A DNA stretch of 64,000 nt, from assembly GCF_006715055.1 (NCBI RefSeq), contig NZ_VFMN01000001.1, positions 1,488,001-1,552,000 on the forward strand, in the 5' to 3' direction. The notes beneath the pieces were generated by a model. That model did not search any database. It was not told where the DNA came from and saw only the letters and a list, made by a program, of their open reading frames with translations. Below, piece by piece: positions 1-64,000 of this stretch; the stretch's first letter is position 1; every line of letters begins with the position of its first letter. The DNA is from Lapillicoccus jejuensis. GTDB taxonomy: Bacteria > Actinomycetota > Actinomycetes > Actinomycetales > Dermatophilaceae. The translations under genes were made by a program, and so were the position numbers.

Positions 1-924
1 CGGCAGCTCGCCGAGCGTGAGCACGAGGTCGTCGCGGTGCGGGCCGGCCAGCGTCGTCCCCCGCTCGACCTCGGCCGCGCGGCCCTCGAGCAGCGCCGCG
101 GCCAGCAGCTCGCGCAGCTCCTCCCGCTCGGGCACCTCGCCGTCGGCGATCCGCGCGGCCGCGGCCTCGCCGAGGCCGGCCCGGTAGGTCAGGCGCGCCG
201 CCCCCTGCCCGGCGCTCACGGCCTCGTACGCCGTCCCGAGGTGCGGGGCGAGGTCACGCAGCACCCGCAACCGCGCGTAGAGCAGCTGCGAGCCGACCTC
301 GGACAGGTGCGTGTCCCACACGTCGAGGGTGTGCAGCGCCGAGGCGCGGGCGTCGTCGGGCTGCTCGCCGTCGGCCAGGGACCGCGACGGTCGGCGGGCC
401 CCGCGGCGCAGGACCGGGGCGGCGGACTTGAGCAGGGCGTTGCGCTGCTTGAGCACCTTGTCGTAGTCCGAGCGCACCCCGGCCCAGCGCGGCTGACGCT
501 GCACGAGCAGGTCGTCCACGAAGGCCCGGCGGCCGGCCGGGTCGCCCTTGACCAGGGCGAGGTCCTCGGGCGCGAAGAGCACGGTGCGCAGGGTTCCGAG
601 CGCGTCCCGCGGGCGGGTGAGGGCGGCCTTGTTGAGCCGGGCGCGGTTGGCCCGACCGGGGTTGAGCTCGAGCTCGACGAGGGTCTCGCGGCCGTCGCGG
701 ACGACGACGGCGCGCACGACGGCCTGGTCGGCGCCGAAGCGGACCAGCGGCTGGTCCGTCGCGACCCGGTGGCTGGACAGGGTCGCGACGTACCCGACGG
801 CCTCGACGAGGTTGGTCTTGCCCTGGCCGTTGAGCCCGACGAAGGTCGTCACACCGGGGGTGAGGGCGACGTCGGCCAGCGGGTAGCTGCGGAAGTCGGC
901 GACCTGCAGGTGGCGGACGTGCAC
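1..924 (-). CDS. recF: RecF, DNA replication/repair protein (3' end cut by window)
   Basis: RecF is an SMC-like ATPase that loads RecA at single-strand gaps and stalled forks. No stop is reached; 308 codons read open to base 1. A start at GTG 924 gives [16 protein letters not shown], followed by the Walker A motif GLNGQGKTN near residues 30-38. Near the window edge the read-through gives GPHRDDL, a conserved RecF segment. RecF is usually about 370-400 residues, so the C-terminal part with the ABC signature and Walker B lies outside. The gene follows gnd by 36 bp in the dnaA-dnaN-gnd-recF order typical of actinobacteria. The frame is open upstream, so the exact start is less certain than the identity. 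Confidence 0.93.
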
Positions 925-960
925 GTCAGCCGGTCCGACCGGCGCGCGGAGTCCCTGCGG

Positions 961-1983
961 TCACGCCTTCTTCGTGGCGCGCTTGGCCGTCGCGCGGCCG
1001 GTCGTGGCCTTGCGCGCCTGCTTGCCCTTGGTCTCGTGGGTGATGCCGGGGGTCGGGTCGGCGTCGCCGGCGTCGCCCTGGTTGCGCAGGCGCTCGCCGT
1101 CCTCGACGGTCATCACCGGGTGTCCGCCGAACTGCCCGCGCAGCGCCGCGACCATCTGCATGGTCGGGGAGATCTTCTGCCGCGAGGCGAACCGGGCGAA
1201 GAGGGAGGCCGAGATGACCGGCATCGGCACGTCGAGGTTGATGGCCTCCTCGACGGTCCACTTCCCCTCGCCGGAGTCGACGGTGTAGTCGGAGACGCCC
1301 TCGAGGGTCGGCTTCTCCTCGAGCGCGGCGACGGCGAGGTCGAGCAGCCAGGACCGCACGACGGTGCCGCGGCTCCACGCCTTGAAGGCGCCGGGGACGT
1401 CGGTGACGATGTCCTTCTTCTCGAGCAGCTCGTAGCCCTCGGCGTACGCCGCCATGAGGCCGTACTCGATGCCGTTGTGGACCATCTTCGTGTAGTGGCC
1501 CGCGCCGACCGCGCCGGCGTGGACGAAGCCCTCGTCGCGCGGGCCCTCGGGGCGGAGCGCGTCGAAGATCGGCATGGCCTTGTCGACCCAGCGCTTCTCG
1601 CCGCCGACCATGAGGCCGTAGCCGTTCTGCAGGCCCCAGATGCCGCCGGAGACGCCGCAGTCGACGTAGCCGATGCCCTGGGGCTTGAGCATCGCCGCGT
1701 GCTCGGCGTCGTCGGTGAACTTGCTGTTGCCGCCGTCGATGACCAGGTCGCCCTTGTCGAGCAGGTCGGCGAGCTTGGCGACGGTGTCCCGGGTGGGCTT
1801 GCCGGCGGGGACCATCACCCACACGACGCGCGGCGCCTCGAGCTTCTTGACCATCGCCGCGAGCGTCCGCACGTCGGCGACGTCGGGGTTGCGGTCGAAC
1901 CCGACGACCTCGTGCCCCGCGCGACGCAGCCGCTCGCGCATGTTGCCGCCCATCTTGCCGAGACCGATGAGACCGAGCTGCAT
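961..1983 (-). CDS. gnd: 6-phosphogluconate dehydrogenase, decarboxylating (short GndA/YqeC type)
   Basis: It oxidatively decarboxylates 6-phosphogluconate to ribulose 5-phosphate in the pentose phosphate pathway. The 340-residue product starts at ATG 1983 behind an AAAGG-type ribosome site. The Rossmann motif GLGKMGGNM is near residue 7, the substrate signature VSGGIWGLQNG near 115, and the catalytic block GHYTKMVHNGIEYG near 165. The length fits the short bacterial form (about 300 residues) plus an unusual basic tail of about 22 residues rich in Lys, Arg, Ala and Thr (ending ATAKRATKKA). It lies between dnaN and recF, as in many actinobacteria, and is probably transcribed with them. NAD versus NADP preference cannot be read here. 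Confidence 0.95.
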   Translation of the reverse strand: MQLGLIGLGKMGGNMRERLRRAGHEVVGFDRNPDVADVRTLAAMVKKLEAPRVVWVMVPAGKPTRDTVAKLADLLDKGDLVIDGGNSKFTDDAEHAAMLKPQGIGYVDCGVSGGIWGLQNGYGLMVGGEKRWVDKAMPIFDALRPEGPRDEGFVHAGAVGAGHYTKMVHNGIEYGLMAAYAEGYELLEKKDIVTDVPGAFKAWSRGTVVRSWLLDLAVAALEEKPTLEGVSDYTVDSGEGKWTVEEAINLDVPMPVISASLFARFASRQKISPTMQMVAALRGQFGGHPVMTVEDGERLRNQGDAGDADPTPGITHETKGKQARKATTGRATAKRATKKA

Positions 1984-2063
1984 GGGAGGGAGCCTTTCGC
2001 GGGAGGGTCGGGTCGACGGGGGGCCCGCCGGGGCGGACGCCGCGCCGAGCCTATTCCCTGACG

Positions 2064-3197
2064 TCAGCTGGCGAAGCGCACGGGCATGAGGACGTACCGG
2101 TACGACGTGTCCGGCTCGCCCTCCTCCTCGGCCTGCCCGGTGAGCACCGCGGGGCGGCTGGGCTGGGTGAAGGACAACCGCGCGTACGGCGTCCCGACGG
2201 CGCCGAGCCCGTCGAGGAGGAACTGCGGGTTGAACGCGATCTCGATCTCGGGACCGGTGAGGGCGGCCTCGACCGCCTCCGACGCCTGGGCGTCGTCGCC
2301 GGTGCCGGCCTCGATGGCGACCTGGCCGTCGGTGAAGCGCAGCCGCACGGGCGTGTTGCGCTCGGCGACGAGGGCGACGCGCTTGACGGCCTCGACGAGC
2401 TCGGAGGTCTTGAGGACCGACTCGGTGTCGACGCTGCTGGGGAAGATCGAGGCGACCTTGGGGTACTCGCCGTCGAGCAGCCGGGTCGTCGAGCGACGCT
2501 GCCCGGCCTGGAAGCCGATGAGGCCGTCGCCGCCGGCGTTGCTGCCGAGCGCGAGCTCGACCGACCCGCTGGCGCCGAGCGCGCGGGCGGTGTCGGACAG
2601 GGTGCGGGCCGGGACGAGCGCGACGTACGACGTGTCGCTGCCGCCGGGGTGCCAGGTCAGCTCGCGCTGGGCGAGCCGGTAGCGGTCGGTGGCGAGCAGG
2701 GTGATCCGGTCGCCGTCGACCTCCATCCGCACGCCGGTGAGGATCGGCAGGGTGTCGCCGCGGTCGGCCGCGATGGAGACCTGCGCGACGGCCTGGGTGA
2801 AGACGTCGCCGTCGATGGTGCCGCTGGCCTCGGGGGAGGTGGGCAGCGTCGGGTAGTCGTCGCTCGGCATGAGCAGCAGGCTGAACCGCGAGGACCCGCA
2901 GGTCAGCTGGAGCTTGCTGCCCTCGGCGCTGACCTCGATCGGCCGCGCCGGGAGGTTGCGCGAGATGTCGGCCAGCAGGCGACCGAGGACGAGCACGGTG
3001 CCGCCGGTCTGGACCTCCGCGGGCACGGTGATCCGGGCGGAGACCTCGTAGTCGAAGGCCGAGAGGGTGAGCGTGCCCTCCTCCGACGCCTCGAGGAGCA
3101 GACCGGCGAGCACGGGCACGGGGGGCCGCGCCGGCAGCCCGCGGGCCACCCAGGTCACGGCCTCGGCCAGCACGTCGCGCTCCACCTTGAACTTCAC
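2064..3197 (-). CDS. dnaN: DNA polymerase III sliding clamp (beta subunit)
   Basis: This is the ring-shaped processivity clamp that tethers the replicative polymerase to DNA. The product has 377 residues from GTG 3197 and contains the usual three clamp domains. The N-terminal MKFKVERDVLAEAVTWVARG, the central ATDRYRLAQRE and the C-terminal YRYVLMPVR block are diagnostic. The length matches the family. It sits downstream of dnaA across the presumed oriC and upstream of gnd-recF, all on the minus strand. An AGGA-type ribosome site lies just before the start. Confidence 0.97.
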   Translation of the reverse strand: MKFKVERDVLAEAVTWVARGLPARPPVPVLAGLLLEASEEGTLTLSAFDYEVSARITVPAEVQTGGTVLVLGRLLADISRNLPARPIEVSAEGSKLQLTCGSSRFSLLLMPSDDYPTLPTSPEASGTIDGDVFTQAVAQVSIAADRGDTLPILTGVRMEVDGDRITLLATDRYRLAQRELTWHPGGSDTSYVALVPARTLSDTARALGASGSVELALGSNAGGDGLIGFQAGQRRSTTRLLDGEYPKVASIFPSSVDTESVLKTSELVEAVKRVALVAERNTPVRLRFTDGQVAIEAGTGDDAQASEAVEAALTGPEIEIAFNPQFLLDGLGAVGTPYARLSFTQPSRPAVLTGQAEEEGEPDTSYRYVLMPVRFAS

Positions 3198-3782
3198 GTC
3201 GGTCCTGCCTCAGGTCGCTGGTCGGTCTGGTCGATCGGGTCGGGGACCGCGGCGCGAGCCACGGGACTCGCACCCTAGTGGGCGGGGGTGACACGCACCA
3301 GAACGGGGTGGGCCACCTCCCGGTCGGCGCTCGTCGTCCGGCGCGAGAACGTGTCGTTCGCGGGGCTGCACCCCTTCGATGGAGGTCTCGTCGTCGTCAT
3401 AGGGGCTGTGCATCGTGTGGACAGCCGGTGTCGTCGCAGGTCAGACCCTCCGCCGGGGTGGGGACGACGGGGGTGGACGACCGGTGGAGGACCGAGGGCC
3501 CCTGGGGACGTCGCGCGGGCGTCCACGGGTGGCTCGCAGGGCGCCGGCCCACCGTCCCCCGCCGCACCCCGGTTGTCCACCGATCCGGGACGTTGTCCAC
3601 AGATCCTGAGGACACGAGGTCGTCCGTCCGGACGAGAGCGTCCTCCTCCGACCGATTTGACACCCGCGTCTCGATGCGCGTTGTCCACGCCCTGTGGATG
3701 ACGGTGGGGACAGCGGGTGTGACCCACACCACATGCGTGCTCACACGTCGTCCCCAGCCTGTGGACGACGGGGACGGGTGGC
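3198..3782. other. oriC: Putative chromosomal replication origin (oriC), dnaA-dnaN intergenic region
   Basis: This gene-free 585-bp stretch lies between dnaA and dnaN, the usual oriC position in actinobacteria. It carries several boxes close to TTGTCCACA. On the plus strand they are at 3573-3581 (TTGTCCACC), 3593-3601 (TTGTCCACA, perfect) and 3681-3689 (TTGTCCACG). On the minus strand they are at 3416-3424 (CTGTCCACA), 3693-3701 (TCATCCACA) and 3760-3768 (TCGTCCACA). The boxes at 3573 and 3593 are exactly 20 bp apart. I saw no long AT-rich tract, so the unwinding element cannot be placed. The short ORFs here are GC-frame shadows. Confidence 0.8.
3573..3601 (+). promoter_or_regulatory. Tandem DnaA boxes in oriC
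   Basis: Two same-strand boxes, TTGTCCACC (3573-3581) and TTGTCCACA (3593-3601), are spaced 20 bp apart start to start. The second matches the high-GC actinobacterial DnaA box consensus exactly. Confidence 0.75.
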
Positions 3783-5384
3783 TCAGTGCTGCTGCTGCTT
3801 GATCCGGTTGGTGATCTCGGTGACCTGGTTGTAGATCGCCCGGCGCTCACCCATGAGCTCGCGGATCTTCCGGTCGGCGTGCATCACGGTCGTGTGGTCG
3901 CGGCCGCCGAAGTGCTGGCCGATCTTCGGCAGCGACAGCTCGGTCAGCTCGCGGCACAGGTACATGGCGATCTGCCGGGCGGTGACGAGCTGGCGCGAGC
4001 GCGAGGCGCTGCAGAGGTCCTCGATGGTGAAGCCGTAGTAGGCCGCCGTCTGGGCCATGATCGTGCCCGGTGTGATCTGGTTGACGACCTCGTTGGGGAT
4101 GAGGTCGCGCAGGACGATCTCGGCCAGGTCGAGGCTGACCGGCTGCCGGTTGAGGTTGGCGAAGGCCGTCACCCGGATGAGGGCACCCTCGAGCTCGCGG
4201 ATGTTCGTCGAGATCCGGCTCGCGATGAACTCGAGCACGTCGTCCGAGGCCGACATCCGCTCGTGGATGGCCTTCTTGCGCAGGATAGCGATGCGGGTCT
4301 CGAGGTCGGGCGGCTGGACGTCGGTGATGAGGCCCCACTCGAACCGCGACCGCAGCCGGCCCTCGAACCCCGACAGCTGCTTGGGCGGCAGGTCGGAGGT
4401 GATGACGACCTGCTTGCTCGCGTTGTGCAGCGCGTTGAAGGTGTGGAAGAACTCCTCCTGCGTCTGCACCTTGCCCTGGAGGAACTGGATGTCGTCGATG
4501 AGCAGGACGTCGACGTCGCGGTAGATGCTCTGGAACCGGCTCGTCCGGTCGTCGCGGATGCTGTTGATGAAGTCGTTGGTGAACTCCTCGGAGTTCACGT
4601 AGCGCACCCGCAGGTGCGGCAGCAGCTGGCGCGCGTAGTGGCCGATGGCGTGCAGCAGGTGGGTCTTGCCCAGCCCCGAGTCGCCGTAGATGAAGAGCGG
4701 GTTGTACGCCTTGGCCGGCGCCTCGGCGACGGCGATGGCCGCCGCGTGCGCGAAGCGGTTGCTCGCCCCGATGACGAAGGTCTCGAAGATGTACTTCGGG
4801 TTGAGCCGGGTCGTGCGCTCCGTGCCCGGCGGCGGCTCCTCGCCGCGCCGGGGCGGGACGACCCCGTCCGGGGGGGCGTCGCGGAACGACGGCGGCCGCC
4901 GCTCGTCCTCGACCTGGTAGCGCTGCAGCCCGTCCAGCCCCATCGTGCCGTCGGTCCCGTCGGCGCGCCCGGGCGCGGGGACCGGGGGGTCGCCCAGCTC
5001 GGCGAGGTCCTCGGCCCGGTCGGGGTCCAGCCGCAGGCCGCCGTACGGCGCCCCGGGGTCGCCCGACCCGCTCGGGGGGACGCCGTCGCCGGCGCCACCG
5101 GCGACGGGCGGGGCGTCCTGGAGGGAGTCGTCGACCGACACCGACAGCTGGACGTCGCGGGTGAGCAGGTGGCCGAGCGACCCCCGCAGGGCGTCGCGCA
5201 GGTCGTGCTCGAGGACCTGCTTCGTGTAGGTGTTCGGCGCGGTGATGATGGCCAGGCCCTCGATGACCCCGACGAGCCGGCAGAGCTGGAGGTACGCGCG
5301 CTGGCGGGCCGGCATGCCGTCCGCCTCGAGGTGCTGGAGGGTCTGCACCCACACCGCCGCGTAGTCGAGGTCCCCGTCCGCCAT
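3783..5384 (-). CDS. dnaA: Chromosomal replication initiator DnaA
   Basis: DnaA is the AAA+ initiator that binds oriC boxes and loads the replicative helicase. The product has 533 residues from ATG 5384 (MADGDLDYAAVW), behind AGGTGAC; the upstream in-frame extension looks non-coding. Domain I covers residues 1-90. A long Pro/Gly/Asp-rich domain II linker runs to about residue 195. The AAA+ domain has Walker A GDSGLGKT near 235 and Walker B LLIDDIQFL near 295. The C-terminal domain carries the DnaA signature GGRDHTTVMHA near 495. The long linker is usual in actinobacteria. The gene is divergent from rpmH, and two DnaA-box-like sites upstream suggest autoregulation. Confidence 0.98.
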   Translation of the reverse strand: MADGDLDYAAVWVQTLQHLEADGMPARQRAYLQLCRLVGVIEGLAIITAPNTYTKQVLEHDLRDALRGSLGHLLTRDVQLSVSVDDSLQDAPPVAGGAGDGVPPSGSGDPGAPYGGLRLDPDRAEDLAELGDPPVPAPGRADGTDGTMGLDGLQRYQVEDERRPPSFRDAPPDGVVPPRRGEEPPPGTERTTRLNPKYIFETFVIGASNRFAHAAAIAVAEAPAKAYNPLFIYGDSGLGKTHLLHAIGHYARQLLPHLRVRYVNSEEFTNDFINSIRDDRTSRFQSIYRDVDVLLIDDIQFLQGKVQTQEEFFHTFNALHNASKQVVITSDLPPKQLSGFEGRLRSRFEWGLITDVQPPDLETRIAILRKKAIHERMSASDDVLEFIASRISTNIRELEGALIRVTAFANLNRQPVSLDLAEIVLRDLIPNEVVNQITPGTIMAQTAAYYGFTIEDLCSASRSRQLVTARQIAMYLCRELTELSLPKIGQHFGGRDHTTVMHADRKIRELMGERRAIYNQVTEITNRIKQQQH

Positions 5385-5491
5385 GTCACCTGTTCCGTGC
5401 CGGGTCCGGACCGGGCTGCTCGCCCAGGCTCCGTGCTGTGTGGGGGGTCCCCGGGGTGCGCCGGGCGCCCCCGCGGTCGACGGTCTCGCGG

Positions 5492-5512
5492 TCGTCCACA
5501 CGGTTCTCCACA
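5492..5512 (+). promoter_or_regulatory. DnaA boxes upstream of dnaA
   Basis: TCGTCCACA (5492-5500) and TTCTCCACA (5504-5512) lie about 110-130 bp upstream of the dnaA start codon. They are one mismatch each from TTGTCCACA or its near variants. They could mediate DnaA autoregulation or be an outlying part of the origin. Confidence 0.55.
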
Positions 5513-5687
5513 CCCTGTGCGTACTCACGAGTCGTGGGGCGTGACGCTAACAACATCCGGGTCCGCGCGACAACCCGGGGCCGGACCGCGAGCGTGTCGC
5601 CGGGGCGTCGTACGGCGTGTCGGCGTGACCCCGCCGCTCGGGGAGGGCACACTGCGCCACCCCCGAGAAGGGCAGCGGGTCGCCGGT

Positions 5688-5717
5688 TTGACCCCCCGGT
5701 CACGGCTCCCGTACTCT
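5688..5717 (+). promoter_or_regulatory. Probable rpmH promoter
   Basis: A -35-like TTGACC (5688-5693) and a -10-like TACTCT (5712-5717) are separated by 18 bp, about 190 bp upstream of rpmH. The rest of the 525-bp dnaA-rpmH gap (5385-5909) holds the DnaA boxes at 5492-5512, and I see no gene in it. Confidence 0.45.
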
Positions 5718-5909
5718 CGAGGTCAGTGCGTCCTCGGCCGTTTTCGCCTGCCCGACGCCGGGCACGACCACCGGTCACGGTGGTGGGGTGTCCCGGCACG
5801 GGTCCTCGATGACAGCCGAGCCGCCTGTCCTTCACCGACGTCCCCGGGACGTCGTCACCGCGTCCGCGGTGCGGAGCCCGGGTGTCCCACCTGACCGTAC
5901 GGAGTCCTC

Positions 5910-6047
5910 GTGAGCAAGCGCACCTTCCAGCCGAACAACCGCCGCCGGGCCAAGGTCCACGGCTTCCGCCTGCGCATGCGCACCCGTGCGGGCCGCGCCA
6001 TCCTGTCGGCCCGACGCGCCAAGGGCCGCTCCGAGCTGTCCGCCTGA
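5910..6047 (+). CDS. rpmH: 50S ribosomal protein L34
   Basis: This 45-residue, very basic ribosomal protein of the large subunit starts at GTG 5910 with [19 protein letters not shown], the L34 signature. An ACGGAG ribosome site lies just upstream. It is the first gene of the rpmH-rnpA-yidD-yidC-jag series, with rnpA starting 4 bp after its stop. Length and sequence are fully typical. Confidence 0.98.
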
Positions 6048-6051
6048 GGCC

Positions 6052-6420
6052 GTGCTGCCGGCGCGGCACCGTCTGCGGGCCTCCGCGGACTTCGCGTCGG
6101 CGGTCCGCGGTCCCGGCGGTCGCTGCGGCGGACCACTGGTCGTCGTGCACGCCACCCGAGCCGACTCGCGCGAGCAGCAGCCCGCGCGGGTCGGTTTCGT
6201 CGTCTCCAAGGCGGTGGGCGGGGCGGTCGTGCGCAACCGGACCAAACGGCGGCTGCGCCACCTGGTCGCCGACCGGCTGACGCTGGTGCCGGACGGGACC
6301 GACCTCGTCGTGCGCGCCCTGCCGGCCACCGCGGCGGCCACCGGTGCCGAGCTGGGGGCCGAGCTGGACCGGCTCCTGCCGGTCGCCGTACGGCGGGCCG
6401 CGGCGCGGAGCCGCGCGTGA
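6052..6420 (+). CDS. rnpA: Ribonuclease P protein component
   Basis: This is the protein cofactor of RNase P, which with the RNA subunit matures tRNA 5' ends. The product has 122 residues from GTG 6052 ([19 protein letters not shown]). The RnpA signature [11 protein letters not shown] is present near residues 63-73. The gene follows rpmH directly and ends inside the yidD start (GTGA overlap), so translation is probably coupled. Length is typical for actinobacteria. Confidence 0.96.
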
Positions 6421-6707
6421 GCGCGCACCCCGCGCCGAGCAGGCCGCCGGTCGACTGGCGCCGCGTCACTGCCTGGCCGCTGGTGGTGCTGCTGCGCGGC
6501 TACCAGCTCTTCCTCTCGCCGCTGAGCCCGCCCTCGTGCCGCTTCTACCCGTCGTGCTCCGCCTACGCGGTCACCGCGCTGCAGCGCTTCGGTCCGTTCC
6601 GGGGGACGTGGCTGGCCGCGCGCCGGCTGCTGCGCTGCCACCCGTGGAACCCGGGCGGCGTCGACCACGTTCCGGAGAGACGCCCGCGCACCACCCCGTC
6701 GGCCTGA
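6417..6707 (+). CDS. yidD: Membrane protein insertion efficiency factor YidD
   Basis: YidD is a small membrane-associated protein that helps YidC-dependent insertion. The 96-residue product starts at GTG 6417, overlapping the rnpA stop by 4 bp. It has the family core [12 protein letters not shown], the cysteine block [11 protein letters not shown] and the C-terminal [15 protein letters not shown]. The extra N-terminal residues are common in actinobacterial members. It lies immediately before yidC, as expected. Confidence 0.96.
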
Positions 6708-6761
6708 CCGCCCGACCACCAGCCTCGTTCCACCCGCCCTGCCCGACACCCAAGGACGACC

Positions 6762-7784
6762 GTGTACGACTTCTTCGTCAACCTCCTCTCCCCGATCATG
6801 TGGGGGGAGGCCTGGATCATGACGGGCTGGCACAAGCTCTTCACGCTGCTGGGCATCCCGGAGGACTCCGGCTGGGGCTGGGCCCTGTCGATCGTCGGCC
6901 TCACCGTCGTCATCCGGATCATCCTCATCCCGCTCTTCGTCAAGCAGATCCACTCCTCGCGGCGGATGCAGCTCATCCAGCCGGAGATGCAGAAGATCCA
7001 GGCCAAGTACAAGGGCAAGACCGACCCCGACTCCCGTCAGGCCATGACGCAGGAGACGATGGCGCTCTACAAGGACACGGGGACGAACCCGTTCTCCTCG
7101 TGCCTGCCGATCCTCCTGCAGTCGCCGTTCTTCTTCGCGCTCTTCCAGGTCCTCAACAACCTGCCGCACGTCGCGAACGGCCAGCACGCCCCGATCGGGC
7201 CCATCTCGCGCTCGGTCGCCGGGATCATCGAGCAGTCGACCCTGTTCGGCGCACCGCTGTCGAGCCACTTCCTCGGCTCCTCGGACGTCAACACGAAGAT
7301 CCTCACCGGCGTGCTCATCGTCCTGATGTCGCTGACGACCTTCACGACGCAGCGCCAGCTCATGCGCAAGAACATGCCCGCCACCGCGCTGACCGGGCAG
7401 TTCGCGACGCAGCAGAAGATCATCCTCTACCTGATGCCGTTCTTCTTCCTCATCTCCGGCATCAACTTCCCCATCGGTGTCCTGCTCTACTGGCTGACGA
7501 CGAACCTGTGGTCGATGGGCCAGCAGTTCTACGTCATCCGCCGCATGCCGGCTCCGGGCTCCGAGGCGGAGAAGGAGTACGAGGAGCGGCAGCGCCGCCG
7601 CGGCAAGGAGATCAAGAAGCCGCAGGTCAAGGGCCTGCCGGCCGCCTCCGTGCAGGACGCGGTGGTGCCGATGGAGGAGAAGCCGCGCCAGCGCCAGCAG
7701 CCCAAGGGCAAGAAGCGCGCCAAGCGCTCGGGCCCGCGCCCCGGCCAGCCGGGCGCGGAGCCGCAGGACAACCCCGGCACCTGA
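6762..7784 (+). CDS. yidC: Membrane protein insertase YidC (Oxa1 family)
   Basis: YidC inserts and folds inner-membrane proteins, alone or with SecYEG. The 340-residue protein starts at GTG 6762. It shows five hydrophobic segments: near 10-30, 37-60 (ending RIILIPLFVKQ), 120-135 (SPFFFALFQVL), 190-210, and the paired C-terminal segments at 225-260. The hydrophilic-groove arginine region follows the second segment. The C-terminal 80 residues are basic and low in complexity, possibly for ribosome contact. It lacks the large periplasmic domain of proteobacterial YidC, as usual in Gram-positives. Confidence 0.97.
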   Translation: MYDFFVNLLSPIMWGEAWIMTGWHKLFTLLGIPEDSGWGWALSIVGLTVVIRIILIPLFVKQIHSSRRMQLIQPEMQKIQAKYKGKTDPDSRQAMTQETMALYKDTGTNPFSSCLPILLQSPFFFALFQVLNNLPHVANGQHAPIGPISRSVAGIIEQSTLFGAPLSSHFLGSSDVNTKILTGVLIVLMSLTTFTTQRQLMRKNMPATALTGQFATQQKIILYLMPFFFLISGINFPIGVLLYWLTTNLWSMGQQFYVIRRMPAPGSEAEKEYEERQRRRGKEIKKPQVKGLPAASVQDAVVPMEEKPRQRQQPKGKKRAKRSGPRPGQPGAEPQDNPGT

Positions 7785-7899
7785 GCCCCGGCGCGCCCGG
7801 CCCCCGCGACCCCGTCGCGGACGTCGGCCGGCGCCCCGTCCGGAGCGCCCCGTGGCGCCCGGCCCCCGACCCATCCCGTACGACGCAGGAGGAGACTCC

Positions 7900-8652
7900 A
7901 TGACGGACTCCCAGATCGACACGACCGCCGACACGACCGCCGACACGACCGCCGACACGACCGCCGACACGCACGCCGGCACGCACCCCGGCACGGACGA
8001 CCTCGGGGCGGTCACCCCGGCCGAGGCCCAGGACGCCGCGGCGCAGACCCCGCTCACCGGGCTCGCCGGTGACGTCGACGACGCGGACGCCGACGACGCC
8101 AACGCCGACGACGCCGACGACGCCGACGACGACGCCGCTGACGACACTCCCGCTGAGGGCACCTCCTCGCGCCGGGGTGGGCGGGTCGCCCAGCTCGAGC
8201 GCGAGGGGGAGGTCGCGGCGGACTTCCTCGAGACCCTCCTCGACATCGCCGACCTCGACGGGGACATCGAGGTCGACATCGAGGGCGACCGCGCGTCGGT
8301 CTCGATCGTCGACTCGGACGAGGGCCGCGTGCCGCGCCGTCTCGTCGGCCAGGACGGGCGCGTGCTCGAGTCGCTCCAGGAGCTGACCCGGCTGGCCGTG
8401 CAGACCGCGACCGGTGAGCGCAGCCGCCTCATGCTCGACGTCGCCGGCCACCGTGCGGCTCGCCGTACCGCGCTCGTCGAGCTCGCCCAGGCGGCGATCG
8501 CGCAGGTGCGCGAGAGCGGCCGCCGGCACTCGCTCGAGGACATGACCGCGTTCGAGCGCAAGGTCGTCCACGACGAGGTGGCCGCCGCCGGGCTCGACTC
8601 CGAGTCCGAGGGTGTCGAGCCGCACCGGCACATCGTCATCCTCCCCGTCTGA
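7900..8652 (+). CDS. jag: Jag/KhpB family RNA-binding protein (KH-R3H)
   Basis: It is a predicted RNA-binding protein linked to YidC-associated membrane biogenesis and, in Firmicutes, to cell-elongation control. The 250-residue product starts at ATG 7900 behind AGGAGGAG. Residues 1-85 are disordered, with a repeated DTTA motif and Asp/Ala-rich runs. The KH region (GQDGRVLESLQELTRLAV) is near 148-165 and the R3H segment (RRHSLEDMTAFERKVVHD) near 208-225. It follows yidC and is closed by a strong terminator. The acidic, repetitive N-terminus varies between genomes and may be a flexible tail. Confidence 0.93.
   Translation: MTDSQIDTTADTTADTTADTTADTHAGTHPGTDDLGAVTPAEAQDAAAQTPLTGLAGDVDDADADDANADDADDADDDAADDTPAEGTSSRRGGRVAQLEREGEVAADFLETLLDIADLDGDIEVDIEGDRASVSIVDSDEGRVPRRLVGQDGRVLESLQELTRLAVQTATGERSRLMLDVAGHRAARRTALVELAQAAIAQVRESGRRHSLEDMTAFERKVVHDEVAAAGLDSESEGVEPHRHIVILPV
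7919..7974 (+). repeat. 12-bp tandem repeat within jag
   Basis: About four units of ACGACCGCCGAC encode a repeated Asp-Thr-Thr-Ala peptide in the disordered N-terminus of Jag. Such a run could change copy number by slippage without shifting the frame. Confidence 0.8.
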
Positions 8653-8681
8653 GGACGCACCACCGCTTCACGCTCGTTCAG

Positions 8682-8719
8682 CACGGCCCCGACCCGCACC
8701 GGGTCGGGGCCGTGTTGTT
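8682..8719 (+). terminator. Rho-independent terminator after jag
   Basis: Perfect 14-bp arms, CACGGCCCCGACCC (8682-8695) and GGGTCGGGGCCGTG (8701-8714), enclose a 5-nt loop and are followed by TTGTTT. It ends the rpmH-to-jag transcript just before the first parS-like site. Confidence 0.88.
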
Positions 8720-8731
8720 TCACGTGGAACA
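8716..8731 (+). promoter_or_regulatory. parS: parS-like site 1
   Basis: TGTTTCACGTGGAACA differs at one position from the parS consensus TGTTTCACGTGAAACA bound by ParB. It overlaps the tail of the jag terminator. Confidence 0.85.
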
Positions 8732-8749
8732 GCGACCAGTCGGACCGAA

Positions 8750-8765
8750 TGTTCCACGTGGAACA
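8750..8765 (+). promoter_or_regulatory. parS: parS-like site 2 (perfect palindrome)
   Basis: TGTTCCACGTGGAACA is a perfect 16-bp palindrome, two changes from the parS consensus, 34 bp after site 1. Confidence 0.85.
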
Positions 8766-8904
8766 CCGCGATGACCCCCGGTCCTCGGTGACGATGGGGT
8801 GGATGAGGGGGCCTGACAGGGGATTGGCGGCAGCGGGACCGCTCGTGCCACCGTTGCCCTCAACCACCCCGTCCCGTGCCGTCGCCCGATCCTTGGAGAG
8901 CCGA

Positions 8905-9657
8905 GTGCCCGACCCGTCCCGACCGGCGGTCCCGCCGGAGGAGCGCATCCCGCCCACCCCCTCGAGTGCCGTGACGGTCTTCGGGGACCGGCTCGAGGTG
9001 GCCGAGCACTACGTGGCGCTGCTGGCGACGACGGGGATCGACCACGGGCTGGTAGGCCCTCGCGAGGCGCCGCGGCTGTGGGAGCGTCACGTCCTCGGCT
9101 GCGGCGTCGTGGCCCCGCTGCTGGGGCCGTCGTCGACCCTGGCCGACATCGGCTCCGGGGCCGGTCTGCCCGGGCTGGTCCTCGCCCTGGCCCGGCCCGA
9201 CGTCACGGTGACCCTGGTCGAGCCCCTGCATCGCCGGGTGATCTGGCTCGAGCGAGCCGTGACGGAGCTGGGACTGGGCAACGTCACCGTGCACGAGGGA
9301 CGCGCCGAGAGCCTGTGGACGCACCGGACCTTCGACGTTGTCACCGCCCGCGCAGTGGCCCGGATCGGCGTGCTGGCCGGCTGGTGCCTGCCGCTCGTCG
9401 CCCCCGGGGGACGGTTGCTCGCCATCAAGGGTCGTTCGATCGAGGACGAGCTGCGCGAGGACGCCGCCGCGCTCACGGCGGCGGGGGCCGACGCGTGGCA
9501 GGTCGAGCAGCTGGGCTCCTCCGTCCTCGAGCAACCGGCCACGCTCGCGGTCCTCGAGGTCGGTGACCGGACCCCGTCTCCCGTCCCCGACCGCCGGACC
9601 CCGGCGAAGCGCCCCGGGGCGAAGCGCTCGACGTCGACACGTCGCCGTCCCCGGTGA
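8905..9657 (+). CDS. rsmG: 16S rRNA (guanine-N7) methyltransferase RsmG
   Basis: RsmG methylates a conserved guanine of the 16S rRNA 530 loop using S-adenosylmethionine. I chose GTG 8905 (VPDPSRPAVPPEERI), which follows TTGGAGAG closely and gives 250 residues. An upstream in-frame ATG at 8749 would start inside parS site 2. The SAM motif ADIGSGAGLPGLVLAL lies near residues 75-90, and the downstream VTARAV block is also typical. The last 30 residues are basic and low in complexity. The gene stands between parS pairs and upstream of parA-parB, the conserved order. Confidence 0.94.
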   Translation: MPDPSRPAVPPEERIPPTPSSAVTVFGDRLEVAEHYVALLATTGIDHGLVGPREAPRLWERHVLGCGVVAPLLGPSSTLADIGSGAGLPGLVLALARPDVTVTLVEPLHRRVIWLERAVTELGLGNVTVHEGRAESLWTHRTFDVVTARAVARIGVLAGWCLPLVAPGGRLLAIKGRSIEDELREDAAALTAAGADAWQVEQLGSSVLEQPATLAVLEVGDRTPSPVPDRRTPAKRPGAKRSTSTRRRPR

Positions 9658-9665
9658 CCGGCCGC

Positions 9666-9681
9666 TGTTTCACGTGAAACG
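9666..9681 (+). promoter_or_regulatory. parS: parS-like site 3
   Basis: TGTTTCACGTGAAACG matches the parS consensus at 15 of 16 positions. It lies 8 bp after the rsmG stop and 78 bp before the parA start. Confidence 0.88.
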
Positions 9682-9690
9682 CTGCGACGG

Positions 9691-9706
9691 CGTTTCACGT
9701 GGAACA
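9691..9706 (+). promoter_or_regulatory. parS: parS-like site 4
   Basis: CGTTTCACGTGGAACA matches the parS consensus at 14 of 16 positions and follows site 3 with a start-to-start spacing of 25 bp. It lies in the rsmG-parA gap, so ParB bound here could also influence parAB transcription. Confidence 0.83.
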
Positions 9707-9759
9707 GCCCCCACGCCGGGCTGGTCGGAGGCGACCCCGTGCTGTGATTGGATACCGCG

Positions 9760-10878
9760 GTGACTGCGAGCCCCACTCCTGCCGTCCGCCCGGGTCTCTC
9801 CCAGGAGGTCGTGGCCGGTCTCGGGTGGCCCGGTCAGAGCGACACCACCCCGGTGGGTGTCGGGTGGATGAAGGGCAGACCGGTCTCGGAGCCGAGTACC
9901 GACCACCAGCCGCCCGACGACGAGCGAGCCCGGTCCGACGACCCTGTCGCGGCCACGGTCTCCGACGAGGACGGGATCCCCGTGGTGGGTGACGACACCC
10001 CGCTCGCGCAGTCGCTGGCCACCGACACCCGTCGCCGGCTCACCCTCACGGGGACCCGCTTCCCCCGACCGGCCCGCACCCGGGTGATGACCGTCGCCAA
10101 CCAGAAGGGCGGCGTCGGCAAGACGACGACGACGGTGAACATCGCCGCCGCGCTCGCCCAGTCGGGGCTCCAGGTGCTGGTCATCGACCTCGATCCCCAG
10201 GGCAACGCGAGCACCGCCCTGGGCATCGACCACCACTCCGAGGTCCGCAGCGTCTACGACGTCCTCGTCGAGGACGTGCCGGTCGCCGACGTCGTGGCCC
10301 CCTGCCCCACGGTGCCCGGCCTGACGTGCGTCCCCGCGACGATCGACCTGGCCGGCGCCGAGATCGAGCTGGTCTCGCTCGTCGCACGGGAGCAGCGGCT
10401 CGCGCGGGCGCTCGCGACGTACCTCGAGCAGACCCCCGTCGACTACGTCCTCATCGACTGCCCGCCGAGCCTGGGCTTGCTGACGATCAACGCCTTCGTC
10501 GCCGCGAGCGAGGTCTTCATCCCCATCCAGTGCGAGTACTACGCGCTGGAGGGCCTCTCCCAGCTGCTCAAGAACATCGAGCTGGTCCGCAAGCACCTCA
10601 ACCCGGCCCTGCACGTCTCGACGATCCTCCTGACCATGTACGACGGCCGGACCCGGCTGTCCTCGCAGGTCGCGGACGAGGTGCGGGCGCACTTCCCCAA
10701 GGAGGTGCTGCCCACGTCGATCCCCCGGTCGGTGCGGGTGTCGGAGGCGCCCAGCTTCCAGGAGACGGTGATGACCTACGACCCGCTGAGCAGCGGGGCG
10801 CTGGCCTACCTCGAGGCGGCCAGCCACATCGCCGCCCGGGGCGCCGCGCAGGCCAGCACCCAGGAGGAGTCGTCGTGA
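9760..10878 (+). CDS. parA: Chromosome-partitioning ATPase ParA (Soj)
   Basis: ParA is a deviant-Walker ATPase that moves ParB-parS complexes over the nucleoid. The ORF is open from TTG 9748; I use GTG 9760, giving 372 residues, because no ribosome site supports either start clearly. The catalytic core begins near residue 105 with [19 protein letters not shown]. The Walker A' motif KGGVGKTT and the following [12 protein letters not shown] and LIDCPPSLG motifs are intact. The first 100 residues are a poorly conserved acidic extension, common in actinobacteria. It overlaps parB by 4 bp. Confidence 0.95.
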
Positions 10879-12011
10879 GCGAGAAGCGTCGTGCGCTGGG
10901 CCGTGGCTTGGGGGCCCTCATCCCCAACGCCCCCGGCACCACCCCGGAAGGAGGACCTCGACCGGTCGACGTCTTCTTCCCCTCGTCGCGGCCCGTGCCC
11001 GGCGCGGCGTTCGGGGTGACCGAGGGTGGGACGTCCCCTGTCGACGCCCCTACCCCCGTCGAGAGCGCCCCCCGCGACGAGCCGGCCACGCCGGACGTGA
11101 CCGACGACGCCGAGACCCCGGAGGCGCAGCCGGTCCCGGCCGCGGCCACCGAGGGCCTGGCTCCCGTGCCCGGGGCCGAGTTCGCCGAGCTGCCCCTGGA
11201 CAGCATCCGCCCGAACCCCAAGCAGCCGCGCGCGGTGTTCGACCAGGACGACATGGACGAGCTCGTCCACTCGATCCGCGAGATCGGCGTCCTGCAACCC
11301 GTCGTGGTCCGGCGCGTCCCCGAGGGGACGCCCGACGTCCCCGAGGGCGTGCGGTTCGAGCTCATCATGGGCGAGCGGCGGTGGCGGGCCTCCCGGGAGG
11401 CGGGGCTCGACGCCGTACCGGCGATCGTCAAGGACACCCAGGACGACGCCCTCCTGCGTGACGCGCTGCTCGAGAACCTGCACCGCAGCCAGCTCAACCC
11501 CCTCGAGGAGGCGGCGGCCTACCAGCAGCTGCTCGACGACTTCGGGTGCAGCCACGAGGAGCTGGCGACCCGGATCGGTCGCTCTCGTCCGCAGATCTCC
11601 AACACCCTGCGGCTGCTGCGCCTGCCCCCCGTCGTCGCCCGCCGGGTCGCCGCCGGCGTGCTGAGCGCCGGCCACGCCCGGGCGCTGCTCGGCCTGCCCG
11701 ACGGGGCGGCCATGGAGCGGCTCGCGCAGCGGATCGTGGCCGAGGGGCTGTCCGTGCGCAGCGTCGAGGAGATCGTCTCCCTCGGTGGCGACCAGGCCGC
11801 CCCCGGACCCGTGCGCCGCGGCCCGCGGGCGGGCGCGCACCACCCCCGGCTCGACGACCTCGCCGCCCGTCTCTCCGACCGCTTCGACACCCGCGTGCAG
11901 CTGGCGCTGGGTCAGCGCAAGGGGCGTCTCACGGTCGAGTTCGCCTCGGTCGAGGACCTGCACCGCATCCTCGACGTCATGGGCCTCGCGCAGGAGGCGG
12001 CCCAGGACTGA
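10875..12011 (+). CDS. parB: Chromosome-partitioning protein ParB (Spo0J)
   Basis: ParB is a CTP-dependent DNA clamp that loads at parS and recruits condensin and ParA. The 378-residue product starts at GTG 10875 in a GTGA overlap with parA, behind AGGAGG. The N-terminus has the ParA-stimulating motif RGLGALIP. A disordered acidic segment runs to about 95, and the CTPase domain contains GERRWRAS near 165. The helix-turn-helix ([19 protein letters not shown]) is near 232-250 and the dimerisation domain occupies the last 50 residues. Its targets are the four parS-like sites at 8716-9706. Confidence 0.96.
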
Positions 12012-12055
12012 CGCGCCGGCCCCACCAGATCGCGTTACGGCGCAACGGGATCGAC

Positions 12056-12092
12056 GATCTATGCTCAGGAGATGGCTTCCTGAGCATAGATC
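12056..12092. terminator. 15-bp perfect hairpin between convergent parB and the hydroquinone-reductase-like gene
   Basis: Arms GATCTATGCTCAGGA (12056-12070) and TCCTGAGCATAGATC (12078-12092) flank a 7-nt loop. The hairpin is unusually AT-rich for this genome and contains the stop codon and last codons of the minus-strand gene (stop 12065-12067). It has no T-tract. A bidirectional terminator is the simplest reading. Confidence 0.7.
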
Positions 12093-13144
12093 AGGGCCAG
12101 GGCCGGGTCGTGCTCCGGCGGGACCTCCTCGCCGGCCCTGACCGGCCCCGGCGGGGTGCCGTCGCCGAAGGGCCGGCCGCCGAGGGCCTCCCGCCCGTGC
12201 GGGGTGGCCCACTGCTCGAGGACGGGCCCGGCCGGGACGATGCCGGTGGGGTTGATGTCGCGGTGCACCCGGTAGTAGTGCGCCTTGATGTCGTGGAAGT
12301 CGGTGGTGTCACCGAAGCCCGGCGTCTGGAACAGGTCGCGGGCGTAGGCCCAGAGCACCGGCATCTCGGTGAGCTTGGACCGGTTGCACTTGAAGTGGCC
12401 GTGGTAGACCGCGTCGAACCGGGCCAGCGTCGTGAACAGCCGCACGTCGGCCTCGGTGATCGTGTCGCCGACGAGGAAGCGGCGCGTGGTCAGCCGCTCC
12501 TCGAGCCAGTCGAGGGCGTCGAACAGGCGCCGGTACGCCGCCTCGTACGAGCTCTGCTTCCCGGCGAAGCCGCAGCGGTAGACCCCGTTGTTGACCTCGC
12601 TGTAGACGCGGGCGTTGACCTCGTCGATCTCGTCGCGCAGCGGCTCCGGGTAGAGGTCGGGGGCGCCCTCGCGGTGGTAACGCGTCCAATGCGAGCCCAG
12701 GTCGAGGGTGATCTGCGGGAAGTCGTTGGTGACGACCTGACCGGAGGGGACGTCGACGATCGCCGGCACGGTGATCCCCTTCGGGTAGTCGGGGAAGCGC
12801 GCCAGGTAGGCGTCCTGGATGCGGGGGATCCGCAGCACCGGGTCAAGGCCGTCCGGGTCGAGGTCGAAGGTCCACGACCGCTCGTCGTGGGTGGGCCCGC
12901 ACACCCCCATCGACAGGACGTCCTCGAGGCCGAGCAGACGGCGCACGATGATGGCGCGGTTGGCCCACGGGCACGCCCGGGCGACGACGAGCCGGTAGCG
13001 ACCGGGCTCGACCGGCCAACGGTCCCCGCCGTCGAGGATGCGGTCCTCGATGTAGGCGGTGTCGCGCTCGAACGAGTCCTCGACGTAGGTCCCACCCCCT
13101 CGCGCGCCGCTCGTGCCGTCCGTGGTCCCGCCGCTGCTCGCCAT
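12065..13144 (-). CDS. Glutathionyl-hydroquinone reductase-like protein (GST family, YqjG/ECM4 type)
   Basis: Family members reduce S-conjugated hydroquinones using a thioredoxin-fold catalytic cysteine. In actinobacteria, which mostly lack glutathione, the thiol may be mycothiol. The 359-residue product starts at ATG 13144 behind GAGGAC. The thioredoxin-like half carries the catalytic ACPWANRAI near residues 57-65. The C-terminal helical half has the family block EVNNGVYRCGFA near 190 and the GHFKCN region near 250. Its 3' end coincides with a strong hairpin shared with parB. The gene overlaps nothing and points away from GNAT. Family is clear, substrate is not. Confidence 0.88.
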   Translation of the reverse strand: MASSGGTTDGTSGARGGGTYVEDSFERDTAYIEDRILDGGDRWPVEPGRYRLVVARACPWANRAIIVRRLLGLEDVLSMGVCGPTHDERSWTFDLDPDGLDPVLRIPRIQDAYLARFPDYPKGITVPAIVDVPSGQVVTNDFPQITLDLGSHWTRYHREGAPDLYPEPLRDEIDEVNARVYSEVNNGVYRCGFAGKQSSYEAAYRRLFDALDWLEERLTTRRFLVGDTITEADVRLFTTLARFDAVYHGHFKCNRSKLTEMPVLWAYARDLFQTPGFGDTTDFHDIKAHYYRVHRDINPTGIVPAGPVLEQWATPHGREALGGRPFGDGTPPGPVRAGEEVPPEHDPALALIYAQEAIS

Positions 13145-13199
13145 GTCCTCACCCTGCCATCGGGGGGCGGGTTCGGCAGCAGTGCGCGATGATCGGGGG

Positions 13200-13871
13200 A
13201 TGGGACGCGAGATCCTCCCGCTCACGCTCGACCGGCTGTCGGACCTGCCGGGCGCGTGCGGCCGCTGCCTGTTCTGGGAGCTGGGCCCCGCGCAGGCCGC
13301 CCAGGTGCGCCCCGGTGACGACGCGATCGACGCCAAGGAGGGGTGGCTGACCACGGTCCTGCTGGAGTGGGGCAGCCCCGGGCGCGTCGCCTACGTCGAC
13401 GGCGTGCCCGCCGGCTGGATCGGCTTCGCCCCCGCGCACCTCGTGCCGCGCTCGGGCGCGTTCGCGACGTCGCCGGTCAGCCAGGACGCCGTCGTGCTGA
13501 CGACGGCGCACATCCTGCCCGAGCACCGCGGCACGGGACTGGGGCGCGTCCTCGTCCAGGCGGCGGCCAAGGACGGGCTGCGCCGGGGGGTCCGCGCGCT
13601 CGAGGCGTACGGCTCGACGCGGCTCACCCTGCCGGCCGCGGGCGCGGCGGGACCGGTGTGCGTGCTGCCCAGCGACTTCCTGCGCGCCGTCGGCTTCCGG
13701 ACCACCCGCGAGCACCCGACGTCCCCCCGGCTGCGGCTCGACCTGCGCACGGTCCTGCGCTGGCGCTCCGAGGTCGAGCAGGCCGTGGAACGGCTCTTCG
13801 CCCCCGTGCGCGGCCTGGGTGCCCCGGCCCCGGTCGGCGCCGCGCACCGCGACGACCCCACCGCGCTCTGA
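13200..13871 (+). CDS. GNAT family N-acetyltransferase
   Basis: It is a predicted acetyl-CoA-dependent N-acyltransferase of unknown substrate. The 223-residue product starts at ATG 13200. The acetyl-CoA-binding motif A is seen as ILPEHRGTGLGRVLVQAAAK near residues 105-123. The N-terminus contains CGRCLFWELG, a short Cys-x-x-Cys segment seen in this parB-adjacent GNAT subfamily. It is divergent from the hydroquinone-reductase-like gene by 55 bp and converges on the CwlM-like gene. An equivalent hypothetical gene occupies this place in several actinobacteria. Confidence 0.85.
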   Translation: MGREILPLTLDRLSDLPGACGRCLFWELGPAQAAQVRPGDDAIDAKEGWLTTVLLEWGSPGRVAYVDGVPAGWIGFAPAHLVPRSGAFATSPVSQDAVVLTTAHILPEHRGTGLGRVLVQAAAKDGLRRGVRALEAYGSTRLTLPAAGAAGPVCVLPSDFLRAVGFRTTREHPTSPRLRLDLRTVLRWRSEVEQAVERLFAPVRGLGAPAPVGAAHRDDPTAL

Positions 13872-13878
13872 CCCACCC

Positions 13879-13940
13879 GAATCGGATTCGGTCCGCTCGG
13901 CTCGGGTCGTGACGGGAGCCGAGCCCGGTGAATCCGATTC
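13879..13940. repeat. 62-bp palindromic repeat, copy 1
   Basis: Outer arms GAATCGGATTC (13879-13889) and GAATCCGATTC (13930-13940) are perfect inverted repeats. Inner arms GCTCGGCTC and GAGCCGAGC form a second nested stem. It lies between convergent genes, where it could act as a bidirectional terminator. The same 62-bp element occurs at 13965 and 25276. Confidence 0.85.
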
Positions 13941-13964
13941 AGGAGGGTCGGCTCGGTTTCACGT

Positions 13965-14026
13965 GAATCGGAGTCGGTCCACTCGGCTCGGGTCGTGACG
14001 GGAGCCGAGCCCGGTGAATCCGATTC
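13965..14026. repeat. 62-bp palindromic repeat, copy 2
   Basis: It is nearly identical to copy 1 (outer left arm GAATCGGAGTC, right arm GAATCCGATTC, same inner stem). A degenerate parS-like 16-mer, GGTTTCACGTGAATCG (13955-13970), overlaps its left end. Confidence 0.85.
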
Positions 14027-14041
14027 GGGTGAGTCCGGGAG

Positions 14042-15244
14042 TCAGCCGGCGGCGCGGGCGGCGTCGAGCATCCGGCGCAGCTCGCCGAGGCGCAGCAGGC
14101 CGGTCTCGGCGACGTCGTCCTCACCGAGGTAGAGGCGCTGCAGGGCGACGACCACGCCCTCGGCGATGTCGTCGCGCACGGCGGGGGACGCCAGCGCGGC
14201 CGCGTCGGCGGGGTTGCTGAGGTAGCCCACCTCGAGCCGCACCGTCGGCATGGTCGTCGCCTGGAGCAGCGTCCAGGTGCGCGCGTGCGAGCGGCAGTCG
14301 GTCAGTCCGCTGCGGGCGACCACCTCACGCTGCATGAGCTCGGCGAGCTGGTGGCCGACGGCGGACCAGGCGCCGACGCCGTCGTGGCCGTAGTAGAAGG
14401 TCGCCACGCCGTTGGCGACGCCGGACCCGGCGTGGTCGCAGTGCAGGGACAGCACGAGGTCGGCGCCGCAGTCGTTGGCGAACTGCGCGCGCTCCTCCTC
14501 CGAGCCCCCGTCCGCGGTGCCCCCGGAGCGGCTGTGCAGCACCGTGGCGCCGTGCGCGCCGAGCCGCCCCTCGATCCGGCGGGCGAGGTCGAGGACGACG
14601 TCCGCCTCGTCGAGGTGGGCGCCGTCGGGAGTGCTCCCGCGACCGCCGCCGTCCTCGCCGCCGTGCCCGGCGTCGACGACGACGACCCGGCCGGCGAGCT
14701 GGTGGCCGGAGCGTCGTACGCGCTCGGCCTCGCGCAGGACGTGCGGCGCGCCACCGCTGACGCTGCGGCGCAGGTTGTCGAGGGAGCGCAGCGTCTGCGG
14801 TCCGACGAGCCCGTCGGGCACGAGGCCGTAGCCGCGCTGGAAGGCCCGGACGGCGTCCTCGGTCTGCGGCCCGTAGACCCCGTCGACGCGGCCCGGGTCG
14901 AAGCCGAGCCCGACGAGGCGCTGCTGGAGCGTGTCGACGTCGTCGCCGCGCAGCAGGTGGCCGGGCAGGTGCCGCAGCAGCCGGTCGCCGAGCGCCCACG
15001 CAGAGGCCTCGAGCGCGCCGGCGGTCGAGCGGCCGACGACGCCGTCGACGATGAGCCCGCGGCGCTGCTGGAAGGCGCGCACGGCCCGGTCGGTCGGCTC
15101 GTCGAAGCCGTCGTCCGGGGCGGGGCCGGTGGGCGTGAGGTCGCCGGTCGCGTGCAGACGGGCGCGCAGGCGCCGTACGGCGTCCCCCGCGGCACCACGG
15201 CGGAGCACGGTCTCGCCGGCGACGGTGTCGGGCTGGTCGGTCAC
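14042..15244 (-). CDS. cwlM: CwlM-like N-acetylmuramoyl-L-alanine amidase homologue with two peptidoglycan-binding domains
   Basis: The 400-residue protein starts at GTG 15244 behind GGAGGTG. Two PG_binding_1 domains are near residues 12-75 and 100-165, and an amidase_3 domain spans about 183-375. Likely zinc and catalytic residues are visible: DAGHGGED (His near 192), a Glu in DEADVVLDLA, SLHCDHA (His near 266) and the catalytic Glu in VRLEVGYLS near 336. There is no signal peptide. In mycobacteria the orthologue next to trxA/trxB, CwlM, is a cytoplasmic, PknB-phosphorylated activator of MurA rather than a wall hydrolase. Position, lack of a signal and domain order favour that role. Hydrolase activity is not excluded. 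Confidence 0.85.
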   Translation of the reverse strand: MTDQPDTVAGETVLRRGAAGDAVRRLRARLHATGDLTPTGPAPDDGFDEPTDRAVRAFQQRRGLIVDGVVGRSTAGALEASAWALGDRLLRHLPGHLLRGDDVDTLQQRLVGLGFDPGRVDGVYGPQTEDAVRAFQRGYGLVPDGLVGPQTLRSLDNLRRSVSGGAPHVLREAERVRRSGHQLAGRVVVVDAGHGGEDGGGRGSTPDGAHLDEADVVLDLARRIEGRLGAHGATVLHSRSGGTADGGSEEERAQFANDCGADLVLSLHCDHAGSGVANGVATFYYGHDGVGAWSAVGHQLAELMQREVVARSGLTDCRSHARTWTLLQATTMPTVRLEVGYLSNPADAAALASPAVRDDIAEGVVVALQRLYLGEDDVAETGLLRLGELRRMLDAARAAG

Positions 15245-15386
15245 GGCGGGCACCTCCGCAGGGCTGGTCGGGGCTGGGTCGGGGCTGGGTCGGGCAGGGT
15301 CGAGGGCGGCTCGTGGGAGCCATCGAGGGAGCCGTCGAGGGCGGGGTCGAGGCACCCTAGCCCCCCGCACACCCTCCAGACGCCGA

Positions 15387-15413
15387 CGGCGCCGCCCGGG
15401 TTGGGCGGCGCCG
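15387..15413 (-). terminator. Hairpin after trxA
   Basis: Arms CGGCGCCGCCC (15387-15397) and GGGCGGCGCCG (15403-15413) flank a 5-nt loop 16 bp beyond the trxA stop on the minus strand. No T-tract follows, so a GC-rich actinobacterial terminator is the likely reading. Confidence 0.6.
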
Positions 15414-15428
15414 TACGGGGTGGCCGGT

Positions 15429-15758
15429 TCAGGCCAGGTAGTCCTCAAGCTCGCGCAGCAGGCGCGGCTTCGGCAGGGCGCCGACGAGGGTCTTGACGAC
15501 CTCGCCGCCGACGTAGACGTTCATCGTCGGGATGCTCGTGACGCCGTACTTCGTCGTGATCGCCGGGTTGGCGTCGGTGTCGAGCTTGTAGACCTCGATC
15601 TTGTCGGCGTGCGCGCCGGCGATCTCCTCGAGGACCGGGGCGACGGCCTTGCACGGGCCGCACCAGTCGGCCCAGAAGTCGACGAGGACGGGCTTGTCGC
15701 TCTTGAGGACGTCCGCCTCGAAGGTGGCGTCGGTCGTGTCCTTGGTGTGCTGGCCCAT
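15429..15758 (-). CDS. trxA: Thioredoxin
   Basis: Thioredoxin is a small dithiol reductase, kept reduced by the neighbouring TrxB. The 109-residue product starts at ATG 15758 (MGQHTKDTTDATFEADVL) behind GAAGGA. The active site DWCGPCKA is near residue 31-38, and the cis-Pro segment SIPTMNVY is near 75. Length is typical. It follows trxB by 73 bp and is probably co-transcribed with sigM-anti-sigma-trxB. Confidence 0.97.
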   Translation of the reverse strand: MGQHTKDTTDATFEADVLKSDKPVLVDFWADWCGPCKAVAPVLEEIAGAHADKIEVYKLDTDANPAITTKYGVTSIPTMNVYVGGEVVKTLVGALPKPRLLRELEDYLA

Positions 15759-15831
15759 GGCGGGTCCTTCCGTGCGGTGGGTGGGTCGGGGGTGGTCTTC
15801 CGGTGGCGCTGCGGGGGTCGCGGGCGAGACG

Positions 15832-16884
15832 TTACGGCCGGGCGCCGACAGGCTCCGCGGTCGGGGCCTCCTGGTCGGCCGGCGAGGCGCCGTCCGGGTG
15901 GGCGGCGTACTCCGCGTCCTCGAGCGTGGCGAGGAAGCGCTCGGCGTCGAGGGCGGCCTGGCAGCCGGAGCCGGCGGCGGTGATGGCCTGGCGGTAGGTG
16001 TGGTCGACGAGGTCGCCGCAGGCGAAGACCCCGGGGATCCGGGTCGCGGTGTCGGCGTGGCCCTCGAGCCCGGCGTCGGAGCCGGTGACGACGTACCCCT
16101 CGGGGTCGAGGTCGACGAGCTCGCGGACCAGCTCGTTGCGCGGCTCGTGGCCGATGGCGACGAAGAGGCCGGTGACGGCCAGCTCGCGCTCCTCGCCCGT
16201 GACGGTGTCGCGCAGGGTGACGCCGCTGAGCTTGGGGTCGCCGTGGATCCCGACGACCTCGGAGTTCCACGCGAAGCGGATCTTGTCGTTGCCGTGGGCA
16301 CGGGCGGCCATGATCTTCGAGGCGCGCAGCTCGTCGCGGCGGTGCACGATCGTCACCGACCGGGCGAACTTCGTGAGGAAGGTGGCCTCCTCGACGGCGG
16401 AGTCGCCGCCGCCGACCACGGCGATATCCTGGTCGCGGAAGAAGAACCCGTCGCAGGTCGCGCACCACGAGACGCCGTGGCCGGAGAGCCGCTTCTCGTC
16501 GGGCAGCCCGAGCTCGCGGTACGCCGACCCCATGGCGAGGATGACGCTGCGCGACCGGTGCACCCGGCCCTCGCCGTCGGTGACGGTCTTGATCTCGCCG
16601 GACAGGTCGACCGCGGTGACGTCGTCGGTGACGAGCTCGGCGCCGAAGCGCTCGGCCTGCGCGCGCATCTCCTCCATGAGCTGCGGGCCCATGATCCCCT
16701 CGCGGAAGCCGGGGAAGTTCTCGACCTCGGTGGTGTTCATCAGCGCGCCGCCGGCCGTCACGCTGCCCTCGAAGACGAGGGGGGCGAGGTCGGCGCGGGC
16801 GGCGTAGACGGCGGCGGTGTAGCCCGCCGGTCCGGAGCCGATGACGATGACGTTGCGGATGTCGGTGCGCACGTCGGTGCTCAC
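15832..16884 (-). CDS. trxB: Thioredoxin-disulfide reductase
   Basis: This is a FAD enzyme that transfers electrons from NADPH to thioredoxin. The 350-residue product starts at GTG 16884 ([16 protein letters not shown]) behind GGAGGAC. The FAD motif [10 protein letters not shown] is near residue 17, the redox pair SWCATCDG near 140, the NADPH motif [11 protein letters not shown] near 156, and the second FAD motif [10 protein letters not shown] near 290. The final 40 residues are an Ala/Pro/Glu-rich tail. It stands between the anti-sigma gene and trxA, as in other actinobacteria. Confidence 0.97.
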
Positions 16885-17055
16885 GGGTACGCGTCCTCCG
16901 GTCGGGTCGATACGGGCGGCTCCCGGGGCGGGACGAGGGCCTCGTCCACCTGCCGGACCCCACATGCTGTGCGGGCGGGGAGCCGCGACCCCAAGATAGT
17001 GGTGTCGCCCAGCAGAACCATCCACGCCCCGCCGATGTTCCCCCGGGACGTGCGC

Positions 17056-17982
17056 TCAGGGCACGGGGACGTCGCCGCGCACCGTGCCGGGGTCCTGCGC
17101 CGAGCAGCTGCGGGCGACCACCCAGGCGCTCGTGCGGCCGCCGGCGGTGACGACGAGCACCGCGGCGGGGCGACCGTCGTACGTCGCGAGGTCGACCGCC
17201 ACGGCGCTCGCTCCCTGCAGACCCAGCCCGCGCAGGCACGCGTCGACGCCGGCGCGGGTGGCCAGCGGCCCGGCGGCGGCCTCGCCCCCGCTCGCGCCGG
17301 TGCCGGGCGTGTCGAGCAGGCGGCGGGCCTGCGCCCCGAGCGACGCGGCGTCGTACCGGTGCTGGGAGGTGCCGACGCTGATCGCCGCGACGGACTCGTC
17401 GGGGGTGCTGCCGCGCACGGCGCGGACGACGACGGAGCCGAGCCCGGCGAGGACGACCACCGCGGCGGCCGCCGCCAGCACGAGGACCCACCGGGGGCGG
17501 GACCGCTCGGGGGTCCAGGCGGGCAGGCGCAGGTGGCGCCGGTGCGGGGCCGGCGCGACCGGGGTGGGGGCGGGCATGCCCTCGGCGACGAGGGCCGCGA
17601 CGATGCGCTGCTCGACGTCGGCGGGCAGCGGCCCGGCGTCGTCGGCCGCGAGAGCGCTGCGCAGCCGGCGGACGGCCAGGTCGTCGATGTGGCGTGGCTC
17701 GGACCCGCGCTCCGCGGCCGCCGCGGCCAGGGCGGCCGCGACCTGGGCGTCGACCTCGGCGGGCAGGGCCGGCACGGGCTCGGCGGCCAGCAGCTCGCGC
17801 ACCCGGGTGTCGGCGACCGCGCGGTCGTGCGCGAGGGCGGCGAGGGTGCCCTCGAGCCGGTCCGCGACCGGGGGCGGCAGGGCATCGTCGCGCCCGGCCG
17901 CCTCCCGCAGCAGCGCGGCCAGCCGGTCCGCCGCGCCGGGCGGCAGCTCCGGCGGGGGGCCGGTGGGGGGCGGGGTGCTCAT
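17056..17982 (-). CDS. Membrane-anchored anti-sigma-factor-like protein (SigM partner position)
   Basis: The 308-residue product starts at ATG 17982 (MSTPPPTGPPPEL); further upstream starts are less likely. Residues 1-160 are acidic, Ala/Leu-rich and probably helical and cytoplasmic. A single membrane segment (WVLVLAAAAAVVVLAGLGSVV) lies near 165-185, and the remaining 120 residues are extracytoplasmic. In actinobacteria the gene after sigM encodes its anti-sigma factor (RsmA in mycobacteria). Topology and place fit, but no zinc anti-sigma HxxxCxxC motif is visible. Function is inferred from context. A 208-bp gap with a 95-bp inverted repeat separates it from sigM. Confidence 0.72.
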   Translation of the reverse strand: MSTPPPTGPPPELPPGAADRLAALLREAAGRDDALPPPVADRLEGTLAALAHDRAVADTRVRELLAAEPVPALPAEVDAQVAAALAAAAAERGSEPRHIDDLAVRRLRSALAADDAGPLPADVEQRIVAALVAEGMPAPTPVAPAPHRRHLRLPAWTPERSRPRWVLVLAAAAAVVVLAGLGSVVVRAVRGSTPDESVAAISVGTSQHRYDAASLGAQARRLLDTPGTGASGGEAAAGPLATRAGVDACLRGLGLQGASAVAVDLATYDGRPAAVLVVTAGGRTSAWVVARSCSAQDPGTVRGDVPVP

Positions 17983-18090
17983 GGGGATCCTGCTCGGTCG
18001 GGGCACGGGTGGAGCGGCGGCGGGCACGCGGGTGACCGTCGTTCCGACGTCACGGGACGCCCCCCGGTTCCCCCGGCTCGTCGAAGGGCT

Positions 18091-18185
18091 CCGGACATTA
18101 TCGGGCGACCCGATAACGTCAGGCTCTGCCGGACAACGGTTCTCCGGCGGGGCCTGACTTTCTCGGGTGACCCGATAATGTCCGG
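18091..18185. repeat. 95-bp nested inverted repeat between sigM and the anti-sigma gene
   Basis: The outer arms are CCGGACATTATCGGG (18091-18105) and CCCGATAATGTCCGG (18171-18185). Inside them are GTCAGGC (18118-18124) with GCCTGAC (18152-18158), and GCCGGA (18128-18133) with TCCGGC (18143-18148). The left outer arm also pairs locally with CCCGATAA at 18109-18116. The element fills nearly half of a 208-bp gap inside the putative sigM operon. Confidence 0.88.
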
Positions 18186-18190
18186 GCGGG

Positions 18191-18823
18191 TCAGGGACCG
18201 GGGGGGTCGTCGGTGCGGTCGACGAGCCGGCCGTCGGCGGTGCGGACGAGGCCGAGGAGCTCGGCCATCTGGGCGCGGCCGCGGGCGCAGCGGGACTTGA
18301 CGGTGCCCTCGGCGACCTCGAGGACGGCGGCCGCGTCGGCGACGGACAGGCCCTGCATGTCGACGAGGACGAGGGCGATCCGTTGACCCTCGGGCAGGCG
18401 GGCGAGGGCCTCGCGCACGTCGAGGGCGACCTCGGTGCTGCGGTGGTCGTCGTGCCGGTCGGGCAGCTCGGTGTCGGGCAGGGGCGACGTCGGACGGCGG
18501 CGGCGGAGCCGGTCGAGGCAGGCGTTGACGACGATGCGGTGCAGCCAGGTCGTCACCGCGGCGTCGCCGCGGAAGGTGCCGGCGCGCCGGAAGGCCGCGA
18601 CGAAGGCGTCCTGCAGGCAGTCCGAGGCCAGCTCGCGGTCACCGCAGGTGCGCAGCGCGACGGCCCAGAGGCGGTCCTTGTGGCGGCGGAAGATCTCCCC
18701 GAACGCGTCCGGGTCACCCTGGACGTGCGCGGCGAGCAGGGTGGCGTCGTCGGCCGTGGCGAGGTCGAGCGCCGGCCGGTCCGGGTCGCCGGCCCCTTCG
18801 CCGGCTCCTCCCGGGTGGCTCAC
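18191..18823 (-). CDS. sigM: ECF-type sigma factor, SigM-like
   Basis: The 210-residue product starts at GTG 18823 (MSHPGGAGEGAG). Region 2 is seen as FGEIFRRHKDRLWAVALRT near residues 42-60, with CLQDAFVAAFR near 69. Region 4 (LPEGQRIALVLVDMQGLSVADAAAVLEVAEGTVKSR) spans about 143-178. It sits between the pseudokinase gene (23-bp gap) and the anti-sigma gene, as does sigM in mycobacteria and Streptomyces. SigM-type factors respond to envelope or thiol stress; the specific signal here is inferred only from synteny with trxB-trxA. Confidence 0.9.
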   Translation of the reverse strand: MSHPGGAGEGAGDPDRPALDLATADDATLLAAHVQGDPDAFGEIFRRHKDRLWAVALRTCGDRELASDCLQDAFVAAFRRAGTFRGDAAVTTWLHRIVVNACLDRLRRRRPTSPLPDTELPDRHDDHRSTEVALDVREALARLPEGQRIALVLVDMQGLSVADAAAVLEVAEGTVKSRCARGRAQMAELLGLVRTADGRLVDRTDDPPGP

Positions 18824-18845
18824 CGATCCACCGGCGTCGCCGGGG

Positions 18846-20849
18846 TCACCGGCTCACCGTGGCCTCGGCGACCTGGGCGCGGTAGGCGCCGTTCCCGTCG
18901 GGGGCGAGCTTGGTGAACCACAGGATCACCAGCTGGCCCTCGGCGCTGCCGGAGGGCGGGGTGAAGGTCAGCGTGCCGTCCTTGCCGCTGGAGCTGCCGA
19001 CGAGCGTCGCCCCGTCGAGCGACTCGCGGGAGGCGACGTAGACCGACACGTCGGACCCGCCCACGAGGGTGACCGTGACCTGGCGGACCGGGGTCTGCTG
19101 CCCGAGGTCGAGGACGAGACCGATGCCGGTCTTGCTGAACCCGCCGAACGCCGCCGACTGGTAGGTCTGCGAGCGCCACATCGTGGACGGGTCCTTGTCG
19201 AAGGCCCGCGGCGCGGAGGCGTTGCCCTCCTGGCCGTCGCCCTGGGGGTCCCAGGGCTGGGCCTGCACGATGGCGACCTCCTGCAGCGGCGCGCCGGTGG
19301 CCGTCGTCGTCGCCGAGGGCGTCGGTGTGGCCGTGGGCCGGGCGCTCGCCGTCGCCGTGGACGTGGCGGTCGCGGCCGCCATCGGGCTGCCGTTGCTGCC
19401 GATCTGCGAGACCCCGACGATGCCGAGGACGGCGACGAGCACGACCGCGGCGGCGACGATCGCGAGGACGACGCCGGTGTGGTCCGCCCCCACCTGGGAG
19501 GGGACCCGCACCATCGGCAGGGGCGACTCGAGCTCCTCGTCGCTCTCGGCAAGCGTCTCCGAGACGCGCATGTCGCGGGTCATCCGCATCGGCGCGTCGG
19601 GTCGCTCCCGGCCGGGACGGCGCCGGCCGCGGGCGGCGGGGACGACCGGCTGCTCACCGGTGTCGTCGGCGCCGCGGTCGAGGACGGCGGCCCCGGCCAC
19701 CGTCGCGCCCACGCCCTCGGCGCCCGCGGCGGTCCCGGCCCGGTCGGCGGCAGCCGCCGCGTCGGCGGCGTCCGCGGAGGCGGGACCGACCGCGGAGGCC
19801 GAGGTCTCACCCGCGGCGCGGCCCAGGCTCATCCCCAGGACGGTGGTCGCCCGCTTCGGGGTCGGTGCGCGGTCCCGCCGGTCCTGCGCGGCCGCCGCCT
19901 CCTGCCCGCCGGCGTCGCCGTCCTCACGGTCGTCGTCGCCCGCGAGCTCGAGACGCGCCGGACGGCCCCCGGGGACGGGGGACGGCACCATCGAGCGCGA
20001 CCACGGTGCGATCTGCCCGGCGAGGTCGCCGGGGGTGAGCGGACCCTGCCCCTCGGCGAGGGTGAGCCGCGCGATGGTGTCGAGGTCGGCGGGCACGTCG
20101 GTGACGACCTCGGACGGCGCGAGCACGCCGGAGACGCTCCGTGGCGCCGGCGGCAGCGCCACCGGCGGCCCCTCGGTCCCGTCGGTCCCCCTGGCGCCAC
20201 GGTGCAGCGCGCGGGCGGCGTGGTCGCCGGCCCAGGTGCCGGTCAGCGCCGCGTGGGCGAGGGCGACCAGGGTGACGGCATCCTCGCGGGACGCCGACGA
20301 CGCGTCGAGGTCGTCGAGCCCCATTAGCGCCGCCTGCGTGGCCAGGCCCCGGACCTTGACCCGACCGTCGGGCATCCGCAGCAGACCCGCGGGGTCGAGG
20401 GCGCCGTGGTGCAGCCCGCGCCGACGGGCGGCCTCGAGCCCGGCCGCGGCCTCGCCGACGAGGCGACGTGCCTCCTCGCCGGGCAGCGGACCGTCGGCGA
20501 CGAGGTCGACGAGGTCGCGGGCGCCGCCCAGGGGCTCCTCGACGACGTACGCCGTCGCGCCGTCGCGACCGACGTCGAGGACCCGGACCAGCCGGGCGTC
20601 CTCGACGCCCGCGGCCCGTCGCGCGGCGTCCAGGGCGGCGGCCGCCCGGTCGTCCGGTCGCCCGTCGCCGGTGTCCTCGGCCGCCCCCGCCTCGTCCGCC
20701 GACGCCCGGAGCGGGAAGCACAGGACGACGACCTCGCGCTCGAGGGTCTCGTCGGTCGCGTGCCAGCGCTCGAAGGCCGGTGCCTGCTGCACCCGGGTGT
20801 CGAGCACGTACCGGCCGCCGAGGGTCGACCCTGGGCCCACGCCGCGCAC
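18846..20849 (-). CDS. Membrane pseudokinase with discoidin-like extracellular domain (MviN-associated type, without MurJ)
   Basis: The 667-residue product starts at GTG 20849 (MRGVGPGSTLGGRYVLD) behind GGGGGAG. Residues 10-265 resemble a Ser/Thr kinase fold, but the catalytic loop is HHGALDPAGLL instead of HRDxKxxN, and no DFG is seen (VKVRGLATQ). A long disordered Ala/Asp-rich linker runs to about 480. One membrane helix (VLAIVAAAVVLVAVLGIVG) is near 470-495. The C-terminal 150 residues contain a discoidin-like block (DPSTMWRSQTYQSAAFGG) near 565. In mycobacteria an equivalent pseudokinase is fused to MurJ (MviN) and binds FhaA. Here no MurJ domain is present. Confidence 0.85.
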   Translation of the reverse strand: MRGVGPGSTLGGRYVLDTRVQQAPAFERWHATDETLEREVVVLCFPLRASADEAGAAEDTGDGRPDDRAAAALDAARRAAGVEDARLVRVLDVGRDGATAYVVEEPLGGARDLVDLVADGPLPGEEARRLVGEAAAGLEAARRRGLHHGALDPAGLLRMPDGRVKVRGLATQAALMGLDDLDASSASREDAVTLVALAHAALTGTWAGDHAARALHRGARGTDGTEGPPVALPPAPRSVSGVLAPSEVVTDVPADLDTIARLTLAEGQGPLTPGDLAGQIAPWSRSMVPSPVPGGRPARLELAGDDDREDGDAGGQEAAAAQDRRDRAPTPKRATTVLGMSLGRAAGETSASAVGPASADAADAAAAADRAGTAAGAEGVGATVAGAAVLDRGADDTGEQPVVPAARGRRRPGRERPDAPMRMTRDMRVSETLAESDEELESPLPMVRVPSQVGADHTGVVLAIVAAAVVLVAVLGIVGVSQIGSNGSPMAAATATSTATASARPTATPTPSATTTATGAPLQEVAIVQAQPWDPQGDGQEGNASAPRAFDKDPSTMWRSQTYQSAAFGGFSKTGIGLVLDLGQQTPVRQVTVTLVGGSDVSVYVASRESLDGATLVGSSSGKDGTLTFTPPSGSAEGQLVILWFTKLAPDGNGAYRAQVAEATVSR

Positions 20850-20933
20850 TGCTCCCCCTCGGGTTCCCGTCAGATCACCCGCCGCGGCCCGGTCGGGGAC
20901 GACCGAGGACCCGTGGCGGGGCTTTTGCGCATC

Positions 20934-23186
20934 CTACGGGGACGCGACCGCGCGGCGGCGGCGGCGCCATCCCCGGGCCTGTCGCACGACGCCGGCGAGC
21001 AGGACGAGCACGACGACGCCCCCGGAGACGAGGTAGAACCCGCGTCCCGGCGGGTTCGCGCGCACGTTGAGCTGGGCCGGCGTGCCCACGCTCGCCCCGT
21101 CGGCGGTGCGCAGGTCGACGGTCACCGGCACCAGCCCCGCGGCGAGCGCGCGCACCCGCACCTGCACGGTGATCCGTGACTTGGCCCCGATGGTCACGGC
21201 GGCGGGTTGCTCGACGACCCGCAGCCGGGGGTTGCCCGGCGCCAGCCGGACGAGCAGGCCGGACACCGGGTCGGTGAGGTCGTTGACGACGGTGACCTGC
21301 AGGGTCCCCTCGTCGGCGAGGAAGTTCGTGTCCTGCGACACGACCCGGATGTTGCTCGTCGACGCGGTCGCCCAGCGCTGGGCGCCGGTGACGAGGCTCG
21401 CGGCCGCCGCGGCCTGCCCGCGCCAGCGGGTCGAGGTGAGCTGGTCGAGGGCGTCGGCCCACCGGTCGCGGTCGGTGCCGCGGTCGGGCAGCAGGCTCGC
21501 GACGGTGTCGAGGGCGCCGCGGGCGGTCTGCGCGCGGGCGAGCACGCCGGTGCCGGGCGCGGTCCCGGGCGTGGTCCACGTGCTCGTGCCGAGGGTGGAG
21601 ACCGGCGACTCGGTGCGGGCGGCGGCGAGCAGCGTCGCGGGGTCGCCGACCTGCACCCACGGCGTCGTCCCCAGCGCGCCGAGGAGCCCCCGCAGCGCCG
21701 CGGGGTCCGGGTCCAGCCCGCGCGGCAGGGCGACGAGGAAGGAGCGCGGGATGCCGGGGCTCTGCCCGAGCAGGGCCGCGGTCTGCGCGACGAGCTGCTG
21801 GGTGGCCAGCACCCCCTGCTCGGTGCTCGTCGTGCGCGCGGCGAGGGCGCTGAGACCGTCGTCCCAGGCGAGGACGGGCAGCCCGCCGGGCGACTGGTGC
21901 GGCGAGGTGGGGGTGTAGCCGGAGGACCCGGGCAGGGTGCTGGAGGAGACGAACGCGCCCTGCAGCGCGGCGCCGTACGTCGTCCGCAGGCCCTGCTCCG
22001 TGGCCGGCGCCAGGGCCCCGTCGACGGGCCAGGCCAGGCCGGTGGTGACCGACGTCGTGGGCACCCGCAGCCGGGTGGCCAGCGCCGCCGAGTCGCGCAC
22101 CTGCGCGGTGACGGTGGGGTCGCCGGCGCTCGCGTAGGCGGCCAGGTCGGGGTCCGCGGGCGGCAGGGCCCACAGCGGGTGCCCGGTCGCGCCCCGGACG
22201 AGCCGGGCGACGAGGGCGTCCTGCGCCCGCTCGACCCGGATCGCGGCGGCGTCCGCGATCGCCCCGCCGGTGCCCTCGGACGGGGTCGTGGGGGTCGTGG
22301 GGGTCGTGGGGGTCGTGGTGCCCGTCGAGGTCCCGCCGGGGGTGCTCGTCGGCGTGCCCGTGGACGTGCCCGTCGAGCCCGACGTGGGCGAGCCCGAGGA
22401 CGTCCCCGACGACCCCGAGCCCGAGCCCGACGGGCTCGGGCCGGTGTCGTCGCCGACCGTCGCCGGGTCGACCGCCCACGCGACGGGCACGCCGGGGACG
22501 TCGGTGCCGGACAGCAGGTGGTCGACCGGGCTGCCGGGGCCGATCTCGTCGACCCAGGCGCGGACCCGGGCGTCGGGGTCGTCGGCCCACAGCCGCGTCG
22601 AGGGCTCGAGGGTGACGGGGGCGACGACGCCGACCTGCAGCGGCTGGTACTCCTTGCGGGCCCACCAGCCGAGGAACGTGTGCACGGCGCTGGCGCCCTG
22701 CGTCGACGTCACCTGCACCGACACCGGTAGCGCGCCCCACGGCGAGGAGTCGCGCACCCGCCCGGCGGGGACGGTGATGGTGAAGGCCACCCCCTGCCCG
22801 GGCGCCAGCGTCGGGGCGGGCTGCGCGGTCCCGTACGTCGTCCCGGTGGCGGGGTCCGTGCCCGCCGCCCAGCTCGTCACGTCGTCGCGGGTGTCGAGCC
22901 GCGTGGTGCCGCGCACCAGGCTCACCGTCGGGGCCTGCAGCGCCACCGACCCCGCGGTCAGCGTCCCCGTCACGGTCACGGCGGTGCCGCGGGTGACGAC
23001 CGCGGGGGAGACGGCGGTGAGCACGACGGTGCCGGCGTCGGCGGTGGCGGCCGGGCGGGTCGCCGTACGGGCGGGGGTGGCGGACGAGGCGGGGGCCGCG
23101 GCGGCGGTGACGGCGACCGGGCCGGCGAGCAGGGCGACGAGGACCGCGGCCCCGGCCAGCCGCGCCGTCCGGGGCGGTCGCGTCAC
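20934..23186 (-). CDS. DUF6049-like secreted/membrane protein of the murJ-NUDIX region
   Basis: The 750-residue protein starts at GTG 23186, overlapping the NUDIX stop by 4 bp. A signal peptide (AVLVALLAGPVAVTAAAAPA) ends near residue 30. Most of the chain is extracytoplasmic, with a Ser/Thr/Pro/Gly low-complexity insert near residues 245-305. A C-terminal membrane helix (LVSGGVVVLVLLAGVV) precedes an Arg-rich tail. It occupies the position of mycobacterial Rv3909. Such proteins are of unknown biochemical function but are thought to be envelope-related. The expected next gene, murJ, is absent downstream. Confidence 0.8.
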   Translation of the reverse strand: MTRPPRTARLAGAAVLVALLAGPVAVTAAAAPASSATPARTATRPAATADAGTVVLTAVSPAVVTRGTAVTVTGTLTAGSVALQAPTVSLVRGTTRLDTRDDVTSWAAGTDPATGTTYGTAQPAPTLAPGQGVAFTITVPAGRVRDSSPWGALPVSVQVTSTQGASAVHTFLGWWARKEYQPLQVGVVAPVTLEPSTRLWADDPDARVRAWVDEIGPGSPVDHLLSGTDVPGVPVAWAVDPATVGDDTGPSPSGSGSGSSGTSSGSPTSGSTGTSTGTPTSTPGGTSTGTTTPTTPTTPTTPSEGTGGAIADAAAIRVERAQDALVARLVRGATGHPLWALPPADPDLAAYASAGDPTVTAQVRDSAALATRLRVPTTSVTTGLAWPVDGALAPATEQGLRTTYGAALQGAFVSSSTLPGSSGYTPTSPHQSPGGLPVLAWDDGLSALAARTTSTEQGVLATQQLVAQTAALLGQSPGIPRSFLVALPRGLDPDPAALRGLLGALGTTPWVQVGDPATLLAAARTESPVSTLGTSTWTTPGTAPGTGVLARAQTARGALDTVASLLPDRGTDRDRWADALDQLTSTRWRGQAAAAASLVTGAQRWATASTSNIRVVSQDTNFLADEGTLQVTVVNDLTDPVSGLLVRLAPGNPRLRVVEQPAAVTIGAKSRITVQVRVRALAAGLVPVTVDLRTADGASVGTPAQLNVRANPPGRGFYLVSGGVVVLVLLAGVVRQARGWRRRRRAVASP
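22282..22320. repeat. Short tandem repeat in the DUF6049-like gene
   Basis: About four units of GGGGTCGTG encode a Thr/Pro-rich run on the minus strand, within the low-complexity insert of the protein. Confidence 0.75.
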
Positions 23187-23668
23187 GCCGTCCCCGCCAG
23201 CCGCTCCCACGCCATCTGGGCGATGCGGCGCTCGTTGGGGAAGGTGAGGTGGCGGTGCACGTCGGGCAGCGGGAACCACGCGACGTCGATGGCCTCGTGG
23301 TCGGGGTCGTTCTCGATGGTCAGCTCGCCGCCGGTGGCCTCGAGCAGGTAGTGGTGCACGACCTTGTGGACGCGGTGGTCGGAGGTGGCGAACCAGTAGT
23401 CGATCGTCCCGAGCTCGGCGAGGACGCGGGCGGTGATGCCGGTCTCCTCGGCGACCTCGCGCTCGGCGGTCTGCGGGAGGGTCTCTCCCGGCTCGATGTG
23501 GCCCTTGGGCAGGCACCACTCGACCCGGCCGGCGCGGTTGCGGCGGGCGATGACGGCGATCCGCGCCGCCCCCTCGTGGACGTCGACGACGACGCCGCCG
23601 GCCGAGCGCTCCTCGACGGCGGGCAGACGGCGCGCGGACCGCGCCTCTCCCGACGTCTGCGCTGCCAT
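23183..23668 (-). CDS. NUDIX hydrolase (MutT4-position)
   Basis: NUDIX enzymes hydrolyse nucleoside-diphosphate-linked compounds. The 161-residue product starts at ATG 23668. The Nudix box is complete: GHIEPGETLPQTAEREVAEE continues with TGI, near residues 57-79. The N-terminus RRLPAVEERSAGGVVVD is typical of this subfamily. The gene is divergent from the CCA enzyme and translationally coupled to the DUF6049-like gene. Mycobacterial mutT4 has the same position. Substrate is unknown. Confidence 0.92.
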   Translation of the reverse strand: MAAQTSGEARSARRLPAVEERSAGGVVVDVHEGAARIAVIARRNRAGRVEWCLPKGHIEPGETLPQTAEREVAEETGITARVLAELGTIDYWFATSDHRVHKVVHHYLLEATGGELTIENDPDHEAIDVAWFPLPDVHRHLTFPNERRIAQMAWERLAGTA

Positions 23669-23771
23669 CCCCCCACGATAACGACCGCGACCGTGACGCC
23701 CGGCGCCCTCGGGCCCGGGTGCGGGTCGTCCGGCGCGCCGTACGGCGTCCGGCGCCCCCCGCGCCAGCGCC

Positions 23772-23777
23772 TACGCT
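23772..23777 (+). promoter_or_regulatory. -10 element for a leaderless CCA-enzyme transcript
   Basis: TACGCT (TANNNT) lies 8 bp before GTG 23786, and there is no ribosome site. This spacing fits leaderless transcription starting at the start codon. Confidence 0.5.
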
Positions 23778-23785
23778 TGACGGTC

Positions 23786-25270
23786 GTGCCGCCGACCCCC
23801 GCCGACCCCCCGGCCGTGACCGCCCGGCTGCTCGAGCGCGCCGTGGCCGGGCTCGCCCCCGTCCTGCCGCTGCTGCAGGAGGTGGGCGCCCTCTTCGCGG
23901 CCGCCGGGCACGAGCTCGCGCTCGTCGGCGGCCCCGTCCGCGACGCCTTCCTCGGCCGCCCGGCGGTCGACCTCGACCTCACCACCGACGCCGAGCCGGA
24001 CCGGGTGCTCGAGCTGACCCGGCGCTGGGCCGACGCGCACTGGGACGTCGGGCGCGCCTTCGGCACGATCGGGCTGCGCAAGGGGCACGACCACCTCGAG
24101 ATCACGACGTACCGCACCGACGAGTACGACCGGACCAGCCGCAAGCCGCAGGTGCGCTTCGGCACCTCGCTCGAGGAGGACCTCGTGCGGCGCGACTTCA
24201 CCGTCAACGCGATGGCGCTGCGGCTGCCGCAGTTGGAGTTCGTCGACCTCCACGGCGGGCTCGAGGACCTGGCCGGCCGGGTGCTGCGGACCCCGGCGAC
24301 GGCGACCGAGTCGTTCGCCGACGACCCGCTGCGGATGATGCGGGCGGCGCGGTTCGCCGCGCAGCTGGGGCTGCGGGTCGGGACCGAGGTGCGCGCGGCG
24401 ATGACCGAGCGGGCGCCGACGATCACCATGGTCAGCGCCGAGCGGGTGCGCGACGAGCTGTCCAAGCTGCTGCTCACCGCGCAGCCGCGCGAGGGCCTGC
24501 GGCTGCTCGTCGACACGGGTCTCGCCGCGCACGTCCTGCCCGAGCTGCCGGCGCTCCAGCTCGAGGTCGACGAGCACCACCGGCACAAGGACGTCTACGA
24601 GCACTCGCTCACCGTCCTCGACCAGGCCATCGCCCTCGAGGGCCCGCGCCGGGTGGTGGGCGTCGAGGCGCCGCTGGAGGTCCGCGGCCCCGACCTCGTG
24701 CTGCGGCTGGCGGCGCTGCTGCACGACATCGGCAAGCCGGCGACGCGGCGGTTCGAGGACGGCGGCGGCGTGAGCTTCCACCACCACGAGCTCGTCGGGG
24801 CCAAGCTGAGCGCCAAGCGGCTCACGGCGCTGCGCTACGACAAGGAGACGGTCAAGGCCGTCTCGCGGCTCGTCGAGCTGCACCTGCGCTTCCACGGGTA
24901 CGGCGGCGGCGAGTGGACCGACTCCGCGGTGCGCCGCTACGTCACCGACGCCGGGCCGCTGCTGGCCCACCTGCACCTGCTGACCCGGTCGGACTCGACG
25001 ACCCGCAACGCCCGCAAGGCGGCGCGGCTCGCCCGCACGTACGACGACCTCGAGGCCCGGATCGAGCGCCTCCAGGCGCAGGAGGAGCTCGCCGCCGTCC
25101 GGCCCGAGCTCGACGGGCACGAGATCAGCCGCGTCCTCGGCATCCCGCCCGGCCGGGAGGTCGGCGAGGCGTACCGGTTCCTGCTCGCGCTGCGGCTCGA
25201 CGAGGGGGTGCTCGGTGAGGACGTCGCCCGCGAGCGGCTGCTCGCCTGGTGGGCGGCCCGGTCCGGCTGA
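23786..25270 (+). CDS. pcnA: CCA tRNA nucleotidyltransferase / poly(A) polymerase-like, with HD domain
   Basis: It adds or repairs the CCA end of tRNAs. The 494-residue product starts at GTG 23786. The nucleotidyltransferase head has LVGGPVRDAFLGR near residue 48 and DLDLTTDAEP near 64. The RNA-binding block RRDFTVNAMALRLP is near 134, and FADDPLRMMRAARFAAQL near 177. A C-terminal HD domain shows LLHDIGKPATRRF near 310 and HHHELVGAK near 330. The fusion with HD is common in bacterial class II enzymes. Divergent from NUDIX; the usual actinobacterial position. Confidence 0.94.
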   Translation: MPPTPADPPAVTARLLERAVAGLAPVLPLLQEVGALFAAAGHELALVGGPVRDAFLGRPAVDLDLTTDAEPDRVLELTRRWADAHWDVGRAFGTIGLRKGHDHLEITTYRTDEYDRTSRKPQVRFGTSLEEDLVRRDFTVNAMALRLPQLEFVDLHGGLEDLAGRVLRTPATATESFADDPLRMMRAARFAAQLGLRVGTEVRAAMTERAPTITMVSAERVRDELSKLLLTAQPREGLRLLVDTGLAAHVLPELPALQLEVDEHHRHKDVYEHSLTVLDQAIALEGPRRVVGVEAPLEVRGPDLVLRLAALLHDIGKPATRRFEDGGGVSFHHHELVGAKLSAKRLTALRYDKETVKAVSRLVELHLRFHGYGGGEWTDSAVRRYVTDAGPLLAHLHLLTRSDSTTRNARKAARLARTYDDLEARIERLQAQEELAAVRPELDGHEISRVLGIPPGREVGEAYRFLLALRLDEGVLGEDVARERLLAWWAARSG

Positions 25271-25275
25271 CCCGC

Positions 25276-25337
25276 GAATCGGGTTCGTCGGGCTCGGCTC
25301 GGGTCACGACCCGAGCCGAGCGGGCCGGATCCGATTC
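25276..25337. repeat. 62-bp palindromic repeat, copy 3
   Basis: The outer arms are GAATCGGGTTC and GGATCCGATTC. The inner stem is perfect: CTCGGCTCGGGTC against GACCCGAGCCGAG. It starts 5 bp after the CCA-enzyme stop and is 62 bp long, exactly like copies 1 and 2, about 11 kb away. Confidence 0.85.
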
Positions 25338-25441
25338 GCGGGGGTGCCGGTGGGGAGTCCTCCCCGTCGCGGTGAGGGGCAGGACGTCGTACGGTCGTCG
25401 TCCGCGGGGTCCCCACCACCGCACCCCGACCGACGTCCGTC

Positions 25442-25474
25442 GGACCCACCCAGGACCCACCCAGGACCCACCCA
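25442..25474 (+). repeat. Three perfect 11-bp direct repeats before the secretion operon
   Basis: GGACCCACCCA is repeated three times head to tail, ending 4 bp before the start codon at 25479. There is no ordinary purine-rich ribosome site there. One turn of DNA per unit suggests a protein-binding site, but a translational role is also possible. Confidence 0.8.
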
Positions 25475-25478
25475 CACG

Positions 25479-25985
25479 ATGCCCACCCCCGTCAGCTTCC
25501 CGAGCGACCTCTTCCCGGGACCACCGAGCGTGCACGTCGTGCTGCCCGACGGCTGGGCGCCGGTCGTCGTGCCCGGGACGGTGCTGGCCGCCGGCCGGCT
25601 GCCGGGTGAGGACGAGCCCGCCGGACCGGTCCCCACGGTCGAGGTGCGGGTCGAGACGGGCGAGCCCGGGCTCGACGTCGCGGCCCCGCTCGCCGAGCTG
25701 CGGGGGTCCGTGGCGCAGCGGCCGGGCGGCGTCGCCTCGGACCCCTTCCGTGCGTCGCTCGGCGACCTCGAGCTCGTCGGGACCGACCTGTCGTGGGTGG
25801 AGGACGGCCTGGGCACGGTGCTCCAGGTCCACCTGCTCCACGTCCTGCCGGCGCTGGTCCCCGGTGGGCCCACCCGGCTGGTCCGGCTGACCGGGACCTG
25901 CGGAGGGCCGCGGGTGCGCGAGGAGTACGACGCCCTGCGCGAGGTCCTCTCGACGGCCACCGTCACCCCGTGGGCGGCGTCGTGA
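25479..25985 (+). CDS. Hypothetical protein, first gene of the kinase/secretion operon
   Basis: The 168-residue product starts at ATG 25479 (MPTPVSFPSDLFPGPPSVHV). I do not recognise the family. The pattern of short strands, the N-terminal LPDGWAP and the central DLSWVEDGLGTVLQVHLLHV resemble small Mog1/LpqN-like folds found near kinase or type VII loci, but this is a weak resemblance. There is no signal peptide or membrane helix. It overlaps the phosphatase gene by 4 bp (GTGA), so it is probably part of the same operon. Confidence 0.75.
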   Translation: MPTPVSFPSDLFPGPPSVHVVLPDGWAPVVVPGTVLAAGRLPGEDEPAGPVPTVEVRVETGEPGLDVAAPLAELRGSVAQRPGGVASDPFRASLGDLELVGTDLSWVEDGLGTVLQVHLLHVLPALVPGGPTRLVRLTGTCGGPRVREEYDALREVLSTATVTPWAAS

Positions 25986-26812
25986 TCCACGCCCCTGCCC
26001 TGGCCGCCGCGCTCGCCACCGACACCGGCCGGGTCCGCACCCTCAACGAGGACAGCGCCCTCGCGGCCGGCACGATCTTCGTCGTCGCCGACGGGATGGG
26101 CGGGCACGCCGCCGGCGAGGTGGCGAGCCGGATCGCCGCCGACGCCGTGGCCCGGCTCGACGGCCGCCCGGGCCTGCGCGTCGAGCACCTCGTCGCCCAG
26201 GTCGAGGAGGCCAACCGCGAGATCGTCGCCGAGGCCGGGCGCCACCCGGACCGGCGCGGGATGGGCACGACGGTGGCGGGGGTCGCGGTCGTCGACGTCG
26301 CCGGCGCGGCGCACTGGGCGGTCTTCAACGTCGGCGACTCCCGGGTCTACCACCTGCGCCCCGACTCGAGCCTCGTCCAGGTGTCCGTCGACCACTCCGA
26401 GGTGCAGGAGCTGGTCGACGCCGGCGTCATCACCGCGGAGCAGGCGCGCCGGCACCCGGCGCGGCACGTCGTCACCCGCTCCCTCGGCCACGACCCGCTC
26501 GGCGGCGTCGACACGTGGGTCGTCCCGCAGGAGGCCGGCGACCGGTTCCTCGTCTGCAGCGACGGCCTGACCAACGAGGTCGAGGACGCCGAGATCCGCG
26601 GCGTCCTGCTCGCCGTCCCCGACGTCGGCGCCGCCGCGCGCGAGCTGGTCCAGCGCGCCCGCGACCGCGGCGGCCGCGACAACATCACGGTGATCGTCGT
26701 CGCCTTCGGCCGGGTCCCCTCGGGCGGGGCCGACCACGACCGCGACGACGGCGAGGAGGAGACGGTCCCGAGGGACCGCCCGGTCGAGGGGGACGGACAG
26801 GTGACGTGGTGA
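25982..26812 (+). CDS. PP2C-family Ser/Thr protein phosphatase
   Basis: It is a metal-dependent phosphatase that probably reverses phosphorylation by the kinase two genes downstream. The 276-residue product starts at GTG 25982 in a GTGA overlap. Metal-binding and catalytic motifs are intact: ADGMGGHAAGEVAS near residue 37, FNVGDSRVYHL near 116, CSDGLTNEV near 186 and GGRDNITVIVV near 230. No membrane segment is present. The last 35 residues are an acidic tail. It precedes the zinc-ribbon/FHA gene with another 4-bp overlap. Confidence 0.95.
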   Translation: MIHAPALAAALATDTGRVRTLNEDSALAAGTIFVVADGMGGHAAGEVASRIAADAVARLDGRPGLRVEHLVAQVEEANREIVAEAGRHPDRRGMGTTVAGVAVVDVAGAAHWAVFNVGDSRVYHLRPDSSLVQVSVDHSEVQELVDAGVITAEQARRHPARHVVTRSLGHDPLGGVDTWVVPQEAGDRFLVCSDGLTNEVEDAEIRGVLLAVPDVGAAARELVQRARDRGGRDNITVIVVAFGRVPSGGADHDRDDGEEETVPRDRPVEGDGQVTW

Positions 26813-28740
26813 GCACCCCCGCGCGGGTCGACGTCCCCGTCATCCTCAGCGGCTGGACCTACATCGGCGGCGCGACCCTGCACCTCGTCGTCGGCCTGCC
26901 CGACACCGACGCCCGGCTCCTGCGCGCCAGCGACGTCGCGGACGCCGAGGACGACCTCGGCGCGGTCCTCGCCTCGCTCGACGCCGACCCCGGTCAGGGG
27001 GCCGGGCCGGCGTACGTCGGCACCGCCCCCACCGACCGCGGTCCTCGCGTCGTCGCGCGCGGGCCCGTGTGGGCGCAGCTCGACGGCGACGGGGACCCGC
27101 GCGTCCTCGTCCCCGGTGGCGGTGCCCTGGACGAGGTCGTCGACGAGGTCGGCGGCGCGGCGGTGCGCACCGTGCGGCTGCGGGTCGGTGCGCCGCCGGC
27201 CCCCGGGGCGCTCGCGGTCCCGGCGCTCGCGGTCCCGGCGCCCGCTCCGGCCGTGCCCGTGGTCCCGGTCGAGACGCCGGCCCCGGCCCCGGCCCCGGCG
27301 GCGTCGGGCGACGGCGGAGCCGGTCCGCGGGGGTGGCTCACCGAGGACGACCCCGACCCCGTGACCCCGGCGCCCGTCACCCCGCCGGCCGTCACCCCAC
27401 CGCCGCCCGCCCCTGCGTCCCCGTTCGCCACGCTGCCGCGATGGGGCGACCGGGCCCCGGTCCTCGCCACCCCACCGACCCCCGAGCCGACCCCCGAGCC
27501 GACCCCCGACCCGCTCGAGCACACGCTGCACGACGTGGCCCCGGTCCGGCCGGAGCCGCGGGTCGACCCGGTCTCCGCGGTCGACCCGGTCCCGGCGGTC
27601 GACCCGGCCCCCCCGGCCGCTCCCTTCCCGGCGAGCACCGCCCCGGACGACCCTCCGCCCGACTTCGGGCTCGACCAGCTCTTCTGGGGCACGGTGCAGC
27701 GCAGCGAGTACCTGCGCCGGCTCGAGCACGAGGAGCAGACGCGGGCCGAGGAGGCGCTCGCGGCCGAGGCCGAGGGCCCGGTCGAGGACCCGGTCGAGTC
27801 ACCCGAGCCGGTCCCCGCGCACGCCCCCGATCCCGTCGTCGAGGAGCCCGCGCCGCCGCCGGCCGTCGTCGACTCCCCGGCGGTCCGCCCGGCGCCCGAG
27901 CCCGCGGACGGGGGCCTGCTCATCTCCTCCACCCCGTGGAGCCGCCGTGACGGCGCCGCCCCGGCCCCCACCGCGGCCCCCACTGCTGCCCCTACCCCTA
28001 CCCCGGCCTCCACCCCGACCCCGGTCGCCCCTGCGCCCCCTCCGCCCCCCGTCGTGGTGAGCCCGGCGCCGTCCCCGGCCCCCGCCGGTCCCCGCTTCTA
28101 CTCCGGCTCGGGCCCGGCCGTCCCCGATGCCCCGGAACCCACCCGCTGGGGACCGACCGCCCCGAGCGCCCCCACCACCCCCACCGCCCCCACCGCCCCC
28201 ACCGGCGACGTCGACGACACCGACGAGGTCGACGACCGCACCCACGCCCGCAGCGACCTGCTCGGGGTGCCGGTCGCCGGACCGACGGTGCTCGCGGTGC
28301 GCTGCCCACAGGGGCACCCCAACCCGCCGTACGCCGGCTCGTGCCGCGCCTGCGGCGCGCCCGTCCCCGACCAGCAGCCGGTGCGGATCGCCCGCCCGCC
28401 GCTCGGGGTGCTGCGCCTGTCGTCCGGCGACACCGTCACCCTCGACCGGGGTGTCCTGCTCGGCCGCGCCCCGCGGACCCCCGACGTCCCCGCCGGCGAC
28501 CGGCCGCACGTCGTCAAGGTCGCGAGCCCCCGCAAGGACGTCTCGCGCACCCACCTCGAGGTCACCCTCGACGAGTGGCAGGTCCTCGTCCGCGACCTGC
28601 AGACGACCAACGGCACGACGGTGGCCCTGCCCGGGCAGGCCCCGGTCCTGCTCCGCTCGGACGAGCCCCGCCTGATCGAGCCCGGCACCCGGATCTCGCT
28701 CGCGGACGAGGTCGAGGTCACCTTCGAGGTCGAGCGGTGA
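26809..28740 (+). CDS. Zinc-ribbon and FHA domain protein with long disordered middle
   Basis: The 643-residue product starts at GTG 26809 (VSTPARVDVPVILSGW). Residues 1-130 form a folded domain of unknown type. Residues 130-480 are Pro/Ala/Val-rich and disordered. A zinc ribbon (CPQGHPNPPYAGSCRACGAP) is near 498-520. A C-terminal FHA domain near 535-643 carries GVLLGRAP, SRTHLEV and TTNGTTV. FHA domains bind phosphothreonine, so it is a likely substrate or adaptor of the neighbouring kinase. It overlaps genes on both sides by 4 bp. The disordered middle has many Thr sites. Confidence 0.85.
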   Translation: MSTPARVDVPVILSGWTYIGGATLHLVVGLPDTDARLLRASDVADAEDDLGAVLASLDADPGQGAGPAYVGTAPTDRGPRVVARGPVWAQLDGDGDPRVLVPGGGALDEVVDEVGGAAVRTVRLRVGAPPAPGALAVPALAVPAPAPAVPVVPVETPAPAPAPAASGDGGAGPRGWLTEDDPDPVTPAPVTPPAVTPPPPAPASPFATLPRWGDRAPVLATPPTPEPTPEPTPDPLEHTLHDVAPVRPEPRVDPVSAVDPVPAVDPAPPAAPFPASTAPDDPPPDFGLDQLFWGTVQRSEYLRRLEHEEQTRAEEALAAEAEGPVEDPVESPEPVPAHAPDPVVEEPAPPPAVVDSPAVRPAPEPADGGLLISSTPWSRRDGAAPAPTAAPTAAPTPTPASTPTPVAPAPPPPPVVVSPAPSPAPAGPRFYSGSGPAVPDAPEPTRWGPTAPSAPTTPTAPTAPTGDVDDTDEVDDRTHARSDLLGVPVAGPTVLAVRCPQGHPNPPYAGSCRACGAPVPDQQPVRIARPPLGVLRLSSGDTVTLDRGVLLGRAPRTPDVPAGDRPHVVKVASPRKDVSRTHLEVTLDEWQVLVRDLQTTNGTTVALPGQAPVLLRSDEPRLIEPGTRISLADEVEVTFEVER

Positions 28741-30416
28741 GCCCGCGCAGCCAGCACCGCCGGCCCGGCCAGCACGGACCAGACCCGGCGAGCGCGTCCG
28801 GGCCGCCGGACATCCCGGGGATGAGCTACCTCGAGCCGCTCGGCTCGGGCGGGTACGCCGACGTCCACCTCTACCAGCAGCAGTCACCCCGCCGGTCGGT
28901 CGCCGTCAAGGTCCTCAAGGGCCGCGGCCTTACCGACGACCTGCGCCGCCAGTTCGTCGCCGAGGCGGACACGATGGCGCTCTTCGGCAACCACCCGCAC
29001 ATCGTCCAGGTCTTCTGGGCCGACACCGCGCCCGACGGCCGGCCGTACCTCGTCATGGAGTACTACCCGCCGCCGCACCTCGGCGAGCGGGCCAAGCGCA
29101 AGCCGCTCACCGTCCAGGAGGTGCTGCGCACCGGCGTGCAGCTGGCCTCCGCCGTCGAGACCGCGCACCGCGGCGGGGTCGTGCACCGCGACATCAAGCC
29201 GGCCAACGTCCTCGTCGACCACTACGACCAGCCGGCCCTCACGGACTTCGGGATCGCCGGGCGCGGCGGCGCGGACGCCGACGTCGCCGACACGGGCGAC
29301 ATCGGCGTCAGCGTGCCGTGGGCGCCGCCGGAGGTCCTCACCGGCGACAGCAACGGCGACGTGGCCGGCGACGTCTACTCCCTCGCCGCCACCCTGTGGC
29401 ACCTGCTCGTCGGCCGCTCCCCGTTCGCGGTCCCCGGCGGCGACAACACCCAGACCGGGCTGACGACGCGGATCAAGCGCTCCGAGGTGCCCCGCACCGG
29501 ACGCGCCGACGTCCCCCTCTCGCTCGAGCGCGTCCTCGCGCGCGGCATGGCCAAGGACCGCCGGCTGCGGCCCGCGTCCGCCCTCGCCTTCGCCCGCGAG
29601 CTGACCGCGGTCGAGCAGGAGCTGCGGCTGCCGCCGACCCCGGTACGGGTCCGCGACGCCGGCGGCGGCACCGTGCTCGAGGGCCCGGGCGCCGGCCCGG
29701 AGGATCGCACGAGCGTCAAGGCCCCCTCCCGGGTGCAGGCCCAGCCACCCACCCCCGCGACGCCGTACGGCGCCCCCGCCGCACCCCCCGCCGCACCCGT
29801 GGGTCCCGCCGGCGAGGTCGAGGAGCGGACCGTGCGCCGCTCGGACGGGCCGTCCGGCACCGCCGCCCCGGGCCGGGCGGCGGGCGACCTCGGCCCGCAG
29901 CGCACGCCGCGGCTCATCGACGAGGACCTCGTCCCGCCGGCCGCGCGCCCCGCTCCCGACGGTCCGCCGGCCGGCCCGAGGGGGCGCCCCGGCTGGCTGG
30001 TCCCCGTCCTCGCGGCGGCCGTCGTCGTCCTGCTCGTCGTCGTCGGGGTCGCCGTGCTGCGCCCGCGCGGCGCGGCGACCCCCGCGGCGCCGACCCCGTC
30101 CCGCACGGTGTCCACCCCGAAGGACACCAGCGCGCTCGGCGACGCCGTCTACACGGCCCCGACCGTGACGGCGAGGGCCTCGGCGGGCGCGGTCGGTTTC
30201 ACGTGGACCTACGACGGGCCGGAGAAGGGCGACACCTTCCGGGTCTTCGTCGGCCCGACCAAGGACGCCGCGCAGCAGGCCGCCCCGCAGACGGTGACGA
30301 CCCCCGCCCTCACCCAGAGGGTCGCGGCCGGGACGACCCGGTGCGCCCAGGTCCAGGTCGTGCGCGGCGGGGTCGTCTCGCCGCCGTCGGACACGACGTG
30401 CGAGCGGGCGCTGTGA
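28737..30416 (+). CDS. Transmembrane Ser/Thr protein kinase (PknB-type)
   Basis: The 559-residue product starts at GTG 28737. The kinase domain spans about 30-300 with LGSGGYADV (P-loop), VAVKVLKG (Lys), VVHRDIKPANVLVDH (catalytic loop), LTDFGIAG and WAPPEVL, so it should be active. A disordered Pro-rich segment leads to one membrane helix (LVPVLAAAVVVLLVVVGVAVL) near 421-441. About 105 extracellular residues, resembling a fibronectin III-like fold, follow. There are no PASTA domains. Gene order phosphatase-FHA-kinase-FHA suggests one signalling unit. Confidence 0.94.
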   Translation: MSPRSQHRRPGQHGPDPASASGPPDIPGMSYLEPLGSGGYADVHLYQQQSPRRSVAVKVLKGRGLTDDLRRQFVAEADTMALFGNHPHIVQVFWADTAPDGRPYLVMEYYPPPHLGERAKRKPLTVQEVLRTGVQLASAVETAHRGGVVHRDIKPANVLVDHYDQPALTDFGIAGRGGADADVADTGDIGVSVPWAPPEVLTGDSNGDVAGDVYSLAATLWHLLVGRSPFAVPGGDNTQTGLTTRIKRSEVPRTGRADVPLSLERVLARGMAKDRRLRPASALAFARELTAVEQELRLPPTPVRVRDAGGGTVLEGPGAGPEDRTSVKAPSRVQAQPPTPATPYGAPAAPPAAPVGPAGEVEERTVRRSDGPSGTAAPGRAAGDLGPQRTPRLIDEDLVPPAARPAPDGPPAGPRGRPGWLVPVLAAAVVVLLVVVGVAVLRPRGAATPAAPTPSRTVSTPKDTSALGDAVYTAPTVTARASAGAVGFTWTYDGPEKGDTFRVFVGPTKDAAQQAAPQTVTTPALTQRVAAGTTRCAQVQVVRGGVVSPPSDTTCERAL

Positions 30417-31120
30417 TCCACGGGCGGGTGACGGTCGCGTTCTGCGGCGAGGAGCACACGGCGACGCCGGGGACGACGCTCACCATCGGGCGCAGCGGCG
30501 ACGTCGAGATCGACGACAACCCGTTCCTGCACCGCACCTTCCTCAAGGTCACCTACGACGGCGGGCTCTGGTGGCTGGTCAACGTCGGCTCGACGCTCAC
30601 CGCGACGGTCGCCGACGAGCACGGTCTCTTCCAGGCGTGGCTCAACCCGGGGGCGCGGATCCCGCTCGCGCTGAGCCGGCTGCTCGTGTGGTTCACCGCC
30701 GGCCCGACGACCTACGACTTCGAGGTCCTCGTCGACTCGCCCGCCTTCGTCGCCGTGGCCGCGGGGGAGGACCCGCCCGCCCGCGGCGCCGAGCCGGGGG
30801 AGGCGACGGTCGGCCGGGTGTCGTTCACCCCCGACCAGAAGCGGCTCGTCGTCGCGCTGTGCGAGCCGTTCCTGCGCCGTACGGCGCCCGGCGCCGCCGC
30901 CATCCCCTCCTCCGCCCAGGCCGCGGAGCGGCTCGGCTGGACCCTCACCCGCTTCAACCGCAAGCTCGACAACGTCTGCCAGAAGCTCGCCGACGCCGGG
31001 ACCCGCGGCCTGCACGGCGGGGTCGGCAAGCTCGCGAGCAACCGCAAGGCCCGCCTCGTCGAGCACGCCCTGTCGACGAAGATCGTCACCGAGGACGACC
31101 TGGCGCTGCTCGACGCGTGA
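30413..31120 (+). CDS. FHA-like protein with C-terminal helical, possibly DNA-binding domain
   Basis: The 235-residue product starts at GTG 30413, overlapping the kinase stop. Residues 1-110 resemble an FHA domain: TLTIGRSGDVEIDDNPFLHR, then WWLVNVGS. The canonical Ser-x-x-His is reduced to FLHR, so phosphopeptide binding is uncertain. Residues 135-235 are helical, with SSAQAAERLGWTLTRFNRKL, which looks like a winged-helix reader. A phosphorylation-responsive regulator is a reasonable guess. There is no membrane helix. A 288-bp gap without a recognised gene follows. Confidence 0.78.
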   Translation: MIHGRVTVAFCGEEHTATPGTTLTIGRSGDVEIDDNPFLHRTFLKVTYDGGLWWLVNVGSTLTATVADEHGLFQAWLNPGARIPLALSRLLVWFTAGPTTYDFEVLVDSPAFVAVAAGEDPPARGAEPGEATVGRVSFTPDQKRLVVALCEPFLRRTAPGAAAIPSSAQAAERLGWTLTRFNRKLDNVCQKLADAGTRGLHGGVGKLASNRKARLVEHALSTKIVTEDDLALLDA

Positions 31121-31408
31121 GCGGTCCGGGACCCGCGCGCGAGGCCCCCCCGCTCCCGTCGCCGGCTGCGCCCGCGCCGAACCGATGCCACACTGGTCCC
31201 CGCCCACCGGCACCACCGACACCATCGTCGCCACCGTCGCACCCGTCCCGGACTCGTCCATCCGGTCCCGATGCGCGAGGAAACCGGTCACACTTCTCCG
31301 GTCGCTCGTGGGAACGCTTGACCATCGAGGCCGGGTCGGGCGAGGCTGGGCCGCGCCGTCGGCACCTCGTCCGGGTCGCGGCGTCATCGCACCAGGGGGC
31401 AGGACCGC

Positions 31409-34400
31409 ATGAGGACAGCCGCATCGGCACGTCGACGTCTCGGCGTGGCCTCGCTCGTCGTGCTCGCGCTCGTCGCCGGCGTGCTCACCTGGGTGGCGCT
31501 GCGCGCCGAGGGCGAGCTCGTGCGGAAGACCGACCTGCACGACGGCGGGGTCTGGGTGACCAACGGCCAGCGCGCGCTGCTCGGCCGGCTCAACAAGCCC
31601 GCCCAGCAGCTCGACGCCGGGGTCGCCGTCGACCAGACCGGCGGGTCCGGGCTCGACGTCCTCCAGGACGGTGCCTCGGTCGTCGCGCTCAGCGCCGCGA
31701 CCAACCAGGCCACCCCGGTCGACACCGCCTCCGCCACGCTCGCCACCGACGGCGTCCTCACCCTGCCGAAGCCGGCCGCGACCACCGGGCTGGCCTACGC
31801 CGCCCAGCCGCCGGTCGACCTGCGCGGCGGCAGCGTCGCCGTGGTCGACCCGGCCACGGGGAAGCTGTGGGCCGCGCGCACCGCCGCCTCGGGCACCCCG
31901 ACCCGCGTCGCCCTCGACGCCCTCCAGGCGCAGAGCACCCCGGTCGCCACCGTCGGGGCCGGCGCCTCCGTCGCGGTCGGCGCCGACGGCACGGTGTACG
32001 CCGTCTCCGGCACCACCGGCCGCCTCGTCACCCTCCCCGTCGGCGACGACGGCACCTTCGCCGCGCCGGTCACCCGCAGCCTCGGCGTGACGAGCAAGGC
32101 CCTCGAGGTCACCGCGGTCGGGGGCCGCTGGGTCGTCCTCGACGCCGCGACCGGCCTGCTGCGCGCCGCCGGGCTCGACCGGCCCGTCGAGGCCGCCGAC
32201 GTCTCCGACGGCGGGCTCGCCCAGGCCGCCCTCCAGCAACCGGGCCCGGCCGCCACCTCGGTCCTGCTCGCCGGCCCCGACGGCCTGTCCGCCGTCCCCC
32301 TCGACGACGGCGGGGCCTCCGGCACCCTCGTGCAGGTGCCGGACACCGCCCGCCGCGGCACCGGGCCCGCGTCGGCGCTGAAGCCCACCGCCCCGGTCCG
32401 CCTCGGCTCGTGCGCGCACGCGGCGTGGGCCGGCCCGACGAGCACCTGGTACGGCCGGGCGTGCGGCTCGGTCCTCGACGGCGGCGACGTCGCCCCGGGG
32501 GCGAAGCCCCCGCAGGCCCTCGAGCTCGGCGGTCTCGGCGCGGCGACGCGGCGCGACGGCGTCCGGCTGCGGACCAACCGCGGCCTCGTCGTCCTCAACG
32601 ACCTCGACAGCGGCAACCTGTGGGACCTCGACAACACCCCGCTGAAGATCGACGACTGGGACGCCGTCGTGCCGCCGCCCCAGCAGCAGGACAAGAACGC
32701 CAAGAAGGACCCGAACCAGCGCGACGACCAGGTCGTGCGCACCCCGCCGAAGGCCGAGCCCGACCAGCTGCGGGTGCGCGCCGGCCGCACGTCGACCCTG
32801 CACGTGCTCGACAACGACTCCGACGCGACCGGCTCGATCCTCGCCATCGCCCCCGGCGACGTCAGCCAGCCCTCGGTCGCCGGCGTGACGGCCGCCGTCT
32901 CGTCCGACGGCCAGGCCGTCGACGTCACGGTCCCCGACGACCCGGCCTCGAGCGAGTTCTCCTTCACCTACCGGGTCACCAACGGCACCGGCGGCGCCAC
33001 CTCCGCGTCGTCGGCGCGGGTGACGGTGACCGTCGTCGACGACGCGGTCAACGGGGCGCCGTACGTGCGCCAGGGGCAGGCGCAGCTCGCGAAGGCGCGC
33101 TACGCCGCCGTCCCCGGCGGGCACGTCGCGGTCGGGGTCGTCGCCGACTGGCGCGACCCCGAGAACGACCCGCTCACCGTCGAGGCGAGCACCCCCGGCG
33201 TGGGCGTCGACCCCTCCGGGGCGCTCGCCGTCACCGCCCCGACGAGCCCCGGCGCCCTCACCGTCCGGTACGCCGTCGCCGACGGCCACGGTGGCTCCAC
33301 CGCCGGCAGCGTGCCGGTCACCGTCCTCGCCGACGACGCCCGCCCGGTGCCGCCGCTGCCGCAACCGGACGTCGTGCGCGCCGTCGCCGGCAAGCCGGTC
33401 CAGATCCGGCCGCTCGGCAACGACGTCCCCGGCGCCGACCCGACCGACCCCGACGCCCGCATGCGGCTCGCCGCCCAGGTCCGCGCCCCCGGCCAGCTGC
33501 TCCTCGACACCGACCTCGACACCGGCGTCCTCACCGTGACCGGGCGGACCCCGGGCACCGTCTTCCTCACCTACGCCGCCCAGGTCGGGTCGGCGGTCGC
33601 CCCGGGCCGGATCCGCGTCGACGTGCTGCCCGACCCCGGCGCCGACCCCTCCCCGGTCGCCGCGCCCGACGCCGCCACCGTCCGCGGGCAGTCACCCGTC
33701 GTCACCGACGTCCTGGCCAACGACTCCTCGCCCCGCGGCGACGTGCTCGTCGTCCAGAAGGTGCTGAGCGACGCATCGTGGCTGCGCGCCTCCGTCGTCC
33801 AGGGTCGCTTCCTGCGCATCGAGGCGACCTCGTCGCTGTCCGACCAGCCGACCCGACGCGGGCTGCTGCGCTACACCGTCTCCGACGGGACGAAGACCGC
33901 CGTCGGCGTCGTCGCCGTCGTCCAGCAGCCCCCCGCCGACGCGCCCGTGCCGGACGTCGAGGACGACGAGGCGGTCGTGCGCACCGGCGACGTCGTCACC
34001 GTCCCGGTCCTCGACAACGACACCGTCTCCGGCGGCGTCCCGCTCGTCCTCGACCCCCGGTCGGTCAAGGTCGTCCAGGGCGGCGGCCAGGCCTTCGCCT
34101 CCGGGTCGGTGCTGCGCTACATCCCCGACGCGACCCCGCCGGGCGCCGACCAGGTCGTCACCCTGGAGTACGGCGCCCACCCCGAGGGCTCGGTCGCCAC
34201 CGAGCGCACCGGGCGGGTCACCGTCACCGTCAAGCCGTTGCCCACCGCCGCGACCCCCGACCAGCCACCGACGGCGCGCTCCTTCTCGGCCAGCGTCACC
34301 GCCGGTGACACCATCACGATCACCGTGCCGACCTCCGGCGTGGACCCCGACGGCGACCTCGCGTACGTCGTCGGCGTGGTCGGCGGCGACGGCAAGGCCG

Positions 34401-37400
34401 TCGACCTCTCGCTCGGCCGCGTCCTGTCCGTCGGCCCGGCGACCATCCGCTACCAGGCCTACCCGCGCAGCGCCGGCACCGAGGTGATCCGGTACGCCGT
34501 CCGGGACCGCTTCGGCCTGGCCAGCGACGCCTTCGTCCGGGTCGGCGTCGTCCAGCCCGGCGACCCGCAGCCACCGGTGGCCGTCGCGGACGACGTCGTC
34601 GCCGCCCCGGGGCGCACCGTCACGGTCGACCCGACCGCGAACGACCTCGTCGCCCCCGGCGACACGGTCGAGTACGACGACTTCGCCCCCCGCAACGAGC
34701 CGGCCACCCTCAAGGACTTCGCCCGGCAGAAGGACGACACCTTCCGGGTCAAGGCGCCCGACGAGGCCGACCCGAGGACCCTCACCTACGGCATCACCGA
34801 CGGCCTGTTCGACCCCTCGGTCTCCACCGTCACCGTCCGCGGCCAGAAGGGCTTCAACAACCCGCCCGTCGCCCTCGACGACGTCGCGCAGCCCAAGCCC
34901 GGCGAGACCGCCGTCGTCGCCGACGTCCTCGCCAACGACCGCGACCCCGACGGGGACGCCGCCTCGCTCAAGGTCGTGCGCGCCACCGGCGCCGGCGTCA
35001 GCGTCGTCGGGCAGCGCGTGCGCATCGCCCTGCAGGACCACCCCCGCGTCGTCCCCTACGTCATCGAGGACGCCGACGGCGCGCAGGCCATGGCGCTGGT
35101 CTACGTCCCGACCAGCAGCGACGGCGCCCCCTTCGTCATCCCCGGGCGCACGATCCGGATGGACGCGAACGCCACCGCGACCGTCGACCTGTCGCAGTAC
35201 CTCGCCGACCCGCGCGGCCGCGCCCTCCAGGTCACCTCACCCGACACCGTCAGCACCTCGCCGAGCCAGGTCCTCGCGTCCGAGGTCACCGGCCCGCGGA
35301 CCGTCCGGCTCACCTCGAGCCGCGACTACACCGGCCCCGGCGCGCTCATGCTCGAGGTCACCGACGCCACCGGCCCCGACGACAAGGCCGCCGTGACGGC
35401 GTACGTCTCCGTCCCCGTCCAGGTGGGCCCGCTCACCCCGGTGCTGCGCTGCCCGTCGTACGAGGTCTCGCTGATCGGCGGCGGCGTCCCGCGCACCGTC
35501 GACGTCCCCCGGCTGTGCCACGCGTGGCTCCCCGACGGGCTCGACCCGGCGTCGGTGACCTACACGGCGACCTGGGACCAGCGTCCCGAGGGCGTCGAGC
35601 TGCGCCAGCAGGACGGCGAGAGCCGGGGCAGCCGCGTCCGGCTCGCCGCCGCCGCCGACGCCCCCTCCGGCACCGGCACGGTCACCGTCGGCGTGCAGGG
35701 CAGCGGGGAGAGCGCGAGCTTCCGGGTCCGGGTGACCTCGACGAAGCCGGTGGCCACCGCGCCCGGCCGGCCGGCCGCGCCGCCCCCGGCCGCCCTGCCC
35801 CGGGTGCGCCCCATCACCGTCGACGGGCTCCAGCCCGGCCAGTCGCGCGCGGTCGACGTCCGCGCCTACCTCGACAGCCCCCTCGCCACCCCGCAGTGCA
35901 GCGTGAGCGGGGTCCAGGTGGTCTCGGGCACCGGCGTCACCGGCTCGGCGTCCGGGTGCTCGCTCACCGTCACCGCGTCCTCGTCCGCCCGGCGCACCGC
36001 CGTCCTGTCCCTGCGGGTCGCCGACGGCCCGGGCCGCGAGGTGCCGACCCAGGCGACCGTGACGATCAAGGCCCCGCCGGACGCGCCGGCCGGCGTCACC
36101 GCCGTCGCCGACCGGGTCGCCGGCGGTCAGGCCCGCGTCTCGTGGCGCCCGCCGGCGTACGACGGCGGTCTGCCGGTCCTCGAGTACGAGGTCCGCGCCT
36201 CCACGGGCAAGGTGCTGGCCTGCACCGCCTCGCCGTGCACCGTCACCGGCCTCGCCAACGGCACACCGGTGACCTTCACCGTCCGCGCGCGCAACGGCGT
36301 CGACTGGTCCCCGGCCAGCGCCCCCTCGGGGCCGGTCACGCCGGACACCAAGCCGCAGGCCGTCACCGTCGGTCGGATCACCCCGGGTGACCGCACCCTG
36401 AAGGTCACCTGGAGCGCCCCGAAGAACGAGGGCAGCCCGGTCGACCGATACCAGGTGCAGTGGGTGGACGTGAACGGCGGCTCGGGCTCCGGGACCGCGC
36501 AGGTCGCCGGCTCCGCGCTCGCCCACACCGTGACCGGCCTCGTCAACGACGACCAGTACAAGGTCCGCGTCCAGGCCCACAACGGCGCGGGCTGGGGCCC
36601 CTACGGACCCGCCGTCACCGCGCAGTCCGTCGGCACGCCGGCCACCGTCGCCGCGCCGCGCGTCGACGCGCGCCCGGCGACCCCGTCGACGTCGACGGCG
36701 GCGCTGACCATCACGTGGTCGCCGGTCGACCCCGACGGCCCGGCCATGCAGAGCTACACGGTGTGGCGCGACGGCGCCCGCCTGCGCACCGTCTCGGCCA
36801 AGGCCTCGCTCCAGGTGAGCGACAGCGTCCCGTACGACGGCCGCACCCACCGGTACGCCGTCTCCGCCACCAACGGCGGCGGGAAGAGCAGCAAGCCCGG
36901 CCCGGCCTCCTCGTTCCGGGCCGCCGGGGTCCCGGCCACCCCGGGCACGCCGGGCGTCACCACCGGGTCGCCGACCTACTCCGGCCGGGCGAGCTGGCGG
37001 CTCGGGGACCCGCACTCGGGCGGGTACCGCACCCTCCAGTGGGAGACCACGGCCGGTCACGGCGGCACGATCAGCTGCTCGCCGACCTGCTCGAGCGCGA
37101 CCTTCGGCGGGCTCGGGACGGCGCCGCAGCAGCTGCGGGTCCGGGCCCAGAACGACACCCCCGAGTGGTCGCCGTGGTCGGCGTACTCCGCGTCCTTCCA
37201 GCCCTACGGGCCCACCCGCACCGTGGCGAACCTCCAGGCGTCGGTGAGCGGGAGCGGCGGCAGCTACACCGTGACCTGGACCTGGTCCACGGTCGAGAAC
37301 GGACGGTCGGTCAAGGTCACGGCCACCGGGTGCACCTTGCGCTCGCAGACGTCGTGCTCGCGGACGGGCGTCGGCTACCAGACCACCGCGTCGGCGACGA

Positions 37401-37774
37401 TCACGCAGACCGCCGTCAACGCCCCGGGCACCCGCCCCGCCTCGACGAGCAAGAGCGCGAGGACGCCGGACAAGCCGCTGCCCGCCGTGTCGGTGCGGCC
37501 GTCGTCGGCGACCTGTGGTGACAGCATCGGCGTCGGCTGCCCGCAGCCGGGTGTCTGCCGGACGGTCTGCAACTTCGTCGACGTCAAGATCGACAACTCG
37601 AGCGGGACGGCCACCTGCACCGTCAACACCGACTCCGGCGGGGGCTTCTCCCCCCACCCGGTCGCGGCCGACGGTGGCTGGCACCGCACCTCGTCGTACT
37701 ACGGCGGTCACGGCGGGTGGGTGACGGCCACCTGCGACGGCCGGACGAGTCCTCGGTACTCACCCTGGCCGTGA
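31409..37774 (+). CDS. Giant membrane-anchored Ig/cadherin-like and fibronectin III protein
   Basis: The 2121-residue product starts at ATG 31409. One membrane anchor (LGVASLVVLALVAGVLTWVAL) is near residues 11-31; the rest should be outside the cell. Residues 40-400 look like a propeller-type domain. From about 455 to 1300 there are roughly nine cadherin/Ig-like units with recurring VLDNDSD or VLANDRDPDGD motifs. Four to five fibronectin III domains cover about 1555-2010. The last 85 residues contain several cysteines and aromatic residues. No sortase motif is seen. It sits between the FHA gene and moxR, suggesting an outer component of the encoded apparatus. The function is not established. 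Confidence 0.85.
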   Translation: MRTAASARRRLGVASLVVLALVAGVLTWVALRAEGELVRKTDLHDGGVWVTNGQRALLGRLNKPAQQLDAGVAVDQTGGSGLDVLQDGASVVALSAATNQATPVDTASATLATDGVLTLPKPAATTGLAYAAQPPVDLRGGSVAVVDPATGKLWAARTAASGTPTRVALDALQAQSTPVATVGAGASVAVGADGTVYAVSGTTGRLVTLPVGDDGTFAAPVTRSLGVTSKALEVTAVGGRWVVLDAATGLLRAAGLDRPVEAADVSDGGLAQAALQQPGPAATSVLLAGPDGLSAVPLDDGGASGTLVQVPDTARRGTGPASALKPTAPVRLGSCAHAAWAGPTSTWYGRACGSVLDGGDVAPGAKPPQALELGGLGAATRRDGVRLRTNRGLVVLNDLDSGNLWDLDNTPLKIDDWDAVVPPPQQQDKNAKKDPNQRDDQVVRTPPKAEPDQLRVRAGRTSTLHVLDNDSDATGSILAIAPGDVSQPSVAGVTAAVSSDGQAVDVTVPDDPASSEFSFTYRVTNGTGGATSASSARVTVTVVDDAVNGAPYVRQGQAQLAKARYAAVPGGHVAVGVVADWRDPENDPLTVEASTPGVGVDPSGALAVTAPTSPGALTVRYAVADGHGGSTAGSVPVTVLADDARPVPPLPQPDVVRAVAGKPVQIRPLGNDVPGADPTDPDARMRLAAQVRAPGQLLLDTDLDTGVLTVTGRTPGTVFLTYAAQVGSAVAPGRIRVDVLPDPGADPSPVAAPDAATVRGQSPVVTDVLANDSSPRGDVLVVQKVLSDASWLRASVVQGRFLRIEATSSLSDQPTRRGLLRYTVSDGTKTAVGVVAVVQQPPADAPVPDVEDDEAVVRTGDVVTVPVLDNDTVSGGVPLVLDPRSVKVVQGGGQAFASGSVLRYIPDATPPGADQVVTLEYGAHPEGSVATERTGRVTVTVKPLPTAATPDQPPTARSFSASVTAGDTITITVPTSGVDPDGDLAYVVGVVGGDGKAVDLSLGRVLSVGPATIRYQAYPRSAGTEVIRYAVRDRFGLASDAFVRVGVVQPGDPQPPVAVADDVVAAPGRTVTVDPTANDLVAPGDTVEYDDFAPRNEPATLKDFARQKDDTFRVKAPDEADPRTLTYGITDGLFDPSVSTVTVRGQKGFNNPPVALDDVAQPKPGETAVVADVLANDRDPDGDAASLKVVRATGAGVSVVGQRVRIALQDHPRVVPYVIEDADGAQAMALVYVPTSSDGAPFVIPGRTIRMDANATATVDLSQYLADPRGRALQVTSPDTVSTSPSQVLASEVTGPRTVRLTSSRDYTGPGALMLEVTDATGPDDKAAVTAYVSVPVQVGPLTPVLRCPSYEVSLIGGGVPRTVDVPRLCHAWLPDGLDPASVTYTATWDQRPEGVELRQQDGESRGSRVRLAAAADAPSGTGTVTVGVQGSGESASFRVRVTSTKPVATAPGRPAAPPPAALPRVRPITVDGLQPGQSRAVDVRAYLDSPLATPQCSVSGVQVVSGTGVTGSASGCSLTVTASSSARRTAVLSLRVADGPGREVPTQATVTIKAPPDAPAGVTAVADRVAGGQARVSWRPPAYDGGLPVLEYEVRASTGKVLACTASPCTVTGLANGTPVTFTVRARNGVDWSPASAPSGPVTPDTKPQAVTVGRITPGDRTLKVTWSAPKNEGSPVDRYQVQWVDVNGGSGSGTAQVAGSALAHTVTGLVNDDQYKVRVQAHNGAGWGPYGPAVTAQSVGTPATVAAPRVDARPATPSTSTAALTITWSPVDPDGPAMQSYTVWRDGARLRTVSAKASLQVSDSVPYDGRTHRYAVSATNGGGKSSKPGPASSFRAAGVPATPGTPGVTTGSPTYSGRASWRLGDPHSGGYRTLQWETTAGHGGTISCSPTCSSATFGGLGTAPQQLRVRAQNDTPEWSPWSAYSASFQPYGPTRTVANLQASVSGSGGSYTVTWTWSTVENGRSVKVTATGCTLRSQTSCSRTGVGYQTTASATITQTAVNAPGTRPASTSKSARTPDKPLPAVSVRPSSATCGDSIGVGCPQPGVCRTVCNFVDVKIDNSSGTATCTVNTDSGGGFSPHPVAADGGWHRTSSYYGGHGGWVTATCDGRTSPRYSPWP

Positions 37775-37816
37775 CGCCACGGCCCTCCCCCCACCACCAC
37801 CAGCAGGAGAACCCCC

Positions 37817-38788
37817 ATGCCGCTCACCCAGGACCAGGCCGACTGGTTCGCCACGACCTTCGGCCAGCTCGTCGCCAACGTCGAGAAGGCCGTCCTCGGC
37901 AAGCACCACCCCATCCGTCTCGCCCTCACCTGCCTGCTGTCCGAGGGGCACCTGCTCCTCGAGGACTACCCGGGCACCGGCAAGACGCAGCTGGCCCGCG
38001 CCCTCTCGGCGACCGTGCAGGGCAGCCACAGCCGCATCCAGTTCACCCCGGACCTGCTGCCGTCCGACGTCACGGGCACGTCGGTGCCGCGGCCGGACAC
38101 CATGCAGTTCGAGTTCCACCGGGGCCCGATCTTCGCGACGATCGTCCTCGCGGACGAGATCAACCGCGCCTCGCCGAAGACGCAGTCGGCGCTGCTCGAG
38201 GTGATGGAGGAGGGCCGGGTCACCGTCGACGGCACCACCCACTCCGTCGGCCGCCCGTTCATGGTCATCGCGACGCAGAACCCCATCGAGCAGGCCGGGA
38301 CCTACCGGCTGCCGGAGGCGCAGCTCGACCGGTTCCTCATGAAGACCTCGCTCGGCTACCCCGACCACGAGGCGACCATCGCCGTCCTCGCCGACGCCCG
38401 GACCCGCGACCGCACCTCGCTCGTCACCCCCATCGTCACCGCCCAGGTCATCACCGAGATGGCCGCCGCCGCCGACGAGGTGCACGTCGACCCGGCCCTG
38501 CTCGCCTACGTCAGCCGGATCGCCGAGGAGACCCGCCGCCACCCGAGCCTCAAGCTCGGCGTCTCGGTCCGCGGCTGCCTGGCCTACGTGCGGTGCGCGA
38601 AGACCTGGGCGCTGTCCCAGGGCCGTTCCCACGTCGTCCCCGAGGACATCAAGCTGCTCGCCGAGCCGATCCTGGCCCACCGCCTCATCCTCGACGCCGA
38701 GGCGCAGTTCACCGGCGTCACCGTCGACCAGGTCGTCGGCCAGATCATGAGCGAGGTCGCCCCGCCGACCCAGCGGGTGGGCGTCTGA
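37817..38788 (+). CDS. MoxR-family AAA+ ATPase
   Basis: MoxR ATPases act as chaperones that mature or activate partner complexes. The 323-residue product starts at ATG 37817. Walker A is DYPGTGKTQLARAL near residue 52, Walker B is IVLADEINRASPKTQSALLE near 112, sensor 1 is VIATQNPIEQAGTYRLPEAQ near 152, and FLMKTSLGYP follows. The gene overlaps the DUF58 start by one base (TGATG). MoxR-DUF58-transglutaminase is a common conserved trio; here it sits inside the secretion-like operon. Confidence 0.95.
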   Translation: MPLTQDQADWFATTFGQLVANVEKAVLGKHHPIRLALTCLLSEGHLLLEDYPGTGKTQLARALSATVQGSHSRIQFTPDLLPSDVTGTSVPRPDTMQFEFHRGPIFATIVLADEINRASPKTQSALLEVMEEGRVTVDGTTHSVGRPFMVIATQNPIEQAGTYRLPEAQLDRFLMKTSLGYPDHEATIAVLADARTRDRTSLVTPIVTAQVITEMAAAADEVHVDPALLAYVSRIAEETRRHPSLKLGVSVRGCLAYVRCAKTWALSQGRSHVVPEDIKLLAEPILAHRLILDAEAQFTGVTVDQVVGQIMSEVAPPTQRVGV

Positions 38789-40143
38789 TGCCCGGCGCGG
38801 CCGAGCGGCTGCGCGCCTCGGTCGGCCCGCGGGTCGCGCCGGTCCGCGACGCCACCCGGGTCGTCTGGGAGCCCGTCCTCACCGTCCTGCGCTGGGTCAG
38901 CCCGGTGGGCTGGACCGTCCTCGGGCTGGGCCTGGCCGCGTGGTGGATCGGGGCCCGCTTCGAGTGGCCCGAGCTCCTGATCGTCGCGACGACCGCGCTG
39001 CTGCTCGTCGGGCTCTGCGTCCTCCTCGCGCTCGGCGCGGTGCGGCTCGACATCGACGTGCACCTGGCCCAGCGCCGCGTGACCGTGGGCGACTCCGCGT
39101 CCGGGTCGCTGCGCGTGCGCAACGCCTCGCGCGCCTCGGTCCTGCCGGTGCCGCTCACCGTCGAGGTGCCGATCGGGGCCGCGCTGTGGCAGATGCGGCT
39201 CGGCCGGGTCGCCCGCGGCCAGGTCGTCGAGGACTCCTTCGAGGCCAACACGACCCGCCGCGGCGTCGTCCGCGTCGGCCCGGCCACGAGCGTGCAGGGC
39301 GACCCGCTCGGCCTGGTGCGCCGCACCGTGCACTGGAACGACAGCCAGGAGCTCTTCGTCCACCCGCGCACCGTCCCGCTGGCGCACATGGGCGCCGGTC
39401 TGCTGCGCGACCTCGAGGGCTCGGTCACGCAGGACCAGTCGCGCAGCGACATGGAGTTCCACACGCTGCGCGAGTTCACCCCCGGCGACGACCGCCGCCA
39501 CATCGCCTGGCGCGCCACGGCGCGGACCGGCCACCTCGGGAACCGCCGGATGGGCTCGCTGCTCGTGCGCCAGTTCCTCGACACCCGCCGCTCGCACGTC
39601 ACCGTCGTCGTCGACAGCGACCTCGGGGCGTACGACGAGTCGCGGCCGATCATGCGCCCGGTCGCCCCGAGCGACCCGGACCGGACCAGCGGCGCGCTCG
39701 CGGCCACCGCGCCGATGGACCTCAGCGAGGACTTCGAGACGGCGATCTCGGCCGGGGCCTCGATCGTCGTGCGCGCGATCCTCGACGAGATGGACGCGAC
39801 CCTCGTCGTCGGCGACCACCGGGTCACCAAGGCCGCCGCGCCGCGCTACCTCGACGAGCTGTCCCGCGCCGAGCCCGCCCCCGTCTCGCTGCTGCGCGCC
39901 GCGACCTCCGCCGTCGAGCTCGCGCCCGACACGAGCACCGTCTTCCTCGTCACCGGCCCGCACCGGCCGTTCCTCGAGATCCGCCGGGCCCTCGGCCAGT
40001 TCCCCCCGGAGGTGCGCGCGGTCGCCGTCGTCGTCGACCCGCGCGGCGCCGGCGGGCTGCAGCGCGGTGACGGCCTCGCCTTCCTCTCACTGCGCTCGCT
40101 CTCCGACCTCCGCCCCCTCGTCCAGGCAGGACTGCACGGATGA
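38788..40143 (+). CDS. DUF58 domain membrane protein
   Basis: The 451-residue product starts at ATG 38788. Two membrane helices lie near residues 38-55 (WTVLGLGLAAWWIGA) and 60-82. A beta-rich domain follows, then the DUF58/VWA-like region with FHTLREFTPGDDRRHIAWRATARTG split around residues 230-255, the family hallmark. It probably works with the MoxR ATPase and the transglutaminase-like protein. It overlaps the next gene by 4 bp (ATGA). No catalytic function is known for the family. Confidence 0.92.
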   Translation: MPGAAERLRASVGPRVAPVRDATRVVWEPVLTVLRWVSPVGWTVLGLGLAAWWIGARFEWPELLIVATTALLLVGLCVLLALGAVRLDIDVHLAQRRVTVGDSASGSLRVRNASRASVLPVPLTVEVPIGAALWQMRLGRVARGQVVEDSFEANTTRRGVVRVGPATSVQGDPLGLVRRTVHWNDSQELFVHPRTVPLAHMGAGLLRDLEGSVTQDQSRSDMEFHTLREFTPGDDRRHIAWRATARTGHLGNRRMGSLLVRQFLDTRRSHVTVVVDSDLGAYDESRPIMRPVAPSDPDRTSGALAATAPMDLSEDFETAISAGASIVVRAILDEMDATLVVGDHRVTKAAAPRYLDELSRAEPAPVSLLRAATSAVELAPDTSTVFLVTGPHRPFLEIRRALGQFPPEVRAVAVVVDPRGAGGLQRGDGLAFLSLRSLSDLRPLVQAGLHG

Positions 40144-42806
40144 CCTCACCGTTCCAGGCCCCCCCGGAGCACCTGCTGCGCCGGGAGCCGACCGCCCGCG
40201 AGAAGGCCGCCGCCCGGCTGCGCGCGCTGCGGCCCGGCGCCGCCCGGCTCGTCGACGCCGGCTTCGCCGCCGCGCTCGTCCTCGTCGCGCTGCTCGGCCT
40301 GCGCACGACGTACGACGGCTGGCTGTGGCTGGTCCCCGGCGTGGTCGGGCTCGTCCTCGGGGTCGTCGTCACCCACGCGGTGCTCGCGTGGCGCCTGCCC
40401 GGGATCGTCGCCGCCCTCGTGCTCACCGTCCTCTACGCCCTGCTCGGCGGCGCCGTCGCGACCCGCGACGACCTGCTGTGGGGGTTCCTGCCCACCGGGG
40501 CCACCGTCACCGAGCTGGCCCGCACCGCCGTCCTCGGCTGGAAGCAGCTGCTCACCTCGCTCCCGCCCATCGACTCGCGCGGCCCCCTCATGGCGCTGCC
40601 GCTCGTCCTCGGTCTCGTCGGCGGCGCCCTCGCCTACGGGCCCGCCGCGCGGTGGCGGCTGCCCGCCGCCGCCGTGCCGGTCCCGCTCGCGCTGCTGACC
40701 GTCAGCCTGCTCCTCGGCACCCCGGAGCCCGCCGGGGTCCTCGTCATGGGCCTCGGCTCCGGCCTCCTGCTCGTCGGCTGGGTCGCGCTGCGCGGCCGGT
40801 TCGCCCGGCCCTCGGTCGACCACGGCACGGTCGGCACCGACCGCACCGCGGCCACCTGGCGGGTGGCGACCACCGGCGTCCTGCTCCTGCTCGCCGGCAC
40901 GGGGGGCTGGCTGCTCGGGCCGGGCCTGCCCGGCGACGACGGCAGCCGCACCATCTGGCGGACGGCCCTCGTGCCGCCGTACGACGTCAGCCAGCTCCCC
41001 AGCCCGCTCGCCGGCTTCCGCAAGTACACCCAGCCCAACCCGGCCAAGCTCTACGACCGCACGCTCTTCACCGTCTCGGGGCTGCCGGCCGGCACGCCGG
41101 TGCGGCTGGCCACGCTCGACTCGTACGACGGCTCGGTGTGGGGCGCCGGGACCGCCGCGGCCGACGCCGGCGACGGGTCCGGCGAGGGCCCGGGTGCCGC
41201 CGGGGGAGCCACCGGGGACGGCGCCACCTTCCAGCGCGTCGGCAGCCACATCGCCGCCTCCGGCGACGGCACCGCGCGCACCGTCACGGTGAGCATCCCC
41301 GACCGCGGCTGGTCCGACGTGTGGCTGCCCACGGTCGGCACGGTGACCGGCGTCCGGTTCGCCGGCGACGGCGCCGACGGGCTCGCCGACGACCTGCGCT
41401 TCAACGTCGACACCGGCACCGGCATCGTCCCGGCAGGCCTGCAGGGCGGCGACCGCTACACCCTCGAGGCCGACGTCCCGGCGACCCCGACCACCCTCCC
41501 GAAGGACCTCGACGTCGCGAGCGGCAGCATCATCGACACCCAGGCGGTCGGGTTCGCCGACGACAAGGTGGCGACCTGGACGGCGAACCTCACCTCGCCG
41601 TGGCAGCGGTTCACCGCCGTCGCGCGGGCGATGTCGTCGGACGGCGCGTACACCGACGGCGGCACCCCCGGCAGCTACCAGAACGTCTTCCTCCCGGGCC
41701 ACAGCCTCAGCCGGATGACCCGGTTCTTCAAGTCCAGTCAGCTCGCCGGCGACGACGAGCAGTACGCCTCGGCCCTCGCCCTCGTCGGCAACCGGATCGG
41801 GGTGCCGACCCGCGTCGTGCTCGGGGCGATCCCGACGCGGGCGGCCGCCGACGGCTCGCTGCCCGTGACGGGCAAGGACGTGCACGCCTGGGTCGAGGTG
41901 CAGACCGAGGACGGCGGCTGGTTCCCCGTCCTGCCGCAGGACTTCGTCCCGAACCGGAACAAGCAGCCGCAGCAGCAGCAGCAGCGCAGCGAGGAGAAGA
42001 AGGTCGGCGCGCAGGTCCCGCCGCCGGTCTCGGCCAACCCGCCGAGCGTCCTGCAGGGACCCGACCAGTCGCAGAACTCGACCCAGGTCAAGAAGCCGAC
42101 CAAGCCCAACCCGCTCGACCCGTCGCAGTGGCCGTCGTGGATGCGGTGGCTCGTCGTCGGGGTCGGGGGACCCGTCCTCGTGCTCGGGCTGGCCTACCTC
42201 GCGCTGCGCCTGGCCAAGCGCCGCCGCGGGAGGCGGCGCCGGACCCGCGGGTCGATGCCGGAGCGGGTCGCCGGCGCCTGGGCCGAGGTCGTCGACACCG
42301 CCCAGGACCTCGGCATGCCGCTCGCGCCGCGGCTCACCCGGCTCGAGCAGGCCACCGTCCTCGACGCGCTGCTCGCGACGCCCGGTCGGGGCATCCCGAG
42401 GTCGCTGTCCGGCGCGGCCCTCGCCGCGGGCGCGACCTCCACCGAGCAGGGCGCCGTCCTGCGCGAGCAGACCCGCCGCGAGGTGCGGCAGCGGGCGGCC
42501 GGCGAGGGCCCCCTGCCCTCGCTGCGGCCGCTGGCCGACACGACGAACGGCCTCGTCTTCGCGGCGGCGGACCCGACACCGGAGCAGGTCGACGCCGTGT
42601 GGGTGCAGGTGCGCGACGTGACCCGGCGGCTGCGCCGCCGCGCGTCCCGGCGTCAGCGGCTGCGCAGCGACGTCAGCCTCGGAGGGCTGCGCAAGGACCG
42701 CCGGGCCACCCGGGCGCCGTCGGCGGGCACCGCGTCCCGCGGCGCGCTGGGCGGGCTCACCGGTCTGCGCGCCCGGCGCGGCGGCGAGGGCGGGGCGACG
42801 GCGTGA
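40140..42806 (+). CDS. Transglutaminase-like membrane protein lacking the catalytic cysteine
   Basis: The 888-residue product starts at ATG 40140. Several N-terminal membrane helices lie within residues 35-270, with an extracellular transglutaminase-like domain near 290-620 and another helix near 665-690. A cytoplasmic basic tail follows. The domain retains the His (KDVHAWVEV near 580) and the downstream Asp region (WFPVLPQDF). At the cysteine position, however, it reads GDDEQYASALAL, with Asp539 instead of Cys (41754-41756). A non-catalytic structural or binding role is likely. The Gln/Lys-rich linker near 605-660 is low in complexity. GTGA overlap with the ATPase gene. Confidence 0.88.
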   Translation: MTSPFQAPPEHLLRREPTAREKAAARLRALRPGAARLVDAGFAAALVLVALLGLRTTYDGWLWLVPGVVGLVLGVVVTHAVLAWRLPGIVAALVLTVLYALLGGAVATRDDLLWGFLPTGATVTELARTAVLGWKQLLTSLPPIDSRGPLMALPLVLGLVGGALAYGPAARWRLPAAAVPVPLALLTVSLLLGTPEPAGVLVMGLGSGLLLVGWVALRGRFARPSVDHGTVGTDRTAATWRVATTGVLLLLAGTGGWLLGPGLPGDDGSRTIWRTALVPPYDVSQLPSPLAGFRKYTQPNPAKLYDRTLFTVSGLPAGTPVRLATLDSYDGSVWGAGTAAADAGDGSGEGPGAAGGATGDGATFQRVGSHIAASGDGTARTVTVSIPDRGWSDVWLPTVGTVTGVRFAGDGADGLADDLRFNVDTGTGIVPAGLQGGDRYTLEADVPATPTTLPKDLDVASGSIIDTQAVGFADDKVATWTANLTSPWQRFTAVARAMSSDGAYTDGGTPGSYQNVFLPGHSLSRMTRFFKSSQLAGDDEQYASALALVGNRIGVPTRVVLGAIPTRAAADGSLPVTGKDVHAWVEVQTEDGGWFPVLPQDFVPNRNKQPQQQQQRSEEKKVGAQVPPPVSANPPSVLQGPDQSQNSTQVKKPTKPNPLDPSQWPSWMRWLVVGVGGPVLVLGLAYLALRLAKRRRGRRRRTRGSMPERVAGAWAEVVDTAQDLGMPLAPRLTRLEQATVLDALLATPGRGIPRSLSGAALAAGATSTEQGAVLREQTRREVRQRAAGEGPLPSLRPLADTTNGLVFAAADPTPEQVDAVWVQVRDVTRRLRRRASRRQRLRSDVSLGGLRKDRRATRAPSAGTASRGALGGLTGLRARRGGEGGATA

Positions 42807-45800
42807 AGCTGAAGTTCACCCTCCGCTCCGGCACGGGGGAGACCGACCTCGTCGCGACCGTCGACGCCACCGCGACGGTGGGGGACCTGGCCCAGCACCT
42901 GGCCCTCGCCGACCCCGCGCGCGGCGCCGGCGGGTACGCCGTCCTCGCCGGCGAGATGACGCTGTCGCTCGAGGACGGCGACCACCGCTCGCTCGACCCG
43001 CGCACGACCATCGGCGACAGCGGCCTGTCCTCCGGCGCCGTCGTCTCGCTCACCCGTGCCGGCGGGACCTACGTCGACGCCGGGCGCACCGCCGCGACGG
43101 TCGTCATCGTCGCCGGCCCCGACGAGGGCCGCGAGTTCCCGCTGCCGCGCGGGACGGCGTACATCGGCCGCGGCCGCGGCTGCGAGGTGTCGCTCGCCGA
43201 CGCCTCGGTCTCGCGCCGGCACGCCCGGCTCGTCCTCACCGACGTCGCCGAGATCGTCGACCTCGGCTCGGCCAACGGCCTCACCGCCGGCGGCCAGCAG
43301 GTCACCCGGATGACCCTGCGCGGCGGGGGCGACGTCATCCGGCTCGGTGACACCGCGCTGCAGGTGCGGCTCGCGGGCGGCGGCGGCCCCGGCGCGCAGG
43401 GCACCGGCGTGCTCGGCACCGAGGGCGGCACGGTCTCGTTCTCGCGCTCGCCGCGGGTGCTCCCCGTGGTCGAGGGCCGCACCGTCGAGGTGCCCGAGCT
43501 GCCCGAGCGGCCGGGCAAGCAGCCGTTCCCGTGGATCCAGCTGCTCGTGCCGGTCTTCATGGCCGTCGTCCTCTACGCGATCACGAAGAGCTTCCTGAGC
43601 TTCATCTTCCTGGCGATGATGCCGTTGCTCGTCGTCGGCAACAGCTGGGACCAGCGGCGGCAGGGTCGCAAGCTCTTCGAGCAGGCGATGACCGAGTTCG
43701 GCGAGGACCTCGACGTCCTCGTGGCGGGGATCCGCGCCGAGCACGAGCGCGAGCGCGTCGGCCGCCTCGCCGAGCACCCCTCGGGCGCCGAGGTGCTCGC
43801 CGCCGCCGACGCCCGCGGCCCGCTGCTGTGGTCGCGCCGGCCCCGCGAGGAGCGTTTCCTCACGCTGCGGCTCGGTCTCGGCTCGCAGCCGTCCCGCAGC
43901 ACCCTGACGATGCCCAAGGTCGGCCGGTCCAAGGCCGAGGCCTGGCTCATGGTCGCCGAGCGGATGGCCGGCCTGGACCGCGTCGACGGCGTCCCGGTCG
44001 TCGCCGACCCGCTCACGCACGGCGCCCTCGGCGTCTGCGGCCCGCGTCCCGCCGCGCTCGGCGCCGCCCGCTCGCTCGTCCTGCAGGCCGCCGGGCTGCA
44101 CTCGCCCGCCGACCTCGTCGTCGTCGCCTTCGCCTCGGTCGGTGCCGCCCAGGACTGGGACCTGCTCAAGTGGCTCCCGCACACCTCCTCGCCGCACAGC
44201 CCGCTCACCGCCCGGCCGCTGGCCAGCTCGGGCCCCGCCTGCTCGGTCCTCGCCGACGAGCTCGAGGACCTCGTCGAGGCGCGGGCCGGGCAGGAGCCCG
44301 GGCGGCGCGACGGCCCGGCGGGCGACGGCCCCGCCGTCCTCGTCCTCGTCGAGGGCGACGCCCCCGTCGAGCGCGCCCGGCTCGTCGAGATCGCCGAGCA
44401 GGGCGCCGCCGTCGGCGTCGTCGTGCTGTGGGTGGCGCCGCGGCAGGAGCTGCTGCCCGCGGCCTGCGCGACCTTCCTCGTCGCCGGCGAGGACGCCGCC
44501 GGCGGGTCGCTCGTCGGCTACGTCCACGCGGGCGAGTCGGTGCAGCCGGTGCAGGTCGACGCGGTGTCGGCGCAGGAGGCGGCGTACGTCGCCCGGCGCC
44601 TGGCCCCCGTCGTCGACTCCGGCGTCGCGGTCGAGGACGACTCCGACCTGCCCCGCGCCGTCTCCTTCCTCGCCCTCAGCGGCACCGAGATCGCGAGCAG
44701 CCACACCGCGCAGATCGAGCGCTGGGTGGAGAGCCGGTCGGTCCTCACCGGGCCCTTCGCGCCGACGACGCCGTACCGGCGCCCGGGCAACCTGCGCGCG
44801 GTGGTCGGGCAGTCCAGCCAGGGCGCGCTGACCGTCGACCTGCGCAGCGACGGGCCGCACGCCCTCGTCGGCGGCACGACGGGCGCCGGCAAGTCCGAGC
44901 TGCTCCAGGCGTGGATCCTCGGCATGGCCGCGGCGCACTCGCCGCAGCGGGTGACCTTCCTGCTCGTCGACTACAAGGGTGGGTCGGCGTTCCGCGACTG
45001 CGTCAACCTGCCGCACACGGTGGGGCTGGTCACCGACCTCTCGCCCCACCTCGTGCGCCGGGCGCTGGAGTCGCTCTCGGCCGAGCTGCGCTACCGCGAG
45101 CACCTGCTGGCCCGGCACAAGGCCAAGGACCTCGTCGAGCTCGAGCGGCGCGGCGAGGTCGAGGCCCCGCCGAGCCTGGTCATCGTCGTCGACGAGTTCG
45201 CGGCCCTCGTCCACGAGGTGCCGGAGTTCGTCGACGGCGTCGTCAACGTCGCCCAGCGCGGGCGCTCGCTCGGGCTGCACCTCATCCTCGCCACCCAGCG
45301 CCCGGCCGGCGTCATCAAGGACAACCTGCGCGCCAACACCAACCTGCGGATGGCGCTGCGGATGGCCGACGAGGCCGACAGCGACGACGTCCTCGGCTCG
45401 ACCGCGGCGGCGTTCTTCGCGCCCGACCTGCCCGGCCGCGCGATGGTCAAGTCCGGTCCGGGCCGGCTGACGCCGTTCCAGACCGGCTACGCCGGGGGGT
45501 GGACCTCGGACACCCCGCCGCCGGCCGAGCTGACCGTCGTCACCCTCGCCTTCGGCGAGGAGGTCGAGTGGGAGCGGCCCGACACGCCCGACGACCTCGA
45601 GGGCCGCGACCCCGGCCCGACCGACATCCAGCGGGTCGTCGCGACGATCCGCGAGGCGGCCGACACGGCGCGGATCCCCTTGCCCCGCAAGCCCTGGCAG
45701 CCCGAGCTGCAGACGGTCTACGACCTGGCCCGGGTGCCGACGCAGCGCAGCGACGCCGAGCTCGTCTTCGGGGTCGCCGACCACCCGCAGGACCAGGACC

Positions 45801-47341
45801 AGCCGCCGATCGCCTTCCACCCCGACACCGAGGGCAACATCGCCGTCTACGGCTCGTCCGGCTCGGGCAAGACCGTGCTGCTGCGCACCCTCGCGGTCGC
45901 GGCGGGCTTCAGCCGGACCGGGCCGTGCCAGGTCTACGCGCTGGACTTCGGCAACCGCGGCCTGGCCATGCTCGAGCAGCTGCCCTACGTCGGCAGCGTC
46001 GTCCCCGGCGGTGACCACGAGCGGGTCGTCCGGCTGCTGCGGCACCTGCGGGCCGTCATCGACGAGCGCGCCGTGCGCTACAGCCGGGTGTCCGCCTCGA
46101 CGATCACCGAGTACCGCCGCCTGTCCGGCGACGCCGGCGAGGCGCGCATCCTCGTCCTCGTCGACGGCATGACGGCGTTCCGGCAGGCCTACGAGGTCTC
46201 CGGCCGGCTGCCGTACCTCGACCTGCTCAGCGGGCTCGCCGGCGACGGCCGCCCGGTCGGGGTGCACTTCGTCATCGCCGCCGACCAACGCACCGGTATG
46301 CCGAGCTCGCTGGCCGCGGCGGTCCAGCGCCGGGTCGTCCTGCGGCTCGCGGCGGTCGACGACTACGCCGTCCTCGGGGTCCCCATGGACGTCCTGACGA
46401 TGGCCTCGCCGGCCGGGCGCGGCCTCTTCGGCGACGACGAGCTCCAGGTCGCCGTGCTCGGCGACTCGCCCGACGTCTCGGTCCAGGCCGCCGCCGTCGC
46501 GCAGTTCGCCGAGCTGTGCCGGCGCAACGGCGTGCCCGCCGCCGCGCCGATCGAGAGCCTCGCGGCGCGGGTCGAGCTGTCGAGCCTGCCGACCCGGTAC
46601 GACGGCCTGCCCGTCGTCGGTCTCGCGTCGGAGACGTTGGGGCCCAAGACGATCGAGCCGCGCGGCAGCTTCGTCGTCACCGGACCGTCGGGGTCCGGGC
46701 GGACGACCGCGCTGGCGACGATCGCCTGCGCGCTGGACCGCTTCGCCGCCGGGGCGGACCTCTTCCTGCTCTCGTCGCGACGGCGCAGCGAGCTGGCGGG
46801 CCTGCCCGTGTGGACCGGGGCGGCGTACGGCGCCGACGACGTCGCGGCGCTCGCCCAGCAGCTGCTCGAGCGGGTCACCGGGGGCCGGGAGAGCGCACCG
46901 CTGGCCGTCGTCCTCGAGCGCGTCGACGACCTCGGCGAGAGCGCCGCCGCCACGGTGCTCGAGGCGCTGGCCAAGGCGCTGCTCGACACCGACCAGTTCG
47001 TCGTCGCCGAGGGCGAGGCGCAGTTCTTCGGGTCGAACTTCGGCCTGTCGGGCGTCCTCAAGACCTCGCGCTCGGGGCTCGCGCTGCACCCCAACGGCGA
47101 CGAGGGGCACGCCGTCTTCAAGTCCGCCGTGCCCGGCCTCAACCGCGCCGAGCTCCCCGAGGGCCGCGGCTTCCTCGTCGAGCGCGGCCGCTTCGAGCTG
47201 GTCCAGATGGCCGTCCGAGGCGAGCGGGAGGGGGGAGCCGATGGGGAGTGCTCCCCATCGACAGGCCCCGTGGACGCCCCTAGCGTCGTCCACGAACAGC
47301 AGCACCACACGGTCCGACCGGCGCCAGGCCGGGGGGAATGA
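42803..47341 (+). CDS. EssC/EccC-like FtsK/SpoIIIE ATPase with ubiquitin-like and FHA domains
   Basis: This is the probable motor of a type VII-like secretion system, acting on WXG100 proteins. The 1512-residue product starts at GTG 42803. Residues 1-85 resemble a ubiquitin-like (YukD/EccD-type) fold. An FHA domain near 95-200 has YIGRGRGCEV, SRRHARL and SANGL. Two membrane helices lie near 243-285. Three FtsK-like domains follow. D1 has Walker A GGTTGAGKSE near 690 and Walker B IVVDEFAAL near 797. D2 has GSSGSGKT near 1018. D3 has GPSGSGRTT near 1293 with Arg replacing Lys. FHA placement resembles Firmicute EssC rather than actinobacterial EccC. Confidence 0.92.
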   Translation: MKLKFTLRSGTGETDLVATVDATATVGDLAQHLALADPARGAGGYAVLAGEMTLSLEDGDHRSLDPRTTIGDSGLSSGAVVSLTRAGGTYVDAGRTAATVVIVAGPDEGREFPLPRGTAYIGRGRGCEVSLADASVSRRHARLVLTDVAEIVDLGSANGLTAGGQQVTRMTLRGGGDVIRLGDTALQVRLAGGGGPGAQGTGVLGTEGGTVSFSRSPRVLPVVEGRTVEVPELPERPGKQPFPWIQLLVPVFMAVVLYAITKSFLSFIFLAMMPLLVVGNSWDQRRQGRKLFEQAMTEFGEDLDVLVAGIRAEHERERVGRLAEHPSGAEVLAAADARGPLLWSRRPREERFLTLRLGLGSQPSRSTLTMPKVGRSKAEAWLMVAERMAGLDRVDGVPVVADPLTHGALGVCGPRPAALGAARSLVLQAAGLHSPADLVVVAFASVGAAQDWDLLKWLPHTSSPHSPLTARPLASSGPACSVLADELEDLVEARAGQEPGRRDGPAGDGPAVLVLVEGDAPVERARLVEIAEQGAAVGVVVLWVAPRQELLPAACATFLVAGEDAAGGSLVGYVHAGESVQPVQVDAVSAQEAAYVARRLAPVVDSGVAVEDDSDLPRAVSFLALSGTEIASSHTAQIERWVESRSVLTGPFAPTTPYRRPGNLRAVVGQSSQGALTVDLRSDGPHALVGGTTGAGKSELLQAWILGMAAAHSPQRVTFLLVDYKGGSAFRDCVNLPHTVGLVTDLSPHLVRRALESLSAELRYREHLLARHKAKDLVELERRGEVEAPPSLVIVVDEFAALVHEVPEFVDGVVNVAQRGRSLGLHLILATQRPAGVIKDNLRANTNLRMALRMADEADSDDVLGSTAAAFFAPDLPGRAMVKSGPGRLTPFQTGYAGGWTSDTPPPAELTVVTLAFGEEVEWERPDTPDDLEGRDPGPTDIQRVVATIREAADTARIPLPRKPWQPELQTVYDLARVPTQRSDAELVFGVADHPQDQDQPPIAFHPDTEGNIAVYGSSGSGKTVLLRTLAVAAGFSRTGPCQVYALDFGNRGLAMLEQLPYVGSVVPGGDHERVVRLLRHLRAVIDERAVRYSRVSASTITEYRRLSGDAGEARILVLVDGMTAFRQAYEVSGRLPYLDLLSGLAGDGRPVGVHFVIAADQRTGMPSSLAAAVQRRVVLRLAAVDDYAVLGVPMDVLTMASPAGRGLFGDDELQVAVLGDSPDVSVQAAAVAQFAELCRRNGVPAAAPIESLAARVELSSLPTRYDGLPVVGLASETLGPKTIEPRGSFVVTGPSGSGRTTALATIACALDRFAAGADLFLLSSRRRSELAGLPVWTGAAYGADDVAALAQQLLERVTGGRESAPLAVVLERVDDLGESAAATVLEALAKALLDTDQFVVAEGEAQFFGSNFGLSGVLKTSRSGLALHPNGDEGHAVFKSAVPGLNRAELPEGRGFLVERGRFELVQMAVRGEREGGADGECSPSTGPVDAPSVVHEQQHHTVRPAPGRGE

Positions 47342-47358
47342 CGAAGGGAACAGCAGTC

Positions 47359-47631
47359 ATGGCATGGGTTGGCATGAACGACCAGCAGGTCCGGGCCCAG
47401 GGCACCAAGCTCCAGGCCGAGGCCGACAAGATCCAGGCGCTCATCAGCAAGGTCGACAGCGAGATCGAGCACATCAGCAGCAGCTGGCACGGCGACGACC
47501 AGAAGCAGTTCCAGAGCGACTGGAACAACCACAAGGCCGAGCTGACGCAGGCCAAGCAGCTCCTCGTCCAGATGAAGCAGAAGATCGACCAGGAGGTCGC
47601 GCAGCAGGACAAGACCTCGTCGTCGTACTGA
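47359..47631 (+). CDS. WXG100-family protein 1
   Basis: It is a small helical-hairpin secretion substrate. The product has 90 residues from ATG 47359 (MAWVGMNDQQVRAQG), placed behind an AAGGGA site. ATG 47338, overlapping the ATPase stop, is an alternative adding 7 residues. The turn motif SSSWHGDDQKQF, near residues 41-52, has WHG in place of WxG proper; length and heptad pattern fit the family. It lies directly after the FtsK-like ATPase, the usual place for esx-type pairs. Confidence 0.92.
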   Translation: MAWVGMNDQQVRAQGTKLQAEADKIQALISKVDSEIEHISSSWHGDDQKQFQSDWNNHKAELTQAKQLLVQMKQKIDQEVAQQDKTSSSY

Positions 47632-47701
47632 CGGCCCGAGGCACCGCCGCGCACCACCCACCACACGTCAGCAGCCAGCAGCAGAGCAGGGAGAGATCAT
47701 C

Positions 47702-47977
47702 ATGGGCGTCTTCGCCAAGGGCATGGACCCGGCCGTCATCGACGCGTCGGGCGACAAGTTCAACCAGTTCAAGACCGAGCTCATCGACATCGCCAACGCG
47801 GTGACCTCGACGGTCCAGACCATCCACAGCAACTGGGAGGGGACGGACGCGAGCCAGTTCGTCTCCGACTGGAACGGCAAGAAGGCCCAGGTGACGGCGG
47901 CCGCCGACACCCTCGGCCAGCTGGGCCAGAAGCTGAAGTCCAACGCGCAGCAGCAGCAGAGCACGTCGGCGGGCTGA
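47702..47977 (+). CDS. WXG100-family protein 2
   Basis: The 91-residue product starts at ATG 47702 behind AGGGAGAG. The WEG turn (HSNWEGTDASQF) is near residues 42-53 between two helices, as in EsxA/EsxB-type proteins. A Gln/Ser-rich tail ends the chain. It probably forms a heterodimer with WXG100 protein 1, encoded 70 bp upstream. A strong terminator follows, marking the operon end. Confidence 0.93.
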   Translation: MGVFAKGMDPAVIDASGDKFNQFKTELIDIANAVTSTVQTIHSNWEGTDASQFVSDWNGKKAQVTAAADTLGQLGQKLKSNAQQQQSTSAG

Positions 47978-48011
47978 GGCCGGGTCCCGAGGGACCCGCA
48001 CCGCACGCCAC

Positions 48012-48043
48012 GAGGGGCGGCCACCAGGGGGTGGCCGCCCCTC
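48012..48043 (+). terminator. Terminator after the WXG100 genes
   Basis: Perfect 14-bp arms, GAGGGGCGGCCACC (48012-48025) and GGTGGCCGCCCCTC (48030-48043), enclose a 4-nt loop. It closes the long operon and separates it from the sigma-factor module. Confidence 0.82.
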
Positions 48044-48160
48044 CTGCGTGCCCGGGACGTATCAGGCCCCGGCGCCGCGGCTCCTCCCCGCATGAGACCG
48101 CCCGACCCAGCCTCCCCCGCCCTCTGCCGCGGCGGGGTCCCCGTGCGAGAGGTGCCGCTC

Positions 48161-48808
48161 ATGCCCAGCCCGACCGTCCCGACCCCCGAACCGACAGCGC
48201 GCCGTACGCCGCCCCCGCGCACCGGACCGGGCTCCCTCCCCGTCCTCGTCCCCGCCGCCGCGGCGGGGGACAGGGCCGCCTGGGACGCCCTCGTCGAGCG
48301 GTTCTCGAGCCTGCTGTGGGGGGTGGCGCGCTCGTTCCGGCTCGCCGAGGACGACGCCGCCGACGTCGTCCAGACGACGTGGCTCAAGCTGCTCGAGCAC
48401 CTCGACCGGATCGACGAGCCGCTCGCGCTGCCCGGGTGGCTGGCGACGACCGCCCGCCGCGAGGCGCTGCACCTGCTGCAGCGGCGGGGCCGTGACACGA
48501 CCGGCTGGGACGACGACCTGGGGGAGCGGCTCGTCGACCCGCAGGCCGCCGCGCTCGACGCGGGCCTGCTCGAGGACGAGCGCGACGCGGCGCTGTGGCT
48601 GGGCTTCGCCCGGCTGTCGGCCCGCTGCCAGCGACTGCTGCGCGTGCTCATGGCGTGCGACCGGCCGTCGTACAAGGTCGTCGGGCAGGAGCTCGGGCTG
48701 CCGGTCGGCTCGATCGGGCCGACGCGGATGCGCTGCCTGGCCTCGCTGGAGGGGATCCTGCGCGGCTGCGACTACGCGTTCGACGGCCCGGCGGGAGGGC
48801 AGGCGTGA
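48161..48808 (+). CDS. Sigma-70 family (ECF-like) RNA polymerase sigma factor
   Basis: The 215-residue product starts at ATG 48161 (MPSPTVPTPEP) behind GAGAGG; an in-frame start at 48092 is less likely. Region 2 is seen as LVERFSSLLWGVARSF near 44-60 with AADVVQTTWLKLLEHL near 66. Region 4 is VVGQELGLPVGSIGPTRMRC near 172-192. No anti-sigma gene of recognisable type is adjacent. The next gene overlaps its stop. It may control the CHAT and protease genes downstream, but this is inferred from position. Confidence 0.9.
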   Translation: MPSPTVPTPEPTARRTPPPRTGPGSLPVLVPAAAAGDRAAWDALVERFSSLLWGVARSFRLAEDDAADVVQTTWLKLLEHLDRIDEPLALPGWLATTARREALHLLQRRGRDTTGWDDDLGERLVDPQAAALDAGLLEDERDAALWLGFARLSARCQRLLRVLMACDRPSYKVVGQELGLPVGSIGPTRMRCLASLEGILRGCDYAFDGPAGGQA

Positions 48809-49335
48809 TGCCCCGGCGCGCGGGCGGTCCCGACCTGCACCCGGCCGACGCGGCCCTGCTGGCCCGGCTGGGGGCGGTCGTCGACGTCGTCGACCCGGTG
48901 CCGGCCGACGTCGTGGCCGCGGGGCGGGAGCTGTTCGCGCTGCGCGACCCCGGCGCCGCGCTCATGGAGCTCGTGGAGGTCGACGACGCGGCCGCGGCGG
49001 TGCGGGGTGCCGCCGTGGCGTCGCCGAGCCGGATCCACTTCTTCGAGCTGGGGACGCCGCCGGACGACCTCGCCCTCGACGTCCAGGTCGAGGTCGACGG
49101 CGGGGCGGTCGAGGGGCCGCGGGTGACCGTGCTGGGGGTTCTGCTGCTCGGGTCGGGGGACCCGGTGCCGGCGGGCTGGTCGCTCGCGGTGCAGACCGCG
49201 CGCGGGTCGCACCCGGCCGTCGTGGGGAGCGACGGAGGGTTCCGGGTCGGGGGCCTGGCCCCCGGTCTGCTGCGGATGGTCGTCCGGCGGCCCGGGGAGG
49301 CGCCGGTGGCCACACCGTGGCTGGAGGCCCGCTGA
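48808..49335 (+). CDS. Hypothetical protein coupled to the sigma factor
   Basis: The 175-residue product starts at ATG 48808; GTG 48805 is equally possible and overlaps the sigma stop in GTGA style. It has a short N-terminal helical part (residues 1-60, DAALLARLGAVVDVVDPVP) and a beta-rich C-terminal part (ending GFRVGGLAPGLLRMVVRRPG) that resembles carboxypeptidase regulatory-like or small Ig folds. No membrane helix is seen. Being coupled to a sigma factor, it could regulate it, but no anti-sigma motif is visible. Function is unknown. Confidence 0.75.
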   Translation: MPRRAGGPDLHPADAALLARLGAVVDVVDPVPADVVAAGRELFALRDPGAALMELVEVDDAAAAVRGAAVASPSRIHFFELGTPPDDLALDVQVEVDGGAVEGPRVTVLGVLLLGSGDPVPAGWSLAVQTARGSHPAVVGSDGGFRVGGLAPGLLRMVVRRPGEAPVATPWLEAR

Positions 49336-49367
49336 GCGGGTCGCGGTGAGGGGGGCCACCGCGGGGG

Positions 49368-52157
49368 TCACGCGCCCCAGGCGGTGAAGGCGGCGGCGGT
49401 CGCGGCGTCCAGGGGGTCGTCGCGACACGCGCGCCGTACGTCGCGCAGCGCGGCGGCGGGCCCGGCTCCGGCGGCGACGGCCGCGTGGAGCCGGGCCATC
49501 ACCGTCACCGTCGCCCCGTCGTTGACCTCGGCCACGCCCGCGACGACGGTGCGGGTGCCGAGCCCGAGCAGCGTCGTGACGAGACCGAGCGCCTCACCGG
49601 CACCGACGGCGGTGACGCCCCCGCTCTCGCAGGCGGACAGGACGAGCTCGGTCGGGGCGCGGCGCAGCCTCTGCAGGTCGTGGACGTGCAGCGGCCCGTC
49701 GGCGAGGTCGAGCGCGGAGAACAGGGGGGCGTCGCGGCGCAGCCGACCGTGCGCGGCGACGTGGGCCAGCCGGGCGCCGTCGAGCGCGGCGAGCGTCGCC
49801 TCGACCGTGGCGCCGGGGCCGGCGAGGGCGGTCGCCCCGGCGTGCACCCGCTCGACGAGGGTGGCCTCGCGCAGCTGGGTGCTCAGCCCGGGTCCGGTGA
49901 CGAGGACCGTCGGTCCCGGCTCGTCGGGCCGCCGCCGGGCGCGGTCCCACGCGGCCAGCGACGGGCACACCGCGACCTCGCGGTCGCCGAGGGCCGGCAG
50001 CAGCGACCACGGCACGCTGAGCAGCCGCGCGGGGGGCACGACCAGCACCCGCTCTCCGCCCGGGTCCACCGCGCCGAGCACGGCGGCCTGCAGCCGGGCA
50101 CCCACGGCGACGGGGTCGACCCGGCGACCGTGCGCCGCCCGCCGCAGCGCGAACGCGGCGGCCGACGTCGCGGCGAGCGCCTCGTCGAGGGGGCCGACGG
50201 TCCGACGCCGCCAGCGACCGCCCTGCCGGGTGACCAGGTGCAGGGTCCCGTCGACCTCGACGAGGTGCAGGAGGGCGACGTCGTGCTCGGCCAGCGCGGC
50301 GAGGGCCCGGTCGGTGCCGTCCGCGTCCGGGGTGGCCGCGCCGCGCAGGCGCCGGTGGTGACGCCGTACGGCGCCCTCCAGCCGCGCCTGCTCGCGCCGC
50401 AGGACCACCGCCTCCCCCTCGTCGGCGGCGCCCAGCCGCCGGGTGACGTCGCGCAGCGCGGCCGCGTCGGCGGCGAGGGCGGGGTCCGCGGGCGGGGCCG
50501 CCGCTCCGGTGAGCGCGGTGGCGCGCCACCGCTCGGCCCAGCGCAGCAGCTCCAGGGGACGACCGTGGGCGAGGGCGTCGGCGGCGCCGAGCCGGGCCAG
50601 CTCCTCGCCCCGGCCGGCGGCGAGGGCGCGCAGCTCGAGGTCGCCGAGCGTCGCGCGGTGCTCGTCGACGGCGGCGAGCCCGCGGCGCACCGCGTGCCGC
50701 AGCCCCCGCCGGTCCCCCTCCTCGCGGGCCAGCAGCGCGGCGGCCAGCCAGCCGGCCGCGCGGGGCAGCGGTGCTCCGCTGCGACGGGTGAGCGCGGCGG
50801 CGAGCAGGGCCGCCCGGGCGTCGGCGGGGCGGGCGGCGCGGGTCGCCGCCCGCGCCTGCAGGAGGCGGGCGTCGGCCTCGCCGGGCAGCCCGGCGGCCCG
50901 GAGCCGCACGGCGACGTCACCGGCGTCGGCGGCGACCCGTGCCCACCGGGCCGCGGACGTCCCGGCCCGCAGCAGCGCCTCGTCGGCCTCGAGCCGCAGC
51001 AGGTCCGCGCGGGCGACGGCCCCGGTCCGGCCGCGGGCGGTGAGCCGGCGCGCCGCGTCACCCGCCCGCCGTCGGGCGGTCGCCGGGTCGCCGACGGCGA
51101 GGGCGGCGCGGGCGGCGAGCAGCAGGGCGTCGGGCCGGACCGGGCTGCTGGCGGGCAGCGCGGCGAGCAGCGCGTCCGCGGCGTCCACCGCCTCCCGGCT
51201 CAGCCCGGCGACGAGGAGGACCTCGGCGCGGTCGAGCGCGACCTCGGGCGGGTCCTCGCCGAGCGCGCGGTAGCGGGCCGCGACCTCGTCGAGGAGGGCG
51301 AGCGCGCCGGGCAGGTCGCCGGCGACGAGGGCGGCGTACCCGCGGTTGAGCACGGCCGCGGCGGCCTCGAGCTGCTGGCCGAGGTCGTCGAGGAGGGCCT
51401 GCGCGGCGCGGGCGTCGCGGCCCGCGCGCTCGTGCTCGCCCAGGGTGAGCCGGACCGCGGCGGCGAGGTTGCGCGCCCGGGCCTCCCACAGCCGGTCGCC
51501 GAGGGTGGCGCTCCCCGCGGCGGCGGCGTCGAGGTCGGCCACCGCCTCGCGGGAGCGCCCCGTCTCGTGGCGCACGAAGCCGCGGCGCAGCAGCAGCCGG
51601 GGCCGGCCGGCGGGCGGGGTGAGCCGCTCCGCCTCGGCGAGCACCCGCAGGGCGGTTGCCGGGCGCCCGGCCGCGGCGAGGGCGGCGCCGTACGTCGCGA
51701 GGACGTCGCCCTCCCGCGCGGACCCCCGGGGGCCGCCGACCCTGCGGGCCGCCCGTCGCGCGGCCCGCAGCTCGGTGAGCGCGGCGGGGTGGTCGCCGCG
51801 CTCGCGCAGGACGATCCCGGCGGCCTGGTGGGCGACGGAGGCGTCGTACGGGCTCGGGGTCGCGGCGAGCAGGTCGCGGGCCCTTGTCAGCGCCCGGGCG
51901 GGCTGGGACAGTGCGAGCGGCAGCAGCGTCTCGGCGAGGTCGGCGGGCTCGGGCCCGTGCTCGTGGGCCGGTATCAGCGGCGGCGTCGCGGCCTCCGTGT
52001 CGATGTCATCACCCCCGGGTGCCGCTGGTGTGAGGAGGTCGGTCGTGTCGCAGGCCCATGGTCGCAGTCCGCAGGGTCCGGCGGGAGGGGACGGTGGCGG
52101 TGATGGTGGTGACGGCTGGGACCCCGACTCCCGGGAGGCGCGCCTGACCCGCGCCAC
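49368..52157 (-). CDS. TPR-CHAT protein (caspase-like peptidase domain)
   Basis: The ORF gives 929 residues from GTG 52157, the only standard in-frame start found, but it overlaps the 5' end of the divergent protease gene by 113 bp. The N-terminal 45 residues may therefore be untranslated. Residues 70-620 are Ala/Leu/Arg-rich helical repeats (TPR-like). The CHAT domain occupies about 640-929. The His is in HVAAHGRLRRD (about 803) and the Cys in LVLSACESGG (about 844), so the dyad is intact. CHAT domains are caspase-like proteases often switched on by partner signals. It converges on the hypothetical gene at 48808. Confidence 0.87.
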   Translation of the reverse strand: MARVRRASRESGSQPSPPSPPPSPPAGPCGLRPWACDTTDLLTPAAPGGDDIDTEAATPPLIPAHEHGPEPADLAETLLPLALSQPARALTRARDLLAATPSPYDASVAHQAAGIVLRERGDHPAALTELRAARRAARRVGGPRGSAREGDVLATYGAALAAAGRPATALRVLAEAERLTPPAGRPRLLLRRGFVRHETGRSREAVADLDAAAAGSATLGDRLWEARARNLAAAVRLTLGEHERAGRDARAAQALLDDLGQQLEAAAAVLNRGYAALVAGDLPGALALLDEVAARYRALGEDPPEVALDRAEVLLVAGLSREAVDAADALLAALPASSPVRPDALLLAARAALAVGDPATARRRAGDAARRLTARGRTGAVARADLLRLEADEALLRAGTSAARWARVAADAGDVAVRLRAAGLPGEADARLLQARAATRAARPADARAALLAAALTRRSGAPLPRAAGWLAAALLAREEGDRRGLRHAVRRGLAAVDEHRATLGDLELRALAAGRGEELARLGAADALAHGRPLELLRWAERWRATALTGAAAPPADPALAADAAALRDVTRRLGAADEGEAVVLRREQARLEGAVRRHHRRLRGAATPDADGTDRALAALAEHDVALLHLVEVDGTLHLVTRQGGRWRRRTVGPLDEALAATSAAAFALRRAAHGRRVDPVAVGARLQAAVLGAVDPGGERVLVVPPARLLSVPWSLLPALGDREVAVCPSLAAWDRARRRPDEPGPTVLVTGPGLSTQLREATLVERVHAGATALAGPGATVEATLAALDGARLAHVAAHGRLRRDAPLFSALDLADGPLHVHDLQRLRRAPTELVLSACESGGVTAVGAGEALGLVTTLLGLGTRTVVAGVAEVNDGATVTVMARLHAAVAAGAGPAAALRDVRRACRDDPLDAATAAAFTAWGA

Positions 52158-53403
52158 CCAGGTGCGCGAGCTGGTCGACGCGTTCGCCGCGGTGGGCGTC
52201 GACGTCGGCGTGGGCGGGGAGGACGGCGACGCGGGCGACCGGTTCGACGAGATGGCGTTCCTCTACGCGCGCGGTGCGGTGCTCACCCGGGACGCCGACG
52301 TGGCGCGGGTGCGGCGCGCGCTGGGGCTCGACGAGCGGCCGCCGGCCAAGGACGACGGGGACGAGCGGGCGCGCCGGCGACGGCCGGGGCGGGGCCGAGA
52401 GCGGGCCGGGTCGAGCGCGGGGCTGACCCGGATCGAGCTGGACGGCCGCGACACGCTCGAGGCGGTGGCCGAGCTGGACCGGGTCCTCGGACCGGGGGTG
52501 GCGACGCCGGACCACGTGCTCCACGTGTGCCCCAAGGGGTACGCCTGCCCGGCGACCGAGCCGGTCCCGAGCGACGGCCCGGCCGACCCGGCCCCGCGCG
52601 ACCCCGCGCTGGGGACGGGGGTGCGGGTCGTCGTCGTCGACACCGGGCTGGTCGGCGAGCTCGCGCAGAAGGTGGACGTGCTCGCCGGGGTGACCGGCGA
52701 CGAGGAGGACGCGAGCGCCGTCGGGCGCTACCGCGGCCACGGCTCCTTCATCGCCGGGATCGTCAAGGCGATGGCGCCGGCCGCGGAGGTCGACGTCGAG
52801 GCGATGCTCTGGGTGGGCGGGGGGATCCTCGAGTCCGACCTCGCGCCGGCCCTCGGGCGGGCCCTGGAGTCGGTGCCCGACGTCATCAGCCTGTCGGCCG
52901 GGGCGACGACCCGGCACGGGCACCCGCTGCTCGCGCTCGAGGCGTTCTGGGAGCACGGGCTGCGGCACGTCAAGGGCACGGTGCTCGTCTGCGCGGCGGG
53001 CAACAACGGCGACCGCGGGCCGTTCTGGCCGGCGACCTCCCCGTGGTCGGTGGCCGTCGGCGCGCTCGAGCCGGACGGGTCGCGGGCGCCGTACTCGAAC
53101 CACGGGTCGTGGGTCGACGTGTGGGCCCGCGGCTCGGACCTCGTCGCGCCGTACCCCGTCGGCGCCTACACCTACGCGTGGCCGCCGCACGTCGGCGAGA
53201 CCGCGTCGTTCGGGTCGGGGTGGGCGAGCTGGTCGGGCACGTCGTTCGCGACCCCGCTCGTCGCCGGCCTCGTCGCGGCCCGCGCCTCGTGGTCCGGGGA
53301 GTCCGCGCGCGTCGCCGCCCGGTCCCTCGTGCGCGCCGCCCGCGCCCACGCGACGCCGTACGTCGGCGCCGTGCTCGAGCCCGGCATGGCCGACGCTCCC
53401 TGA
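52045..53403 (+). CDS. S8-family (subtilisin-like) serine peptidase, apparently intracellular
   Basis: The 452-residue product starts at GTG 52045, with AGGAGG six bases upstream (52033-52038). The triad is intact: Asp in VVVVDTGLVG (about 198), His in YRGHGSFIAGI (about 231) and Ser in SGTSFATPLVAG (about 398), with the oxyanion Asn in CAAGNNGD (about 318). There is no signal peptide or membrane helix, so it is probably cytoplasmic and not a mycosin. The first 110 residues are a pro- or regulatory region. It is divergent from, and overlaps, the CHAT gene, implying shared control. Confidence 0.9.
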   Translation: MSQAHGRSPQGPAGGDGGGDGGDGWDPDSREARLTRATQVRELVDAFAAVGVDVGVGGEDGDAGDRFDEMAFLYARGAVLTRDADVARVRRALGLDERPPAKDDGDERARRRRPGRGRERAGSSAGLTRIELDGRDTLEAVAELDRVLGPGVATPDHVLHVCPKGYACPATEPVPSDGPADPAPRDPALGTGVRVVVVDTGLVGELAQKVDVLAGVTGDEEDASAVGRYRGHGSFIAGIVKAMAPAAEVDVEAMLWVGGGILESDLAPALGRALESVPDVISLSAGATTRHGHPLLALEAFWEHGLRHVKGTVLVCAAGNNGDRGPFWPATSPWSVAVGALEPDGSRAPYSNHGSWVDVWARGSDLVAPYPVGAYTYAWPPHVGETASFGSGWASWSGTSFATPLVAGLVAARASWSGESARVAARSLVRAARAHATPYVGAVLEPGMADAP

Positions 53404-53424
53404 CCCCCGCCGCGGCTGTGTCGC

Positions 53425-53498
53425 CCGGCTGTCAATGGCCGCCACTCAGGCCCGAATATCTGGTCATACCGGACAGGTCTGGGGTGATTGACAGCCGG
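53425..53498. repeat. 74-bp palindrome-ended repeat, copy A
   Basis: Arms CCGGCTGTCAAT (53425-53436) and ATTGACAGCCGG (53487-53498) are perfect inverted repeats. It lies 5 bp beyond the stop of the DUF559 gene. Copy B, of identical length and orientation, lies 60 bp before that gene's start. The inner CAGGCCCG and CCGGACA blocks are shared. Confidence 0.85.
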
Positions 53499-53503
53499 CC
53501 GGT

Positions 53504-54421
53504 TCAGGCCGCCCGGACGTCGCGCCGCGGCGGAGCCGCGACCTCGCGCCCGGCCCGGGTCGCCAGCCACCCCTCGACCGCCCACCGAACCCAGTCGGGG
53601 TGGTGCATGACGTCCTCCCACGTGAAGCGCAGCACCGACCACCCGTGCAGGGTCAGCTCGGTGTAGCGGTGGCAGTCGCGCACGAGGTCCTTGCGGGTGC
53701 GGTGGAAGGCGAACCCCTCCGCCTCGAGGGCCAGCCGGAGTCGCTCGTCCCCCAGGTCGACCCGCGCCCAGAGCCCGGACCCCGTGACCCGCAGCTGCGG
53801 TGTCACGTGCAACCCCGGCACGTCGAGGACGATGGCCCGCAGGACAGACTCGAACGGGTTCGCCGCGAGGTGGCTCGCGGCCCACGCCACCCGCCGGACC
53901 TGCACCGACCCCGGCCCTCGTTGCCGGTCCGCCGTCGCGCGGAGCTCGGCCGGGGTGACGTCACCCTCGCGCAGCGCGGAGTCGGCCACGGCGAGCGCCT
54001 CGTCGAAGGGCAGTCGCCGCGCGCAGTCGAGGACCGTCCGCAGGGGCGTGGTCACCCCGTCGCGGACCTCCCCGCGCGCGAGGTCGGCGTAGACCAGGAC
54101 CGCGCCCTTGCGCGCCGCGGCGTCGGGGTGGCGGTGCCGGGCGACCGTCACCCACGCCTGCTCGGTCGGGGTCTTCACCGCCCACCCGTGCGCGAGCGCG
54201 GCGCTGAGGTGCGAGAGCGTCCCGCCCAGCCGGTGCGCCTCGCGTCGGTGGGCCTCGGTGAGCGGGAGGGCGTACCGGCCACGGGCCACCCGCAGCACGA
54301 CCCCGTCGCGGACCGCGTTCTCGACGGCCCGAGCCGACACCGCGCGCCTCAGCTGCCGCCGCGTCGCGCACCCGCCGAGCCGGGTCAGCTCGGTGACGAC
54401 GCGGGCGGGGTCGGCGGGCAC
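53504..54421 (-). CDS. AbiEi-like/DUF559 domain protein (Vsr-like nuclease fold)
   Basis: The 305-residue product starts at GTG 54421. The N-terminus (residues 5-45: TRRQLRRAVSARAVENAVRD) resembles the winged-helix of AbiEi-type antitoxins. The C-terminal DUF559 region near 225-285 has LALEAEGFAFHR, DCHRYTEL and GWSVLRFTWEDV, related to Vsr-like endonuclease folds. No toxin partner is adjacent. The gene is flanked exactly by two 74-bp repeats, suggesting it was acquired or mobilised as a unit. Such proteins are common in actinobacteria, and their role is not settled. Confidence 0.83.
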   Translation of the reverse strand: MPADPARVVTELTRLGGCATRRQLRRAVSARAVENAVRDGVVLRVARGRYALPLTEAHRREAHRLGGTLSHLSAALAHGWAVKTPTEQAWVTVARHRHPDAAARKGAVLVYADLARGEVRDGVTTPLRTVLDCARRLPFDEALAVADSALREGDVTPAELRATADRQRGPGSVQVRRVAWAASHLAANPFESVLRAIVLDVPGLHVTPQLRVTGSGLWARVDLGDERLRLALEAEGFAFHRTRKDLVRDCHRYTELTLHGWSVLRFTWEDVMHHPDWVRWAVEGWLATRAGREVAAPPRRDVRAA

Positions 54422-54481
54422 GCCACCAGGGTGGCGCGGCGGGGCGCCGTACGGCGTCGGTCGTCCACAGGCCCGGGTCGG

Positions 54482-54555
54482 CCGGCTGTCAAGCACGCGG
54501 AAAGCAGGCCCGGAACCAGGAGGAACCGGACACGGACGGGGCCATTGACAGCCGG
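54482..54555. repeat. 74-bp palindrome-ended repeat, copy B
   Basis: Arms CCGGCTGTCAA (54482-54492) and TTGACAGCCGG (54545-54555) are inverted repeats. The whole is 74 bp, as in copy A, with CCGGACA at the same offset (45-51). It is 60 bp upstream of the DUF559 gene and 86 bp upstream of the SGNH hydrolase gene. Confidence 0.85.
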
Positions 54556-54640
54556 CCGGCACGGGCGCGCTCGCCGAGATGCGCGGACGCCGACCCGGGA
54601 CGAGGATGTGCGCGCCCCGTCCCCTCGCGAGGAGTCGCCG

Positions 54641-55867
54641 ATGCCTCCCACCCGACGCCGTACGGCGCCCGTCCTCGGGCTCCTCGCCCTGCTGGCCGCG
54701 CTCGTCACCCCCGTCCTCGCCGCGCCGGCCGCCCGCGCCGACGGCCCCGGCGCCGGCAGCCCGTGGGTGGTCACCCTCGGCGACAGCTTCATCTCTGGCG
54801 AGGCGGGACGCTGGGCCGGCAGCTCGAACGCGAGCTCCACCCGCGCCGACGCGCTCGGCCCGACCGCCTACTTCGACAACGCCACTCACACCGCCGAGAC
54901 CACCCCGCGCTGCCACCGCAGCGCCAGCGCCGAGGCCTACATCGGCGCCGGCGTCCAGGGACTCGACCTCGCCTGCTCGGGCGCGACGACCTCGACGTCC
55001 ACCGCCAGCGACGGCTCGTTCAAGCCCGGTCTCGACTTCGCCGACGACGGCGCGGGCCACGTCGGCCAGGCCAAGACCCTGCAGACCTTCGCCGCGTCGC
55101 ACGACGTCAAGCTCGTCGTCGTCTCCATCGGGGGTAACGACTTCGGCTTCGCCTCGATCATCCAGCAGTGCGTCACCGACTTCCTCACCTCGCCGTCGTG
55201 GTGGCCCGACTACTGTCGCGACGACGCGTCGGTCACGGCCCACTTCACGGCGGCCAACGTCGCCGCCGTCCGAGCCGCCGTCGCCGGCGCCCTGCGCAAC
55301 GTCCGGACCGCGATGCGCGGTGCCGGGTACGGCGACGCGCAGTGGCGCCTGCTCGTGCAGACCTACCCGTCCCCGCTGCCGTCCTCGGGCGGCAACCGCT
55401 ACAGCCAGAGCGGGTACACCCGGCAGTCGACCGGCGGTTGCGGCTTCTGGGACGCCGACCTCACGTGGGCCAACGGCACCGCGCTGACGACGATCGACGC
55501 CACCGTCCGCGGCGCCCTCGCCGACTCCGGCGTCACCAACTCGGCTCTGCTGGAGCTCGCGCACACCCTCGACGGACGACGGCTGTGCGAGAGGGGCGTC
55601 GGGCTCTACGAGGAGGTCGGCCTCGCGTCGTGGCAGTCTCCCGGCGCGGTCGACCGCACCGAGTGGGTCAACCAGATCCGCACCGTCTCGACCGTCACCG
55701 GCCCGTACTACGTGCAGGAGTCGCTGCACCCCAACTACTGGGCCCAGCTCGGCTACCGCTCCTGCCTGCGCCAGGCCTGGAACGGCGGCGCGGTCCGCGG
55801 CGGCACCTGCACCCGGACCGGCTCCGGCCTGACGAGTCTCGGCGAGCCGGTGATGACCCTCCAGTAG
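54641..55867 (+). CDS. Secreted SGNH/GDSL-family hydrolase
   Basis: It is a predicted esterase or lipase-like hydrolase exported by Sec. The 408-residue product starts at ATG 54641 behind GAGGAG. The signal peptide (VLGLLALLAALVTPVLA, then AAPAARA) ends near residue 33. Block I GDSFISGEAG places the nucleophile Ser near 47. Block III is SIGGNDFGF near 163, and the catalytic His lies in ESLHPNYWAQ near 361. Six or more cysteines suggest disulfides. No partner gene is obvious. Substrate is unknown. Confidence 0.92.
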   Translation: MPPTRRRTAPVLGLLALLAALVTPVLAAPAARADGPGAGSPWVVTLGDSFISGEAGRWAGSSNASSTRADALGPTAYFDNATHTAETTPRCHRSASAEAYIGAGVQGLDLACSGATTSTSTASDGSFKPGLDFADDGAGHVGQAKTLQTFAASHDVKLVVVSIGGNDFGFASIIQQCVTDFLTSPSWWPDYCRDDASVTAHFTAANVAAVRAAVAGALRNVRTAMRGAGYGDAQWRLLVQTYPSPLPSSGGNRYSQSGYTRQSTGGCGFWDADLTWANGTALTTIDATVRGALADSGVTNSALLELAHTLDGRRLCERGVGLYEEVGLASWQSPGAVDRTEWVNQIRTVSTVTGPYYVQESLHPNYWAQLGYRSCLRQAWNGGAVRGGTCTRTGSGLTSLGEPVMTLQ

Positions 55868-55883
55868 CGTCCTGGGAAGTGTC

Positions 55884-56465
55884 TTATCCGGGAGGGGTGG
55901 CGAGGTAGGGGACGACGTACGGGCCCCAGGCCCACGCCTGGACGACGGTCAGGGCGAGGAAGACCCCCGCCGGGACCGTGACCCGGACCCACAACGGGGT
56001 CCTGCGGGGCGCGACGGAGAGCGCGGCCAGGACGACGCAGGCGACCAGGAGCGGTGCGCCGACCGCCCACTGCTGGGGGGTGCGGGGCCAGCAGTCGGCG
56101 TACACGCACCGACGGTCGGGCCCGCTGAACTCGAAGTCGGTCGCCCAGGGTGCCCAGAAGGCCCACCACAGGCAGGTCCACACCGCGACGACGAGCGGCC
56201 CGGGGTCGACGCGCAAGGCCCGTCGCGAGGTGGTCAGGACCATCCCCACCGCGACCACCAGGGCCGTGAGGAGCCACGGCCCGCCCGGGCCCGCCCGGAC
56301 CGGGAGCACGTCGGGCAGCGTGATCGGCAGCGTGGGGAGCCCGGCGCTGCCGGCGCCGACCCAGTAGGCGGCCCCGAGCGTGATGAGGGCCGACGCCACC
56401 CACCGCACGCCGGTGACCCCCGTCCGGAGGCGGCCCCTCCATGCGGCCGTGGCAGGGGCGTTCAC
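55884..56465 (-). CDS. Hypothetical membrane protein
   Basis: The 193-residue product starts at GTG 56465 (MNAPATAAWRGRLRTG). Four hydrophobic segments are visible near residues 22-40, 62-82, 90-110 and 130-150, with a final one near 165-185. A loop with two cysteines (RRCVYADCWPRTPQQW) lies near 118-133. I do not recognise the family. It converges on the SGNH gene with 16 bp between stops and lies upstream of the ino1 terminator. Confidence 0.75.
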   Translation of the reverse strand: MNAPATAAWRGRLRTGVTGVRWVASALITLGAAYWVGAGSAGLPTLPITLPDVLPVRAGPGGPWLLTALVVAVGMVLTTSRRALRVDPGPLVVAVWTCLWWAFWAPWATDFEFSGPDRRCVYADCWPRTPQQWAVGAPLLVACVVLAALSVAPRRTPLWVRVTVPAGVFLALTVVQAWAWGPYVVPYLATPPG

Positions 56466-56516
56466 GCAGGAGACCGTAGGGCACCGCGACGGGCCGGCGT
56501 CCGTACGACGCCCCGA

Positions 56517-56544
56517 GGCCGCGCACCCGGGTGGGTGCGCGGCC
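56517..56544 (-). terminator. Terminator hairpin after ino1
   Basis: Arms GGCCGCGCACCC (56517-56528) and GGGTGCGCGGCC (56533-56544) flank a 4-nt loop, 26 bp beyond the ino1 stop on the minus strand. Confidence 0.75.
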
Positions 56545-56570
56545 CCGTACGGCGTGCTGGGGTCAGCGGG

Positions 56571-57662
56571 TCAGCGCTGCTCCTCGCCGGCGATGAAGGC
56601 CTCGAGCTTGGCGCGGCCGACCTCGTCGGGACGCTGCTCCGGCGGGGACTTCATCAGGTAGGCCGCCGCGGAGAGCAGCGGGCCACCGATGCCGCGGTCC
56701 TTGGCGATCTTCGCCGCGCGGATGGCGTCGATGATGATGCCGGCCGAGTTCGGGGAGTCCCAGACCTCGAGCTTGTACTCGAGGTTGAGCGGGACGTCGC
56801 CGAACGCACGACCCTCGAGGCGGACGTAGGCCCATTTGCGGTCGTCGAGCCAGGCGACGTAGTCGCTCGGGCCGATGTGGACGTTGCGGTCCTCCTTCTT
56901 GCCGGCGAGGGCGCCGGTGAGGTTGGAGGTGACCGCCTGCGTCTTGGAGATCTTCTTGGACTCCAGGCGCTCGCGCTCGAGCATGTTCTTGAAGTCCATG
57001 TTGCCGCCGACGTTGAGCTGGTACGTGCGGTCGAGCTGGACGCCGCGGTCCTCGAAGAGCTTGGCCATGACGCGGTGCGTGATCGTCGCGCCGACCTGGC
57101 TCTTGATGTCGTCACCGATGATCGGCACGCCGGCGGCCTCGAACTTCGCGGCCCACTCCGGGTCGGAGGCGATGAAGACCGGCAGGGCGTTGACGAAGGC
57201 GACGCCCGCGTCGATCGCGCACTGCGCGTAGAACTTGTCGGCCTCCTCGGAGCCCACCGGCAGGTAGGAGACGAGGACGTCGGCCTGGGTGTCCTTGAGC
57301 GCCTGGACGACGTCGACCGGCTCGGCGCCGGACTCGTCGATCGTCAGGCGGTAGTACTTGCCGAGGCCGTCGAGGGTGTGGCCGCGCTGGACGGTGACCC
57401 CGGTGGTGGGGACGTCGCAGATCTTGATCGTGTTGTTCTCGCTGGCGTTGATCGCCTCCGAGAGGTCCTTGCCGACCTTCTTGTCGTCGACGTCGAACGC
57501 GGCGACGAACTCCACGTCGCTGACGTGGTAGTCGCCGAAGCGGACGTGCATGAGGCCGGGGACGGTGCCGGAGGCGTCCGCGTCCCGGTAGTAGTGGACA
57601 CCCTGCACCAGCGAGCTGGCGCAGTTGCCGACGCCGACGATGGCGACGCGCACGGAACCCAT
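56571..57662 (-). CDS. ino1: Inositol-3-phosphate synthase
   Basis: It converts glucose 6-phosphate to 1L-myo-inositol 1-phosphate with NAD, feeding phosphatidylinositol and mycothiol synthesis. The 363-residue product starts at ATG 57662 behind AAGGAGAG. The Rossmann motif [14 protein letters not shown] is near residues 10-23. The conserved [14 protein letters not shown] block is near 133, and the [12 protein letters not shown] segment near 184. The length fits actinobacterial enzymes. The PadR regulator lies 42 bp upstream on the same strand and probably controls it. Confidence 0.96.
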
Positions 57663-57704
57663 GGGTCTCTCCTTGTGTTGGGGGGCTGTTCGGGGTCTTG
57701 CGGT

Positions 57705-58283
57705 TCAGGTGGTCGGGGGGCCGGCCTCGGCCGGCCGGGCGCGCTCGGCGGAGATGAGCTCCTCGAGCCAGCGCACCTCGCTCGCCGTGCGCTCCTCGCC
57801 GTGCTCGGCGAGCGCGGAGGTCCACGCGTCGGCGCGCTCGCGGTTGCGCGCGGACGCGGTCCGGATCAGCTCGAGGCGCTCCTCGAGCCGGGAGCGCCGG
57901 CCCTCGAGGATGCGCAGCCGCACCTCGGCGGTGGTCCGCGCGAAGAAGGCGAGGTGGACGTCGAACCCGTCGTCGTCCCAGGTGCTCGGGCCGGCGTCGG
58001 CGACGAGGGTCTGGAAGCGCTCCTTGCCCTCGGCGGTCAGCTCGTAGACGACCCGGGCCCGGCGGCTGCCGGCCTCACCGGACTCGCCCGCGACCTCGGC
58101 GACGAGACCCTGGGCCAGCAGCCCGCGCAGGCACGGGTAGAGCGAGCCGTAGGACAGCGCCCGGAACGCGCCGAGCGCGCTGCCGAGTCGCTTGCGCAGC
58201 TCGTAGCCGTGCATCGGCGCCTCGTGCAGCAGCCCGAGGACGGCGAACTCGAGCAGGTCGGCGCGGCGGGTGGTGCGGGGCAC
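57705..58283 (-). CDS. PadR-family transcriptional regulator
   Basis: The 192-residue product starts at GTG 58283 (VPRTTRRADLLEFAVLG) behind GAGGAGG; a longer start at 58340 is less likely. The N-terminal winged helix has LLEFAVLGLLHEAPMHGYEL near residues 9-28 and YGSLYPCLRGLLAQGLV near 45-61. A C-terminal helical dimerisation part follows. The gene precedes ino1, as in mycobacteria. A 21-bp palindrome at 58372-58392 is a likely operator. Ligand is unknown. Confidence 0.92.
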   Translation of the reverse strand: MPRTTRRADLLEFAVLGLLHEAPMHGYELRKRLGSALGAFRALSYGSLYPCLRGLLAQGLVAEVAGESGEAGSRRARVVYELTAEGKERFQTLVADAGPSTWDDDGFDVHLAFFARTTAEVRLRILEGRRSRLEERLELIRTASARNRERADAWTSALAEHGEERTASEVRWLEELISAERARPAEAGPPTT

Positions 58284-58334
58284 GGCGTCCTCCTCGGGTA
58301 TCGGCGCGGCGTGGTGGGCGGCCCGGGTTCGATA

Positions 58335-58355
58335 TGACAAACTCGGGCTTTGTCA
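58335..58355 (-). promoter_or_regulatory. Inverted repeat upstream of the PadR gene
   Basis: TGACAAA (58335-58341) and TTTGTCA (58349-58355) are inverted around a 7-bp spacer, about 50-70 bp before the PadR start. It may be part of the promoter or a second regulator site. Confidence 0.5.
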
Positions 58356-58371
58356 GGTCACCGTACACGAC

Positions 58372-58392
58372 GATGTATCGCGGCGATACATC
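58372..58392. promoter_or_regulatory. Probable PadR operator
   Basis: GATGTATCGC-G-GCGATACATC is a perfect 21-bp palindrome containing ATGT and ACAT half-sites, as in known PadR operators. It lies 90 bp upstream of the PadR start codon, within the AT-richest stretch of the area. Confidence 0.65.
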
Positions 58393-58492
58393 GAGACGCC
58401 CGTACGCCGCGCCGTACGGGCTCTGCGGGACGACGACGGCCCCGGACGACGAGGTCGTCCGGGGCCGCGCGCTGGAGAGCGGTCGGGGTACG

Positions 58493-59482
58493 TCAGCCGA
58501 AGGTGGCGGTGCCGCCGTACAGGTAGACGACCGCGCCGTTGCCGCCCTTGCAGGTGACGGGCTGGTCGCCCGCGCACGTCATCGGGTAGCTCTTGTTGGT
58601 GACCGGGCTGGTCGCCGTCACGGTCCGGCTGTCGCCGGCCTGCGGGTTGCTCGCCACCCAGGCCTGCTGGACCGCGAGCGCGAAGGGGCAGCTCGTCGCC
58701 GTCGACCCGGCGGCGGCCTTCGACCACGGCCCGGTGCCCGACCCGCCGCACGCCTTGCCGCTCAGCGACACCGGCGGGTACGGCGACGTCGACGTGGCCG
58801 AGGAGGAGGGCGCGCTGGAGGTGCTGCCGCCCGGGCTCGTCGAGGCGCCGCTGCCGGGCGGGGCGGAGGCGCTGGTCGACGGCGCGGTCCCGGCGGACGG
58901 CGACCCGCCACCGTTGTTGCGCAGCACCCCGAAGTAGATCGCCGCCAGGCCGACGAGGACGATGACCGCCCCCACGGCGAGGGCGGCGAGGACGCGGCCC
59001 GCGCCGGAGCGCCGGGCCCCGCCGTCGAGCTCGAGCCGCTCGTCCTCGCGCAGCGGCGGCGGCAGCCGCGGGTCGTCGTCGTACTGCTGCCAGCCGCTCT
59101 CGTCCGGGTCGTACGACGTCCACTCCTGCGTGGGCGCGGCGGCGCGCGCCGGCGGCTGGTCGTCGACGAACCAGCCGGCGTACGGGTCGTCCTCGGCGGG
59201 AGCGGTCGTCGACGGGCGGACGTACGGCGACGCGGGCTCGGCGGGCGCGACCGGCTGCGACCGCGAGGTCTGCTGGTCGGCGACCGGCGCGGGCACCTGC
59301 TGGGTCGCCCCCGGGTCCACCTCGTCGGGGGCCGCGGTCGGGTCGAGACGCTGCGTCGACCCCTCGGTCGGCCCCTGCTCCCGGCCCGCCGGTGGGGCGG
59401 CGGAGACGGGCCAGCCGCAGGTGCGGCAGCGCTGGTCGTCGGCGCCGAGCGGCGCTCCACAGCGGTCGCAGAACGTGGGCAT
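58493..59482 (-). CDS. Zinc-ribbon membrane protein
   Basis: The 329-residue product starts at ATG 59482. An N-terminal zinc ribbon (CDRCGAPLGADDQRCRTCG) is at residues 5-23. Residues 25-165 are disordered and acidic, followed by one membrane helix (VLAALAVGAVIVLVGLAAIYF) near 170-192. An extracellular Ser/Thr/Pro-rich stalk leads to a small Cys-containing domain near 250-329 (KACGG, TSCPFA, MTCAGD, VTCKGG). It lies between the PadR and PBP genes, a place also held by a membrane protein in mycobacteria. Function is unknown. Confidence 0.82.
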   Translation of the reverse strand: MPTFCDRCGAPLGADDQRCRTCGWPVSAAPPAGREQGPTEGSTQRLDPTAAPDEVDPGATQQVPAPVADQQTSRSQPVAPAEPASPYVRPSTTAPAEDDPYAGWFVDDQPPARAAAPTQEWTSYDPDESGWQQYDDDPRLPPPLREDERLELDGGARRSGAGRVLAALAVGAVIVLVGLAAIYFGVLRNNGGGSPSAGTAPSTSASAPPGSGASTSPGGSTSSAPSSSATSTSPYPPVSLSGKACGGSGTGPWSKAAAGSTATSCPFALAVQQAWVASNPQAGDSRTVTATSPVTNKSYPMTCAGDQPVTCKGGNGAVVYLYGGTATFG

Positions 59483-59668
59483 GACCAGCGATCCTCTCAC
59501 GGGCGGCACCGGGGGTCGGGGTCGTCGCCCGGCGGCACCCGTGGCGAAGTCGCCCCGGGCACGGGACGATTTCGTCGTCCTCAGCCGCGCCACGCATACT
59601 CGAAGGTCGAATCGACGCCGGCGCCGGACCGCGCCGGACCGAGTGCGTCACCCGACGAAAGCAGGACC

Positions 59669-61972
59669 GTGAGCAGCCAGAACCGCCCGCCCGCCCGGCC
59701 GTCCGGCCGCCCCGCCGCGGGTCGTCCAGCCGGCCGCCCCGCCGCCGGTCGTCCCGCCGCGGGCCGCCCCACCGGCAAGGGTCGTGGCGGCAAGAAGCCG
59801 TCGCGTGGCCGTCGGATCTGGCGCTGGGTGCGCTGGCCGTTCTACGCGCTGCTCACCCTGTTCGCGCTCGGCTGCGTCGGCATCGCCGTCGCCTACGCCC
59901 GGATCGACGTGCCCCAGCCGAACCAGCTCGCGCTCGCGCAGGCCTCGATCGTCTACTACGCCGACGGCAGGACCGAGATGGCGCGGATCAGCGACGTCAA
60001 CGCCAACCGCGAGGACGTCACCCTCAAGGACGTGCCGGTCACCGTGCAGCACGCCGTCATCGCCGCCGAGGACCGCTCGTTCTACTCCAACCCCGGCATC
60101 GACGTGAAGGGCATCGCCCGCGCCGTGTACGACGCCGTCCGCGGCAACGACACGCTCTCGGGCGGGTCGACGATCACCCAGCAGTACGTGAAGAACTACT
60201 TCCTCACCCAGGACAAGACGCTCACGCGCAAGCTCAACGAGATCGTCATCGCGGTCAAGATCGACAAGACCCACTCCAAGGACGAGATCCTCCAGGACTA
60301 CCTCAACACCATCTACTTCGGCCGCGGCGCCTACGGGATCAAGACCGCCTCGCGCGCCTACTTCGGCAAGGACCCCAGCCAGCTCACCGTCGCCGAGGGC
60401 GCCGTGCTCGCCTCCGTGCTCAACGCGCCCAGCCTCTACGACCCGGCGCTCGGCCAGGAGCAGCAGGTCAACCTCCAGCGCCGCGTCGACTACGTCCTCG
60501 ACGGGATGGTCACCGAGGGCTGGCTCAGCCAGGCCGACCGCGCCAAGATCACCGGTCTGCCCAAGACCGTCAGCCCGCCCAAGACCAAGGCCCTCTCCGG
60601 CACCAACGGCTACATCGTCGCGGCGGTGCGGGACGAGCTGAAGGCCAGGCTCAAGCTCAGCGACGACGAGATCGACCGCGGCGGGCTGCGGGTGACGACG
60701 ACGATCGACAGGACGGCGCAGGACGCGGCCGTCAAGGCCGTGCAGGACACCGTGCCCTCGGACGCCAAGGACGTCTACGCCGGTCTCGCCGCGGTCCGCC
60801 CCGGTGACGGCTCGATCGTCGCGATGTACGGCGGCGCCGACTACCTCACCCGGCCGCTCAGCTCGGCGACCCAGGCCGTCATGCAGGCCGGGTCGACCTT
60901 CAAGCCGTTCGCGCTCGCGGCCGCGCTGCAGCAGGGCATCAGCGAGAACACCCGCTTCGACGGCAGCAGCCCGGCGATCTTCGGCACGACCACGGTCGAG
61001 AACGAGTTCAACGAGGGCTTCGGGCGGATCACCCTGCGCACGGGTCTGGCCAAGTCGGTCAACACCGTCTACACCCGCCTCAACGAGCAGATCGGCCCGA
61101 AGTCGACCCGCGAGATGGCCGTCGCCGCGGGCATCCCGGCCCCGTGCGCGGCCGGGAGGACCAACGGCTGCACCCAGGGCCTCGACGACACCCTGACCAA
61201 CGTCCTCGGCACCGCCTCGCCGCACGTGCTCGACGTGGCCAACGCCTACGCGACGATCGCGGCGGGCGGCAAGCGCGCCACCCCGCACCTCGTGGCCCGC
61301 GCCACCTCCGACGTCCTCGGCATCGACTACTCCGGGCCCAAGGAGACGCAGACCGCCTTCTCGTCCGAGATCGCCGCCGACACCCTCGACGCCATGCAGG
61401 CGGTCACGGAGCCGGGCGGCACCGGGGTGCGCGCCTCCGACCTCGGCCGCCCGGTCGCCGGCAAGACCGGGACGAGCGAGTCGCACAAGTCGGTCTGGTT
61501 CACCGGCGTCGTCCCGCAGCTGTCGGTCTCGGTCGGCATGTACCGCGACGTCAACGGGACCCCGCAGCCGCTGGAGAACATCGCCGGCATCAACGAGCTG
61601 TCCGGCAACAGCCTGCCGCTGTCGATCTGGCTGCAGTTCATGCAGGCGGCGACGCAGAATTTGCCCGTCCAGGGCTTCCCCCAGCGGGCCGGCATCGGCG
61701 ACGACAAGATCGCCACGCCGACGACGACCGCGCCGCCGGTCACCCAGGCGCCGAGCACGGCGACCACCGCGCCGCCGAGCACGACGACGACGGTCCCGCC
61801 GACCACCACCAGCACCACGAGGACGCAGCAGCCCACCCCGACCCCGACCCGGACCCGCACCCGGACCCCGGGCCCGACGCCCACCCCGTCGGCCACGTCG
61901 ACGACGCCGGCCCCCGCCGGCGGGGTCGCCGGCCCGGCCGCCACGCCGACGACGCCGCCACCGGCGGGGTGA
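59669..61972 (+). CDS. ponA: Class A penicillin-binding protein (bifunctional)
   Basis: It polymerises and crosslinks peptidoglycan. The 767-residue product starts at GTG 59669. A cytoplasmic, Arg/Pro/Gly-rich repeat tail (residues 1-50) precedes a membrane helix near 58-78. The GT51 domain has AAEDRSFYSNPGID near 130 and GGSTITQQYVKN near 166. The transpeptidase has AGSTFKPFA (Ser near 409), KSVNTVY near 463 and GKTGTSES near 597. A Thr/Pro-rich tail ends the protein. All catalytic motifs are intact. Divergent from the zinc-ribbon gene; gene order matches the ino1-padR-ponA series. Confidence 0.96.
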   Translation: MSSQNRPPARPSGRPAAGRPAGRPAAGRPAAGRPTGKGRGGKKPSRGRRIWRWVRWPFYALLTLFALGCVGIAVAYARIDVPQPNQLALAQASIVYYADGRTEMARISDVNANREDVTLKDVPVTVQHAVIAAEDRSFYSNPGIDVKGIARAVYDAVRGNDTLSGGSTITQQYVKNYFLTQDKTLTRKLNEIVIAVKIDKTHSKDEILQDYLNTIYFGRGAYGIKTASRAYFGKDPSQLTVAEGAVLASVLNAPSLYDPALGQEQQVNLQRRVDYVLDGMVTEGWLSQADRAKITGLPKTVSPPKTKALSGTNGYIVAAVRDELKARLKLSDDEIDRGGLRVTTTIDRTAQDAAVKAVQDTVPSDAKDVYAGLAAVRPGDGSIVAMYGGADYLTRPLSSATQAVMQAGSTFKPFALAAALQQGISENTRFDGSSPAIFGTTTVENEFNEGFGRITLRTGLAKSVNTVYTRLNEQIGPKSTREMAVAAGIPAPCAAGRTNGCTQGLDDTLTNVLGTASPHVLDVANAYATIAAGGKRATPHLVARATSDVLGIDYSGPKETQTAFSSEIAADTLDAMQAVTEPGGTGVRASDLGRPVAGKTGTSESHKSVWFTGVVPQLSVSVGMYRDVNGTPQPLENIAGINELSGNSLPLSIWLQFMQAATQNLPVQGFPQRAGIGDDKIATPTTTAPPVTQAPSTATTAPPSTTTTVPPTTTSTTRTQQPTPTPTRTRTRTPGPTPTPSATSTTPAPAGGVAGPAATPTTPPPAG
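59698..59775 (+). repeat. Low-complexity repeats in the PBP N-terminus
   Basis: Imperfect 15- to 27-bp units encode RPAAGRP/AGRPAAGR-type peptides in the cytoplasmic tail. The GC-rich repeat could vary in length in frame. Confidence 0.65.
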
Positions 61973-61989
61973 GGCCCAGCGGGGCGCCG

Positions 61990-61995
61990 TACCCT
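61990..61995 (+). promoter_or_regulatory. -10 element for a leaderless GT87-like transcript
   Basis: TACCCT (TANNNT) ends 6 bp before GTG 62002, and no ribosome site is present. This fits a leaderless transcript. Confidence 0.45.
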
Positions 61996-62001
61996 CGCCC
62001 C

Positions 62002-63510
62002 GTGGCCCGCGACCTGCCGCGCGTCGGCGAGCGCCGGCCGCCGGAGACCCCCGACCTCGTCACCGTCCCCACGCTCGAGGACCCGGTGGTCCGCGAGGCC
62101 AGCCACGTCGTCGGCGGGCCGATGGGCCGGTACGCCGTCCCGCTGGCCCACGGGCTGCGGGTCGTCGCCGCGCTGCTCGCCGCGCTCAGCGCGCTGACCA
62201 TGGGCGCCGCCGTGATCGAGCGGGCGCACTGCGTCGACCAGGGCTGGAGCACCCCGGACCAGTTCTGGCACCTGTGCTTCTCGGACCTGCCGGCCACGTA
62301 CAAGGACAACGGCCTCAGCGTCGGCGCCGTCCCCTTCCTCACTGGCGCGACCGGGTCGCCGACCCTGGCCCAGCCGCCGCTCACCGCGGTGACGATGACC
62401 GTCGTGGCCCAGCTCGTCCCCGACGGCGACGCGCAGCACCGCATGCTCCTGTACTTCGTCCTGTGGGCCGCGCTCGCGGGGATCCTCCTCGCGCTGACGA
62501 CGTGGTGGACGGCGATGTCGGTGCCCCGGACCCCGTTCCGGGCCGCGCACGTCGCGCTCTCCCCGGTCGTCGTCCTCACCGTCGTCGTCGCGCCCGACGT
62601 CCTCGGGGTCGCGCTCGTCGCGGCCGGGCTGTGGGCGTGGCGCCGGGAGCGGACGGTCGCCGCGGGCGCCCTGCTCGGCCTCGCCGTCTCCGCCCGCAGC
62701 TACCCGGTGCTCGTCCTCGTCGCCCTGCTGCTCGTCGGGCTGCGGGCCGGGCGGGTGCCTGCCGTCGCCCGCACCCTGGGCGCGGCCGCCGGCACCGTCG
62801 CCCTCGTCACCGGTCTGCTCGCCCTGCTCAACCCCGACGCGGCCCTCGCGGCCTACCGCGCCTGGGCCGGGTCGGCGGCCGGCTTCGGGTCGCCGTGGGT
62901 GCTGCCGCAGCTGGCCGGCTACCCGCTGCCGGCCGGCGCGGTCACCGTGCTCGCCGTCGTCGGCTGGGTCGCCGCGCTGCTCGCCGGCGCGGTCCTGGCC
63001 CTGTCCAGCCCCCGCCGACCGGGGGTCGCCGAGGTCGCCCTCGTCATGGTCGCGATCGTCCTCGTCACCGGGAAGTCGGTGCCGGTGCAGAGCTCGCTGT
63101 GGCTCGTCCCGCTCGTCGCCCTCGTCGGCCTGTCCTGGCGCGACCACCTGGTCTGGGCCGGTGTCGAGGCGCTCTACTTCGTCACCGTCTGGCTCTACAT
63201 CGCCGGGCTGTCGACCCCGGACCGCGGACTGCCGCCGGGCTGGTACTCCTTCTTCCTCGTCCTGCGGCTCGCCGGGATGGCGTGGCTGCTCGTGCGCACC
63301 TGGCGGATGGCGCGGTCGCGCTGGCCCGACCTGCGCGAGGAGGCGCAGGAGCGACGCCGTACGGCGGCCGAGGCCGGGCACGCGCTCGACCCGCAGCTGC
63401 TCGAGGCCCTCGAGGCCGCTGACGAGGAGGCCGCGGTCGAGGAGGAGACCGACCCGCTGGCCGGCCCCCTGCGCGGGGCCCGCGACGAGCTCATCGTCCG
63501 CTTCGGGTGA
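62002..63510 (+). CDS. Polytopic membrane protein, GT87-like mannosyltransferase family
   Basis: The 502-residue product starts at GTG 62002. An N-terminal cytoplasmic part (residues 1-50) is followed by about ten hydrophobic segments up to residue 440 and an acidic cytoplasmic tail. The loop with RAHCVDQGWSTPDQFWHLCFSDLP after the first helix, and the overall topology, resemble the GT87/Rv0051-type proteins that follow ponA in actinobacteria. Such enzymes use polyprenyl-linked sugars outside the membrane. Activity here is unproven. It overlaps the convergent small membrane gene by 20 bp. Confidence 0.82.
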   Translation: MARDLPRVGERRPPETPDLVTVPTLEDPVVREASHVVGGPMGRYAVPLAHGLRVVAALLAALSALTMGAAVIERAHCVDQGWSTPDQFWHLCFSDLPATYKDNGLSVGAVPFLTGATGSPTLAQPPLTAVTMTVVAQLVPDGDAQHRMLLYFVLWAALAGILLALTTWWTAMSVPRTPFRAAHVALSPVVVLTVVVAPDVLGVALVAAGLWAWRRERTVAAGALLGLAVSARSYPVLVLVALLLVGLRAGRVPAVARTLGAAAGTVALVTGLLALLNPDAALAAYRAWAGSAAGFGSPWVLPQLAGYPLPAGAVTVLAVVGWVAALLAGAVLALSSPRRPGVAEVALVMVAIVLVTGKSVPVQSSLWLVPLVALVGLSWRDHLVWAGVEALYFVTVWLYIAGLSTPDRGLPPGWYSFFLVLRLAGMAWLLVRTWRMARSRWPDLREEAQERRRTAAEAGHALDPQLLEALEAADEEAAVEEETDPLAGPLRGARDELIVRFG

Positions 63511-63901
63511 CCGCCCCGCGGTCGAGCAGCCGACGGGTCATCCGGTCGTGCGCGGAGCCGACCGCGCCGAGGGCGCCGACCCCGGCCAGCCCGGCGGGCG
63601 CGAGCAGCAGCGGCGACAGCGCGAGGACGAGCGCCACCGCGGCGACGACGAGCACGGTGACGACGCCGAGCACGAGCCCGGCCACCACGTGGGTCGCCAC
63701 CCGTGCGGGGGAGGACGTCGGCGCGACGTCGCCGCCCACGGGGTACGACGCCCGGTAGCGCCGCACCCCCTCCCCGCGCAGCAGCCGCACCGTCGCCAGC
63801 ACGCTGCGCGGCAGCAGGTAGGCGCCGTCGACGACCGCGGTCGCCGCTGCCGTGGTGGAGGCGGGCGCCGTGGTCCGGGGCGCGGTGCCGGTCGTCGTCA
63901 T
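63491..63901 (-). CDS. Small hypothetical membrane protein
   Basis: The 136-residue product starts at ATG 63901 (MTTTGTAPRTTAPAS). A Thr/Ala-rich N-terminus and a basic segment (YLLPRSVLATVRLLRGEGVRRYR) precede one or two hydrophobic helices near residues 75-112. The last residues overlap the 3' end of the GT87-like gene by 20 bp. I do not recognise the family. The bases 63902-64000 to the window end hold no visible gene; in related genomes rpsF follows. Confidence 0.72.
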   Translation of the reverse strand: MTTTGTAPRTTAPASTTAAATAVVDGAYLLPRSVLATVRLLRGEGVRRYRASYPVGGDVAPTSSPARVATHVVAGLVLGVVTVLVVAAVALVLALSPLLLAPAGLAGVGALGAVGSAHDRMTRRLLDRGAVTRSGR

Positions 63902-64000
63902 GGCCCCACCCTCGCGGTGGGGCGGGACGGGCGGCCATGCGTGGGCACCCTCAGCCACCCCCGACCGGCCCCTGAGCGGACCCCGAGCAGACTCGGAGCA

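Follow-up and report, generated by a model that had tools for sequence, protein, structure and literature searches.

The whole stretch of DNA analysed here, the window, comprises 64,000 nt of Lapillicoccus jejuensis NZ_VFMN01000001.1 (positions 1,488,001-1,552,000, forward strand), and coordinates refer to it unless genome positions are named. Between 25479 and 47977 it carries 12 genes, one more than the 11 of the original prediction for this DNA, and all run in a single direction, as had been claimed. The genes and the likely transcription end are:

25479..25985, + strand: g1, LpqN/DcrB-like small protein (profile of 20 homologues)
25970..26812, + strand: g2, PP2C-type protein phosphatase (PF13672, 4.3e-14)
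26806..28740, + strand: g3, long proline-rich protein with an FHA domain at its C-terminus (PF00498, 6.7e-6, residues 571-632)
28737..30416, + strand: g4, Ser/Thr kinase with one transmembrane (TM) segment and a C-terminal extracytoplasmic part (PF00069, 7.7e-34; TM scan)
30413..31120, + strand: g5, FHA-like protein (by eye) with a strongly conserved C-terminal region (13-sequence alignment)
31409..37774, + strand: g6, giant protein of 2121 residues (Big_9 2.2e-38, fn3 2e-27)
37817..38788, + strand: g7, MoxR-type AAA+ ATPase (AAA_3, 3.7e-61)
38788..40143, + strand: g8, DUF58 protein with a TM segment (PF01882, 0.00026, 20.7 bits, cut-off 23.4; TM scan)
40140..42806, + strand: g9, polytopic transglutaminase-like (TGM) protein (Transglut_core 9.9e-12, TgpA_N 6.4e-10)
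42803..47341, + strand: g10, EssC-type ATPase (FtsK_SpoIIIE domain)
47338..47631, + strand: g11, WXG100 protein (PF06013, 7.6e-9)
47702..47977, + strand: g12, WXG100 protein (PF06013, 4.9e-10)
47978..48051, + strand: two GC hairpins that probably end transcription (-61.7 kcal/mol; z -4.61 relative to shuffled sequences; no U-tract)

With the kinase start placed at GTG 28737, which overlaps the stop of g3, neighbouring genes overlap at eight of the 11 junctions. The tight packing predicted earlier was thus confirmed, and its extent (seven junctions, 1-4 bp) needs correction to a range of 1 to 16 bp: 16 bp at g1/g2 and 7 bp at g2/g3, two lengths that are uncertain because the gene starts were chosen by the analyst, 1 bp at g7/g8, and 4 bp at g3/g4, g4/g5, g8/g9, g9/g10 and g10/g11. 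The remaining three junctions are gaps of 288, 42 and 70 bp. A strong terminator had also been proposed. The two hairpins directly 3' of the last gene fold more strongly than 200 of 200 shuffles and are the likely end of transcription, but they have no U-tract, and a terminator scan gave 0 matches. Domain searches bore out the predicted gene content, namely a kinase, PP2C phosphatase and FHA set, a MoxR-DUF58-transglutaminase-like trio, an anchored giant with Ig, cadherin and FnIII domains, one FtsK-type ATPase and two WXG100 proteins.

The window member of g1 has no LpqN or DcrB match by Pfam; LpqN was matched in 9 and DcrB in 4 of its 20 homologues, and their profile retrieved the uncharacterized PDB entry 3lyd (7e-35), LpqN (9.5e-5) and EagT6 (0.019). 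Its homologues lie near WXG genes at several loci, and an effector chaperone or an envelope protein is predicted. The phosphatase g2 scores 218.8 bits with the Stp1 model, under the cut-off of 230, and carries DGMGG, GDSR and RDNITV motifs; DGMGG is found in 68/69 PP2C homologues and the DN pattern in 19/69. The kinase g4 has HRDIKPAN and DFGIA motifs, with HRD kept in 69 of 72 homologues and strict DFG[IVL]A in only 13. Judged by eye, its extracytoplasmic part looks FnIII-like. No Pfam family matched the window member of g5; single homologues among 13 gave HTH_50 (E 0.047) and HTH_8 (E 0.087), so that the conserved C-terminal region is possibly an HTH, and a PDB search found a weak FHA chain (E 0.56).

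The giant g6 begins with an N-terminal TM segment (about residues 5-31), followed by a predicted beta-propeller (about 48-415), Ig/cadherin domains and then FnIII repeats, and is predicted to sit outside the cell. The AF2 model of residues 1-454 (mean pLDDT 84.7, pTM 0.82) matches EMC subunits, NirF, BamB and other propellers, all of them loose matches because the query TM-scores are about 0.4. The transglutaminase-like g9 contains no cysteine. Among its 82 homologues above 600 bits the motif GxCExYA occurs in none and G[DN][DEQ]EQ[YF]A in 79, a pattern which suggests that g9 is a pseudo-enzyme.

In g10 a ubiquitin-like domain (residues 1-86), predicted by fold and profile, precedes an FHA domain (96-192), two TM segments (about 242-281) and the FtsK-type ATPase domains. 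The best model was EssC TIGR03928 (7.1e-147, 491 bits against a curated cut-off of 778), and the EccC models scored below this and below both of their own cut-offs. Compared by profile with solved chains, g10 reached 356 bits with 4nh0 (deposited as FtsK/SpoIIIE, and which we take to be an EccC), 352 with YukB and 267 with EccC5. Its orthologues were monophyletic in a first tree (61/61). In a tree of 80 ATPases the window ATPase falls in a 39-member clade (support 1.0) that stands apart from EccC and from the ATPases of Bifidobacterium, Alloscardovia and Actinomyces; the latter, named proteins together with that of locus L060, stand for the TsdC clade, assigned by layout and taxon. Both WXG100 genes exceed the Pfam cut-off and lie directly downstream. 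The locus therefore combines an EccC/EssC-type ATPase bearing N-terminal TM segments with adjoining WXG100 genes, two of the features by which a type VII secretion system (T7SS) is broadly recognised. The g12 protein shares 31-32% identity with the N-terminal WXG domains of two candidate effectors, and the one ESX WXG protein compared with the WXG-headed candidate effectors matched none of them.

The predicted absence of EccB and EccD from the locus was upheld, as neither model matched any protein of the 12-gene run; the EccE and mycosin models had no match in the run either, nor did EssA, EssB or EsaA match among the scanned window proteins. A mycosin-like subtilase lies at 52162, 4.2 kb past the run (75.8 bits, cut-off 278.75). 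About 477 kb away (genome 2012780-2020626, at 2.01 Mb) a separate ESX locus encodes EccC, EccB, an EccD-like protein and WXG100 genes. It resembles the window locus in its EccC-type ATPase and WXG100 genes on the same chromosome, and differs in having EccB and the EccD-like protein; none of its scanned proteins showed an FHA or kinase domain. All EccB and YukD matches in the genome are confined to it; the single YukD match (E<=0.001) lies inside the EccD-like protein, and instead of a free EsaB/YukD, which was not found in the genome, the ubiquitin-like fold is predicted at the N-terminus of g10. With EccB and an EccD-like protein available from this genome, the window ATPase could be an accessory motor using the ESX channel. 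We consider this very improbable, as the EccC of the ESX locus exceeds both cut-offs (at 698.9 and 652.4 bits) and the window ATPase comes with its own predicted ubiquitin-like domain and two WXG100 partners. As far as tested, EccB and the EccD-like protein, which the original prediction would have had refute it if they worked with this ATPase, probably do not serve it.

The gene grouping recurs in many genomes. Of 198 genomes sampled from one order, 58 have an ATPase of the window type (>800 bits), and the named genera that carry it presumably belong to several other orders. MoxR, DUF58 and TGM each occur at 24/40 sampled orthologue loci against 0/20 loci of other ATPases (Fisher p 2.4e-6). 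Co-occurrence of the giant with the ATPase, on which the original prediction had been made to depend, was found at 21 of the 40 loci and at none of the 20. TGM or g5 is near the ATPase at 79/80 named loci, and at the lone exception the contig has just 147 bases ahead of the ATPase gene. Profile searches detected a WXG100 gene at 18/40 sampled loci, where the stretches reach only 1.5 kb downstream, and at 45/80 named loci; since small WXG-like proteins at three loci (L033, L039, L042) escaped the profile, these counts may be low, and absence from some loci is possible.

Part of this neighbourhood resembles the PFNA operon of bifidobacteria, which comprises pkb2, fn3, aaa-atp, duf58 and tgm and, in some cases, prpC, a hypothetical gene and fha (PMC8430577, PMC6803598). 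The kinase, FN3 giant, MoxR, DUF58, TGM, phosphatase and FHA genes are shared and the FN3-MoxR-DUF58-TGM order is identical, whereas the window has g5 between kinase and giant, places the phosphatase and FHA gene before the kinase rather than after TGM, and joins the set to ATPase and WXG100 genes. A PFNA-ordered cluster in genome G003, which we infer from gene order and GC to be a Bifidobacterium, is homologous to the window genes by profile and BLAST, with identities of 50% for MoxR, 39% over 287 residues for the kinase, 35% over 224 for DUF58 and 33% over 298 for TGM; the giant is 27% identical to its counterpart over 1354 residues (4e-55). On sequence grounds the window genes thus likely include relatives of the PFNA cluster. 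The PFNA genes were reported to be without orthologues outside bifidobacteria (PMC6803598) and their TGM was assumed to be a cysteine-dependent enzyme (PMC8430577); the reading of PFNA changes with homologues outside bifidobacteria and with TGM homologues that are here cysteine-free. In the text available to us, PMC8430577 contains 0 occurrences of 'FtsK' and 'secretion' and PMC6803598 0 occurrences of 'FtsK' and 'WXG'.

Two machines might merely share a neighbourhood, an EssC/WXG100 secretion core and an independent PFNA-type module for sensing or adhesion. Neither TGM nor g5 is present in the fetched stretch at 14 of the 40 ATPase loci, one of which (L047) runs into the end of its contig. 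For 13 of the 14, the downstream side (20 kb, or 6.6 kb in one case) contained none of the trio, nor did a further 20 kb upstream in six of them; extension revealed a g5 homologue in G063. L086 has no kinase, phosphatase, giant or trio in the 9.4 kb covered upstream. Conversely, a PFNA-type module can occur alone, because the G003 cluster stands without a window-type ATPase match at E<=1e-60. Bifidobacterial FN3 moreover reportedly binds TNF-alpha, and its cluster has been interpreted as one of signalling and adhesion (PMC8430577). The two modules can therefore be separated. Against their independence are the tight overlaps that chain the MoxR, DUF58, TGM, ATPase and WXG genes of the window together, the two distinct gene arrangements that hold the members together at many loci, and the lack of the trio at the other-ATPase loci. 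We regard two independent machines as a serious possibility, if a rather unlikely one. Of the alternative apparatus originally proposed, a recurring T7SS-type core with its own kinase, phosphatase and FHA set and lacking Ecc membrane proteins at the locus stands; that the giant is the outer part is a conjecture, and the separability of the modules counts against it. The ubiquitin-like ATPase start, the cysteine-free g9, the second T7SS of the genome and the resemblance to PFNA go beyond what had been proposed.

We favour, with slightly better than even confidence, the reading that the 12 genes jointly encode a phosphorylation-controlled T7SS, seemingly unlike the subtypes found in print; no description of the arrangement was found in open-licence full texts. 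Besides the incomplete linkage, the limited WXG100 counts and the solitary G003 cluster, uneven motif conservation speaks against this reading: the strict FHA pattern, for one, is present in 83/118 homologues. By analogy with EssC/EccC systems, the WXG100 pair would bind the cytoplasmic ATPase and drive or accompany the export of WXG-headed effectors. The TM kinase could sense the envelope and phosphorylate a partner that docks on the FHA domain of the ATPase, with PP2C resetting the switch, and the fused ubiquitin-like domain would replace the free YukD/EsaB or the EccD domain. MoxR and DUF58 might remodel or assemble the membrane part, while the polytopic pseudo-transglutaminase, together with the rod of propeller, Ig and FnIII domains, would form an envelope part, filling the slots taken elsewhere by EccD/EccE and EccB (or EsaA, TsdI). 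More tentatively, and as a possibility rather than an expectation, the locus may represent an additional T7SS subtype that is common across Actinomycetota. Its motor would incorporate the ubiquitin-like and phosphopeptide-reading parts, and in place of the Ecc/Ess membrane core there would be a complex, assembled by MoxR, of DUF58, a dead transglutaminase and an envelope-spanning propeller-Ig-FnIII rod; PFNA, so far read as a sensor of host immunity, would then be its envelope half with the motor lost. If the locus does secrete, it would be a T7SS that lacks the membrane cores known so far and has its regulation encoded in the operon, and the construction of T7SS channels could then be studied in soil actinobacteria.

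Among known systems, T7SSa (ESX) and T7SSb (Ess/Yuk) share the FtsK-type ATPase family and WXG100 proteins with the window locus, which differs from T7SSa in the missing EccB, EccD and EccE matches. A 2024 census (Garrett et al., PMC11217815) distinguishes T7SSa to T7SSj. T7SSc and T7SSe resemble the window locus in having a kinase and a PPM phosphatase, T7SSc also in a vWA component and T7SSe in two WXG100 proteins plus one FHA and one ubiquitin-like protein; both, however, are reported from Bacillota only, and the ATPase of T7SSc lacks FHA. The text of the census, as far as accessible, mentions no MoxR, transglutaminase or fibronectin for these or any other subtype. T7SSd (Olsenella, Bifidobacterium), the sole new subtype in Actinomycetota, has five core components (TsdA, TsdC, TsdD, TsdH, TsdI) and is described without a ubiquitin-like protein and with a giant that has a Sec signal and a C-terminal TM segment (PMC11217815). 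The absence of a ubiquitin-like protein is a soft mark of T7SSd because ATPases of the L060 type may themselves start with a ubiquitin-like domain. The window locus could be a T7SSd member with extra genes, given the shared FHA-bearing EssC-type ATPase, membrane Ser/Thr kinase, WXG100 proteins and large anchored Ig-type protein; the T7SSd-like L060 (G128) has a kinase followed, in this order, by a small ORF, an ORF of 1797 residues, the ATPase and an ORF of 93 residues. We find this improbable. No L060 ORF matches the window giant profile, and no small single-TM protein comparable to TsdH was found among the 12 by TM scan. The window ATPase falls in its own strongly supported clade, and the locus adds the ubiquitin-like ATPase start, PP2C, further FHA proteins, MoxR, DUF58, a cysteine-free TGM and a giant with a single N-terminal TM segment (TM scan) and a predicted propeller.

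The gene run described here is a real and recurrent arrangement for which no description was found in the open-licence literature searched. The host genome of Lapillicoccus jejuensis (4.58 Mb, one contig) carries it as 12 genes, g1 to g12, which encode in order an LpqN/DcrB-like protein, a PP2C phosphatase, an FHA protein, a kinase, an FHA-like protein (g5), a giant Ig/FnIII protein, the trio of MoxR, DUF58 and transglutaminase-like (TGM) proteins, an EssC-type ATPase (g10) and two WXG100 proteins (g11 and g12).

25479-47977, + strand: 12-gene run

With the kinase start placed at GTG 28737, which produces a 4-base overlap with the stop of g3, overlaps are present at eight of the 11 junctions, and the run is closed by two strong hairpins in which a U-tract is absent. 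Catalytic motifs are kept in both the kinase and the PP2C of the window; among homologues HRD is present in 69 of 72 kinases (the strict DFG[IVL]A pattern in only 13/72), and 68 of the 69 phosphatases carry DGMGG (19/69 the DN pattern). At its N-terminus the giant has a TM helix and then a predicted beta-propeller (query TM-scores ~0.4), followed by Ig/cadherin and FnIII repeats. The g1 protein groups with LpqN/DcrB proteins, and its profile also matches the T6SS chaperone EagT6, though weakly (0.019). For g5 neither PDB nor Pfam gave a clear family; the protein appears FHA-like, and its C-terminal region is conserved, with only a hint of an HTH.

A role of g10 as a DNA translocase was rejected since the EssC/EccC profiles score far better than FtsK. 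The predicted ubiquitin-like part at the start of the ATPase was assigned from the secondary structure of an AF2 model and from profile and Pfam searches; fold searches with the N-terminal model returned FHA-type chains only. Compared with the ubiquitin-like domain of the host's own EccD-like protein, this start gave a weak profile match (probability 8.8). In a FastTree phylogeny of 80 ATPases (1398 columns, supports taken after re-rooting) the window ATPase belongs to a clade of 39 members with a support of 1.0, outside of which fall EccC, the group of locus L060 and several more EssC-like groups. Locus L074, which had been picked for comparison, sits basal in this clade (the node without it has a support of 0.1), and the node uniting the clade with L070/L071 is weak (0.284). 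The L060 group contains proteins of Bifidobacterium sp. LC6, Alloscardovia and Actinomyces, and the layout of L060 is that of T7SSd, the subtype of Olsenella and Bifidobacterium, its kinase and ATPase being assigned by profile and its 1797- and 93-residue ORFs by layout. In T7SSd-like ATPases from Bifidobacterium, Alloscardovia and Actinomyces (L060:13344-17915, P0241-P0259), the first ~80 residues end in a stretch similar to the ubiquitin-like N-terminus of the window ATPase (16 sequences; profile probability 88.6 across 34 columns, 1.7 for the FHA control). This N-terminal part could correspond to the ubiquitin-like component that T7SSd is reported to lack.

The recurrence of the arrangement was addressed by searching 198 genomes of the order for the ATPase; a match above 800 bits was present in 58 of them, the host included (G116, with a match in two pieces, was excluded). 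Forty loci of the other 57 genomes, hand-picked for spread over families and including two truncated by contig ends (L047, L049), were set against 20 hand-picked loci of weaker ATPase matches. MoxR, DUF58 and TGM were each present in 24/40 orthologue loci versus 0/20 comparison loci (Fisher p 2.4e-6), a value which is only a guide because the linkage profiles derive from matches in the same 60 loci and the window, with a bias towards detection, and because genomes within a family are non-independent. The corresponding counts were 21/40 versus 0/20 for the giant and likewise for the kinase, 23/40 versus 1/20 for g5, 20/40 versus 2/20 for PP2C, and 18/40 versus 7/20 for WXG100. The low WXG100 count is partly due to the orthologue stretches extending only ~1.5 kb downstream of the ATPase; inspection by eye showed a pair of small WXG-like proteins there, undetected by profile, in each of L033, L039 and L042. 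In three loci (L020, L022, L025) the trio was present and a giant match absent, with MoxR at the border of the fetched stretch. Two arrangements were observed: in the window and its near relatives the kinase set precedes FN3-MoxR-DUF58-TGM and then the ATPase, while in the other FN3-MoxR-DUF58-TGM comes first, followed by phosphatase-FHA-kinase-g5 and the ATPase.

In a further set kept out of profile building, the 80 best among at least 577 named loci and thus skewed to close relatives, TGM was found in 72/80, TGM or g5 in 79/80 and a WXG100 gene in 45/80. These 80 include Terrabacter, Janibacter, Arthrobacter, Brachybacterium, Microbacterium, Cellulosimicrobium and Nocardioides, and further Propioniciclava, Dactylosporangium, Saccharothrix, Blastococcus and Jatrophihabitans. 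The Ilumatobacter locus has g5 and FHA, with TGM absent from 2 kb upstream, and that of a Bifidobacteriaceae MAG has the kinase set without TGM, the contig ending there. Luteimicrobium xylanilyticum has a second ATPase of the same profile ~5 kb downstream of the first (L100:19508-20212 onward). An Arthrobacter-like copy of the locus in L113 (NZ_JADHDY010000023.1, titled Sporosarcina beigongshangi) is probably assembly contamination.

Speaking against a single machine, 14 of the 40 orthologue loci contained neither TGM nor g5 within the fetched stretches. For 13 of these 14 genomes the downstream side was also read over ~20 kb (6.6 kb in G064), and for six of the 13 a further 20 kb upstream (another 7.6 kb in G019); the trio was in none of these extended stretches, which yielded one g5 homologue (L160, G063) and a kinase match of just 22 bits (L164). 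In L086, where 9.4 kb upstream were read, g1, FHA and g5 are present and the kinase, phosphatase, giant and trio absent. A reduced form, in which the stretches covered hold an ATPase of the same clade and lack the kinase, the giant and the MoxR set, was seen in L033, L035, L037-L044 and L052; L033 and L039 encode a multi-TM protein immediately upstream of the ATPase.

Three further features of the genome were analyzed.

48092-53403 (window), directly downstream of the run: ECF-type sigma factor, small gene, CHAT protein (- strand), mycosin-like subtilase
2012780-2020626 (genome; L012, L013): separate ESX-type locus with EccC, EccB, EccD-like and WXG100-like genes, subtilase nearby
L014:5756-6790 and L014:8183-9187 (genome ~2.533 and ~2.535 Mb): tandem WXG-headed proteins with differing C-terminal parts

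Homologues of the sigma factor, CHAT protein and subtilase follow the locus in 5/120 loci (40/120 reach too little downstream, ~1.5 kb), all of them close relatives: Lapillicoccus, two Terrabacter, Terracoccus and an Intrasporangiaceae record. The subtilase at 52162, with a homologue in 5/120 loci, was dropped as a system member for lack of support. In the ESX-type locus, ~477 kb from the run, EccB scores over its cut-off and EccC over both, and there are two WXG100-like genes; the EccD-like protein reaches 36 bits with TIGR03920 (cut-off 94.95) and is the sole YukD match in the genome, over the cut-off of that domain. Behind each tandem WXG-headed gene comes a second gene, ~225 residues long and matching no Pfam family, and we regard these pairs as candidate effectors with candidate partner or immunity genes. 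The WXG N-domains of the tandem proteins share 31-32% identity with g12 and 16-19% with g11; of the ESX WXG proteins one was compared, and it matched none of these effector candidates. The E-values come from a five-sequence comparison.

The window TGM contains zero cysteines, and among 82 homologues above 600 bits GxCExYA was found in 0 and G[DN][DEQ]EQ[YF]A in 79, the remaining three matching neither pattern; the motif was also aligned in 15 sequences. We take the catalytic Cys position from comparison with the TgpA motif, and the PDB alignment starts just past it. Given the missing Cys and these motif counts, activity as a cysteine transglutaminase was rejected, and on its sequence the protein is likely a pseudo-enzyme.

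The kinase and envelope genes resemble the bifidobacterial PFNA operon, pkb2-fn3-aaa-atp-duf58-tgm, with prpC, a hypothetical gene and fha in some species, which the relevant sections of PMC8430577 confine to bifidobacteria and for whose genes an earlier paper, in the part concerned, found no orthologues in other organisms (PMC6803598); a mycobacterial moxR operon is described as organised like PFNA in an excerpt of PMC12067865. Within the order, G003 (putatively a Bifidobacterium; 1.83 Mb, GC 62.8% across 800 kb fetched) carries a cluster STPK-FN3-MoxR-DUF58-TGM in PFNA order, whose genes are homologues of those in the window (identities: MoxR 50%, STPK 39%, DUF58 35%, TGM 33% over 298 residues, giant 27% over 1354). 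Its TGM reads GDSEQYA and hence has no Cys at that site, with cysteines elsewhere in the protein. There was no ATPase match at 1e-60 in G003, and the matches of 301, 100 and 48 bits to the ATPase profile in the 800 kb may be ordinary FtsK-type proteins.

Among type VII systems, subtypes T7SSa to T7SSj and their components are described in the sections of PMC11217815 concerned, the text of which has 0 mentions of MoxR, transglutaminase or fibronectin, and in the portion of open-licence PMC full text covered no EssC ATPase or WXG100 joined to MoxR-DUF58-TGM was found. Other EssC-like ATPases within the order lie beside Tad-pilus-like genes, as judged by length, TM pattern and gene order (L056, L058, L061, L063, L066); the Tad-linked T7SSg and T7SSh are reported from Bacillota only. 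For Bifidobacterium choerinum and B. dentium a T7SS cluster was described in 2016 (PMC4965825), and a YukD domain fused to the 12-TM protein of ESX in 2006 (PMC1779556), a fusion to the ATPase being absent from the passages of that paper concerned. We infer secretion, its control by phosphorylation and the role of the giant. Our verdict is that the arrangement is likely a T7SS of the EssC type in which a predicted ubiquitin-like/FHA head is built into the ATPase, combined with a kinase and envelope set of the PFNA type.
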